Assembly: GCF_008831285.2 (NCBI RefSeq)
Contig: NC_045143.1
Span: 6,767,503 to 6,831,502 of the forward strand
DNA: 64,000 bases
Reading direction: 5' to 3'
Source of the DNA: Nymphaea colorata
Lineage: Eukaryota; Streptophyta; Magnoliopsida; Nymphaeales; Nymphaeaceae
Below are positions 1-64,000 of this stretch, piece by piece. The position numbers and the translations under genes are program-made. The notes under the pieces are model-generated. The model was not told the origin of the DNA and searched no databases. It saw only the letters and a list, made by a program, of their open reading frames with translations. Position 1 is the stretch's first letter. Each line of letters starts with the position of its first letter.

Positions 1-169
1 TGCGTGAGAAAATGAAAGGACCCGGTTGTTGCCGGACTGAATGTCAGCATTAACTATGAGAAGGAATATTATGTACCTTCAACTTGTCTTCAAACCAGAG
101 AGCATTGCTACCCAACTAATGAGTGAAAATGGCATCACGTTCACAAAATTTTCACAAATAACAAAGTGC

Positions 170-173
<4 letters not shown>

Positions 174-241
<68 letters not shown>
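174..241. repeat. (AT)n microsatellite
   Basis: About 68 bp of uninterrupted AT dinucleotide. It creates long Ile/Tyr reading frames on both strands that are not genes. Confidence 0.98.
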
Positions 242-244
<3 letters not shown>

Positions 245-325
245 GGTGGCATGCACTGAAACCAATTATATGGGCAAAATATATGTCATAGCAAAAGTGA
301 ATTATGAGTAATGCGTACTCTGAAA

Positions 326-560
326 AGTATTCATGCCCCTGTCTAGAAGAGGAAATTAAGGACAATACTTGCTCGATGCTATTAATGGATTTATGTGAAA
401 TATTAATACATAATCAGGTAGTCTTCTTGCACAGTCCCAGTTTGAAGAACTAGTCAAGCAATACAAGAAATGTGGGCCAAGCATTGGCCTTAACTGGCCA
501 GCTGGAGGAGCCATGGAGGCACTTAATTTCCATGTCACAACATTAACATGTTCCCACCTT
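326..560. repeat. Unit-boundary repeat, copy 1
   Basis: Similar to 18,730-18,990 and 49,656-49,920 (shared AAGTATTCATGCCCCT, then a GCATT[TG]GCCTTAA block). Positions 1-100 also match 17,645-17,745 and 35,265-35,345. The window therefore opens inside the boundary segment that separates the RLK units. Confidence 0.7.
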
Positions 561-991
561 TTAACATGGGAACATTTTGGAAATTTTTGAAGCTGAAAAC
601 TTCTCAGGTTTCACTTCTGCACTTGCATGGGACAAGTCTTCCACTTACTATTACGTGTTTTTTAGGCTATTTTTAATTCATATGACATTTTTTCTTATTA
701 ACGGCGATATGAGTGGGGGTTATTGACCGGCATTAGAGGAAAGCGGATTTCACGTGTCCTTATTCACATTAATTTGCATTTCACCTGCCAAGATTATCAT
801 AGCCCAACTCTTGAAGAAGGAAGTAAATAAGACGGGCAGTACACAACTTGTTTGTATGAATGAAAATGAATGGAAAAGAAAGAAAAATTAATGGTGGAGG
901 TGGGGGTGTTCTGATAAAGGAAAAACGAGAAAGAAAATGAAAGGATCATGGGAAGAAAAAGGGGATGGGAAGAGAAACGAAAGGAGTTTTA

Positions 992-1026
<35 letters not shown>

Positions 1027-4000
1027 AGCTGAGGGTAATCCCATGAACCGAGTGAAGGTCAAAGTCTTCCCCACATTTATTTGGGTTTAAGGTTGCTTTT
1101 GGTGTCTCTAGGTGATGTTTGCACTATATTTCAACTTGTATATCTATTCTCTCCCTCTTCTCTTTTGATGCCATGGTAGTTTTAAATGGAGTAACTACCA
1201 GTTTCTATCTTGTACATTACATCAACCCCCTTAAGAATAGTCTGACTTTATATAAAGCTAAATCAAATATGAGAAATAGAAAAGAGAGTGGAATAGAGAG
1301 AGAAACACAAATAGAGAAGGATAAATAAAGACAAAAAAGAAAAAAGAAAAATAGAGTTAGAGAAAGGAAAAATGGGAGAAATAAAGTAAGCGAAATAGAG
1401 AGGGAGGTAGAAGAAAAAGTGTGATGGACAAAGAGAGAGAAAAACAGAAATAAAGAAGAGAAATCTAAGTGCCTTGTGTGATGAGGTATCTAAGTGCACT
1501 TTGCCTTAGTCAGCGTTTGGGTTTGTTTAGTTACTAGTTAGCTTTTTATATTCTCCGTCCCCTCCCCCCTCTCATGTCTCTTATTTTATTTTTTTATTTT
1601 TTATTTAGTCGCCTCTTGCTTTCTTTAGTTTTTTGCTAACATTTGGTGTTCTTTGTAACTACGCGTCACTCACTTTTGTCAAATGAATTTTCATTTTGTC
1701 GACTTTTTCTCTCTCTCTCTTTCAGTTGCTTGTGTTGGTTACATGGTCCAATCAGACATTCACCTTGCATTTAGCATTGGATGTGGATCGCCTTCAGCCA
1801 TTGTTTAATCTCCCGCCCTCTTACCTCCTCTCCTACTACTTTCCTTTTGTTGTTTTCTTTTCTTTGCTTTCTTTCCCTTTGGGCATCATCTTCTGCCGTG
1901 TTTGAACTTTTGAATGGAGGAGCAAATGGTTTTTTTTTGTCAGAAATCAAAATTTATGCCAACATTTATCGGGATATCAGATGATTTCGAATAATTAAAA
2001 ATTAAAAACCTATCGCCACTCCTCACAAGAGTATTAGCAACAGTTTATGTTGTACCAATGGTTCAGATGCTTCTATAGTAGTGCAAAGGATGGTTGGCAA
2101 ACTCTGACTCGGGAACCGGGATTGTCTTTTTACTGGGTTACAAGTTAGGACCTAAGCGACCTACACCAAGATTCGGATGAGTCGGTCAAGAATCGGCTGA
2201 CTCGGCCGAGTCAGGTACAATATGAGTTTTGGCGATGTTTCTGCTTTAAAGCCGCAAATGTTTCCTGTTTCTGTGGGATCAGTCTATTATTGACACAACA
2301 TGTGTGGATGGGACTTCCCAGTAATGCAAATTTTTTTTTTTTCGTTCCACCTTGAACTTCAAGGTACGAGATATATCATGGGTCCTATAGAGATTCTGGA
2401 TTGCAGGGAGGAGGGAGGACCTGCAGTTGTGGGGATGCTGCTCTTCACCACCTGGCGTGCAATATGGATTACTAGCAACGATATCATATACTTGGGAATG
2501 CAACCCTTGATGTTCACAATCTCTGCTTTGGCATTTACTTTTGATGTGTCCATTTTTCACCATGGAGGATAATCGGCGGCTTTGTTTTCATGTTTCAATC
2601 GTGGTATTTTGATTCCTGATTTTGAGCTAAACCAGGATGATGGTTCTTTTTTATGGCCCATATTTTGCTCCAACTTGCTGCTGGGTTTTGCAATGTTGAA
2701 GAATTAACTCTCTCTCTCCCGTCTCTGTCTGTGCGTGGCTCTGAAAGGCAAGTTTTATAAATGGTGGCCATCTTCTGAAGGGGGAATTATGTGGATTGGG
2801 TGTAGTTTTCTCTTGTGCATCTCGTGCCTTTTCTGGTTTGGTTGGTTCAAAGTTCAAACAACGGATGGCGTCCTTCGGCAAGCCACATACGACGCAAGAG
2901 CAGAGGAACATTTTTGTAACTTTTTACAAGCAAATGTTCTTTCTTATCTTTTTTCTTTTGCCGATTTTCATTTTTGTTTTTACAAACGGGTATCTTCATC
3001 ATTAATCATACTGACGCAAGTATTGCGCATAAAGCCAAATTCGTTGTTTCCCACCTTCCTCCTTCCCTGACGCAAGACGGATTAAGAAATTAACATAATT
3101 TAGCTACTATAACTGTCGGTTATTGACAAAATATAGAGGAAATTCCTGCTGTATTCTGGCACATTCTTGTGGCTACTGTTGCAGTAAACCAGTTTATCTA
3201 AAGTTGCAGTTTTGTGACTTGAAATATGTTCCTCATAGAGAATCTTCACCTCAAATTTGTGCTCTACCACTGTTAGTAGAAGTTAACTCTCAGTGGAAGC
3301 TGCTTAATTGGCATAGGCCGTGGCCCCATCCTAACTAAGTAAAAAAAAAAATTACATTAAAAATTTTGAAAACTTTTAAATTTTTAATATATCTTTTGTA
3401 TTTTGATTTAGTTTGGCCCTACTCGAATAAATTAGTTGGAACGTTGGCCTGGTCGAACGACCGTTTGGCTCCGCCCCTGCATACCTGATTCCAAACAATT
3501 TCATAATTCTAAGTTTGTGGAAACAATTACAGACCCTGAATTCCTGTAGCTAGATTCAAATGTGTAACCTATATGAAACGTTTTTCTGCTCAAAATTCAT
3601 GCAATTTATTTGCCTACACCAATGTTCAAGGGCATATCTACAAACTGTCTTCTTTAGCTAGTGGCTAGTTATAAATCATTTTTGTTGCCACAAATAGATG
3701 CCACCTGTTTTATATCCAATGCTCAGCCACACTCGGCATTTCCGAATGCACCACACAAGTAACTTGTACATGAGCTTCCAAATTTTACCTTAGGCTTTAA
3801 ACCCGAGTTTCTGTTTCATCCACCATAATAGACCCTGTTTTCAACCATTGAAGCAAGGAAACTTAGTAACAAATTTTGACAGAATCAGATTCCAAAATGG
3901 AAGGTCCAACCTTACGACTGAAAAGCAGGTGAATCTCGTCTCTCCCTCAGCTTCATTTCCGAGAACACACCTTGAAACCATTTGGAATCCTAGGTTTTTA

Positions 4001-5311
4001 AGTCTTGCATCTGATAGGGTCTTTCCTCCACAATACAGAATTCATGTAACCCCATGGATAACCATTGAACACCCAAAATTCTGTTCCTCCACTTTTAAAT
4101 AACTCCTTTGCACCTTATTCACTCCCAAATAGAACTTCTTGACAATGGCATGAAAGGAAAATTATTCCATATGATACTGTTCTCTTGATCATTCGTGAAG
4201 ACTAGTGTTATAGACTATAGTCGAATACAAAGCAGAAAATTTAAAGCTAAGGGGTCAGCATTGGTAAGTATCTGGTTGACAAGCAGTTGTCCATTTGCCT
4301 CACCACAAAAGAAGCAGGTCAGCAGGAACAGGGGAAGCTAATACTGGAGAATGAGTCTTATGGTCACACCAAATCTGATTCCTTTTCCATCTTTCATCTA
4401 CCAAGATGTCAAGTCCCTTATACATTTCCTAGATGCAAAAGCGCAAAGCAGCCAGCAGAACAATACCCGAAATAGATGGAAGACGAGAGACTTGGGCTAT
4501 TTTAAACATTTCTCTCTTACATAGTGAGACCATAGCTTGTGCAAAACAATCTAGAGGTCAAAAAACCGAGGCTAGCCCTGTTCACGCACTTGAGACTTCT
4601 CGAGCCAACACCAAGCTCGCCCTTAGGAAGACATAATTTAGTCAACTTGATCAAATGCATCATCTTTGCTTCTCTTCCGCCTCCCATAAGAAGCATTACT
4701 TCCTCACTTTCTAGAAAAGGGGAATAATATTGATACATAATTCTACATTCCATCCAACCAACCAAACATGTGGAGTCCTCATAGGCTTCAAACTTCTTAC
4801 ATTTCTTATCCACCAGCTTGCTTTGTTCTTATTCTGGCGCTCTTCAATCCATGCTTGAGATGGAAAATGTGAAAAGTAGGTCTAAGGCTCTCGACCAGAA
4901 GTAGTCAACATTTTTCATTCTTGGATAGACTTAGTCACTGCTAAGGTCTTTGCATGTTTGATTCATATTCTAGTAAACTCATCTGCATGGATGTGATCTT
5001 CATAAGCTAACATTATGTTCCATATGAAATTATATTCTTAAGTGCACAATTAAGATCTAATAAAGTTTAATAGTCAACAATCATATTTTCTTTAACTTAT
5101 AAAACTCATTCAGCATATCCAAAAAGTAGGATATTTATGGTGCTCATAAATTTAGACCTGAACAATTTTACATGACTAGATTTTTGAAAATATGTAAAAG
5201 TATGTTGAAGGACTAACCGGCAAACATTGTGAATTCAAGTAAAAATTACATTGAAGAACATGAGTTGCTCAGCTTATTATGAGATGTTCATAATCTTAGG
5301 CATGGATACGC

Positions 5312-5346
<35 letters not shown>

Positions 5347-5880
5347 GTCGCACACACATAGATGCATGAAATCTTGGCTTTTTACAGTAGAAAGAACTCA
5401 AAATGAGTCTAGGATTCGTTTTACTCAATGCTCAACTAGCATGTGCAGAGCCCCTGATTCTTCCTCCTTTTTGGCCCATATGCATCGTTGGATTTGCATG
5501 GACTTAATTTGGTAGGGGAGCTTTTGGATCCGTTTGGTTAAGTTAGTCAATGACACCACCGCTTCATCTATCTCATCCCGAATAAGACGGTCAATTCCTC
5601 AAGCTGCCATCAACTTGAAACGAAAGATTCAGTCATTCAACAGGAACGGTAGGCCCTTTGAATCGTCAAACAAAAGTCTACTGGAATCCCAAATTGATAT
5701 TAACAAATTACACCCGCATTTTTTCATGAAAATCAATAAAGGAACACACAAGATTGTTTGAAGAGCATAGTTTTGCCAACCAGTGATTTAACATACATGA
5801 GATGGCCTTCTTCAATGAGGTAGAAACCTCGGCAGTTTGAAATATGATGAAACTAAGATGCAGAATGGGGAATTGATGGC
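560..5880. other. Intergenic region 3' of gene A
   Basis: No convincing gene. It holds a 30-base T run (994-1023), a purine-rich stretch (about 1260-1460), and at 3,440-3,482 the eroded end of a hAT-type element (GCTCCGCCCCTG). Parts near 815-990 and 3,500-3,900 match 36,690-36,900 and 37,280-37,700, so about 1,090-3,480 looks like extra sequence in unit I or a loss in unit II. Positions 5,200-5,880 match the 3' flanks of B (25,640-26,230) and D (57,140-57,730). Confidence 0.6.
5322..5346. repeat. (CA)n microsatellite
   Basis: Run of CA dinucleotides in the 3' flank of gene A. Confidence 0.95.
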
Positions 5881-5900
5881 AGCAGAGAAAGAAGCATGAA

Positions 5901-8900
5901 CTATCTCGCCACCGGATTATGTGGGATTTCAACAAAAGAAGATTCGCTGGTCGTCATTTCAGATACGGAAGCCATGTCCACCCAAGAAGTTTCCATCCTT
6001 AAGGCTGCCTTCAGCGTGCTTACAATTTCGGGCATATCTGGTCTTCCAGCTGGATCTTGTATGGCAGTCTTTGCAATCGCTGCTACTTCCCAGACAGATT
6101 GGGTGTTACACCGGCCCTTCAATAATGGATCAAGTAGACTCTCTATATCCCCTCTCATGAGAATAGGCATGACCCATCTAGTGAGATTGCATTTTTCTTT
6201 CGTTTCAGTGATCACAATGGCAGGCTTCCCTGTTATGAGTTCGAAAAGGACTACTCCGAAACTGTACACATCACTCTTTTTAGTGAGAGTCTGTGTATAG
6301 AGATACCTGCCCATAGACAAAAGTTGGTTCAAAGACTAACTTCATCCGGTCAATGATATATTTGTGAAGGTACAATTTCAAGGATAAATATAATGAAAAA
6401 CAATAACTAAAGGAAATGACATACTCAGGATCAATGTATCCCATTGTGCCAGCAACTTTGGTTTGATAAGCTGTATGCTCTGTTCCATCTACAGCTCCAG
6501 CTTTGGACAACCCAAAATCTGCTAATTTGGCTTGCAGATTTTCATCCAATAGAATATTTGCGGGTTTGATATCTCTGTGAATGATTGCTGGACTGCATCC
6601 TGTATGCAGATATTCTAAACCTGCAGTTCACCAGTGGGTTTACCTTATTAAGTTATAGTAACAGTAATCAAGGCCGGGAAAGGCTGACGGAGCGCTATAA
6701 ACGGACCTGTTGCAGCGTCGAGTGCTATCTGCAGTCGCTTTCTCCATGTCAACTCTTTCTTCCTATCTGTTTGTACAAAGCGACAACATTCACTTAAAAT
6801 TATGAAGTTGGATATACAATTCCTTTCAAATGTAAATCATAAAATTGACGACGATTTCCAAAATATGCATAAGCATTAAGCCACATTAACGCATTGCGCC
6901 GATACAATTGAATGCCTTTCAAGGAAAGAATTGAAAATGGCATTTTAACTAATTTGGTCAGACCACTTACTGTCTTTTGACTGCCTGGAATACATACCTT
7001 TTAATACCTGAGAGAGACTTCCACTCGCCATGTACTCGGACACGAGTATTATTTCATCTTGTTCTTCGCATAAGCCAACTAACGAAACCAAGTTCTTATG
7101 ATGGATTCTCATCAAAATCTTTATCTGCAATAGGCCAGGGGAGGGAAATTACATAACATGTAAATTATAAAATTACTTATCTGCTCTTGGCAACTAAATC
7201 TCCCCTTTTCTGGCATGAAGAGAGTTCCATTCTTCTACTTAATTGTGCAAAGGTAATGGTCCAAACCAATTAACATACAATGATACAAGTATGCACTGTG
7301 ATTGTAAAAAGCAAGTAACGAATTTTATGTGCACACAAAGTTGCAGTTAAGTACCTCTGCGAGGAGGTTGCCAATAAGTGAGCCCGATTCTTTCAGTTTC
7401 TTGACAGCAACCTTAAGACCTTCTGGTAGCTGGCCATAATAGACGGTGGAAGACCCTCCTTCGCCGATGACCTGACTGAAGTTTCTGGTAATGCTCAGGA
7501 TCTCGTTGTAGGTAAAGTAACGTGTAGCCGTAGCCACCAGTGCCATTCTGTCGGTTGGTCTAGGACTTGACCCTTCACTAGCTGCATGGCGTCCTGATTC
7601 TTTAGCTGCAGAAGTTGTTCTTTCCACGGCGGTTCCGTTGCCTGTTTTTGCCGGCACTTCTACAACTTCCATTGAGTAAGCCATCGCCATTCCTTTAACA
7701 GGGAGAAAGGCATGACCGTCCTTTGGGCTTCTCATTGGTGTTTCTTGCTCGACGTGTCCACCTTCATCGAGCATGAGAGACAGATAGTGAATCCAACTGG
7801 TCGTTGACCATGGCCATTTACATCATGTCATTGTCAGTTTTTTGGTTATATTTAAAAATAACTTAATATGTTCTACAATTTTGGTTAAACTGCAGTGGCC
7901 TGTTTCGTGAAGAAACTGTGTCCTTGCTTGCATATAGATCTTGATTGGAGTCAAACTCAAAAGCCAGGCTGTATGTTTAACCCCTTCAACAAGGGAAGCT
8001 TCAATGTAATTCGGTGAAGCTATGGAAGAACAGTTTTACTTTTGTTTATGGGCGTTTATGGGCGAGTGAGGGGTTAACAATCATTTAAAAGGAAAAGAGG
8101 TTTGAAAACCCCTTCATTTCCTCTTACTCCTGTTGGTCATGAACTGTATGAAACCTAGATGTATACATGTCAACTAGGGTGTAGCAATGCCATTGTTTAT
8201 AGTTTAGAGAATAGCACTGGGAAAATCTAATCAGTGACATGCCTTCTATGCGACCATCTACTGACATGCTATGCTAAGTTTTGTTGTGTTCACTGTTTTC
8301 TCTTACTTTCGAACCTCGTGACCTACCACCGGTTGTTTTCCTCAAATGAATGTGCAACAAAAATGTTTTCCCAATCATGGATCATGAGATTTTCTAGAGG
8401 CCAATATTAAAAATATCGGGAGTTGAAGACCCTGGATCAATTCGACGCATGGTGTTTTTTTTCTTATGGTACTGGCCTGCGGCTGCTTATTGACTATCAA
8501 TAGAAAAAGAAAAAATAAAAGGCTTAGGCTGTGTTTTATTGCCTAAAAAGCTTTTTCAAGAAGATGGCTTAATTTTGGAATTCTTTTTCAAGAACTGCGG
8601 ACGATCTCAGATATTTGATGTGAACAATCAAGAAAAACCATAATTATCTGCACAATTAGCACGACCTTAATGAAAAAAAGAAAAAGGAAAGCACACCAAA
8701 GAAAGTCCAAGGCTAGAGGAGAACAATATGGCAATGCAGAGAAGATGCATATGGCTTCTTAACCACAGAGGCCCCTGATGATGAAGAATCTCGTTGAAAT
8801 AATTAATTAAATAGTAAAAACCCGCTTAATTAATTACCTGGTTGTTCAACGTCTCCTTTTGTTGGCTTCTTCTTGTACTTCCACACGACGGCAACTGCGA

Positions 8901-11792
8901 TTAATCCAATCACAGCGATGGCACCCACGACGGACCCTACTATGATGCGGACCGGCGTTCCTCCGCCGTCCCCTTTGTCCCCTTCAAATGGGACAGGAAA
9001 AGATTGTCAGATACATAAAGAGATATTACAATCTGGTTGTAGCAACTAAGCTACAATTGCTGATGGTCGAGAAGAAGACTGTACAAGCTGGTTGTTCTGC
9101 AGCTAGGCTCGAGTCTTCTAAGCTTGGCCTGAACGAAGTCCAGGTTGGTCGAGGCAGACCTCCAAGCACTATAGAAAACCTCTATTTATAAAAGAAAAAA
9201 AAATTGTTTTAGAAAAGGAAAAAATAGAGTTTGAAAATATTATCTTCGACCGCTGAAATTGTTGAAATGGTGAAATAGGCTGCACCGGCACATATAGGCC
9301 TATAAAATAATTTAATTCGGACGTTCGGATCATGTACAGGTGGTAGTGGCGGGGGAGGAGGCGGATCATGTACAGTTAGTGGTGGCGTGGGAGGAGACCA
9401 ACCATTTGGCGGGGGAGGAGACCATACATCTGGTGGCGACGATGCATCTGGTGGTGGGGGAGGAGACGATACATCTGGAGGCGTCGATGCATCTGGTGGC
9501 GGGGGAGGAGGCGATACATCTGGTGGCGGGGGAGGAGACGATACATCTGGTGGCGACGGTACATCTGGTGGCGACGATACATCTGGTGGCCGGGGAGGAG
9601 ACCAAAGATATGGTGCCGAAGAAGGCGCTTCCAACTCCCGTCTATTTTGAGGTTGAAATGGGAATGCCTGTGGAACAGGCGGAGAAGATACCGCCTGGAG
9701 GTAAAGTTGAGCAGGTGGTAATGCAACTGAACCTGCCAATAACAACAAACCGGCTGTGGTAGAAGATGGTTCATTTGGCGCCGAAGAAGGCCCATGCAAC
9801 TCTCTTCGTTTTTGAGGTTGAATTGGGAATGCTGGTGGAGCAGGCGGAGAAGATACCGCCTGGAGGTAACGTTGAGCAGGTGGTATTGCAATTGAACCTG
9901 CCAATAATGACAAACCGCCTGTTTGCATCAAATGGACTAATTGCACCAAAATAATGGCAAAGAACCAAATGACCAAAATACTGATCACGAGTCATTTAGA
10001 TTATGGCAGCTACGACGAAGTCAAGATAATCCTTGTGGTTTAGGTTAGGGGCCAAGTGGTCCGAAAAACTCTAGCCCTGAACGTCCTTTTTCCCGGTCGA
10101 TGCTTATGGAAAATTACTTGCCATGCGGTTTTATTGATGTCTACCAAAAATGGGTATGCACAATGAGTCGTGAAACAACTCAGACCTGACTTGAAGGCCA
10201 AAATGTGGGCATTAGATATGATATAGATTCAAAGCCCAATAATTTATGAGAGAAAAAACGATAAAAGTCTAGTTGTCCAAAATAATTCTTAATAATAAAC
10301 TTGACAAAGCTTACTTAATAAAAACTTAATCACCAAACCAACAAAGTACACAAAAGATGATGTAAATGCACCAAGTACACTTAAATAATATACTTGCATT
10401 ATTGGTCAGGATGAAACTTGCAAAAGTAAAATACAAGAATTCACCTCAATGAGTTCATATAGTGAGCTATCACCCAAGTACTCAATGTCCTTGCACTTGA
10501 GCACGCTCTTGACATTCTTACACTCCAACTCACGAAGTAAGCACACAAACTCACCGAACTCTTGCTCAAGATACTCATAACTCTCTCGTTGCTAGACACA
10601 AAGGGCAGCACTTCTATTTATAGGGATTCAAAAGCTTGGTGGTGAAGGTTCCACCACATTCTAATTTTATTTTTTATTTTAGTCTTTTTAAGCACCGACA
10701 TACAAAGAAAGGCTCAAAGCCTCTTGAGTTTTCATGACCCTTTCAAGAGAGTTAGTAATGACTCTTTACACTGAGCTTGACTCTAGCTTAACTCGATTAT
10801 TAGCTTGAGCTGAAACTCTAGTTATAAACTACATGAGCTCGACTTGGCTCATGTCTTCCCAGTTTGTTGATCCTTTTGGGTATGTCGGTAATTTTTGAGG
10901 AATTGTAATATATTTTTCAGTTTCTTTGGTTTCTCGACTTGAACTCACCCTTGTAAGCTTGCTCCAGCTTAACTCGTTTATTAGCTTGAGCTGAAACTCT
11001 AGTTATAAATTACATGAGCTCAACTTGGCTCATGCCTTCCCAGTTTGTCGATCCTTTTGGGTATATCTTCAATTTTTGAAGAATTGTAACATATTTTTTA
11101 GTTTCTTTGGTTTTTTTAAAAGAAAAAAAGAAAAGAAAAGAGTAAAGCTGCACTAGCATAAATGAGTTGAGCTCGAGACTGAACTCTATTTACGAGCTCA
11201 AGCCAAGCAATATGTGCCTCAATTCCTAACCAAAAACATGTTCAAACTGACCATATCTTTCTAAGATAGGTCCCGCCAATGTTCCTGCTTTGCTTTTCAT
11301 TTTTTATGGACACTTGACACTTTTTCCCCGACTTTCGTATTTTTCTTCTGTCCTTTTATGTGCGTTTACTACTATCAAAACGGTTGCATTATTATCAGGG
11401 GACAGAACCAAAGAAATTTATTTTAGAGGGAAATTGTTTTTTTTTTTTCATAGGAAATCAAAGATACCCAATAAACATTTTTTTTAATTTACAACGTTAA
11501 ATTTAAATAGCAGTTTTGAACCTAGGACGATTTTATATTTTGAATTCAATTTAAAACCCCATTTTTTGAAAAAAAAAAATCAATGTGACAACTATTCAGA
11601 ATCACTCCTAATCAAGGTCGCCCATCTAAAGTAGGTAGGTGGTTGAAAGTAAAATAAGGAAAAAAAATGTAAACTAATACTGAATAGGGAAAATACCTAC
11701 TATATTTTTCCTCTTGTTTTATCTTAATCTTCCCTCATGTTGGATCAAACAACCTTGATTAAATGGTTGGGTATATATAAATAAATAAATAA

Positions 11793-11877
<85 letters not shown>

Positions 11878-13015
11878 TGTGGAAGAGATAGGCTTTAATT
11901 TTCAAATCTACCACTATATAGGGAGACAGTGATAATTAATAAAAAAATGCATGTGCGGGTGACTCGCTTTTAATTGGAAATCGCTTCCCTCAAACTTAAC
12001 GCCCTAATTGATAATTGATTCCACAAACTCGTTGGCAGTTGCGAAAATGAATACCGCAAAGTTTTAAGGACCAACAAATTTGTAAGTAGCCTTTTAATGT
12101 GTGTGTGTGTGTGTGGAAGAGATAAACTTTAATATTCAAATCTTGCACCATATGCGGAGACAGTGATAATTAATAAAGAAATGCATGTGGGAATGACTCG
12201 CTGTTAATTGGAAATCGCTTCCCCCAATCTCAACCCCTAATTGATTCCACAAACTCTTCGGCAGTTGTGAAAATGAATCCGGCAAAGTTTTAAGGACCAA
12301 CAAATTTGTAAGTAGCCTTTTAATGCAGTTAAAAGTAATTTGGGTTAGCTAGGTATTTAGTTACTGTACACTCTCATAACATTATCATTGACATGCAAAG
12401 AGGAGAAGAACGTAAGGCCATCTTATTTGTAAGAGGCTTTCTCTACTAAAGACACGATGATACATAACAATCTTTTGGGTATGCCAACATTTTTCTTTGA
12501 CTAACTTTCTAACACTGAGAAGAAACATAATATAAATAATTTAGATATAATGAAGAAAGGCAACTATCTGATACAGTTAATCAAATATGCATCGATATCA
12601 TTGGCTCTAATTATAGAAGCCAGTCACTAATGAACATGAAAACAATTTATTGAAGTAGTCAGATCTTATCCAACCAACTTAAGTTGGCCGTAGCTCTGAT
12701 CTCATCAATGGAAGGTTAATTTTTCATTAACAGTTGCATAAACTTGATTGTAACACTAACTTCGCGTCTGAGCTGGAGAGCATTTCTCGTGAGGGATGGG
12801 AAGAAAATCAACTAAATGCACCCTACATTTCAGCTCTAGGACTGGATCTCACCAAATTGGCCATCAACCACAGACGTGAAGAGAGCCGCAACGATCAAGA
12901 ACGAGAAGAGGTTCTGCTTGCCATGGAAAACCATTGCGCTCCTTCTTCCTTGATAGGTCATTAGAATCTTCTTGAGGTCGCAAGCATAGAGATGAGGAGA
13001 GGAAAGAGAAGCCAT
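5901..13015 (-). CDS. Gene A: proline-rich ectodomain receptor-like Ser/Thr kinase (8 exons)
   Basis: Predicted plasma-membrane receptor kinase. Exons read on the minus strand: 13015-12853 (signal peptide, core [18 protein letters not shown]), 9897 to about 9286 (proline-rich, with two copies of a GSxAxPPAQ module and then [11 protein letters not shown]-type repeats), 8981-8838 (TM, then stop-transfer WKYKKK), 7761-7355 (juxtamembrane, FTYNEIL, glycine loop [14 protein letters not shown] lysine), 7124-6998, 6766-6707, 6620-6425 ([17 protein letters not shown]) and 6306-5901 (SDVYSFGVV to the stop). Splice sites and phases agree at every junction except the donor of exon 2. There the GT used in B and D is GA, so the end of exon 2 is uncertain. 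A weak GT at 9285 would restore phase and give about 704 residues. Kinase residues look intact. By family knowledge it phosphorylates Ser/Thr on unknown partners; ligand unknown. Translation probably starts at the internal Met (12934), not at 13015. Confidence 0.8.
9286..9897 (-). repeat. Duplicated ectodomain module and proline-rich minisatellite in gene A exon 2
   Basis: Two direct copies of a module of about 165 bp (9897-9733 and 9732-9568) each begin with an acceptor-like TTATTGGCAG followed by codons for GSIAIPPAQ or GSVALPPAQ. They are followed by short repeats coding (P)nDVSS, (P)nDAS and WSPPPP between about 9610 and 9390. In A the boundary between copies stays in frame, so read-through or use of the inner acceptor both give an open ectodomain, with two or one modules. 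Confidence 0.75.
10777..11116. repeat. Direct duplication of about 178 bp in intron 1 of gene A
   Basis: Two copies start near 10,777 and 10,955 (shared TTAGCTTGAGCTGAAACTCT and CTTCCCAGTTTGT). Intron 1 of C has one shortened copy (about 44,190-44,290), so the doubling is specific to A or was lost in C. The GAGCTTGA/GAGCTCGA wording recurs near 17,900-18,200, 35,500-35,900 and 49,290-49,600, suggesting dispersed repeat material. Confidence 0.75.
11790..11877. repeat. Compound (AT)n(GT)n(GA)n microsatellite
   Basis: Uninterrupted AT, then GT, then GA dinucleotides in intron 1 of gene A. Confidence 0.95.
11877..12325. repeat. Direct duplication of about 234 bp in intron 1 of gene A
   Basis: Copies 11,877-12,099 and 12,111-12,325 share GGAAGAGATA at the start and TTTGTAAGTAGCCTTTTAAT at the end. 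Intron 1 of C has a single copy (45,122-45,333). Each copy abuts a GT run, which may have mediated the event. Confidence 0.85.
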
Positions 13016-13048
13016 GATCCGTTAGATGAGAAAAATGGCGCCGGTCGG

Positions 13049-13054
13049 TTTATA
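13049..13054 (-). promoter_or_regulatory. TATA box of gene A
   Basis: GCATATAAACC on the minus strand, 34 nt upstream of the first ATG (13015). A start site about 25-30 nt downstream would leave that first ATG with almost no leader and favour the Met at 12934. The block is shared by all four copies; the canonical TATAAA is only in A and C. Confidence 0.55.
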
Positions 13055-14084
13055 TGCTTCACACTGAACTGAAGTGTAAGTGAGCAGTGGGGCTTCGTCC
13101 AGCGGGGGCTCGGGCTTCGCCCAGCGAGGACTTTGAAAAGTATTCGGGGCCCGATCTACAAGGCCTACATCTACATTATTACAGAATGGAAGGGCACAGA
13201 CGTTGCATATGCCCCATGCATTAACTTCAGCAATGACTATTCGGGCCCCATCTACAAGGCCTACATTTGCATAAATACCGAATGAAAGGGCACATGAGAT
13301 GTTGCATAGGCCCCACTCATTAACTTCGAATTGTCCCCTTCCATTTGACTTGGTCGCTTGAGCTTAATGGTCTACCTACTCGCAAAAACTTGACTTGTTT
13401 TTCTACTAGAAGCCCAAGCTTCCAGGTCCGTGGCTCCAAACTCTTGGCCGGTTGGTTATATTCTCGAACCAAATCCGAAGCTGGTTATTTACGCTGTTTT
13501 CTTTTTTTTTTTTTATGTAATTTCATGATTAACACAAAAAGGGGTTTCTTGTAGGAATTAATAGGAAAACAGCAAAAAAAATATTCGATAAAGATAATAC
13601 TTGTCAATATATATATATATATCGTTGTGACCGAATAGACCCTTTTAAACAGTAAAAAAAAACGTGTTTGTTTCTCTTGTAGCGTTATATCATTATTTCA
13701 TAAGAACATCAATCAGAACAAAAAATGTTTATGCCTTTGTCCTTCTTATACTATTATCTCATTATCTCATAATATATTTCTAATATATCTCTTTAAACAG
13801 TAACAAAATGTTTTCTTTTTTATCCCTCTTATAGTGTTATCTCAATATCTCATAAATATTTTATTGTCTTCTAAACATTATTGCATAAAAAATTTACCAT
13901 CTCATCAGCCATTTGTCTCGAACATTAACTCGATAGCCCATTCAAGGACAGGGTTGGTCGAAGATGAATCGACTGGTGCAATCAATAGACACTAATACCC
14001 CTCATTTGATGGCGGGAACGATCATGTAGCTTGTACTTAAATATATTTTTCTTCAAAAATACCGTTCGGTACATCAAAATGGCT

Positions 14085-14985
14085 TTATTGAAAGGACGAG
14101 GTGGACGGTGAGAGAAAAGGAAAAGGAAATTTATTGGTCGAGGCTTCTTCATAACACTTCAAACATTCACAGCAAAGTGAGTTATTGCGTGCAGCAGCGG
14201 TTACTGTCTTTCTGAGAGCAGTTCTACTAGTGGGAGTTCTCTTTTGTAGGTTGTGCTTATCGTCTATTTTTTGCTTATTGCAGATCAACAATGTCTACTT
14301 CAATTGATAATGACTCTTGTTTGATGTCAAATGGGGTGAAGTCCAACTATACATTGGACCAAACTTGAAGAAATTAAAAATGATAGAATAATAGGTGAAT
14401 CCGATGTTTTCACATAACAGAAAGAGGATGATGTTGTTGTTGCAGCAGAACATATGTCACACAAGATGGAGCAGGTAGTCGAGGAGGAGAAGGAATGCGT
14501 AAAGAAAAAGAAGAGGTCCACATGGTGGAAACAAATGGAGATGTCATAGAGACGAAGGCAGAGGCTGTGAAGTCGGACAATGCAGGGGATGATGAACTTG
14601 AAGAGGAGGAGGTGGCTGAAATGAGGGTACATGCCAGGGAGACGAGGAGAAAAGGGGTTTGAGGAGGAAGAAGTTGTGAAAACAAAGGAAGATACCGTAG
14701 AGATGAAGAGATAGGCCATGACGTCAAACAACACCGGGAAGAGGAACTTGAGGAGGAGGAGGTGGCAGAAAGGAGTGTACAGGCCGGGGAGACCTACAAT
14801 GTAGGGGAAAAGGGGCTTGAGCAGGAGGAGATGGCAGAAATGAGGGGACAGACAGCCTAGATGGAGAAAGGAGGGGAGATTGGATTTCAGCTGGAGTTGT
14901 TGGCCCAAGGGGACGACTCTCGGAGGCATAGGATGCAGGGGCAGAGGGATTAGTGTTGGATGTGCATACTGTACATGCACTAAAA
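14085..14985 (+). pseudogene. Acidic-repeat gene remnant, copy in A unit
   Basis: The plus strand carries a degenerate reading frame rich in Glu, with repeats of the type EEEEVAEM and GETxNxGEKGLEQEEM (about 14,590-14,860). The related copy in unit II is at 47,778-48,540. The A copy keeps the base whose loss breaks the C copy at GDDEL, but has its own frame breaks near 14,640-14,660 and an early stop after the MSTSI start near 14,290. No family recognised. The minus-strand frames here are shadows. Confidence 0.4.
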
Positions 14986-15442
14986 ATTAGAGGTTTTAGG
15001 CGGAGGAAACCTGATTTGGATATAGGGACAGCGAAATCATTGTGAACTCGCTGTCCTTTCCTTATGTTGTCATTCCCACCATTTCTGCTTGAAGGCCAAG
15101 CTTTTTTCAGCACCAGCTAACTATCTCCTTCCTTCCTTCAATGGGAACTTCACTCTCTTATTTTTCTTCTTCCATACGGTGTGAAGGTTAAGTACGTATA
15201 TGCTAAGATCATGCAATACAAAAGATATTCAAGTAAATATGCATATAGACCTTTTTTGGACAAAAGTCATTTGTAAACTTTACATATAAGTATATGGACT
15301 ACCCTATAAGAGCATTCAATTAGATATAAACATATACATTTTCATTCACTAAGGTCAATATTGAAACTTCACTCGGTCTCAACCAAATTTGCACACCAGC
15401 CACATAACGCAAGCAGGAATCTTTGAGGCACTCACATACATG

Positions 15443-15634
15443 CAGGGGCGGATGTTGGGGGGCTCACCTGGGCCATGGCTTGGGTGAGTGTAGAAAAAAA
15501 AATTATATTGAAGAAATCAAATTTTTTTAATTTGGCCCGACCCATTGCTCTTTTTTCTCCGACCTGTCGCTCCTCTTGGCCCGATCCGCGGATCGTTTGG
15601 CCCGACCTTGAAAAAAATTCTGGCATCGCCCCTG
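15443..15634. mobile_element. 192-bp non-autonomous hAT element (MITE)
   Basis: Ends CAGGGGCGGATG and CATCGCCCCTG are inverted repeats typical of a plant hAT group. It is flanked by CATACATG (15,435-15,442) and GATACATG (15,635-15,642), an 8-bp target duplication with one mismatch. The paralogous site in unit II (49,123-49,130) is empty, so insertion followed the block duplication or was lost there. Confidence 0.88.
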
Positions 15635-15642
15635 GATACATG

Positions 15643-16815
15643 TGTCCATGCTGGGTGGAGTCGCCCATTATTTTGGTGATCTTTAAAAAAAAAATGTTGT
15701 TTGGATTTTTAAAGCTTTTGGCTACCATTTTTTTTCTTTATGGGGGGCTCTTTTTTTTATCGATAAGAAATATTCCTAGTTATTACACAATTTATTGTGC
15801 ACTGGCCGGTCCATATTTGGGCCCGATCGTTGTTCAATGAGGTGGATTGCTGGATGTGCCTTTCGACCCAGCTTGGCCCATCACATGGGTAGGACACCAG
15901 CTATTCCATATCACCCACTAGTTGGTTAAGGTGCACCAATCTTTATATGTCTTCAACAACTTGTTGTAGTCAGTGTTTGGACGTGCCATTCATGTAAGTA
16001 GTGAGAACTGAAGGCGAAAATGACTCAGTTAGAATATATACACCCTCCAAGCAATGACCGAGCAGCCAAGCCTTGTAGGCGGGGTCACTAATACGAAAAT
16101 AAAAAAAAGCTTAAACTAAATAGAAGAAATTACAAATTAACGCTCAAATAACGGTGGAATGAAAAACAGTCACAGCAAATGTTCTCAAGATCAACATCAA
16201 AACCGTGTTCTTCTCTTTTTTTTTGTCCAATTCTCAAAGGAACCGATCCTTATTAAAAACATTTAAAAAAATCATAAAAATGTCACTGAAAAATTAAAAA
16301 ATTAAAAAGAATGACAGGCTGCAACCGCAAGTTCAACCATCACCTTACAAGATTCAAGGGATTTTACATGATCTTAAAGGATGAAAAAGAGAGCATAATC
16401 CTTCAACTTCTTCCAAGCCGGGAGGGGGGAATGGCGCCGGACACAGAGAATGCTGATGCAAACGAGCAGGACCAGTTAGTTTGTGGCGGGTAATTCCAGT
16501 TCAACCAAGCAATATGCCCTGTGAGGGGGGGTTTATTTTTATTTTTAGTTTTTTACATTGTTTTTATGTAAGAGAACGAATTTGTCATTTAATGATTATT
16601 TTAGTACTTTCTAATAAGAAAAGTTTTTTTCAGAATTATGAAGAAAACTAGCATCAGTTCTTTGATGTGATTGAAAACATGGGTGGTGGTCTGTTATTTG
16701 CTCATTATTTTGGCAGTCTTTTGTAATTTTTTAAACCAAATATGATTTAAAATAAGTTTTATATATTTTAAAAATAAGGTCTTAAGGTTTATTAATTTTG
16801 TTTTGAAACGTGAGA

Positions 16816-16873
<58 letters not shown>

Positions 16874-17640
16874 GTATGCGTGCGTGAATGGTTAGTCTAG
16901 CTATGTCACTCAATTCACTAGGGCAGTTTGATTCATTGTGATATATAGTTGGGAGAAAGATGAAAATAAAAGAGTGTGAACTAATATAAGATAAATATGC
17001 CTCATCAGCTTTTCTCCTTGTATATCTATCAATCACTAATTTGGAAAAAGTTGAGGGCTGAAATAATTTTTTTATCTACCTAACATTTAAGTGTCTAGCA
17101 CCTATTGTTATATAAACAAATATGTTGTGCCAAGAGTTCAAAATGCCTTTTAGAAGGAAAAATCAAATGAATTTCGTTGATGAAAATAGTGGCCTTGATG
17201 AGAAGGGGTTCCCTCTTCGATATAGTGGCAACGAATTCCAACCCGTAATCCAAGCACTAAAACATATAAATGCAGCGGTTTGCAGTTTGGGAATACTAGC
17301 ATTATGTTATTATCTCATATATTTAACCTAAACATTAGTTAGATTATTTGATGAATCTGCCCTACTTTTTTAGTAGATGAGTAAAACAGTAACATACGTT
17401 TTTCGGAAAAGCCCCTAAGATTATCCCGATATCTACCATCAACCACAGTGAGTGAAGAGAGCAGCAGGCATCAATTAAGGGAAGAGGTTGATCCGCTTCA
17501 TATGATTCACCATCGCCAAGTTGCCATTGTAATAATAAGGAGCTTCATGAGGTTGCGATCGTTGTGTGATCGATGCTGGCTGTGGAAACAAGCTGGCTTT
17601 GTGTGATCGATGCTGACTTGCGAAATTAATCTCCCTGTCT
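15643..17640. other. Intergenic region between A and B units
   Basis: No gene supported. Positions 16,190-17,330 match 34,470-35,060 upstream of B (shared AACCGCAAGTTCA and AAGAGTTCAAAATG), so the block belongs to the older A/B duplication. Contains an (AT)n tract at 16,823-16,869. Confidence 0.55.
16823..16869. repeat. (AT)n microsatellite
   Basis: Uninterrupted TA dinucleotides; a shorter one lies at the matching place, 34,858-34,875. Confidence 0.95.
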
Positions 17641-18323
17641 ACAGGGCCAGCGTAATTGAAAGGACAGTGCAGCTGCCGGACCGAATGTCAGTGGTAATGT
17701 GATAAGAATAGCAGCTACCGCCGACCTGTCCTCTTTCACTTGACTTCGCTGCTTGATCGATACGTGATCCAGCTGATCATCAGCTGCTTGTAAAAGCTTG
17801 AGTTCTTCTTCACTTACAAGCCCAGCTAGCTTCCCCGTCCGGCGCTAGAACAAAAACCTCGTCTAGATCGCCTGGTCAGCCCAGAGCTTGTCACTAAGAA
17901 TGTACAATGAGCGAGTTCGGCCAGCTTGAGCTTTGCTTGAGTCACATATTGCTTGACTCGAGTTACATGTTGACGAGCTTGACTTATTTAAGCTCGTGTC
18001 ACTTGGTTCTCTTTTTTTTCATTAAATGAAAATAAAAACAACAAAAAAAGGTATTAGAATCTGGCAAAGATTACCAACATATCCAGGATGATTAACAAAC
18101 AACAAAAACATGAGCAAATGGAGCTCGTGTAACTCGAATTCGACTGCTTTATAACTCGAGTATTAACTTAAACTCATATCAGGCTCGATAAGCTACCATG
18201 AGTGAATTTGAATCGAGATCGAGATGACTCAAAATTGGTTGTACGTTCCTACTTATAAAATATCACTGACTGATCAGGGCAGCTAGCACCACTGCCAGAC
18301 TCGTTTCAGCTCTTTGTCACCAT

Positions 18324-18441
18324 CGCCAAGTTGCCATCGGATTTAGGTTGAGTTTGGCCCTACCTGGATTCAACCTACAACACCCATCCCCTTTAGTTGC
18401 ACTTTAGCCCACCCTTGCAAAAAATTCTGGCTTCGCCCCTG
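18324..18441. mobile_element. Small truncated hAT-type insertion
   Basis: Exact 8-bp duplication GTCACCAT at 18,316-18,323 and 18,442-18,449. The right end is GGCTTCGCCCCTG, the same terminus as the element at 15,634. The left end lacks the matching CAGGGGCG, so it is truncated or rearranged. The matching B/C boundary (about 35,930-35,965) has no insertion. Confidence 0.6.
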
Positions 18442-18759
18442 GTCACCATGAATGATTTTGCTTTTGGATTGACAAGTTAACCAGATCAGAATGTCGGTAA
18501 GACAATGTTAATATTCGACATGCAATATTAAGTCAAACTGCTTTTAAACGGTTGAAACAAATTCATGTCAAATCAAGCAATACAAAGAAATGCAGACCAA
18601 ACACCATTGGTTTGATAATGAAGCAATAGAAGAAATGTAGGCCAAGCATTTGCCTTAATTTGTCAGCCGGAGAAGTCATGAAGGCACTTTCCACGTTATG
18701 ACATTAACATGTTCCATCTTAACTATTAAAGTATTCATGCCCCTACATAACTACAATAG

Positions 18760-18990
18760 TTGGCCGATGCCATTAATGAATTGATGTGGAATATTAAAGC
18801 AGATGCATCTTATCCCCACTTCCACTCGAAGAACCAGTCAAGCTTAACCTTTACAAGGATTGGATTCGCTGTCAAGCGATACAAGAAATGTAGGCCAAGC
18901 ATTTGCCTTAAGTTGTCGGCAGGAGAAGCCATGAAGGCACTTTCCATGTCTGCCATGTTCACACGTTTTAACAGAGCGGCATTTCGGTAA
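18760..18990 (+). other. Conserved 76-codon ORF in boundary repeat
   Basis: Starts MADAINELMWNIKADASY and contains KRYKKCRPSICLKLSAGEAM. The counterpart at 49,686-49,919 stays open despite compensating small in-frame indels, and a weaker trace lies near 440-550. No family recognised and no splice context; it may simply be a young repeat. Confidence 0.25.
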
Positions 18991-19138
18991 TTTTGTAAGA
19001 TGAAAAATCTCCAAGTTCCATTTTGCCCTAATAATATGGAAATAGTCTATTACCAGGGTTATTTTCAGGCCCATAACACATGGTCCCTTGTTAAGGGTAA
19101 TAACATATGACCCGACCCGCTTCAAGAAGTGTAGCATT

Positions 19139-19250
19139 CGAAGCTCTATACTAAGCACCAAGGCAGCCTTAAACTCAAAGGCAAGAGAAAAGGGAGACAT
19201 CAAATTAAATGTACACCTAAGCACCGACGCAGCCTTAGACTCGGACTCGG
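19139..19250. repeat. Short minisatellite, about 1.5 copies
   Basis: Unit of about 65-75 bp with CTAAGCACC, GCAGCCTTA and GGGAGACATCAAATTAA. The paralogous site at about 50,176-50,398 has about three copies. Confidence 0.7.
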
Positions 19251-20619
19251 AGGTAAAATTAAATTATTTGAACGGATCAATTTGGTTCACCACCTGTTTG
19301 ACCATTGTGCATTACAAACATTATTACCCAATCTGCACATTGATTTGTTCCCATATATGTACGCATGCGTACATGCATGCGAGTGTGTGTGTGTGCATGC
19401 ACACGCATTTGTGAGAGAGAGAGACGTGTTTGCTTGTAAAATTTGACCTTTCCACGTACCTATTTTTCAACATTTGACTTGTCTTCATTTAATTTGTGCA
19501 GGTTTTTCAAAAAACTGGGCCACAACCTGTCGATATGAGACTTGAGTATTCACTAGGTAATCAAGCTAAGGGCTATGATTTACCATTCTATTGTCCAAGT
19601 ATCTAAATGTCATCATAATCATAATGTAAGAACAAAACAAGCATGTTCTAAATTTTGGAAGTAATGTTTAGTGGAAATCTAATTTGTCCTTCAAAACTTT
19701 GGACTCATAATAAATGACATTATAGTATTCTCATTGTCATTATAGGTCATGAAATGATTTTTTCTAATCTACATGATGCATGCATCTGAAATATTTAATG
19801 ATTAGGATGGAGCTATGTTTAAAGTTGAGAATAGGATCCAGATTTTAAAGCTTGTACTTGAGGATTTTAATTGTTGATTGGCCAGGGTTTGGTCTATTTT
19901 TAATTTATGGTTTTTTTAACTTATTCATGACTTTAGGTTTAGACCTTCAGTTTAGAACTTGAGCCATGGTTGTATGGGGGGTAGTTTTAGGCGTTCAAAG
20001 TGTCATTATTTCTAATTGATGATTAAAATTCGAATTTCAATCTAATTAAGGGTCTAACCCAGAGCTTTTATTTTTTAAAAAAAAGTATGTTTTAATGACA
20101 TATGGATTATGAATTTTTTATCATCTTTTCTGAACCTTATGAAACAATGCTTTAAGGGTTGCAGCACATCAATTTAATTTTCTTGAGTTTAGGGTTTTGA
20201 TTTTCATTTTAAGAGTTGGGTCACTGTACTATAAGGGTAGTTTAAGGCTTCCAAAGTATCATTTTAGTTGATGATTTAAATTTCAATCTAACCAAGGGTT
20301 TAACTTAACTCTTTAGTTTCAAATATGTTTTAGCCACGTATGAATTTTTTATCATCCCTTTTTAATATTATGAAACTATATTTTAAGGTTTGCAAGACGT
20401 TAATCGGTAATCACCTCAAATTTTTCAAAAATTTACATTTATTTTTTTGAATATATTATGATGAATTTGCAATAAATTTCAACGATTTTTTACCTCAAAC
20501 ACTTCCATTTCACTTGATTTTGATTGTTTCCTCTAATTTGATCATCAACTTTATTTGAGACTCATTTGGAATTAATCTTGGACATAGAACCCAAGCCAAA
20601 CCCTAAGCTAAACCTATTT

Positions 20620-21350
20620 TATAACTCATATTCAAATTCAGATCTTTATCTAAATCCTAGCTTTAAATCTAAAAATGATTGTTAGATCCAAATCTGGATC
20701 CAAATGCCAGCTTTAGATCCCAAACTGATGCCTAGATCCAAATTCCTATATTTAGATTTAAAACAGATCCCTAGATCAGGATCTAGACTCAAATTACAAC
20801 TCTGGATTTAAAATTGAGCCGAAGATTTATCATCCAAAGCCAAAACTCATTTCAGATCCAAAACCGGTCCAACTCCAAATTTGAGTCCAAATTTCTAATT
20901 TATCACCCAAAATGGAGCCTTGAATCCAAACCGAGGTCCAAAATAGAATTCCAGATCCGGGATTAGATCAAAATCGCAGTTTTGGACCCATTTGATCCAA
21001 ATTTGATGCTTGGAACCAACTTAGATATGATCCAGATCTAAGATCCAAAATCTTGTCCTGTATCCTTATTCAGTTCCAAAATTTTAATCCAGATCCAAAT
21101 TAAGATCCAATTCTATGTTTATATCTCAATCCAGATACAAATCTAAGATACAGATCCAAATATGAACTTCACATTTAAGTTTAATATCCAAATCTACGAT
21201 ACAGATCCAAATCTGAACTTCACATCTAAGTTTAATATCCAAATCCAAATATATTATTCCAGATTCATTCAAAGCTTTCATCTAGATCCAACTCAAGATT
21301 TGATCCCTAGATCCATTTTCAGATCCAAATCCATATTTGAGATCCACATT
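20620..21350. repeat. Degenerate GATCCAAAT-rich array, copy 1
   Basis: About 730 bp in which variants of AGATCCAAATC recur every 10-25 bases with no fixed period. The paralogous array is at 52,190-52,915. Open frames across it are low-complexity artefacts. Confidence 0.8.
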
Positions 21351-21654
21351 TATTGCATGCACTCATTTTCAGCTTAGAAATTTTAAATTGGAACTATATT
21401 AACTTTTGAATCGGGTTTCTGATCCAAATTCTAGTTCCCGACCTTTCACAAGCTCAAGAATCAATGCATTATGGTCATTTTCTGAAGTACCTTTAGTTTC
21501 CTATTCAAAATTTTCCAAAATACCCTGAATTAGTTCAAAATATCTTTGAATTTTCAAATGCCGTTAATTTTCTCAAATTTTCATTCATTTTCGAGGAAGA
21601 CCCTCGCTTTTGTCAAAGATACCCAAAATAAGCTTTTCTCTCCCCCATCTCACT

Positions 21655-21880
21655 GCTGACTGGCAGGCTAGTCGTACTTGGTGCGGCCAGCCCATGCACT
21701 GGCCAGCCAGGTTGGCACGGCCAGGCTAGGCTGTGCCTGGCGGAACCAACAGTGGCAGCGGCGGCCAAACCTGGCCAGTTATGGCCCTAGTGAGCCGGCA
21801 GCCATGGCTGTTATGGACAAACTGCTTTTGGTTAGGCCCGGTTAGTTCTACCTTGCCAGGTCTGGCCTGTTCAAGCTAGG
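21655..21880. repeat. GC-rich GGCCAG-type repeat, copy 1
   Basis: Abrupt GC-rich stretch dominated by GGCCAG, GGCTAGG and CTGGCC words in A/T-rich surroundings; expanded paralog at 53,235-53,625. Confidence 0.65.
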
Positions 21881-21881
21881 C

Positions 21882-22280
21882 ATGTGGCTGACTTACAGTT
21901 TGCCAGGCGGCCTCCAATCACCCTTATTTCCCTCCTCTAAGACAACATCCCTCACGCCCTTGAGCTCTCTTTCCTCTCATCTCTTCCTTCAGTCTCTTGC
22001 TCTCTTCCTTTCATTCCCTCAAACCCTTCATCTTTTTATTTTGTTTCTCTTCGTATTCAATATCAAGCTTCCATTTCCAATCAGAGGAAACCTTGGAGGA
22101 GCTCGTGAAGAGTTTATCTCCATTGAAGCTGCCACCAAAGAGCCTCGTCTTGCCCATAAGAGCCAAAAAACATCTCCCCCAAACGGCGGATCGGGTGATG
22201 CCTTTGGCCCGCTGTGCGTAAGTACAAACACTGCCCCGTTGGTGCCCACCATATGGAATTTGCAAACAAAACCAAAATAA
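21882..22280 (+). other. Possible gene fragment start in B unit
   Basis: A pyrimidine-rich leader followed by a frame coding KLPFPIRGNLGGAREE and then Lys/Pro-rich sequence. The D-unit copy (53,808-54,266) is longer. No family recognised, and the two copies differ by indels. Weak support as a gene. Confidence 0.2.
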
Positions 22281-22926
22281 GAGAAAATATCAAATTGCAC
22301 ACCTTTGTTAAGCACATTGTAGAGAAAAGGGATATTGCAACAAATGACAGAGAAACAGCAAAAAAATCTGTAGCAAAAGCAAGACAAATTGGAATCAAGA
22401 TAATTGTCATGACAAGAACCGGATATCTGGAAAAATATAATAATGTAATACCATTCAAAATCAATCAGATGAAACACTGAATTTCCATTCTTGAATAACA
22501 TAATAACGCAATACCATCAACTTATCAGGCAGACCAGACCACTCACACGTGTTTTGCTTTATCATTTGGTAGAATCATATTTCCATACAAAGTTTCGATG
22601 TAAAAGCCTCACTAACATTTTGATGACGTCTTTGTACTTTCCTTTCTACATTTTTCCATTCTAAAATGCTTTTTTTATTTATTCTTAAACATAAAAGTGC
22701 AAATAGACACGAGAAACTTAGAAATAGCAAAAAATGCATATACTTTACTAAAAATGTGGTGCACAAAGCAAGACGATAGTCATGCAAACGGTTTGTGTGT
22801 GTCTGCGCATGGAAGCTCTCATGTAGATAGCCTGCATAAATAAAAAAAAATTCACCCGATTTTTAGATTTCCAAACAACCACGTTGAGACTTAGGACCAT
22901 TCCACTTGGCAGGATGCCCTGGACCA

Positions 22927-24972
22927 TCATTTGTTTTTCTTTTTTAGAAGCAGGAAAGGAGAATATCTTCTGGTCAGAGCTTGAGGCCTGTTTTGCAGAA
23001 ACCAGATCATTTGAAATACTTGGTTTTGCAGTTTCACTCTTACGCGTTTAGTTTCTTTTCTATATGCTGTCCCAGAGAAATATTGGACATTTGGCAGCGC
23101 AGCAGTAGTAATGGCAGGTTCTTCTGGTTGAGTTATGAATTTTTCATCTTGGGGGGTTCTGCAAGAAATTATTTTGCATATCCTTCGCTGCCACATGAAA
23201 ATTTAACTATCTCAGATGAACTGGCGCTGTTATGTGATTCAGTTCATTATTTATGCTGATCTGATTCATCGGAAACCTTCCTCGTCAAAGACTAATAATA
23301 ATAACTTTTAATATCAGAGCTGAATATCCTTGCTTCTGAACCATGGGCAATTGAGCCTATGTTTTCCCCATCTGATGAAAATATTGCCATCGTATTTTCC
23401 ATTCTTTTTGAAGGATTTAGAAACACAATTGGGAAAAGGTGATATGCTGATTCGGTTAGTCGACTCTCCTGGTTGTGCACAATATTCTCTGTCGAGAAGA
23501 AATCTACCTGAACTATGTTCTAGAACATTCTCCCTTCCAGTCGAGGACAAGGATCTCATGAAATGTGCTTTCCGCAGCCCTTCAGATTCACAGTTCATAT
23601 GAAATTTAGGTGACAGATAGTGCATGGGCGGCGCCATCTGGAACATTCTCCCTTCCAGTCGAGGACAAGGATGATCTCACGAAATGCGATTTCAACCAAA
23701 TCTTCTTCTGATTCCCCTTGTGCCAGTCGTTCGCTGCTCCGGGCTCCCATTCACATTTTTCAGGCTCATAACGTAGAATGCATCTTATCTTTCACACCCA
23801 TTATGATCGAATTTTGAAATGAAAAATGAGAAGCACCATCATATCTGAAAACTAAAACAACATTTCCATTTAAAGAGTTCTGTTCTACAAATTCCCGCCG
23901 GCCATTGTCGAAAGAGAATCTGCCACCTGCTTTCTTCAACTGAACATTCCAAACGGTGCAGCTAGGACCCCCTAAGAAGACAGTTTTATGTTGCTCTCCA
24001 ACCGTACGTTGTACAAAATTTTGTGGGATTTCCTATCGGACATTATAAACGTTACTTAAAGGAAACCATGTAGCAAGAAAGATGCACCATAGATTGTTCA
24101 GTTGACAGGTGACTACAACTTAAAAATAATCACTATGTTAATCATTTCAAGAGAAAGCAAAAACTGGTAAAACTGAAAAGGTCATAATTTTACATGCTTT
24201 GCAAGAAAACAGGCAAATTGGTAGAAGGCTGAACATAGTGACTTAGTTGAGAAGTCGCCTACAAGAACCTTGAGAAAGTAAAAATCTTCAGGTGAGTCCA
24301 TGTCTCCAAGAAAAGTGGTCTTTCTATTTCTTACACACACCAGACATCATCTTCACGTTCACGAAAAACTTGTTTTAAGAAACTTTTTAAGCAAAGCCAA
24401 GAAAGTTACTACAAGATATGATGCTCTACAAAACAAATTCTGCTGCGGGACATTTTTCACACCATCAAAATTCGCCTTCCTGCAATTTTCACATGCTTGA
24501 CAACGAAATCCAGTAAACTTTTATAAAAATGATAAGCTAAAAACCATTCCCAAACATTGTATCAAACAGTTACAGGCATGGTTGAATGTCCATCATCTAG
24601 CAGAAGGAACCAACAAATTATGAGGCCATATAACCATCTCAAACGGACCCATTTCTCATTAAGCTCAGACAGCATATATACCTCAATCAAGAGCAACCAA
24701 TGAAGCTCTCAAAGGAAAAGATACAAAAGTCTGAAAAATGCTTACAATCAACTATGGCTCAAAAATTTAACATAACCATTCCCTCAAAGTACACAAACAT
24801 GCATAGAGAACTCCATCACCTTCACCACAGCCCTTCTCCACAAAAGTATACGCAGGGGTGGACCATCGACAACGATGAAATGACGACAAACAATGGACAT
24901 CAATAAACTCAACATGCATAGCATCTTTAATATCACTCCATTGACAACCCTAAAAACAGAAAAATAAGACAA
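22927..24972 (-). pseudogene. 3' part of a decayed gene of unknown function (B unit)
   Basis: Minus-strand coding-like blocks in the same order as in the D unit: one near 24,930-24,780 begins after TTTTTAG with codons for GCQWSDIKDA and breaks after LREWL, where the D copy stays open; one at 23,646-23,314 codes KAHFMRSLSSTGRENVLEHS; one at 23,196-22,927 codes PEEPAITTAALPNVQYFSG. Together with 25,183-25,422 they look like pieces of one minus-strand gene. I do not recognise the family. Confidence 0.35.
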
Positions 24973-25130
24973 TATATCCCCCTGATTCTATAGACCTATC
25001 ACCGTCACATGAATAACCGACAGACGAGAGAAAAAAACCCTAGAAGTTTTATTTCATCTGGAAATTAGCCACTACCACGGCACAGATTTAAGCATGGAGA
25101 TATTGATTCGGATCAAACACAATTACCTGT

Positions 25131-25177
25131 GTGTGTGTGTGTGATTGAGTGAGAGAGAAAGAGAGAGAGAGAGAGTT
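25131..25177. repeat. (GT)n(GA)n microsatellite
   Basis: Within the intron after the transit-like exon; the unit II counterpart is at 56,577-56,629. Confidence 0.9.
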
Positions 25178-25182
25178 ATAAC

Positions 25183-25422
25183 CTGATGACTTGGAGGACA
25201 GTCATTGGACGACAAGGCTGATGATAAAGAGATGAGTCTCTTTGCCTGCAGCCGGGGACGGGAGAAGAGAGAGACTGTCCGCCCAGCGAGAGATGGACGA
25301 TCACAGAGATTTTGAATGCAGGGAAGCAGCCACTGGTCGGACCTGATCTTCACGATCGACGTTGGGATTCGGAGCACATGGAAGCAGAGAAAAGAGGGGG
25401 ATTTTGAGCGCAGGAAAGCCAT
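25183..25422 (-). CDS. First exon with organelle-transit-like N-terminus (unknown gene)
   Basis: ATG at 25,422 opens exactly 80 codons ending at a donor-like CATCAG|GTTATAAC. The peptide begins MAFLRSKSPSFLCF, is rich in Ser, Arg and Leu and nearly free of acidic residues, as plant mitochondrial or plastid transit peptides are. In unit II the same exon (56,645-56,882) has a 1-nt deletion and stops after SESQRRS. Downstream exons are damaged in this copy, so the product is probably not made. Confidence 0.4.
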
Positions 25423-25513
25423 CGTTACTCTCCTCGATCTCCAGGAGAAATAAAAAATGGAGCCCTAAGTTCGAGCCCTCCTTCTTCGCCTTCTCCCTCG
25501 CGGGAAGATAAAA

Positions 25514-25522
25514 GGCGCGAAA
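25514..25522 (-). promoter_or_regulatory. E2F-like site upstream of the transit-like exon
   Basis: TTTCGCGCC on the minus strand fits the plant E2F consensus TTTSGCGC and lies about 90 nt upstream of the ATG at 25,422. In unit II it has become TTTCGCTCC. A single 8-bp match can be chance. Confidence 0.3.
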
Positions 25523-26238
25523 CGCCTTTATTGAAATAATGAAGTGTTCCAGGTGCCGGAAATGAAGTGTCGTCCAAGCCCATTTTTTCTCTTGAAGAAC
25601 AAATTTTACATTAACTAGTTTTTGTAAAATAGGTAAAAGTTTGTTCAAGGATTGACCTGCAAACATTGTGAATCCAAGTAAAAATTATATTCTTAACTGT
25701 ACAGGCAGCAATTAATACAAGTTTAATAGTCAACAATCAGATTTTCTCTGCTTATTTGCATGTGCAAAGCCCCTGATTCTCACTTTCAGCTGCTAAGAGA
25801 ATTTTAATCTTCCTCTTTTTTGGCCGATATGCATCGCCGGACTTACATGGACCTCGGTAGGAGAGGTTTGGGATCCCTTACCTAGTTAAATTAGCCAATG
25901 CCACCTCTGTTCCACCTATCTCATCCCCAATAAGACGTTTTAGTTCCTCAAGCTGCCATGAATCTCAGTCATTCAATGGGAACGCCAAAGCCATTTGAAT
26001 CGTCAAACACAAGTCTACTCGAATCCCAAATTGTTATTAACTAAAAAAACTGCATCCACATTGCTTTTATGAAAAAACAAGGAACATACAGGCTTGTTTG
26101 AAGAGAATAGTTGTTATAACCAGGATCGACATAAATGAGACGCCCTTTTTCAATGAGGAAGAAGGCTCTGCAGTTTGAAATATGATGAAACTAAGAGGAA
26201 GAGTGGGGAACCGATGGCAGTAGAGGAAGATGCGTGAA

Positions 26239-29200
26239 CTATCTCGCCACCGGATTATGTGGGATTTCATCAAAAGAAGATCGGCTGGTCATCGTTTCAG
26301 ATAAGAAAGCCATGTCCACCCAAGAAGTTTCCATCCTTAAGGCTGCCTTCAGCGTCCTGACGATCTCGGCTATATCTGGTCTTTCAGTTGGTTGTTGTGT
26401 GGCAGTCTTTGCAAGCGCTGCTACTTCCCATACAGACTGGACATTACACTGGCCCTTCAACAATGGATCAAGTAGACTCTCTATATTCCCTCTCATGAGC
26501 ATAGGCACGACCCAGTTCGAGAGATGGCACTTTTGATTTGTTTCAGTGATCATTATGGCAGGCTTCCCTGTTATGAGCTCAAAAAGAACTACCCCAAAAC
26601 TATACACATCACTCTTTTTAGTGAGAGTCTGTGTATAGAGATACCTGCCCATAAGCAAAAGTTGGTTCAAAGACCAACTTCATCCGGTCAATGATATGTT
26701 TGTGAAGTGACATTTTCATGGAGAAATATAACAAAAACAATTACTTTAAATGTGCACAGACAAAAGGATCAGAACCACAAATTCCCTTAAGAATTTGAAA
26801 AAGATAATGTGCATACATATTCCTTCCATCGCGTGAACCATGCTCATAGCAGTTCAGCTTTTGATTCTTTTTCTGACATACATAGACGACATCTATGCCC
26901 AAAAACGTCTATAAGAATCAACTGTTAAAAATGTTTTTGTGATTTGTGGATCAAATTTTGTTAGCTGAACAAGTTGAGAGCAATTGAACTTGAAGTTAAA
27001 ATCAAATTATTAATGCTGCATAAAGAAGTTGTTTTGATGATTTGCCAATAAGATAGAGGAAAGTAAACACTGGAAGCATGATGTTTTCTGATACGGAGTC
27101 CAATGAAAGAGTAGAAACAGGAAAATTAAGCTTAAAAGTGGACAGAAAGTTAAGTGGATGGAGTTTTGTAATGCACCACTTTGAACATTATACTCATGAG
27201 AAAATGGAGAAAAAGCAATGGAGGTAAATGACATACTCAGGATCAATGTATCCCAATGTGCCAACAACTTTGGTTTGATAAGCTGAATACTCTGTTCCAT
27301 CTACTGCTCCCGCCTTGGACAGCCCAAAATCTGCTAACTTGGCTTGCAGATTTTCATCCAAGAGAATGTTTGCGGGCTTGATATCTCTGTGAATGACTGC
27401 TGGTTTGCATCCTGTATGCAGATATTCTAACCCTGCAGTTCAGCAGTGGTTTACCTTATTAAGGGATAGTAACAGCAATCAAGGTAGGAAAAGGCTGGAG
27501 GAGCGCATACCGACCTGTCGCAGCGTCTATTGCTATCTGCAGTCGTTTTCTCCACGTCAACTCACTGGCCCTGGCTGCTTTGTACAAAGCCACAACAATC
27601 ACTTAAGAAGTTGGTTATATAGCTCCATTCAAATGTTAAGGATAAGATTGACGATAATTTTCCAAAACATGCTCACGCATTAAGCCACATTAACCTCACT
27701 GTGTTGCAGCAATTGAGTACCTTTCAAGTTTCAAGGAAAGAGTAGAAAAGGAAAATTGAACTGACATTTAGCCAGACCACTTACTGCCTTCTGACTGCTT
27801 AGAGTTCATACCTTTTAATATCTCAGATAGACTTCCACCGGCCATGTACTCGGACACAAGTATTATTTCATCTCGTTCTTCGCATAAGCCAACTAATGGA
27901 ACCAAGTTCTTGTGATGGATTCTCATCAAAATCTTGATCTGCAACAGGCCAGGGGGAGGGCAATAACGGAACATGTAAATTATGAACTTATCAGTTCTTG
28001 GCAACTAAAACTCCCCTTTTCCGGCATGAAAAGAGTTCCATTCTTTTATTTTATGGTGCAAATCTAATGGTGCAAAGTAATTAACATACATGTATGTGCT
28101 GTGATTGTAGAAAGCAAGTAAAGAATTTTATATGCACACAAAGATGCAGGTAAGTACCTCAGCAAGGAATGTGCCAAATTGTGAGCCTGGCTCTTTCAAT
28201 TTCTTGACAGCAACCTTAAGACCACCTTCTGGTAGCTGGCCGCAATAGACGGTGGAAGACCCTCCTTCCCCAATGATCTGATCGAAGTTTCCAGTAATGC
28301 TCAGGATCTCGTTGTAGGTAAAATGACGTGCACCCGCAGCCACCAGCGCCGTTCTGTCGGCGGTTCTAGTGCTTGACACTTCGCTAGCTAAATGGCATCC
28401 TGATTCTTTAGCTCCTTTAGCTGCAAAAGTTGTTTTCTCCGTGGTGGTTCCGTTGCCTGCTTTTGTCGGCGCTTCTAGAGCTCCCATCAAGTAAGCCACT
28501 GCCTTTCCTTTAACAGGGAGGAAGGCATGATTGTCCTTTGGGCTTTGCATTGTTGTTTCTTGGGTGTTTTGTCCACCTTCATCAAAGGTGGAAGGAGAGA
28601 GTATGAGAGGGTGAATCCAATTGGTACTTGCTAATTCGATGCACATTTTTATGATGCCATTTTTCAGTTTTTAGTTATATTTCAAAATAAGATCTGTTTG
28701 ATGAAGAAACTGTGTCCTTACTTACAATTCGATGCACATTTTTATGACGCCATTTTTCAGTTTTTGTTATATTTCAAAATACGACCTGTTTGATGAAGAA
28801 ACTGTGTCCTTACTTACAAACAAGATCTTGATTGGAATCAAACACAGAAGCCTGCGCTGCATGTTTAACCCTCTAAATGAGCGGCACTTCAATTTAATTT
28901 GGTGAAGTTATGGAATTACTGTTTTAGTTTTGTTTTAAGTAAGAGGTTAACAATTCACTATACTGGAAAGAGACCCAAAAGCCCCTCCATTCCCTCGGTT
29001 ATGGGCTGCAAGGAGACCTTGATGAGGTACAATACTTGTTAACTAGAGTGTGGTGAAGCCACCATTTACACTTTATACAAATTGCACCCACAAGAATCAT
29101 AACACACCTTTTCTACACGCATGTAACAACCTGCTCGACCCGACCAGTTTTTTGCTACTTTAGTTTTGTTATGTTTACTGTTTTAAGTTTAAAAAAAAAA

Positions 29201-32200
29201 AAAGGATTACATCGATTACTTTTGAAGCTTATGTTTGGCCGCTTGTTGTTGCGCTCAAAATAAACTAAAGATAAAAGTGCAGCTCATTTTAGTTAGTAAA
29301 GATGGTTTTTCCAATGATTGAAGATGAGATTTTGTAGAGGCGAATATTAAAAATATCAAGTCTTAAAGACCCTAGATCAATTGGACGTGGTGATTTTTTT
29401 CATATTTTTCTTATAATTTGGTATTGGCGGCTGCTTACTGACCTTCAATCGAAAAAAATAAGGCTTGGGCTGTGTTTGATTGCCTAAGAAGATTTTTTAA
29501 GATGGCTTAATCTTGATATTGTTTTCCAAGAGCTACAGAGTTCTCAAATACATAACTGTAAAATCAAGAAGAGGCATACTTGTCTGCGCAATCAAACACA
29601 GCCTTAACGAAAGAAAGAAAAAAGAAAAACATACACACGAAAGTATAATGCTAGAGGGGAATACATGGCCGTCCAGAGCAGATTTATATGGCTCCTTTAA
29701 CCATAGAGGCCCCTGATTAGGAATCTAGTTGAACTTAGTAAGTAGCAGCTTAATTAAGTACCTGGTTGCTCAACATCTCCTTTTGCTGGCTTCTTCTTGT
29801 ACTTCCACGCGACGGCAGCTCCGATTAATGCAACCACTGCGATGACGCCCACGACGGACCCGACTATGACGCCTTCCGATTCAAATGGCACCAGAAAAGT
29901 TTGTGAGACATATACATAGTGATATTATGCTGATGGTGGGAAAGAAGGATTTATTTTTTCTCTTCTTCTGTTAAGGTGTTCTTAAAATCAGGTCATCATC
30001 TTCTTATTTTCTGTTATCCTGCTACTGATCGACACAAGCTAACAGCCTTTAAGTTATTTTGATGGATATAAAGAGATTAAAAATTGAAAGTGAGATGGCA
30101 AAAACAATGAAGGCTAAATCGGTATAGCTGGGATGACTACTTGGAAGCTGTTCAAGGTGGTCTCTATCTGCACATCTTTTACGTTGAGGAAGGAGCTGGA
30201 ATGGCGAGCAAAAACAACCCACTTTCTCACAAGAACTAACTTGTACCAATGGAAAATAAAATAAAATTTTTTTAAAAAAATTTCAGCCCATCAAACTTGG
30301 GATGAAATAACTTGCCGTTGGGTTGATTTACGGGTTGTTTGATGTATTGGAAATATGAAATTAGGAATAAGTTTCGATATACTTATTTAAGGAATTAAAA
30401 TGAAAACAAAATCCAAATTTTCAAAACTCCTTTGTGTTTGCTGGACTTGGTTTATATTTTAGGAAATAAATTCTCAGTTTGATAGAAACAAAAGATAAAA
30501 AAAAGAGAATCATTGGATTAAACACTGGTTTGAAAACCCAACGTTACTTTTTTTGTTTTGAAATTCTTTTTTACCCTTTCGGGTGGGATGAAATTTATGA
30601 AAATCAACCCAACGGTAAGCTTTTTCATCCAAGTTTGATAGTAAGAAAAATTTTTAAAAATTAAAATTTTATTTTCAGTGCTACAAAAAAAAATATTCTG
30701 CCCATCAAACGGACCCTTATGAAAACTTCTTTTCAGAAATTTGGTCCCGTCCCAACAGATGAAAACAAATTTTTGAGAGGAAAAAGATTATCCGTGGGGC
30801 ATAAGCGCCCATCGCAGTTGCCCTCATCCCATCTTCAACCTCATAGATAGTGCGTTTCAGCCACCGACGATTTGAAGCAACAGAGGAATATTATCATTGC
30901 ATCTCAGCCACCCACAATTGGAAGCAAGTATTCAGAACAAAGTCAGTGCCACGGGTTAGAGAAACAGAGAGAGAGAGAACGAGAGAGAAAGATAATTAAA
31001 AATCCCAGCCAATTATTGCAATGGCCGGCCGCTGGTTTTTCCGGTGATAAAGAGAAATTAAACCTAAAAAAAAAAAAAAAAAAAACATATCAACGAGCAG
31101 CCATTTGGTCGGTCGCCGGTGGTTGGTGACAGACATTTCTTTGGTCATCGGTCCTCAGCTGTCAATCGCCAGTCTCCAACCACAGCTGGTAGAACGCCGG
31201 ACACGGTGAAGAAGAAAGAACAATGGAGTTATGAAGTGAAGATGAAAAACCGATGAAAGAAAACATCGATCTCTTTTTTATAAAAAATAATTTCACTTCA
31301 GCCCCAGTCCTTTTTCTTTTTCTTCAACATTATTTCGGCATTCATTACCAAAATTTGTTAGATGGCCCATGACTTCATCAAAAATTCTAAACTACTCGCC
31401 ATTTCCAAAAATCGAGTTTTATCCTTTATTTGTCTGACAAACATGGAACTTGTTTTCAGCGATGCAATTTCAGATCTATCAAACACAAAAATATGCATTT
31501 TATTTCCATTCCACCATTTTCAAAATTTTGTTAAGGAAAACATATTCCTGGCCATCAAACGTTACCTGAATGAGAAGGTGGTGGAGGAGGCGGAGCATGT
31601 AGTAGTGGCGGGGGAGGAGGCAGATCATGTACAGGTGGTGGCGGGGGAGGAGACGAATGTGCCTCGCTAGGAGGCGGATTATATACAGGCGGCGGGCGAG
31701 GAAACGGTACATTTGGCGCCGAAGCTGGCCCTTCCAACTGTCGTCTATTTTGAGGTTGAATTGGGAATGCCTGTGGAGCAGGCGGAGAAAATACCGCTTG
31801 GAGGTAAAGTTGAGCAGGTGGTATTGCAATTGAACCTGTCAATAATGACAAACCGGCTGTTTGCATATCAAGAATGGTTTAGCAACTAAGGCTCAAATGA
31901 ACCAGTGGCAAAGAACCAAATGACCAAAATACTGAACACACTTCGTTTGGATTGTGGCAGCTACGACGAAGCCAAGACAATCGATGTGGTTTAGTGGCCA
32001 AGACAATCGATGTGGTTTAGTGGCCAAGCCAGAAAAAGTCCACCCCTAGACGTCTTTTTCCCCGTCTTTACGTTACCTATCGAAAATTAGGTACAAAAAT
32101 AGGAATGTACAATGCATAGTGAGTAACTCTAAGCTCGACTTGACTTTAATTCACCTCCCTAATTTTGACTTGACTTGAGCTCAACTCATTTGTTAAAAGC

Positions 32201-33121
32201 TAGACGTGGGCGACTTTGGTATTTTTCTTCGGTCCTTTTATGCATGTTACTATTTGACAAATAATTATGAAAACGTCTAATTAATGCCGGAGCAAAGGAA
32301 CCAAAGAAATTTACTTTAGACGGGAAATTATTTTCTTTCATAGAAATTTAAAAAAGCCCAATAATTTTTTTTTTAACTTACAACATTAAATTTATATAAC
32401 AGTTTTGAACCTGGAGCTATTTTAGATTTGGAGTTCACTTTAAAAAACCATTATTTTGAAAATCTGTCATTGTGAATTGCCAATAATTCACATATATACT
32501 ATATATATAAAGAAAGAGAAAGAGTAATTGGCAAAAAGTGTTTTAAACAAAAGGTGAACCTCCTATAAACACTAATTTTGATGTTATAATAGTTGTTTAT
32601 TTTTTAGTTACTAAAAAATCTATTAAATAAGAAATAAATAACTTAATATACGTTTCTTACCAAATCACTCTATAAGGTTAGATTGCAGAAAAGCATTCTA
32701 AGAATTAACTTTAATGTGCCCAGGTATATGTAACCCCACATCATCACCCCCCAGCCCTGCCCTGCACCCACTCACTCAACGGCTAGCCAAACACTCAAAA
32801 GGAGGTGGGGTGGGGTGGGGTGAGGACAGGGCCGTGTCGCAAAATTTTGCAGATTAATTTAGAAGCCCCAGCCATGATTCAAGATGTCCAATTCTCTAAA
32901 GCAGAAAGCCAGAAAATTAACTACAGGCACGTTAAATTTCAGCTCTGGGGATGGAACTCACCATATTGGCCATCAACCACAGGGGTGAAGAGAGCCGCAG
33001 CGATCAAGAACGAGAAGAGGTTTCGCTTGAAATGTATCACCATTGCCCAGTTGCCTTCGCTCCTTCTTCCTTCATAGACCCTTACTATCTTGGCGTGATC
33101 AGGAGAGAAAAGAAAAGCCAT
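26239..33121 (-). CDS. Gene B: proline-rich ectodomain receptor-like Ser/Thr kinase, intact
   Basis: Exons, minus strand: 33121-32962, 31835-31566, 29872-29762, 28576-28158, 27938-27812, 27574-27515, 27432-27237 and 26644-26239. They sum to 1749 nt with consistent phases and no internal stop (582 residues, or 556 from the second Met). Numbered from that Met: signal peptide 1 to about 24; proline-rich ectodomain about 28-118, ending in PPPPPP clusters; TM about 119-141, then KYKKK; acidic/Thr-rich juxtamembrane to about 238; kinase from HFTYNEIL. Seen: glycine loop 257-265, Lys279, alpha-C Glu294, HRD 371-373 with Lys375 and Asn378, DFG 391-393, DPE 420-422. This is an RD kinase. The glycine loop is GEGGSSTV, with Ser where the third Gly usually sits. 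Exon pattern and the motif [16 protein letters not shown] match the malectin/LRR-I RLK kinase group, yet the ectodomain is unlike that group. Intron 2 carries an inverted-repeat insertion. Confidence 0.87.
28633..28818. repeat. 93-bp direct tandem duplication in an intron of gene B
   Basis: Two copies (28,633-28,725 and 28,726-28,818), each from AATTCGATGCACATTTTTAT to GTGTCCTTACTTACAA, a few substitutions apart. Intron 3 of D has one shortened copy, so the doubling is recent in B. Confidence 0.9.
30258..30690. mobile_element. Inverted-repeat (fold-back) element in intron 2 of gene B
   Basis: Left arm about 30,258-30,330 and right arm about 30,598-30,690 are inverted copies. Both carry ATCAAACTTGG, then GATGAAA, then CCGTTGGGTTGATTT, outside A/T-rich ends. 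The 3' side also has CCCATCAAACGGACCC, a word repeated at 42,622-42,637. Intron 2 of D lacks this block. Exact termini and target duplication not resolved. Confidence 0.6.
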
Positions 33122-33378
33122 GATACGTTAGATGAGAAAAATGGCGCCGCTCTGTTCATATGCTTCACGCTGAAGCGAAGTGAGCAGTGGGGTCTTCTTC
33201 CTAAGGGGACCTTTTTAAGTGTCCCTGCCCGCACGGAGACGGCCAACATAATTACGGAATCAAAAGGTGATGGCCCACGCCATTACTTCGAATTGTCCCC
33301 TTCAACGTATTGACTTTGCTTCAACGTATTGACTTGGTTGCTTCAACGTAATGCTCCAGGTTCAGCAGCTACTTGCAA

Positions 33379-34306
33379 ATAAGCCTGGGCACCGGGCCGG
33401 GCCGCCGCCGGGTACCCGGTACCCGGCCCGGCCTGGTAATAAACGGGTCGGGCCCGGGCTTCAAATTTTGTTAATCGGGGGCCCGAGAAGCCCGACATAT
33501 GTTAGGGATTTAGGGTTCCGCGGGTTTCAAAATTTTCAATGTTCATTCATTGCCTCTCATGCTCCCTCACAGACTCTTCTTTGTTCCTCTGTTCAACAAT
33601 TCAACTCATCGCCCTCTTTCTCTGCTCAACATCCATGGCTCCGCAGGCCACCTGGACTGCCTGGCAACCCAAACCCTTTCTTCCATATCCTCATCGTCAT
33701 CTTTTGAAGCCCTAACATGAACACGGGGCACCAAAAAATGAGTCGAAAACATGCTTTTACATTACTGCGTAGCTGCCCTGCCTTTGCCCTGCCTTTTGGG
33801 AACGAAGCTGAACGTTGTGAGAAACCTCTGGTCCTCCATATGGTCACCAACTTGTGTTGTTTCTTTTCAAGGTCTCATCTGTTTCTGTTTCTATTGCTTT
33901 GTTAGTTGGGCAGTTTGGAAGGATGTCTGCTTCTACAAGTGCCGAACAGAACTGTCTAGATTGGGCAGCGAGAGACGCATCAGGTTCTTTTCACCCTTCC
34001 ATTTCAGCCACACTCTACTGATCGGCTCAATGCCTTTGACGATTCTGAAGGCTTAATGATGTTGAACCTTCACTATGTGAAGTGAACTGAAACATTTGAT
34101 GTGTTGGACTCGGGCAGCGTTAACTTCCAATAGGGCCGGGCTGGGCCGGGCCTCGGGCTTGATCTCAAGCCCGATGCCCGATTAATTATAGGCCCGGTCC
34201 GGCCCGATTATTAACGGGCCGGGTATCGGGCTGAGCCGATAAACTATTCGGGCTTAATAACAGAGTTTTTTATCGGGCCGGGCTGGCCCGGCCCGATGCC
34301 CAGCCC
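33379..34306. mobile_element. 928-bp non-autonomous hAT-like transposon
   Basis: Flanked by an exact 8-bp direct repeat ACTTGCAA (33,371-33,378 and 34,307-34,314). Ends are inverted: CTGGGCACCGGGCCGGGCC on the left and CTGGGCATCGGGCCGGGCC on the right (reverse complement). GC-rich subterminal GGGCCGGGC repeats fill both ends; the middle is ordinary sequence without a transposase frame. The unit II paralog is an intact empty site, CTACTTGCAAACTCTT at 63,445-63,460. Confidence 0.9.
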
Positions 34307-34314
34307 ACTTGCAA

Positions 34315-37300
34315 ACTCTTGTCTTGTTCTTCAAAAAAAAAAAAAAAAAAGCTTTTTGTAAATACAAAAAAAAGAAGATAAAAAAAAATGAAAAGGACCA
34401 TTTTTTTCAATAATTTCAAAAATGCCTCTTGTCTGCATTTGTACGTTGCGTGCCCCGAACGGCACTCGCAACTCTATCTCCTCAAGATCAACGAAGAACC
34501 GGTCAACCCTTCTAATGTTCAGAGGAACCGCTCTATTAAAATTAAAATGTCACTGAAAAAGAAAGAGTCGCCCGACAACCGCAAGTTCAGCCATCACATT
34601 ACAATATCTAATATCCAGTATCCAAAGGATTTTACATGATTAATTTGTTAATATGGAAAGGTTTTTGGTCAGAATTATAAAAAAATTATAGCAGGCCTTT
34701 GATGTTTTATAAAACGTAGCCAGTGATCTGTTATTCTCACATTACTTGAGCAGTCTTTTGTAATTTTTTTAACCAAATATATTTTATAATAAATTTTATA
34801 TATTATAAAGATAAAGTCTTAAAAGTTTAGGTTTGAAGTATGTTTTTGTGTGTGTGTATATATATATATATATATTTATATAAAAGGAGAGAGTGAAACT
34901 AGTAACTACCATATCTTTAAATACTAGATTTTGATGAAAATAAGTTAAACTGTGAATAGTAGAAATTAAGTTGCAAAGTTGCAAATATATAAACTAATTT
35001 ATTGTTTCAAGAGTTCAAAATGTTGTTGATGAAAAGAATCAAGCCCCCTTGATGTAGGGGAGCTTGAGTAAGGTTTAAAACTAGAAATTTTAAATTCGTG
35101 TTAAAAAGTGTTTTAAAATAACTGTGAACTTCAATTATTTTATAAACATTATTTTAATATAAATCATGCTGAAATCATTTTTGTAAAAGATATGTTATGG
35201 GAGCTATTCGCTATTCATTTTTTTCATTATTAAAAAAAAAACATTATTGTGTACACGGCCGGCGAGAAAATGAAAGGACACGCCCCTTGCCTGACCGAAC
35301 GTCAGTAGTAATTATGTGAAAGAATACTAGCTTGACAACTTGTCCTCTTTCACTTGACTTCGCTGCTTGACGGGCAGGTGATCCAGCTGATCATCAGCTG
35401 CTTGTACAAGCTTGACTTGTTCTTAACTTAACAAGCCCATCTAGCTTCCCATTCAGCTATAGAACAAAGTCTGGTCGAGTTAACTTGGTCAACCCAGAGC
35501 TTATATATATGACGGACGGTCCGAGTTCTTGCTCGGTCAGCTCGATCTTGGCAACATGTTAAATTTGCAAAATAATTACCACATGTTGCTTGGCTCAAGC
35601 TCAACTTAAGCTTGGTTAAGTTTGTGTCATTTGGTTCCTTTTTTTAAAATGAAAATAATTAAAACCACAAAAAAGTATAAGAAATTTGTCAAAAATTACC
35701 AACATATGCAAGACAATTTTTTTTTAAAAAAAAGAAGAGCTGAGTCAAGCTTGTGTAACTCAAACTCGATTCGTTTATAACTCACTTTTAACTCAAACTC
35801 AAGTTGGACTTGTTTATTAAACGATACAAGTTGAACTCCAATCAAACTTTATGTGAATGGGTTAGAGTTGAGTTCGACTAAACTTTTTGTACATCCTTAC
35901 TTGTAAAATATCACCAGATTCATTTCGGCTCTTTGTCACACACATGTCACATTGAATCATTTTGCTTTTGGATTAGCAAGGAGGAGTTACGCAGACACCA
36001 ATCAGGATTTCACCGAGACAATGTTAATATTAGACAAGCATATGCTTAAGTCATTCTGCTTTTAAACGGTTGAAATAAATTCACCATCCACTAGTCGAGC
36101 AATACAAGAACTGCGTACCAAACAACAATGCTTAATAACCCCGTTGCCAATTGTCACTAATCTTCTTTGACACTTAAGTGCTAGTGGCGTCAGTGAAGGC
36201 ATTGACTGGCGTCAGATGTATCTATGATGCAGACAAGCGTATCATCATTACTTTGCAGTCCGCCATGAAATTTTCGATGCAGAAGGTCCAAATATAATTT
36301 TTAAAATTAATTTTTTTTAAAAAAATTATTTGTGGAATTTTAAATTTTTAAAATTAATTTTTTTAAAAAAAATTATTTGTAGAATTTTAAATTTTTAAAA
36401 TGTGAAGGAAATCAATCAAGACAATTGTCACGGACTTCTTGGGAGTTTGGGCCAATAAGAGTCCCTCATTGTTCATGTTGCGGACCGACTGTGTCTTTTT
36501 CTTTTATCTCACAGTGTTCTGGAAAAGGAAAATCGGAGGGCACATTTCGAAATTTTCATATCGTAAACGTAATCCCTTTGGGAGATCTACCGGATTCCCC
36601 CGGCCATTTTAGATTCACCCTAAATAATTATGACTGGTAATATTGCAAACACAAAAAAACGGCAAGATTACCATACCCCAGTTTTGGAAAGGAGAAAGTA
36701 AATAAGGTGGTCACTAAACAAATTGTTTAGATGAATGAAAATGGATGGTAAGAAAATAAAATTATAGAAATGTGATGGTGCGTGGAAAGAGAGGAAGTGA
36801 AGAAAAAAAAATAAAAGGATTACGAAAAAGTGTACGCAAATTAGGATGGGAAGAAAAAACAGAAATGAAGAAAAGTGAAAGTAACCTTCCCTTTATTATT
36901 ATTTGTTTTGATGAGCAGGGATGCTTTTGGTACATTGTGATAATGCTTTTTTTTTCCAATTAGTGTCTCTCCTTCTTTTTACTTTCCATGTATGGCGTTA
37001 ACATGTTCCCACGTTTTAACAGAGCAGCATTTCTGTAATTATGTAAGATGAAAATTTTGCAAGTTCATTTGCCCTTATATTAGAGGAGTTATTTCCGACC
37101 CATAACACATAGTGATAGGTCATACTCATACAAAGACTCTTTACCTCAAACTTGATCTCTAGCTCTGTTATAGCTTTGTTAGTGGAAGTGGAAGCGATCC
37201 TGCTGAATTCTTGTATGTTGCCATCCATCAAAACTGTACTGGTTCTATAGACATACTTGATTCTAAAGAATCTCAACATAAACATTATTCTAAGTTTGTG

Positions 37301-37930
37301 GAAGCAATAACACACGCCCTTGATTTCTGTAGCTAGATTCAAAAGTGCAGCTTATATGAAACCTTTTCTATCAAAATTCAAGCAATTTATTTGCCTAAAC
37401 CAAATGTTTAATTAAGGGCATCTCTACAAACTGTTTCTTCAACTGGTGATTGGTTATAACATTGCCCACTCTTTTTTGTTTACACAAATAGATGCAACTT
37501 GTTTTACATCCAATGCTCAGCCAGTCTGAGAATTTCCAAATGCACCACACAAATAAATGATACATGAGCTTCCGAATTTTACCTCAGATTTTAGACTTGA
37601 ATTTGTTTCATCGACCATAGTAGGCCCTGTTTCAAACCATTGATTTTAGGAGAGTCTTATTATCAAATTTTGGCAGAATCAGACTCCAAAATGGATGTTA
37701 ACGAAAAGACACATCTCCATTTTTTCATGACGACAAAGGAAGACACGAAGGTTTATCTGAAGGGCAGGGTTCATTTAAGCTGTGAAACATTGGGTGGCCC
37801 CCTTTCAATGAAGCAGAAGGCTCCGTCCTTTGAAATATGATGAAACTAAGGTGCATGTTGAGGAGTTGATGGCGGCAGCTCGAGAAACAAAACCTACCGT
37901 GCAAGTGGATTACGTGGAAATTCCGGTATA
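34315..37930. other. Intergenic region between B and C units
   Basis: No gene supported. Positions 34,470-35,060 and 35,265-36,110 match the A/B boundary at 16,190-17,330 and 17,640-18,600; 36,690-37,700 matches parts of 815-3,900. Contains an AT tract (34,858-34,875) and an A/T-rich direct repeat (36,296-36,400). Confidence 0.6.
36296..36400. repeat. A/T-rich direct repeat of about 47-50 bp
   Basis: Two near-identical copies ending in TTATTTGTGGAATTTTAAA and TTATTTGTAGAATTTTAAA. Confidence 0.85.
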
Positions 37931-37932
37931 AA

Positions 37933-38313
37933 CTAAAGATTAGCTGCGCTAATTTCAGAACTCGAAGCGACGTCTACCCTCGAGATTTCCATCCTCAAGG
38001 CTGTCTTCAGCGTGCTCAAGATATCAGCCATATCTGGTCTTCCGCTTGGATCTTCTTGTGTGGTAGAGTTCCCAATCGTTGCTATTTTCCAGACGGACTC
38101 GATGTTACACAGTTTCCCTGCAACAATGGAGCAAGTAGGCTCTTTTATCTCCCTTATAATGAGCATAGGCATGAGCCAATTAATCATGAGATGACACTTT
38201 CCATTCCATTCAGTGGTCACTGTCTCGGGCTTCCCCGTTATAACCTCAAAAAAGAGCTGCTCCAAAACCCAACACATGATCGTTTTTAGTCAGATTTTGT
38301 GTAGGGATATACG
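37933..38313 (-). pseudogene. Detached C-terminal kinase exon remnant (C')
   Basis: Homologous to the last kinase exon of A-D: YIPTQNLTKND at the start, EVITGKPE, GRPDMADILSTLKTALRMEI near the end, stop at 37,933. An extra T shifts the frame just before EVITGKPE, the acceptor AG preceding the exon has become CG, and no other kinase exons accompany it. It implies a fifth gene copy mostly deleted from the array, or a partial duplication of exon 8. Confidence 0.8.
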
Positions 38314-38669
38314 TGCAAGACTTAATGCTTCAGGTCAGTGGGATATGCTTGTAATTTATGCAGGTACGTTTAATTTCCTGGAGATATAGCAGAGATCGAT
38401 ATTTCTAAACGTTCAAACTATAAGACTAAGAAGCACAAATTTCACTACAATCGAATTTAAAAAGTATGACATTTATGATCAGATTCTATGCACAAATTTC
38501 TATATACCAACATAGAAAAATTGAGCTAAAAAGACGAATGAAAACTTTGATAGGCATTACTGTTTATAAGAATTTCTTTTCATTAATCGTGAACCTTCTT
38601 AGTTTTGTTTAACTGTCAACTTCTATGCACTGCTTTCAACGCATGAAAGAAGAAGAAAGACAGGAAATA

Positions 38670-38950
38670 GAAATAAAGGATCCATATATCCTACAGTGCA
38701 AAAAATTGTGGAGATCGCCATGTGAAAAAACATTTTTAATGTTGACCTAGTAGAGATGACAATTAAATATAGCGGCAAGAGCAAGGATGCATCGGATGGT
38801 AGTGTCCTTGGCAACAACAGCAAAGGTTTCACTGTAATTAATGCCTTTCATTTGAGTTCTCGTGGATCGACGAAGGGGTTCATTCATTGGGCATGGAAGG
38901 TTCATTGGAATCATGTGGCTCATGTACTGGCTCTTGGTTTGGCCTTTCAA
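38670..38950 (-). mobile_element. Ty1/Copia reverse-transcriptase fragment
   Basis: Minus-strand frame with GINYSETFAVVAKDTTIRCI followed by LALAAIFNCHLY and, after a stop, VNIKNVFSHGDL. This corresponds to the conserved Copia RT start (YxxTFAPVAK, then a WHLYQMDVKNAFLHG-like motif). Truncated on both sides with stops; no LTRs seen nearby. It sits between C' and the end of pseudogene C. Confidence 0.75.
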
Positions 38951-41900
38951 CTGAAGGGTTTTGAATTACATTAACGTGGAGCATTACTTTACCCACGCAA
39001 GGCCATCATGGTTCTTAGTGATAGTATTCACAAGGAACGTTTACAATAAAGATTTTCCTTTTCCCATGGCATTCCGTGGCTGCTGCATGGCTGTTACCCT
39101 TCTTGATCATCCATAATCTCCGACAGCAATATTACTGCCTTCATTAATGCTGCTATGCGATAGTCATCTTCAGTCTCATAGCAGTTACCCAACACTTTCT
39201 TTCATTTCCTTCCAAACTGGACGGCATTTTACTGATTTTCAGTTAATTTGCCACAAGATCTTGTTTAAAACAAGATCGAGTCCCCTTGCTTTGATGAAGA
39301 AGTTGGTGATCTTTTTCGGTCATACGGAAGCCTTCATTAAGGCATAATCCTTATTTAGCAAGCCCGGATCTGATATCATTTCAAGAGAGACCATAAGAGT
39401 ATATTCATATGCACTGGGATAAAGTGGTTATATACAAATCCGAAAGGTGAGAAACAGATACGGAAGGGATTCTCAATCTTTATCGTTACAATCTGATCAA
39501 CTAAACAAGGAAATAAAATTTTCTTCCTAAAATCTGGACAATGTCTCCATCCGTAAGGCTTCCTTCAGTGCCCCTACGATCATGGACATATCTGGTCTCG
39601 GATGTTCTATGGCAGTCGTTGCAATCGTTACTACTTCCCAGACAGATTTGACATTACACCGGCCCTTCGACAATGGATCACGTATCCTCTCGATCTTCCC
39701 ACTCAAGGGTATAGGCATGATCCATTTAGTGAGATGTTGCTTTCCATTCATTTCAGTGGTGATTTGGGCAGGCTTTCCCACTATGAGCTCAAAAAGAACT
39801 ACGCCGAAACTGTACACATCACTCCCTTTGGTGAGAGTCCGTGTTTCCAAATACCTGTCCATGAGCGAAAGTTGGTTCAAAGAGTAACTTCATCCAGTCA
39901 ATGTTAGATTTGTGAAGGTACATTTTCATGGAGATATAGCAAAAACAATTGCTAATGTGAAACAAAATGATCAGAACCACAAATTCCTTTAAGAATTTTT
40001 TTTAAAAAAATGATGCGCTTATACATTCCTTCCATCAGGAGTACCATTCTCCTAGCAGCTCATCTTTTGAGTCTTTTTCTGAAGTACATGGACATGAGAT
40101 CTATGCCCAAAAACAATATGAATCAACTGTTAAAATTTGTACATGCATCTTTTACTAAATTGATGAAGGCAAAACCTCCAGCAGGACTGTTTAATGATTT
40201 GTGTGCCAACTTTTGTTGGCTGAAAATTTTGAGAGCAAATTGAACTTTAAAGTTAAAATCAAATTATTAATTCTGCACAAACAAGTTGTTTTGATGATTT
40301 TACAATAAGATAGTGGAAAATAAACCCAAGAGGCATGGTGTTTTCTTATATGGAGCCCAATGAAAAAGCAGGTGCAGAAAAATTGAGCTTAACAACGAAC
40401 AGAAACTTTGAATGGCAATTTCTAATAAATCACTTTGAGCAGTATACTCATGAGAAAGAGGAGAAAAAGGAATAGAGGAAAATGACATACTCAGGATCAA
40501 TGTAGGTTTGATAAGCTGAACACTCCGTTCCATCTACTGCTCCAGCCTTGGACAACCCGAAATCTGCTAATTTGGATTGCAGAATTTCATCCAAGAGAAT
40601 ATTTGCGGGCATGATATCTCTGTGAATGACTGATGGCTTGCATCCTGTATGCAGATATTCTAACCCTGCAGTTCAGCAATGGCTTACCTTGTTAAGGGAT
40701 AGTAACAGCAAATATCAAGGCAGGGAAAGGCTGGCGGAGCACTATATAGGAACCTATTGCAGCGTCCAGTGCTATCCGCAGCCGTTTTCTCCATGGCAAC
40801 TCATTGGCCCTAGCTGCTTTGCACAAAGCGATAACATTTACTTAAAATTAAGAAGTTGAATATACAGTTCCTTTCAAATGTAAAGGCTAACATTTAGTTC
40901 GTTTCTGCAAGCCTTCCATTCTGATGGAAATTCATTCACTGAAAAACCATATGGTGTTCATATTTGTGGAATTTCTGGCCCCACAAGTTGTTGGTATTTA
41001 AAAAAGTTGACGATGATTCCCAAACATGCATAAGCATTAAGCCACATTAACACATTGCATTGCAATAATTGAGTACCTATTCAAGGTTTAATGAAAGAGC
41101 AAAAAAGGGCAATTTAACTGATATTTAGTCAGACCAATTACTGCTATCTGACTGCCTGAAGTTCATACCTTTTAATATCTCAGAGAGACTTCCATTGGCC
41201 ATGTACTCGGACACGAGTATTATTTCATCTTGTTTTACGTAGAAGCCAACTAAAGAAACCAAGTTCTTGTGATGGATTCTCATCAAAATCTTTACCTGCA
41301 ATAGGCCAGGGGAGGGCAATTATGCAAATTATAAAATTACTTATCTGCTCTTGGCAACTAAATCACCCCTTTTCTGGCATGAAGAGAGTTCCATTCTTTT
41401 ACTTAATTGTGCAAAGCTAATGGTGCAAAGCAATTAATATAAAATGATACAAGTATGCACTGTGATTGTAACAAGAAGGTAACGAATTTAATATGCACAC
41501 AAAGATGCAGTTAAGTACCTCTGCGAGGAGGTTGCCAAGTACTCAGCCTGATTCTTTCAGTTTCTTGACAGCAACCTTAAGACCACCTTCTGGTAGCTGG
41601 CCATAATAGACGGTGGAAGACCCTCCTTCGCTGATAACCTGACTTTCTGGTAATGCTCAGGATCTCATTGTAGGTAAAGTAACGTAAGAGAGAGAGAGAG
41701 AGAAAGAGAATCCAGCTGGTGGTTGACCATGACCATTTATATCACGTCACTGTCAGTTTTTGGTTATATTTAAAAATAATGTAATATTTTTTATATTTTT
41801 TGGTTAAAGTGCAGTGGCCTGTTTCATCAAGAAACTGTCTCCTTGCTTGCACATAGATATTGGTTGTGTTAGAAGTTGAGCATTACGAAGGGAACGAAAG

Positions 41901-42333
41901 TTGGATGAAAAAAATAGTAAACTTTCTTTATTTTGTTAAATATACACTTGAATTTTTAACGTTTACAAGAATAACGTCTACAAAATTGAGAATGGCAACT
42001 ATATAACGGGCAATGATTTCCTTTCATTTTCAAGGATGCAATGATTTTCTTTCATTTTCAAGGATTTCCTTGCCTGCATGTGTTGATGGAGAAGATCAAG
42101 TGTGTCCACTTCTCATGCCAGCGTCTCTCATGCCAACGCAATGTATCCATTTCTCATCATCACTCAACTCTTTCTTGACACTCCCTCTCAAACTGGAGCG
42201 TAAAGGTTTTTAATGCCTAGTTTGCTTAGAGATGTTGAAATGCCTCTAGTCTTAAAACTTTAGTAAACAAATCTGCTAACTGATCTTTGTTTATAACATG
42301 TCCGAATTGTACCTTGTAAAAGTGTCATCATCC

Positions 42334-42440
42334 GCCCTCTATCCCTTCTTCCTCCTTCCTCCCTCGCCCCTTCTTCCTCCTCCTTCCTTCCCTGCTTCTT
42401 CCTCCCTCCTTCCCTTTTTCCTCCTTGTCCCTTCTTCTAC
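42334..42440. repeat. Polypyrimidine CCTTCT/CCTCC tract
   Basis: About 100 bases almost purely C and T on the plus strand inside the former intron 3 of C; a candidate for unusual (H-DNA) structure. It is followed by A/T-rich sequence ending in CCATCAAACGGGCCC (about 42,445-42,637), resembling a MITE end. Confidence 0.7.
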
Positions 42441-42683
42441 CTAAAGGTTAAAAAAAAAAAAATTCTGAAAATTTTTTTTTACCCTTCTAACTGGAAATTT
42501 CAGAAAATATTTTTCCGTTTCAACCTTTAACAGTAAAAAAAAAAAATTCTGTGTTTGATGGAGGAGAAAAAATTTTAAAAATTTGATTTTTTTTCTCCTC
42601 CACTACAGTTCTTTTCCAGGCCATCAAACGGGCCCCAAATGAATGTGCAACAAAAATACTTCCCCAATCAACACTCTTGAGAT

Positions 42684-42749
42684 GTTGTATGGCCAATATT
42701 AAAAATATCAAGAGTTGTATGGCCAATATTAAAAATATCAAGAGTTGCA
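42684..42749. repeat. 33-bp tandem duplication in pseudogene C
   Basis: Two copies around GGCCAATATTAAAAATATCA; gene A has one at about 8,400. Confidence 0.85.
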
Positions 42750-44776
42750 TAGCCTGGATCAATTCGACGCATGGTGTTTTTTTTTTCTTATTTTTCCTAC
42801 AAGTTGGTACTGGCCTGCGACTGCTTATCGATTGTCAACTGAAAAAGAAAAAAAAAAGGCTTAGGTTGTGTTTTATTGCCTAAAAAGTTTTTCTAAGAGG
42901 GATTAATTTTGAAATTGTTTTTCAAAAACTACGGACGATCTCATATATTTGATGTGAAAAATCAAGAATAGTAAATACCAGCTTAATTACCTGGTTGCTC
43001 AACATCTTCTTTTACTGGCTTCTTCTTGTACTTCCACACGACGGCAGCTGCGATTAAACCAATCACAGCGTGGTGCACACCACGGACCCTACTATGATGC
43101 CGATCGGCATCTTTCCTTTGTCTTCCAATTCATATGGCACAGGAAAAGTTTGTCAGATACATAAAGAGATAGTATAATCTGGTTGTAGCAATTAACAATT
43201 AACAATTGCTGGTGGTCGAGGAGAAGACTGTACGAGCTGGTTGTTCTGGAGCTAGGCTCGAGTTTTCTAAGCTTGGCCTGAACGAAAGTCCAGGTTGCTC
43301 GAGGCAGACCTCCAAGCAGTATAGAAAACCTCTATTTATAAAAGAAAAAAAAAGTTTCAGAAAAAAAAAAAGAATAGAGTTTGAAAATATTATCTTAGAC
43401 CATTGAAATGGTTGAAATGGTGAAATAGGCTGCACCTGCACATATAAACCTATAAAATAATTTAATTCAGACGTTCGGATCATGTACAGGTAGTAATGGC
43501 AGGGGATGAGGCGGATCATGCACAGTTAGTAGTGGCGTGGGAGGAGACGAACCATCTGACGTGTTATAAGACGAACCATCTGATAAGGCCAACCATCTGA
43601 CGTGGTAGAAGACGAAGGATTTGGCGCCAAAGAAGCCCCTTCCAACTCTCTTCTATTTTGTGGTTGAATTGGGAAAGCCTGTAGAGCAGGCGGAGGAGAG
43701 ACCTTGTGGAGGTAACGTTGAGCAGGTGGTATTGCAATTGAACCTGCCAATAACGACAAACCGGCTGTTTGCATCAAATGAACTAATCGCACCAAAATAA
43801 TGGCAAAGAACCAAATGACCAAAACGCGTCATTTAGATTATGGCAGCTACGACGAAGTCAAGATAATCCATGTGGCTTAAAGGGGCCAAGCGGTCTGAAA
43901 AACTCTAGCTGGACGTCTTTTCCCCCCAGTAAATGCTTATGGAAAATTACTTGCCAAGCGGTTTTATTGATATCTACCGACAACAAAGTACCCAAAACGA
44001 CATATGACTTAAATGCAGCAAGTACACTTAAATAATGCACTTGCATTGTTTATCAAGATGAAACTTGCAAAAAGTAAGGTTCAAGAACTCACCTCAACAA
44101 GCTTACGTGATAAGCTGTCACCCAAGTACCCAATGTCATTGGACTTGAGCACACACTTACACTCTCACACCCCAACTCACGAAGTGAGCACTTGAACTCA
44201 ACTTGGCTCATGTCTTCCCAGTCTGTTGATCTTTTTGGTTATGTCGGTAATTTCTGAAGAATTGTGACATACTTTTTAGTTTCTTAGAAAAGAGAAACAA
44301 AAGAGTAAATCTGCACTAGCATAAATGAGTTGAGTTTGAGACTGAACTCAGTATACACGAGCTCAAGCCAAGCAATATGTGCCTCAAATGGAACTTGTGC
44401 TTTGGTTACTCGTTCTACATTCCTAAACAAAAACATGTTCAAACTCACCACATATTTCTAAGATAGGTCCGGCCAATGCCTCTGTTTTGCTTTTCATTTT
44501 TTATGGACACTAAGCCACTTTTTTTCCCCACTTTGGAATCTTTCTTCCGTCCTTTTATTATTATCAAAATAGTTGCATTATTACCAGGGGGGCGAACCGA
44601 AGAATTTTATTTTAGAGGGAAATTGTTTTTTTTTTCATAGAAAATCAAAGATGCCCAATAAACATTATTTTAATTTACAACATTAAATTTATATGACAGT
44701 TTTGAACCTAGGCCCATTTTAGATTTGGAACTCAAATTAAAACCCCATTTTTTTGAAAAAAATCAATGTGAACTAT

Positions 44777-44778
<2 letters not shown>

Positions 44779-44857
<79 letters not shown>
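44779..44857. repeat. (AT)n microsatellite
   Basis: About 79 bp of AT dinucleotides in intron 1 of C; a second AT/GT compound tract follows at 45,081-45,122. Confidence 0.95.
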
Positions 44858-44860
<3 letters not shown>

Positions 44861-45080
44861 AATGATAATGCAACTATTAAGAATCACTCAGTTATGTAAA
44901 TGGACGGTTGAAAGTAAAATAAGAAAGAAAAACGAGGTGAACTAATACTACATAGTGCAAATACCTATTATATTTTTTCTCTTGTTTTCTCTTAACCTTC
45001 CCTCATGTTGAATAAAACAACCTTGATTAATATATATATATATAAAGAATAATCGATAATTGGTGAATACTATGCCCACC

Positions 45081-45124
<44 letters not shown>

Positions 45125-46783
45125 GAAGAGATAAACTTTAATATTCAAATCTAGCACCATATGCGGAGACAGTGATAATTAATAAAGAAATGCACGTGGG
45201 AATGACTCGCTGTTAATTGGAAATCGTTTCCCCAATCTCAACTCCTAGTTGATTCCACAAACTCTTTGGCAGTTGTGAAAATGAATCCGGCAAAGTTTTA
45301 AGGACCAACAAATTTGTAAGTAGCCTGTAAATGCAGTTAAAAGTAATTTGGGTTAGCTAGGTATTTAATTACTGTACACTCTCATAACATTATCATTGAA
45401 ATGCAAAGAGGAGATCGTAAGGCCATCTTATGTCTCTCTAATTGGCCTTTTTTAACTAGATTACGATGCTTTCTCTACTAAAGACACGATGATACATAAC
45501 AATCTTTTGGGCACGCCAAGACTTTTTTTTAACTAACTTTATAACGCTAATAAGAAAAACAATCTAATTTAGATATAATGAAGAAAGGCAACCATCTGAT
45601 GTAGTTAATTAAATATGCATCGATATCATTGGCTCTAATTATAGAAGCCAGTCACTAATGAACATGAAAACAATTTATTGAAGTAGTCAGCTCTCATCCA
45701 ACCAACTTAAGTTGGCGGTAGCTCTGATCTCATCAATGGAAGGTTATTTTTTCATTAACTGTTGCATAAACTTAATTGTAACACTAACTTAGCGTTTGAA
45801 CTAGAGAGCATTCCTCCTGACATTGGTGCAACAGATGGGAAAGGAGTTAGTAGGCAAAAGAAATTATTTTTCTCAACTCTTTGTGTTATAAAACAGAAAA
45901 TAAAGATATGCAAGTTAAAATATAAGGAGAAGCATCACACAGAGGCAACCTTAAGGTATGGGAGATAACTTTGACCTTCACTTGGATGGTGGGATTAGAG
46001 CCACCAAATTGTAGTTTAGAAAATTTTTAATAAGGGTAAAATATAAATTTGAAAAGTTTTATGTCAGTTAAATTAATATTCTAAAATATAGGTTTTTTTT
46101 CTTTGCCCTCCCTCGCTTATCTCCTTCTCCTGCCCACTTGGAAAACGTGAAGGCAGGGTAGCTGTGGGCCTCTCTCTCTTTGTCCCTTCCTCTGTCATTG
46201 TCTTCTTATAAGCAGTGTGGCAAAGCAACAACAGAAACCAAACACACGAGCGCGGGAGAGGAATCAAATTGTCTACAAAAGTTTTGACTCTAAGGACGAC
46301 CAATAAATGTCAAATTCCAAAATCTAATTTCATGCAGTGAACTTCATCATTTTGAAAAATCTACTGATTTACCCTTGCCACCTTAGAAACGGGCCTCTTG
46401 AGTACCACTTATAATTTGTAATGCATTGTAATGCAAGTAGGAAAGCATCTTAAAATATTGCAGATTACTTTGAGCGCGCCCTGTCAAGAAATAGTACGTC
46501 TAATTCTCTAAAGCAGAAAGCTGGAAAATCAACTGAATGCACCCTAAATTTCTAGGGCTGGATCTCACCAAATTGGCCATCAACCGCAGACGTTAAGAGA
46601 AATGCAACGATCATGAACGAGAAGAGGTTCTGCTTGACATGGAAGACCATTGCCCAGTTGCCTCCGCTCCTTCTTCCTTGATATGTCATTAGAATCTTCT
46701 TGAGGTCGCAAGCATAGAGATGAGGAGAGGAAAGAGAAGCCATGATCCGTTAGATGAGAAAAATGGCGCCGATCGCTGGTCGG

Positions 46784-46789
46784 TTTATA
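46784..46789 (-). promoter_or_regulatory. TATA box of pseudogene C
   Basis: Same CATATAAAC block as gene A, upstream of the C signal-peptide exon. In B (CATATGAAC, near 33160) and D (CATATTAAC, near 63285) the equivalent site is altered, so these copies probably rely on other elements. Confidence 0.5.
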
Positions 46790-47777
46790 TGCTTCACATT
46801 GAAGTGAATCAAGCAGTGGGGCTTCGTCCAGTGGGGACTCGGGCTTTTTCCAGCGGAGACTTTGAAAAGTACTTGGGCTCCCATCTACAAGGCCAACATC
46901 TACATTATTACAGAATGAAAGGGCACAGACGTTTTATATGCCCCACGCATTAACTTCAGCTATGGCATTGAAAAGTATTCGGGCCCCATCTACAAGGCCT
47001 ACATTTACATAAATACCGAATGAAAGGGCACATGAGATGTTGCATATGCCCCACGCATTAGCTTAGAATTGTCCCCTTCCATTTGACTTGGTCGCTTGAG
47101 CTTAATGGTCTACCTGTCCATCAGCTACTCGCAAAAACTTGACTTGTTCTTCTACTAGAAGCCCAAGCTTCCAGGTCTGTGGCTCCAAACTCTTGGTCGG
47201 TTGGTTATATTCAGGAACCAAATCCGAAGCTGGTTATTTACTTTGCTTTTCTGTGTATGTAATTTCATGTGACAAAAAATACCCATGATTAACACAAAAA
47301 GAAGTTTTTTTTGTAGGAATTAAAACTAAAACAGCAAAAAAAAAATATTCGATAAAGATAATATTTGTCAGCAAAAAAAACGTGTTTGTTTATGTTATAG
47401 CGTTATATCATTATTTCATAATATACAACGTCAAGCAAAAAAAAAATGTTTATGTTTTTGTCCCTATAATGTTATCTCATTATCTCAAAATATACCCCTT
47501 TAAACAAAAAGAAAATGTTTTTGTTATCTCAAAATATACCCCTTTAAACAAAAAGAAAATATTTTTGTTTTTGTCCGTTTTATAGTGTTATCTCAATATC
47601 TCATAAATATTTTATTATCTCATAAACATTATGGCATAAAAAATTTACTATCTCATTAGCCACTTGTCTAGACATTGACTCAGAAGCCAATTCAAGAACA
47701 AGGTCGGTCGAAGGTGAATCGGCTGGTGCACTCAGTATTGATGTCGGGAATGATTATGTAGCTTGTACTAAAATATA

Positions 47778-48540
47778 TTGTTCTTCAAAAATATCCTTTG
47801 GTACGTCAAAATGGCTTTCTTGAAAGGAGCATGCCGCGAGGTGGATGGCGATAATAATCTGAGAAGGTCGTACGTGAAAATGGAAAAGGAAGTTTATCGG
47901 TCGAGGCTTCTTCGTAACACTTCGAACATTCGCAGCAAAGCGAGTTATTGCATTCAGCAGCGGTTATCATCTTTGTCAGATCTGTTCTACCAGAGGGAGT
48001 TCTTGTTTGCAGGACGTGTTTATCATCCATTTTTTGCTTATTGTAGTTCGACAATGTCTACTTCAATGGATTCCAAAGGATACGACACCGAACGTCCCTT
48101 GTTCGATATGAAATGGGGTGAAGTCGAACTATACGTCCACATGGTGGAAACAGAAGGAGATGTCATGGAGACGAAGGCACAGGTCGTGAAGTCGAACAAA
48201 GTAGGGGATGATGAACTGAAGAGGAGGAGGTGTCTGAAATGAGGGTACAGGCTAGGGAGACAAACAATGCAGGAGAAAAGGGGTTTGAGGAGGAGGAGGT
48301 GGCTGAAATGAGGGACAGGCCAGGGAGACGAAAGTTGCAAAATGAAGGAAGATGTTGTAGAGACGAAGAGATAGGCCACGAAGTCGAACAACACCCGGGA
48401 GAGGAACTTGAGGAGGACGAGGTGGCGGAAATGAGTGTACAGGCCGGGGAGACTCACAATGAAGGGGAGAAGGGGCTTGAACAGGAGGAGATGGCAGAAA
48501 CGAAGGGACAGGCATAGAATGCAGGGGCAGAGGGATTAGT
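47778..48540 (+). pseudogene. Acidic-repeat gene remnant, copy in C unit
   Basis: An open frame of 154 codons (47,778-48,242) is basic at first (RSRLLRNTSNIRSKASYC), then acidic. It goes out of frame at GDDEL, where one T present in the A copy (14,594 region) is missing. The shifted frame continues 48,230-48,517 with EEEEVAEMRDR and GEELEEDEVAEM repeats to a stop after TKGQA. No family recognised. Together with the A copy it points to an ancestral Glu-rich repeat protein. Confidence 0.4.
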
Positions 48541-49169
48541 GTTAGATGTGCAGACTGTACATGCACTATAAACTAAAGGTTCTAGGCAAACGAGGAAACC
48601 TGATTTGGATATAAGGACAGCGAAATCAATGTGAACTCATTGTCCTTTCCTTATGTTGTCATTCATGCCATTTAAGCTTGAAGGCCAAGCTTTTTTCTCT
48701 TGGCAACTAACTATCTATTTCCTTCCTTCAATGGGAACCTCACTCTCTTATTTTTCTTCTCCAGCCTGTCTTCCTTCCTTTGCACGAAAGAATGCATACA
48801 GCGTGAAGGTTAAGTACGTATATGTTGCAATCATGCAATACAAAGGGTATTCAAGTAAATATGCATATGTACCTTTTCTCATACAAAAGTCATTTGTAAA
48901 CTTTACATGTACGAAGTATGGACTACCCTATAAGAACATTTAATTAAATATAAACATATACATTTTCATTCACTAAGGTCAATATTGAAACTTCATATAT
49001 GCATAGTATGGTATACCGTCGGCGTATGCTTGTTGCGAACGCTGGGGTAGTGCACATAACTTGGTCTCAACCAAATTTGCACACCAGCCGCATAACGCAA
49101 ACGGGAATCTTTGGGGCACTCACATACATGTGTCCATGCTGGGTGGAGGAGTCCCAGTATTTTGGTGAT

Positions 49170-49920
49170 CCAGCTGTTCATCAGCTGCTCATAAAAGCTT
49201 GACTTGTTCTTCACTTACAGCTCAGCTAGCTTCCCGGTACGCAATAGAACAAAACCTCGTCTTGGTCTTTTGGTCAGCCCAGAGCTTATCATTAAGAATG
49301 GACAATGAGCGAGCTCCGCCAGCCTGAGCTTTGCTTGAGTCACATATTGCTTGACTCAAGTCACGTGTTGATGAGTTTCACTTATTTAAGCTTGTGTCAC
49401 TTGGTTCTCTCTTTTTTCATTAAATGAAAATAAAAACAACAAAAAAAGGTATTAGAATCTGACAAAGATTACCAACATATCCAGGATGATTAACAAACAA
49501 GAAAAACATGAGCGAATCGAGCTCGTGTAACTCAAACTCGACTGCTTTATAACTCAGTATTAACTTAAACTCATCCAGTTAAGCTACCGTGAGTGAATTT
49601 GATCGAGATGATTCAAAATCACTAGCACTGGCTTGAAACGACGCGGACTTAGAAAAGTATTCATGCCCCTACATAATTACAGTAGTTGGCCGATGCCATT
49701 AATGAATTGATGTGGAATATTAAAGCAGATGCATCTTATCTTCTTCCCTACTTCCACTCGAACCACTCAAGCTTAACCTTTACAAGGATTGGATCCGCTA
49801 TCAAAAGATACAAGAAATGTAGGCCAAGCATTTGCCTTAAGTTGTCGGCTGGAGAAGCCATGAAGGCACTTTCCATGTCTGCCATGTTCACACGTTTTAA
49901 CAGAGCGGCATTTTGGTAAT
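49170..49920. repeat. Boundary repeat between C and D units
   Basis: Matches 17,760-18,240 and 18,730-18,990: GATCCAGCTG(A/T)TCATCAGCTGCT, a GAGCTT-rich stretch, then the conserved 77-codon ORF at 49,686-49,919. The part between is shortened relative to the A/B boundary. Confidence 0.7.
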
Positions 49921-50175
49921 TTTGTAAGATGAAAAATCTTTAAATTCCATTTTGCCCTAATAATATGGAAATTGTCTATTACCATGAGTATTTGGGTTAT
50001 TTTTAGGCCCATAACACATGGTCCCTTGTTAAGGGTAATAACATATGACCCGCTTCAAGAAGTGTAGCATTCGAAACCAAATTACTAAAAGGAATTATTG
50101 GCTAATGAGCCCGAGAACATTATTACCTTCGGAGCCTGAAACTGAAACACATTGGGAGATCTGTACACATGCAAA

Positions 50176-50398
50176 GGCATCAAATTAATGGTACATTGAC
50201 TCTATCCTAAGCACGGACGCAGCCTTAAGACACAGAGGCAAGAGAAAAGGGAGACATCAAATTAAATGTACACTAACTCTATCCTAAGCACCGACGCAGC
50301 CCTAAAGGCAAGAGGAAAGGGAGACATCAAATTAAAGGTACACTGGCTCTATCCTAAGCACTGATGCAGCCTTAAGTTCAAAGGCAGGAGAAAAGGGA
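50176..50398. repeat. Expanded minisatellite, about three copies
   Basis: Units of about 65-73 bp, each with CTCTATCCTAAGCAC, GCAGCC and GGGAGACATCAAATTAA; expanded relative to 19,139-19,250. Confidence 0.85.
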
Positions 50399-52189
50399 CG
50401 GCCTTTGGCCCTCATAAAAAAAAATTCTTCATTCAAGTGATTGAAAACCAAGTATGCAACAAAAGTAATAACAATGATGGTAAAAAAATTGACACTTTGA
50501 ATCAGGACTGTTTGGGCATGTTGGTTCACGTCAATACAGAGTAACACAAGGTCAAAATGGTGCATACCTGTAACTTAAATCAATCAAGGATGTGTCTAAC
50601 ACCCAAGCAATGAGCAAGCCTGTTTTACACGGGGGCACTAACTTGTAGTTCTAAAAAATGATGTTGAAGAAAAACTAACTAATGTCTAAAATAGATGAAT
50701 AACTGCAGCGGATTATGGAGAACTTTGTAATTATCTTCATGTGCTTTTCATATTTTGAAAATAATTCATGACCAATCAAGCTATACAAGAAAACCAGGCC
50801 AAGCATTTGCCCTGACTTGTCAATTCGAGAATCCATGTTCAAAGCACAATTATTTGAACGGATCAATTTGGTTCACCACCTGTTTGGCCATTGTGCATGA
50901 CAAACATTATTACTCAATCTGCAGATTGGTTTATTCCCACATATGTACGCATGCGTACATGCATGTGTGTGTGTGTGTGTGTGCATGCACACGCATATGA
51001 GAGGGAGAGAGGTGTTTGCTTGTAAAATTTGTCCTTTCCACGTATTTATTTTACAACATTGGATTTGTCTTCATTTAATTTGTGCAGGTTTTTCAAAGAA
51101 CTGGGCCACAACCTGTCCATATGAGACTTGAGTATTCACAGTGCCTTTCCTAAGGGTGACCAAGCTAAGGGCTAAGATTTACCATTCTATTGTCTAAGTA
51201 TCTAAATGCCATCCTCATCTTAATGTAAGAACAAAACAAACATGTTCCATATTTTGGAAGTAATGTTTACTGGAAATCTAATTTGGCCTTGAAAACATAG
51301 GACTCATAATAAGTGACATTATATTATTCTCTTTGTCATTATAGGTCATGCAATGATTTATTCTAAGCTACCTGATGCATGCGTCTGGAATATTTGACGA
51401 TGAGGATTGATTTAGGTTTAAAGTTAATAGGATCCAGATTTTAAAGCTTGTACTTGAGGATTTTAATTGTCGATTGGTCAAGGTTTGGTCCATCTGGTCT
51501 TTTGAATTTATTCATGACTTTAGGTTTAGACCTTCAGTTTAGGAGTTAATCCATGGTTCTATGGGGGTAGTTTTAGGCTTTCAAAGTGTCATTATTTCTA
51601 ATTGATGATTAAAATTTGAATTTCAATCTAATTAAGGGTTTAACCCAGAGCTTTTATTTTAAAAAAAAAAGAGTATGTTTTAATAACATATGGATTATGA
51701 ATTTTTTGTCATCTTTTCTGAAGCTTATGAAACAATGCTTTTAAGGGTTGCAACACATCAATTTAATTTTCTTGAGTTTAGGGCTTTGATTTTCATTTTA
51801 AGAGTTGGGTCACCGTACTATAGGGATAGTTTAAGGCTTCCAAAATATCATTTTAGTTGATGATTTAAATTTCAACTAACCAAGGGTTTAATTTAAATCT
51901 TTAGTTTTGAGTATGTTTTAGTGACATATGAATTTTTATCATCCTTTTTTAATATTATGAAACTATGTTTTTAAGGTTTGCAAGACCTTAATAGGCAATT
52001 ACCTCTAACTTTTCAAAAGTTTACATTTATTTTTTTGAATATTTTATGATGAATTTGCGATAAATTTCAATGATTTTTACCTCAAACACTTCCATGCACT
52101 TGATTTTGATTATTTCCTCTAAACTGACCATCAACTCTATTTGAGACTCATTTGGGTATAATTTTGGACATAGAACCCAAGCCAAACCC

Positions 52190-52915
52190 CAATCTAAACC
52201 TATTTTATAACTCAGATTCAAATTCAGATATTTATCCAAATCCTAGCTTTAAATCTGAAATCGATATTAGACCCAAATCTGGATCCAAATTCCAGCTAAG
52301 GATCCCAAACTGATCCCCATATCCAAATCCTAGATTTAGATTTAAAACAGATCCCTAGATCAAAATCTAGATCCAAATGATAACTCTGGATTTAACATTG
52401 AGCCCAAGATCTATTATCCCGGGCCAAGACCCAGTTTTGGATCGAAAACCGGACCAGCTCCATATCTGAGTCAAAGTTTCTAATTTATCACCCAAAATCG
52501 ATCCTTAAATCCAAACAAGATCCAAGTGAGGCTTTGAAATCCAAACCCTGGTCCAAAATAGAATTTCAGATCCGGAATTAGATCCAAATCCAAGTTCCGG
52601 ACCCATTTGATCCAAATTTGAGGCTTGGATCCAATTTAGATATGATCCAGATCTAAGAACCAAAATCTAGGTTTGTATCCTTACTCAAATTCAATTCCAA
52701 AATTTTAATCCAGATCCAAATTAAGATCCAATTCCATGTTTATATCTCAATCCAGATCCAAATGTGAGATACATATCCAAATCTGAATTTCACATTTAAG
52801 TTTAATATCCAAATCCAAATATAGTATTCCAAATCCATTCAAAGCTTTCATCTAGATCCAACTCAAGATTTGAGCCCTAGATCCATTTTCAGATCCAAGT
52901 CCATATTTGAGGTCC
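52190..52915. repeat. Degenerate GATCCAAAT-rich array, copy 2
   Basis: Paralog of 20,620-21,350 with the same irregular spacing and a few private insertions (for example around 52,520). Confidence 0.8.
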
Positions 52916-53234
52916 AAATTTATTACATCTCCTCATTTTCAGCTTAGAAATTTGAAATTGGAACTATATTAGCTTTTGAATTGGGTTTCTGATCCAAATT
53001 CAAGTTCCCGACCTTTCAGAAACTCAAGAATCAAGTCATTAGGATCATTTTATGAAGTACCTTTAATTTCCTATTCAAAATTTTCAAAAATAACCTTAAT
53101 TTTTTCAAAATATCTTTGAATTTCAGAATGCCCTTAATTTTCTCAAATTTTCATTCATTTTCGACAAAGACCCTCGTTTTTGCCAAAGATACCCAAAATA
53201 ATCTCATCTCTCTTATATGAGGGTCACTGCTAAC

Positions 53235-53625
53235 TGGCAAGCCGACCTGACCAGATCAGTCGTACTCGGTGCGGCCAGCCAGGTCCAGCAGGGGCTAGCA
53301 AGGCCCAGGCTGGCACGGCCAGGCTAGGCTGTGCTTGGTGGAACCAACAGTGGCAGCGGCGGCCAAGCCAGTTATGAACCTAGTCGGCCCGGCCGCATCA
53401 GCCATGGCATGGCTGTTTGGCCTAGGCCTATGGACGGCCTAAGCTTGGCTAGGCCCGGTTAGTTTTACCTTGGCAGGCCTGGCCTGTTCAAGGTCGGCAT
53501 GTGGCTGACCTATGGCTTGCTAGGCTAGGCCTGCAACCCGCTTGAACATGCCAGACTATGCTTGTCGCACGCCAGAACAGGCCTTTTAGGTCTGCTACTT
53601 GGCCAGGCCGAGGTTGGCAGGGCGT
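53235..53625. repeat. GC-rich GGCCAG-type repeat, copy 2
   Basis: Longer than the B-unit copy (21,655-21,880). Dense in GGCC, CCAGGC and TTGGC words; ends just before a TATAAA-containing leader at 53,764. Confidence 0.65.
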
Positions 53626-53807
53626 AAGGTAGCCAGCCTTCTCTTCTCACTTAGTTAACTTAATTTTGAAAGATTTGACCTTCTTAATATTTAAGCCAAT
53701 AATACATAAAAAAATAGCTAATTATACTTTCAAATGACGAAAATGCCCTTAAGCGTCTTCCTTTTATAAATGCACCCTTACTTCCCTCCTCTAAGACAAC
53801 ATACCTC

Positions 53808-54266
53808 ATGCGGTTGAGCTCTCTTTCCTCTCCTCTCCTTCTCCTCCTCCTTCGATCAAATTTCTCTCTTCCTTTCATTCTCCTCATCTTTTCGTTTTCT
53901 TTCTCTTTACATTCAACATCAAAGCTTCCATTTCCAATCAGAGGAACCCTTGGAGGAATCCGTGAACAGTTTATCTCCACTGAAGCCGCTACCAAAAAGC
54001 CTCTTTTGCCCACAAGAGCCAAAAAGCATCTCTCTTCCAAATGCCGGGCAACGTCGCTCCCAGCTAACCCAACTTTAGGCATGGAGGGTCGGGTGATGCT
54101 TTGGCCTGCTTTGCCTAAGTACCGGCAGAAGTCCCCTTCAGAACACTGTCCCGTTCGTGCCCACAATATGAAATTTGCAAACAAAACCAAAATAAGAGAA
54201 AATATCAAATTGCACACCTTTATTAAGCACATTGTAGATAAAAAAATAGGATATTGCAACAAATGA
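53808..54266 (+). other. Possible gene fragment start in D unit
   Basis: A frame of 152 codons with a hydrophobic, Leu/Ser/Phe-rich N-terminus (LLLLLLRSNFSLPFILLIFS) followed by KLPFPIRGTLGG and basic sequence. TTTTATAAATGC lies about 45 nt upstream of the ATG. The B-unit copy has lost this TATA-like stretch and differs by indels. No family recognised. Confidence 0.25.
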
Positions 54267-54362
54267 CAGAGATACAGCAAAAAAATATGTGGCAAAGCAA
54301 GACAAATTAGAATCAAGATAGTTTTCATGACAAGAACAGGATATCTGGAAAAATATAATAAT

Positions 54363-54490
54363 GTAATACCATTAAAAATCAATCAGATGAAACACTGTAT
54401 TTCCATTGTTGAATAACGTAATACCATTAAAAATCAATCAGACGAAACACTGTATTTCCATTGTTGAATAACGTAATACCATCAACTCAT
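54363..54490. repeat. 55-bp tandem duplication
   Basis: Copies 54,363-54,417 and 54,418-54,472, then a partial third, each starting GTAATACCAT. The B-unit site (22,444-22,520) is essentially single. Confidence 0.9.
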
Positions 54491-54899
54491 CAGCCAGACC
54501 AGAACAGACCACTCAGACGTGTTTTGCTTTATCATTTGGTAGAATCATATTTCCACATAAAGTTTCGATGTAAGAGCCTCACTAACATTTTAGTGACGTC
54601 TTTGTACATTCCTTTCCACATTTTTCCATTCTAAAATGCTTGTTTTATGCTTAAACATAAAAATGCAAATAGACATGAGAAATAGCCAAAAATGCATATA
54701 CTTTTACTAAAAATGTGGTGCACAATGCAACACGATAGTCATGCAAATGGTTTGTGCGTGTCTGTGCATGGAAGCTCTCATGTAGATAGTCTGCATAAAT
54801 AAAAAAAATCACCCGATTTTCAGATTTCCAAACAACCACGTTGGGACTTAGGACCATTCCACTTGGCAGAATGTCATGGACACCATTTGATTTTTCTTT

Positions 54900-56586
54900 T
54901 TTTAGCAGCAGGAAAGGAGTATCTTTTGGTCAGAGCTTGAGCCCTGTTTTGCAGAAAACAGATCTTGTGAAATACTTGGTTTTGCAGTTTCCATCTTAGG
55001 CGTCTAGTTTCTTTTCTATATGCTGTCCCAGAGAAATATTGGACATTTGGCAGCTCAGCAGTACTAATGGCTGGTTCTCCTGGTTGAGTTATGAATTATT
55101 CATCTTGGGGTTTCTGCAAGAAATATTTGCTTATCCTTCCCTGCCACATGAAAATCTAACTATCTCAGATGAACTGGCCCTCTTATGTGATTCAGTTCAT
55201 TATATATGCTGATCTGATTCATCGGAAACCTTCCTCTTCAAAGAGTAATAAAAATAACTTTTAATATCAGAGCTGAAGATCCTTGCTTCTGAACCATGGA
55301 TAATTGAGCCTATGTTTTTCCCATCTGATGAAAATATTGCCACCTTACTTTCCATTCTTTTGAAGGATTTAGAAACACAATTGGAAAAAGGTAATATGCT
55401 GATTCCGCTAGTCGACTCTCCTGGTTGTGCACAATGTTCTCTGTCGAGAAGATATCTGCCTGAACTATGTTCTAGAACATTCTCTCTTCCAGTCGAAGAC
55501 AAGGATCTCATGAAATGTGCTTTTCGCAGACCTTCAGATTCATAGTTCATATGAAATTTCAGTGGCACATATGCATGGGCGCCATCTGGTGATACAATTT
55601 CAACCAAATCTTCTTCTGATTCCCCTTATGCCAGTCGTTCGCTTCTCCGGGCTCCCATTCACATTTTTCAGGCTCATTTTCATTTAAAGAGTTCTGTTCT
55701 ACAAATTCCCGCCGACCATTGTCGAAAGAGAATCTGCCACCTGCTTTCATCAACTGAACATTCCAGACACGTTCACGAAAAGCTTGTTTTAAGAAACTTT
55801 TTAAAAAAAGCCAAGAAAGTTAATACAAGATATGATGCTCTACAAACAAAAATCTGCTTCGGGACATTTTTCACACCATCAAAATTCACCTTCCTGCAAT
55901 TTTCACATGCTTGACAACTAGATCCAATAAAATTTTATAAAAATGATAAGCTGAAAACCATTCTCAAACATTGTATCAAACAGTTGCAGGCATGGTTGAA
56001 TGTCCTCCATCTAGCAGAAGGAACCAACAAATTATGAGGCCATATAGCTATCTCAAACGGACCCATTTCTCATTAAGCTCAAATAGCATATAAAACTTAA
56101 TCAAGAGCAACCAATGAAGCTCTCAACGGAAAAGATACAGAAGTTTTGAACGATAGTCCAACTTACAATTCTCTGAAAAATGCTTACAATCAACAATGGC
56201 TCCAAATTCAACATACCATTCCCTTAAACTACACAAACATGCATAGAGAACTCCATGACCTTCACCACAGCCCTTCTCCACAAAAGTATACGCAGAGGTG
56301 GACCATCGACAACGATGAAATGACGACAAACAAGGAACATCAATAAACTCAACATCCAAAGCATCTTTAATATCACTCCATTGACAACACTAAAAACAGG
56401 AAAATAAGACAATAGATCGCCCCCGATTCTGTAGACCTATCATCGTCACATGAATAACCGACAGACGAGAGAAAAAAAACCCTAGAAGTTTTATTTCATC
56501 TGGAAATTAGCCACTACCACGGCACAGATTTAAGCATGGAGATATTGTTTTGGATCAAACACACTTACCTGTTTGAATGTGTGTGC

Positions 56587-56629
<43 letters not shown>

Positions 56630-56882
56630 TAATAACCTGATTACTTGGAGGACAGTCATTGGACGACAAGGCTGATGATAAGGAGATGAGTCTCTTTGCC
56701 TGCAGCCAGTTACGGGGAACGGGAGAAGAGATAGACTGTCTGCCAGCGAGAGATGGACGATCTCAGAGATTTTGGATGCAGGGGAGCAGCCACTGGTCGG
56801 ACCTGATCTTCACGATCGACGTTGGGATTCGGAGCACAGGGAAGCAGAGAAAGAGGGGGATTTTGAGCGCAGGAAAGCCATC
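54900..56882 (-). pseudogene. Decayed gene of unknown function, D-unit copy
   Basis: Counterpart of 22,927-25,422. First exon 56,882-56,645 is frameshifted early (1 nt missing in the CCCTCTTTCTC stretch). The exon-like block 56,386-56,123 is open here (GCQWSDIKDALD to YLFR and stop). Blocks 55,753-55,559 (GRREFVEQNSLNENEPEKCE) and 55,607-55,200 (KAHFMRSLSSTGRENVLEHS to a stop) follow. The two copies are broken at different places, so the ancestral gene was probably working before the block duplication. Family not recognised. Confidence 0.35.
56577..56629. repeat. (GT)n(GA)n microsatellite
   Basis: Compound dinucleotide run, paralogous to 25,131-25,177. Confidence 0.9.
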
Positions 56883-57735
56883 GTTACTCTCCTCGATCTT
56901 CAGGAGAAGTAAAAAATCGAGCCCTTCTTCTTCGCCATCTCCCTCGCGGGAACATAAAGGAGCGAAACGCCTTTATTGAAATAATGAAATACGCAAGTCT
57001 TCCGAACCGAACATGCATTTGAGTGTCGATGTCGACACACAGCGTTCCAGGTGTCGGAAATGAAGTGTCGTCCACGCCCATTTTTTTGTCCAGTACTGTG
57101 TAGGCATGAAGAACAAATTTTACATAACTAGCTTTGGTAAAGTGTGTTCAAGGATTGACCTGCAAACATTGTGAATCCAAGTAAAAGTTATATTCTTAAG
57201 TGTACAGCCAAGATTTACTATTAATAGTCAACAATCAGATTTTCTCTGCTTATTGGCATGTGCAAAGTCCACATTCTCACTTTCAGCTGCTAAGAGAATT
57301 TTTAATCTTTCCTCTTTTTCGGCCCATGTGTATCGCCGGACATACATGGACCTTGGTAGGAGAGCTTTGGGATCCCTTACCTAGTTAAGCTAACCAAGGC
57401 GCCTCTGTTTCATCTATCTGGTCCCCAATAAGACTGTTTCAGCATGACTTTGAAAAGCAGATTCAGCCATTCAACAAGAAGTATAGGCCATTTGAATAGT
57501 GAAATGAAAGTCCAATGAATCCCAAATCGTTATTAGCTAACGAATTACAAACGCATTGTTTTCATGAAAAATAAAGGAATACACAAGATTGTTTGAAGAG
57601 CATAGTTGTTCCAACCAGTAATTTAACATAGATGAGATGCCCCTTTTCAATGAGGAAAAACGCTCTGCAGTTTGAAATATGATGAAACTAAGAGGCAGAG
57701 TGGGGAACCGACGGCAGCAGAGGAAGATGCATGAA

Positions 57736-60700
57736 CTATCTCGCCACCGGATTATGTGGGATTTCGTCAAAAGAAGATTGGTTGGTCATCGTGTCATATA
57801 CGGAAGCCATGTCAACCCGTGAAGTTTCAATCGTTAAGGCTTCCTTCAGCGTCCTGATGATCTCGGCCACATCTGGTCTTTCAGTTGGTTGTTGTGTGGC
57901 AGTCTTTGCAATCGCTGCTACTTCCCAGACAGATTGGATGTTACACCGGCCCTTCAACAATGGATCAAGTAGACTCTCTATTTTCCCTCTCATGAGAATA
58001 GGCACAACCCAATTAGAGAGATGGCACTTTTCATTATTTTCAGTGATCATTATGGCAGTCTTTCCAGTTATGAGCTCAAGAAGAACTACCCCAAAACTAT
58101 ACACATCACTCTTTTTAGTGAGAGTCTGTGTATAGAGATACCTGCCCATAAGCAAAAGTTGGTTCAAAGACCAACTTCATCCGGTCAATGATATGTTTGT
58201 GATGTAACATTTTTACGGAGCAATATAACAAAAACAATTACTTTAAATGTGCACAGACAAAATCAAAACCTCAAATTTCCTTAAGAATTTAAAAAAGACA
58301 ATGTGCATACATATTCCTTCCATCATGTGAACCATACGCATAGCAGTTCAGATTTTGTGTCTTTTCTGAAGTACATGAACATGACATCAGTGCCCAAAAA
58401 CGTCTATAAGAATCAACTGTTAAAAATGTTTTTGTGATTTGTGGATCAAATTTTGTTAACTGAACAATTTGAGAGCAATTGAACTTTGAAGTTAAAATCA
58501 AATTATTAATGCTGCATAAAGAAGTTGTTTTGATGATTTGCCAATAAGATAGTGGAAAGTAAACACTGGAAGAATGATTGTGGAGTCCAATGAAGGAGTA
58601 GATACAAGAAAATTAGGCTTAAAAATGGACAGAAAGTTTGAATGAAAGTGGATGGTCTTTTATACTGCACCACTTTAAACTTTATACTCATGAGAAAATG
58701 GAGAAAAAGGAATGGAGGTAAATGACATACTCAGGATCGATGTATCCCAATGTGCCAGCAACTTTTGTTTGATAAGCTGAATACTCGGTTCCATCTTCTG
58801 CTCCAGCCTTGGACAGCCCAAAATCTGATAACTTGGCTTGTAGATTTTCATCCAAGAGAATGTTTGCGGGCTTGATATCTCTGTGAATGACTGCTGGTCT
58901 GCATCCTGTGTGCAGATATTCTAACCCTGCAGTTCAGCGGTAGTTTACCTTATTAAGGGATAGTAACTGAAATCAAGGCAGGAAAAGGCTGGAGGAGCGC
59001 ATATCGACCTGTCGCAGCGTCTATTGCTATCTGCAATCGTTTTCTCCATGTCAACTCACTGGACCTAGCTGCTTTGTTCAAAGCCACAACAATCACTTAA
59101 GAAATTGGATACATAGCTCCTTTCAAATGTTAAGGATAAGATTGACGATGATTTTCCAAAACATGCTTACGCTTTAAGCCACATTAACCTCACTGTGTTG
59201 CAGCAATTGAGTACCTTTCAAGTTTCAACGAAAGAGTAGAAAAGGGAAATTTAACTGATATTTAGTCGGACCACTTACTGCTTCTGACTGCCTAGAGTTC
59301 ATACCTTTTAATATCTCAGATAGACTTCCACCGGCCATGTACTCGGACACAAGTATTATTTCATCTCGTTCTTCGCATAAGCCAACTAATGAAACCAAGT
59401 TCTTGTGATGGATTCTCATCAAAATCTTTATCTGCAAGAGGCCAGGGGGAAGGCAATTACGTAACATATAAATTATGAACTTACTTATCAGTTCTTGGCA
59501 ACTAAAACTCCCCTTTTCCAGCATGAAGAGAGTACCGTTCTTTTATTTTATTGTGCAAAGCTAATGGTGCAAAGTAATTAACATACAAGTATGTGCTGTG
59601 ACTGTAAAAGGCAAGTAAAGAATTTTATATGCAAATAAAGATGCAGATAAGTACTTCTTCAAGGAAGGTGCCAAATTGTGAGCCTGACTCTTTCAATTTC
59701 TTGACAGCAACCTTAAGACCACCTTCTGGTAGTTGGCCGCAATACACGGTGGAAGACCCTCCTTCCCCAATGATCCGACTGAAGTTTCCAGTAATGCTTA
59801 GGATCTCGTCGTAGGTAAAATGACGTGCACCAGCAGCCACCAGCGCCGTCCTGTCGGCCGTTCTAGTGCCCGAGACTTCGCTAACTGCATGGCATCCTGA
59901 TTCTTTAGCTGCAAAATTTGTTTTTTCCGTGGTGGTTCCGTTGCCTGCATTTGTCGGTGCTTCTAGAGCTTCCATCGAGTAAGCCACCGCCATTCCTTCA
60001 ACAGGGAGGAAGGCATGACTATCCTTTGGGCTTTGTATTGTTTCTTGGGTGTCTTGTCCACCTTCATCAAAGGTGGAAGGAGAGAGTGTGAGAGGGTGAT
60101 CCAATTGGTACTTGCCAATTCGATGGACATTTTTAGGAAGCCATTTGCCAGTTTTTAGTTATATTTCAAACTAATTTAAGCTATTCTATTTTTGAATTTC
60201 TATTAAAATGCAGTGACCTGTTTCCTGATGAAACTGTGTAAAAATCTTGGCTCAAGTCAAACACAAAAGCCCGGGCCACATGTTTAACCCTCTCAACAAG
60301 CGGCACTTCAATTTAATTTGGTGAAGCTATGAAATTACTGTTTTAGTTTTGTTTTTAGTAATCCAAGAAACCCGAAAGACCCTCCATTCCGGCGTCATGG
60401 GCTGCAAAGGGAACCTGGTGACATACAATACTTTTTAACTAATGATGCCACCATTCACACTTTATAAAAATTGTACCCACAAGACTGATAACATACCTTC
60501 TCTACACACAATGTAACGACCTGCTCGACCTTTTGCTACTTTAGTTTTGTTATGTTTACTGTTTTAAGTTATAAAAAAGAAAAGGATTACATCTCTTACT
60601 TTTGAAGCTTATGACGTGTTGTTTCGCTCAAAATAAACTAAAGATAAAAGTGCAATTCATTTTAGTAAAGATGGTTTTTCGAATGATTGAAGATGGGGTT

Positions 60701-63153
60701 TTGTAGAGGCGAATATTAAAAATATCAAGACTTAAAGACTCCAGATCAATCGACGTGTGTTGATATTTTTCTTATTTTTCCTAAAATTTGGTATTGGCAG
60801 CAGCTTATTGGCCTTCAATTGAAAAGAAAAAGGCTTGGGCTGTGTTTAATTGCCTAAGAAGCTTTTTTAAGATGGCTTAATCATGACATTGTTTTTCAAG
60901 AACTGCAGACAGTTCTCAAATATTTAACTGTAAAATCAAGAAAAGGCATACTTATCTGCGCAATCAAACACAGCCTTAAAGAAAAAAAAGAAAAACACAG
61001 AATAAAAAGAAAGTATAATGCTAGAGGGGCATACATGGCCCTTCAGAGCAGATTTATATGGCAACTTTAACCATAGGGGCCCCTGATTGGGAACCTTGTT
61101 GAACTTAGTAAATAGCAGCTTAATTAATTACCTGGTTGCTCAAGAACTCCCTTTGCTGGCTTCTTCTTGTACTTCCACGCGACCGCAGCTCCGATTAATG
61201 CAATCACTGCGATGACGCCCACGACGGACCCGACTATGACGCCTTCCGATTCAAATGGCACCAGAGAAGTTTGTGAGATATATACACAGTGATATTATGC
61301 TGATGGTGTTTTTTCTTTTCCTCTGTTAAGGTGTTCTTTAAATCAGATCATCATCTTCTTATTTTCTGTTGTCCTGCGACTGATCGACACAAGCTAACGG
61401 CCTTTAAGTTATTTTGATGGATATAAAGAGATTAAAAATTGAAAGCGAGATGGAAAAAATAATAAACGGATTTGCAAAACTTTAGGAGCAGATTTAGAAC
61501 AAATAAAGGCGAAATTGGTATAGCTCGGATGACCACTTGGAAGCTGTTCAAGGTCTATCTGCACAGCTTTTACGTTGAGGAGCTTGAATGACTAGTAAAA
61601 TGAGAATCTATATCTAAATTAGGGGACAAGAAGTCTCAATTACGATATAAAAAAGAAAGAAAGAAATAATTCTGCTGGTTTTATCGGTGATAAAGAAAAA
61701 TTAAAAAATAATAAAATAACCCATCATCTCGCAGGCTCGCAGCCGTTTGGTCGGTCGCCGGCCACATCCGTCAATCGCCAGTCTCCAGCCGCTCGTAGGA
61801 CGCAGGCCGCTCGTAAGACACGGGACGCGGTGAAGAAGAAAGAACAATGAAGTTATGGAGTCAAGATGAAGATGAAAAACTGATGAAAGAAAACAGCGAA
61901 CCCTTTTCTTATAAACATAATTTTCACTCCACTCCTGGTAATTTTTTTCTTTATTTTTAATATTATCCGGCATCCTTTACCAAAATTTTCTTAGTTGCCC
62001 ATGACTTTATTAAAAATTCTAAACTACTCGCCATTTTCAAGAATCGAGATTTATCCTTCGTTCGTCTGAAACATGGAACATGTTTCCAGATGCAAATTCA
62101 AATCTATCAAACAAAAATATACATTTTATTTCCATTCCACCGTTTCAGAAATTTGTTTGTGAAAACATATTTTCTATTCCACAATTCGTGGCTGTCAAAC
62201 GTTACCTGAATGAGAAGGCGGGGGAGGAGGCGAAGCAGCATGTGCGGTGCGAGGTGACGAATGATATACAGGTTGTGGCGGGAGAGGAGACCAACGATTT
62301 GGTGCCGAAGAAGGCCCTTGCAATTCTCGTCTATTTTGAGGTTGAATTGGGAATGCCGGTGGAGCAGGCGGAGAAGATACCGCCTGGAGGTAAAGTTGAG
62401 CAGGTGGTAATGCAATTGAACCTGCCAAGAATGACAGCTGGTTAAGCAACTAAGTCTCAAATGAACAGGCAGAGAAGAACCATTTGGCGTGGTAGCCGAC
62501 GAACCATCTGACGTGGTAGAAGACGAAGGATTTGGCGCCAAAGAAGCCCCTTCCAACTCTCTTCTATTTTGAGGTTGAATTGGAAATGCCTGTGGAACAG
62601 GCAGAGAAGATACCGCCTGGAGGTAACGTTGAACAGGTGGTTCCACAGGCGGAGAAGATACGGCCTGGAGGTAAAGTTGAGCAGGTGGTGTTGCAATGGA
62701 ACCTGCCAATAACAACAAACCGGGTGTTTGCATCATGACTGGTTTTGCAACTAAGAAACAAATGAAACTAATCGCGCCAAAATAATGGCAAAGAACCAAA
62801 TGACCAAAATACTGATCACGCTTCATTTGAATTATGGCAGTTACGACGAAGTCAAGTTAATCGATGTGGTTTAAAGGGGCCAAGCCAGAAAAAATCAAAC
62901 ACTCAAAAGGAGGTGGGGTGCGGGTCAATTATAACTTGTAATGCAAGCACGAAAGATGCAGATTAATTTACAAGCTTCAGCCAAGATTTCAAGACATCCA
63001 AATCTCTAAAGCAGAAAGATGGAAAATTAACTACAGGCAAGCAAAATTTCAGCTTTGGAGCTGGATCTCACCATATTGGCCATCAACCACAGAGGTGAAG
63101 AGAGCTGCAGCGATCAAGAACGAGAAGAGGTTTCGCTTGAAATGTATCACCAT
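57736..63153 (-). CDS. Gene D: proline-rich ectodomain receptor-like Ser/Thr kinase, intact
   Basis: Exons, minus strand: 63153-63072 (signal peptide, [10 protein letters not shown] start), 62421-62206 (proline-rich), 61242-61132 (TM, AWKYKKK), 60061-59655, 59431-59305, 59068-59009, 58926-58731 and 58141-57736. Total 1605 nt, all phases consistent, 534 residues. Lys257, HRD about 349-351 and DFG about 369-371 are present. The start at 63153 is chosen because the upstream in-frame ATG (63246) meets TAG after 15 codons. A second proline-rich exon copy lies just upstream (acceptor at 62703, exon about 62702-62481 or 62702-62505). Joining it to the downstream copy would need an intron of only 59-83 nt, so the two may be alternatives. 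Closest to gene B across exons and introns. Role as for B: membrane receptor kinase of unknown ligand. Confidence 0.86.
62206..62702 (-). repeat. Tandemly duplicated proline-rich exon in gene D
   Basis: Exon 2b (62421-62206) encodes [17 protein letters not shown] and ends in a good donor CAG|GTAACG. Upstream copy 2a starts at 62702 with GSIATPPAQ and has its own acceptor. Donors in 2a are weak (G|GTTCT at 62480, G|GTTCG at 62504). Unspliced 2a enters 2b in the wrong frame, unlike gene A. Both copies keep phase 1 at each end. Confidence 0.65.
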
Positions 63154-63198
63154 TGCCCAGTTGCCTTCGCTCCTTCTTCCTTCATTGACAGTTTGTAT

Positions 63199-63246
63199 CT
63201 ACATGAGGTCGCAAGCATCATGTTCAGAGGATGAAAGAGAAGCCAT
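63199..63246 (-). other. Upstream ORF / broken N-terminal extension of gene D
   Basis: ATG at 63246 opens 15 codons (MASLSSSEHDACDLM) and then TAG, in frame with the main start at 63153. In A, B and C this stretch is open and would extend the protein by 26-31 residues. The stop in D argues that the conserved second Met (MV[IF]H) is the functional start and that the extension is leader sequence. Confidence 0.6.
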
Positions 63247-63559
63247 GATCTGTTAGATGAGAAAAATGGAACCGCTCAGTTAATATGCTTCACAATGAAG
63301 TGAAGTGCGCAGTGGGCTCTAAATCCTATAAGGGGACTTTTTAAGTGTCCCTGCCCCACGGAGACGGCCTACATTATTACCGGATCAAAAGGTGCATGAG
63401 CAGTTGTCCCCTTCCATTTGACATGGTTGCTTCAAGTTCAGCAGCTACTTGCAAACTCTTGACCTGTTCATCCATTTGAAGCCCAGTCTTCCAGCTCCGC
63501 AACTCAAAAACCTAGTTCTCTTGGTCATATCATAAGAGCTCACAAACCAAATCTGGGCA

Positions 63560-64000
63560 CCAGCCGCCCTGTAATAACAACGTTTTCTTTTTTTTTTTTT
63601 CTTTTTTTTTCTTAATTATTAAAAAACTTTAATATGGGTATTCAATAATTATTAAGTCTAGCTGAAATTGTCAACTATGTCATTAAGGGGTGCAGTTATG
63701 AAAAAATAAATGGGCCAATTAATATATATGTAGCTGTCATTAAGGGGTGCAGTTATGAAAAAATAAATGGGCTAATTAATATATATAGCTGTAAGTAGTC
63801 AGCAGCTGTAAGTAGTAACTGTAAATATATATATCTAAGGAGGTGTTGCTGGCCAGGTATTGGCCTTATTTAACTCCATCAGTATTTTAGGTTCTTATTT
63901 GCTGCAGCCATAGAAAGAAGATTCCAACAACTACAAATTGGGGAAGAGTGAGAGCTAATTCTTGTTTTCATGTATCTTGGAATGAAGATCTAGAGCTACA
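63560..64000. other. Sequence upstream of the D unit, no gene seen
   Basis: Similarity to the A and B upstream flanks ends near 63,560. The rest is A/T-rich with a T run (63,584-63,612) and the tandem duplication. It may be the outer edge of the array. Confidence 0.5.
63679..63790. repeat. 55-57-bp tandem duplication upstream of D
   Basis: Copies 63,679-63,735 and 63,736-63,790, each from GTCATTAAGGGGTGCAGTTA to TATATA(TG)TAGCT. Not seen elsewhere in the window. Confidence 0.92.

Follow-up and report, generated by a model that had tools for sequence, protein, structure and literature searches.

Apparent replacement of a malectin/LRR ectodomain by a proline-rich exon in a tandem receptor-kinase array of Nymphaea colorata

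The locus described here raises the question of how receptor genes with a malectin/LRR-I-type kinase came to carry a short proline-rich ectodomain, and to which receptor family such genes belong. It is a tandem array of kinase genes on the minus strand of Nymphaea colorata NC_045143.1, contained in a stretch of 64,000 nt that was analysed as a whole (the window, to which all feature positions refer). The interval 5901..63153 is exact, running from the last base of the copy A stop codon to the second Met of copy D. Copy B is open in all eight exons, copies A and D have an uninterrupted kinase frame, and copy C is a pseudogene.

32962..33121, minus strand: B exon 1, encoding the signal peptide; translation probably starts at the Met at 33043; GT donor leaving in phase 1
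31566..31835, minus strand: B exon 2, phase 1-1, encoding the proline-rich ectodomain (38% Pro); AG/GT borders common to D
29762..29872, minus strand: B exon 3, transmembrane segment and KYKKK; phase 1-1; hydropathy maximum 2.73 over 19 aa
28158..28576, minus strand: B exon 4, juxtamembrane, Gly loop, catalytic Lys and alpha-C Glu
27812..27938, minus strand: B exon 5, kinase; 127 nt
27515..27574, minus strand: B exon 6, kinase
27237..27432, minus strand: B exon 7, HRD, DFG and DPE; the intron splits the Glu codon of DPE (GA/G)
26239..26644, minus strand: B exon 8, kinase C-lobe and tail
57736..63153, minus strand: D gene; 534 aa when read from the second Met
63153-63072, 62421-62206, 61242-61132, 60061-59655, 59431-59305, 59068-59009, 58926-58731, 58141-57736, minus strand: D exons
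62481..62702, minus strand: second exon-2 unit in D, upstream, probably unused; low end approximate
5901..13015, minus strand: A gene, 549 aa only if exon 2 ends at 9751; donor uncertain
13015-12853, 9897-9751, 8981-8838, 7761-7355, 7124-6998, 6766-6707, 6620-6425, 6306-5901, minus strand: A exons
9323..9750, minus strand: second exon-2 unit and Pro-rich tail in A, open, without a homologous donor
39527..46743, minus strand: C pseudogene, limits approximate; exon 2 no longer in frame, exon 4 largely deleted, exon 7 short of 21 bases, plus a frame-shifting gap and a TGA
37933..38316, minus strand: exon-8 fragment, ~71% DNA identity to A

Scanning the window against Rfam and for tRNAs gave no match, and Pfam found nothing above cut-off in ten further window ORFs (eight of them outside array exons or of unclear kind), a set that took in the exon-8 fragment at 37933-38289.

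Copies B and D follow one phase chain (1,1,1,0,1,1,2) through eight exons, with GT-AG borders at all seven introns and an intron 7 donor reading GA/GTATGT. The reading frame of B is open throughout and gives 582 aa from its first Met, and its two highest hydropathy peaks are the transmembrane segment and a putative signal peptide. Pfam matched B to PF00069 (E 1.1e-47) and PF07714 (E 2.8e-47), and otherwise to nothing at E <= 0.01 beyond an ABC1-kinase match below threshold; all seven kinase motifs that we looked for were found in A, B and D. B has the features by which a plant receptor-like kinase is recognised from sequence: a putative signal peptide, one transmembrane segment and an active-type RD kinase. 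The earlier note, made from the letters of this DNA, had described eight exons in consistent phase that encode a signal peptide, a proline segment, a transmembrane segment with KYKKK and an RD kinase, and this model holds for B. The kinase is under purifying selection: across the kinase plus tail, dN/dS was 0.29-0.42 for the pairs A/B, A/D and B/D, and synonymous changes were in excess (one-sided Fisher p 6.6e-8, 8.8e-10 and 4.9e-5, respectively), which indicates that the kinase frame is not a chance reading frame.

Descent of the array kinase from malectin/LRR-I receptors, as the earlier note had proposed, is well supported by sequence comparison, because its nearest relatives outside the array follow malectin exons and because junction phases agree. 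In a genome search with exon 7, the best nine matches were the array itself (80-100%); among the 52 that ranked next, down to the first single-frame kinase, 49 lie no more than 15 kb (median 4.3 kb) downstream of a malectin (PF12819) exon in the same orientation. Five junctions (phase 1 between the transmembrane and juxtamembrane exons, then 0, 1, 1 and 2) are identical in B and in malectin/LRR-I genes on C4 and C6, a comparison that covers the boundaries from the transmembrane exon to exon 7, and all three have an exon 5 of 127 nt. A kinase tree of 42 rows joined the array to the two malectin/LRR-I kinases (97/93), with the array sister to the C6 neighbour (94/89). The tree agrees with malectin/LRR-I descent but is not decisive on nesting by itself: in an AU test on 186 columns, a clade of the two malectin kinases that excluded the array was not rejected (p 0.159).

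Two other receptor families might have supplied the kinase. FERONIA is the top solved-structure match to B (236.7 bits vs 210 for SYMRK), joining the array to CrRLK1L-like rows was not rejected by the same AU test (p 0.155), and percent identity does not separate the families (54.1% to both malectin/LRR-I kinases, up to 54.2% to CrRLK1L-like ones). Alignment scores do separate them, however, with the malectin/LRR-I kinases at 492 and 459 and every CrRLK1L-like kinase compared at 430 or less. The CrRLK1L-like genes met here are single open frames, mostly of 830-990 aa, whose kinase has no intron, whereas the array kinase is split by four introns at malectin/LRR-I phases; with these introns and no PF12819 match in the array, we rejected CrRLK1L membership, and a CrRLK1L-derived kinase is very improbable. 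PERKs, such as RHS10/PERK13, resemble the array in having a short proline-rich ectodomain, partly of SP3-5 type, followed by one transmembrane segment and a kinase. The ectodomain of RHS10 is reported to be 37.3% Pro with seven SP3-5 motifs (PMC4783376), close to the proline content of exon 2 in B, and we counted SP3+ motifs once in B, three times in L045 and five times in L051. The array exon is nonetheless shorter, with few extensin motifs, and its kinase lineage differs from that of PERKs by search rank and by junctions, the phases and the cluster position being those of malectin/LRR-I genes. With malectin exons beside its nearest kinase relatives outside the array, and in a tree that held no named PERK rows, we rejected PERK membership, which is scarcely credible.

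The array lies embedded in a malectin/LRR-I cluster, with PF12819 exons on its strand on either side (contig positions 6577475 and 6594453, then 6866230 onward). None of the 128 PF12819 matches listed for the genome (121 of 222 candidates scored) fell between 6594980 and 6866230, and none of the 73 genome places with a GDPC/LRR-cap exon (81 of 81 candidates scored) fell between 6592248 and 6865093, so that a stretch of ~271 kb around the array is without a detected exon of either kind. The earlier note had named two results that would tell against it, transcripts with further malectin or LRR exons between exon 1 and exon 2 and a phylogeny with the kinase inside PERKs, and neither turned up in the genomic data. 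A three-frame scan of the genomic DNA from exon 1 to the transmembrane exon of B and D, with a positive control for malectin only (L080, E 6.9e-51), yielded nothing for malectin or LRRs at E <= 0.01, and the nearest kinase relatives outside the array are those beside malectin exons. From these absences, the conclusion that the array kinases lost a malectin/LRR ectodomain and gained a proline-rich exon in its place appears to hold. The route that had been suggested, frame-safe loss across symmetrical 1-1 exons, does not fit. Both malectin/LRR-I genes that were read leave the signal-peptide exon in phase 1 but enter the transmembrane exon in phase 2, and simply deleting the exons in between would therefore shift the frame; in the array genes the transmembrane exon is shorter and has a phase-1 acceptor.

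As the earlier note had also said, the ectodomain is short and proline-rich. Exon 2 of B has no stop in its coding frame, the other two frames reading 2% and 7% Pro, and in B and D the exon spans about 72-91 residues. The proline-rich exon appears to be almost confined to the array cluster. A genome search found at least 13 matches, 12 of them within the cluster and one more on C11, a count that is a lower bound because the search passes over very common words; we rejected a high-copy element as its identity on this count. Derivation from malectin/LRR genes was likewise rejected, since a BLAST comparison of the whole of copies A-D with the malectin genes on C4 and C6 returned the kinase exons and one 22-bp intron match, with nothing for exon 2. 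Between B and D the exon is under little constraint (dN/dS 0.71 over 71 codons), and its identity (93.0%) is nearly equal to that of the intron (92.3%).

We suggest, at a probability of roughly 0.7, that the array is a locus-specific receptor-kinase clade of malectin/LRR-I ancestry that lost its ectodomain, gained a proline-rich exon and may act either as a sensor anchored to the wall or in the role of co-receptor or modifier. A founder within the tandem LRR-I cluster would have dropped its malectin-like and LRR exons, and the proline-rich, partly extensin-like exon may have arisen from short repeat-rich DNA flanked by the signal-peptide exon and a shortened transmembrane exon. Multiplication of the founder would then have produced nine or more copies with a kinase, a mixture of intact and dead genes. 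The protein, if expressed, would reach the plasma membrane with a short proline-rich stub facing the wall in place of the ligand-binding domain, and thus would presumably not itself bind the ligand of the parent family; it could act as a sensor tethered to the wall, or use the RD kinase that it has in common with full-length LRR-I receptors to pair with them. A more tentative reading, possible though we incline against it, is that the ectodomain was born in place from non-coding repeat-rich DNA and is PERK-like by convergence on an LRR-I kinase. On the same reading, copy E, a neighbour of these genes, amplifies a juxtamembrane mini-exon of seemingly phase 1-1 type, and exon gain within one cluster would be rebuilding the receptors on either side of the membrane.

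The array might instead be a decaying LRR-I side branch in which the proline-rich exon is non-functional, the genes are becoming pseudogenes and the kinase constraint is past only. Much at the locus fits this: C is a dead gene, the usable second Met of D is preceded by an in-frame stop, and A has no donor at the exon-2 position employed by B and D and requires an alternative one (9751/9750). Exon 2 is disrupted in three of the eight array loci read (C, L048 and L050), signal-peptide exons of at least 140 bp outnumber exon-7 copies (16 vs 9), and copy E has a TGA in the juxtamembrane exon closest to the kinase. Against decay, the three window kinases are open with their motifs present and their mutual dN/dS values low, B is open throughout, and A, B, D, L045 and L051 keep the proline-rich frame open for 75-229 codons; we consider decay unlikely.

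The wall-linked, replaced-ectodomain reading sets the array beside several described receptors. Malectin-like LRR-I kinases (for example SYMRK and IOS1) share with it the kinase sequence, the phases from the transmembrane through the juxtamembrane to the kinase exons, a signal-peptide exon ending in phase 1 and tandem clustering; they differ in the malectin-like and GDPC/LRR exons, for which the array has a proline-rich exon instead. Because LRR-RLK genes truncated to RLK-only form are reported from every genome surveyed in PMC7318236, the earlier note went too far in calling this an undescribed system. The clade I variants in that report are likewise kinases retained without LRRs, but seven Arabidopsis cases are described there as keeping a predicted malectin-like ectodomain (PMC7318236), whereas the array has apparently lost that too and gained another exon across a local clade. 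What is unusual is this replacement exon throughout a local clade, and we found no proline-rich LRR-I receptor of the array type in the open-access literature, as judged by titles and the openings of abstracts. SYMRK is reported to shed its malectin domain near GDPC, the shortened form binding NFR5 better (PMC12582464). The result is, like the array product, a malectin/LRR kinase at the membrane minus its malectin domain, though in SYMRK this comes by proteolysis with the LRRs kept (PMC12582464), and in the array by gene structure and without LRRs. Also in favour of the proposed reading, PERK RHS10 is reported to need just a short segment with a few prolines (PMC4783376). The array may be a snapshot of plant receptors exchanging their sensing end: parent-type genes, an altered clade and decaying copies stand in one cluster, so the steps of ectodomain replacement can be read from its DNA. 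The cluster also offers a natural test of two things: how an LRR-I kinase acts once malectin and LRRs are gone, and whether a proline-rich stub is enough to confer a wall-linked function.

One gene type forms a tandem array on the minus strand of the window, where we detected four copies (A to D). Alignment of the copies gave an eight-exon model encoding a signal peptide (exon 1), a proline-rich segment (exon 2), a transmembrane (TM) segment ending in KYKKK, a juxtamembrane segment together with the beginning of the kinase, and the remaining kinase in four more exons. The reading frame of B is open throughout (582 aa counted from the first Met), while D has an open frame of 534 aa counted from its second Met, at 63153, the very position that the earlier note had set as its limit. 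The kinase of A is open, but its whole gene is open (549 aa) only with another exon-2 donor, and C is a dead copy. The GAGTATGTC motif is identical in all four copies, and intron 7 opens with GTATGT within the Glu codon of DPE. Features of the window, by position, are:

24354-30213 and 55768-61600: repeat units, each including a gene and its flanks, 86% identical in a self-comparison of the window
63246-63154: part of D in which an in-frame stop separates the first ATG from the second Met
22010-23770 and 53680-55680, minus strand: open frames within the duplicated units, conserved between both copies
53684-54382: weak match to a CCCH finger (Pfam, E 0.02)
17436-17525: 90-bp piece of the signal-peptide exon between A and B

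The frames of A and B contain no stop between the first ATG and the second Met; because of the stop in D, the second Met is probably the true start in all copies. The conserved minus-strand open frames gave no Pfam match over the cut-off.

Exon 7 was found at nine array places on C6, the chromosome-like contig carrying the array (6.670-6.839 Mb, 80-100% identity, dead copy C included). All 31 matches to the TM and juxtamembrane exons lie on the C6 minus strand (6.612-6.858 Mb), as do 17 of 18 matches to the signal-peptide exon (6.625-6.859 Mb; 16 of these 17 at least 140 bp long), the other being a 53-bp match on C7; the proline-rich exon has 12 matches on C6 and one on C11. The family is thus a single cluster, with at least nine kinase-bearing copies plus further partial copies. 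Signal-peptide exons outnumber kinases (16 of at least 140 bp vs nine exon-7 copies), as noted for C6 6.625-6.734 Mb and for the 90-bp piece at 17436-17525, and the surplus may be parts of kinase-less or dead copies.

The earlier note had called the kinase a malectin/LRR-I type, and several kinds of evidence agree. Among the 52 exon-7 matches ranked next after the nine array copies, as far as the first long single-frame kinase gene, 49 are preceded by a same-strand malectin-like exon no more than 15 kb away (median 4.3 kb). We read two malectin/LRR-I genes for comparison, one on C4 and one on C6, the latter (L080+L083) being the nearest malectin gene on the array's high side among those listed. 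End phases of the TM, juxtamembrane and kinase exons (1, 0, 1, 1, 2) are common to B and both genes, their exon 8 not included, and each of the three has a 127-nt exon 5. The array and the two malectin/LRR-I kinases form one group (support 97/93) in a 42-row kinase tree, with the C6 neighbour next to the array (94/89). The AU test gave p 0.159 and 0.155 for alternative topologies on 186 columns, and identity does not separate the families, B being 54.1% identical to the malectin/LRR-I kinases vs at most 54.2% to CrRLK1L-like kinases. Among solved structures, FERONIA outscores SYMRK for B, and for the C4 malectin/LRR-I kinase SYMRK comes first with FERONIA a close second. Because the AU test and percent identity are not decisive, the probable descent of the array kinase from the malectin/LRR-I lineage is argued from exon junctions, gene neighbourhood and search ranking taken together.

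Malectin/LRR-I genes of a long cluster flank the array on the same strand (C6 6.575-6.595 and 6.866-7.150 Mb). Among the matches listed, there was no malectin exon between 6,594,980 and 6,866,230 (121 of 222 candidates scored), and no GDPC/LRR-cap exon, which occurs at 73 places genome-wide, between 6,592,248 and 6,865,093 (81 of 81 scored), so of the two gaps the GDPC one is the stronger evidence. A three-frame Pfam search from exon 1 to the TM exon of B and D found nothing at E <= 0.01, malectin included; the same type of scan detected PF12819 in L080 (E 6.9e-51), a positive control that covers malectin only and not LRRs. Both malectin genes have a signal-peptide exon with a phase-1 end, whereas their TM exon starts in phase 2 and places a Cys pair ahead of the TM segment. 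Restoring the frame during ectodomain replacement thus required either a novel acceptor or a novel exon. The array TM exon starts in phase 1, downstream of the Cys-pair part. The proposal that symmetrical exons allowed frame-safe ectodomain loss is therefore not supported. Exon 2 itself is phase 1-1, and its skipping would leave the signal peptide in frame with the TM exon.

Exon 2 opens with a (G/D)-led segment or a variant of it, followed by proline repeats, the Pro content being 38% for B and 28% for D; in L045 and L051, two other array loci, these are SPPPPP repeats with Tyr or Phe in between. Its length and repeats are highly variable among copies, with units duplicated in A and in D, and dN/dS between B and D (0.71, 71 codons) indicates slight constraint. 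Exon 2 matched neither malectin gene. C11 also carries a ~1-kb stretch that spans exon 2, adjoining an exon of another receptor type, with 82-85% identity to L045, L048 and L051. In a nine-segment tree (midpoint root, no outgroup) it clusters with these three loci (100/100), apart from A-D and L050, which fits, but does not prove, movement of a copy out of C6 into C11. The C11 segment (L049:1250-2239, ~14.977 Mb) is a lone exon-2 segment with flanking intron, its Pro-rich frame open for 149 codons, and the open frame beside it presumably resembles a WAK-associated/LRK10-like receptor exon. We infer that exon 2 may have originated from non-coding DNA.

For the kinase plus tail, dN/dS in pairs A/B, A/D and B/D was 0.29-0.35 (NG86) and 0.36-0.42 (YN00), with one-sided Fisher p of 8.8e-10 to 4.9e-5. 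On the other side, introns are almost as alike as exons (92.3 vs 93.0% for B/D, 83.1 vs 87.3% for A/B), so the duplications are recent, and several array copies are broken. Our reading is that some members are functional, in an array that is turning over fast. The juxtamembrane part is more diverged than the kinase between A (7355-7761) and B (28158-28576), with dN/dS of 1.30 (NG86) and 2.27 (YN00) over 80 codons, a raised value that is a single pair with few synonymous changes; the corresponding values were 0.79 and 1.13 for A/D and 0.44 and 0.56 for B/D.

The array protein would be a gene-fixed form without the malectin and LRR parts, plus a wall-facing proline stub, and as such would not be expected to bind the parent ligand. 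It could act as a wall-tethered sensor or, alternatively, as a partner tuning full-length receptors of its own cluster. SYMRK is described as a malectin/LRR receptor whose malectin domain is shed near the GDPC motif, the shortened form binding NFR5 better and being unstable (PMC12582464); shed SYMRK has its malectin domain removed, whereas in the array both malectin and LRR parts appear to be missing from the gene and a proline stub is added. Loss of the LRR or kinase part is reported as common among LRR-RLK genes, with 252 RLK-only genes among 2536 in nine species and clade I rich in them (PMC7318236), while domain gains are few according to a review (PMC10317173). We recognised no receptor clade that joins an LRR-I kinase to a proline-rich replacement exon among the titles and abstract openings listed by searches of open-access literature.

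Past the window's high end, an exon-4-like juxtamembrane segment is present nine times (C6:6840165-6855706; locus L084 covers 6846401-6847500 within this region). All nine belong to what is apparently one neighbouring copy, E, with a signal-peptide exon at 6858684, a TM exon at 6857666 and single copies of exons 7 and 8. Over the matched stretch seven of the nine segments are stop-free; a TGA interrupts the segment closest to the kinase. Two segments read by eye have a possible donor immediately ahead of the Gly loop. Such a segment might thus form a ~190-nt mini-exon of phase 1-1. The set may represent juxtamembrane exons used serially or alternatively, or it may consist of relics.
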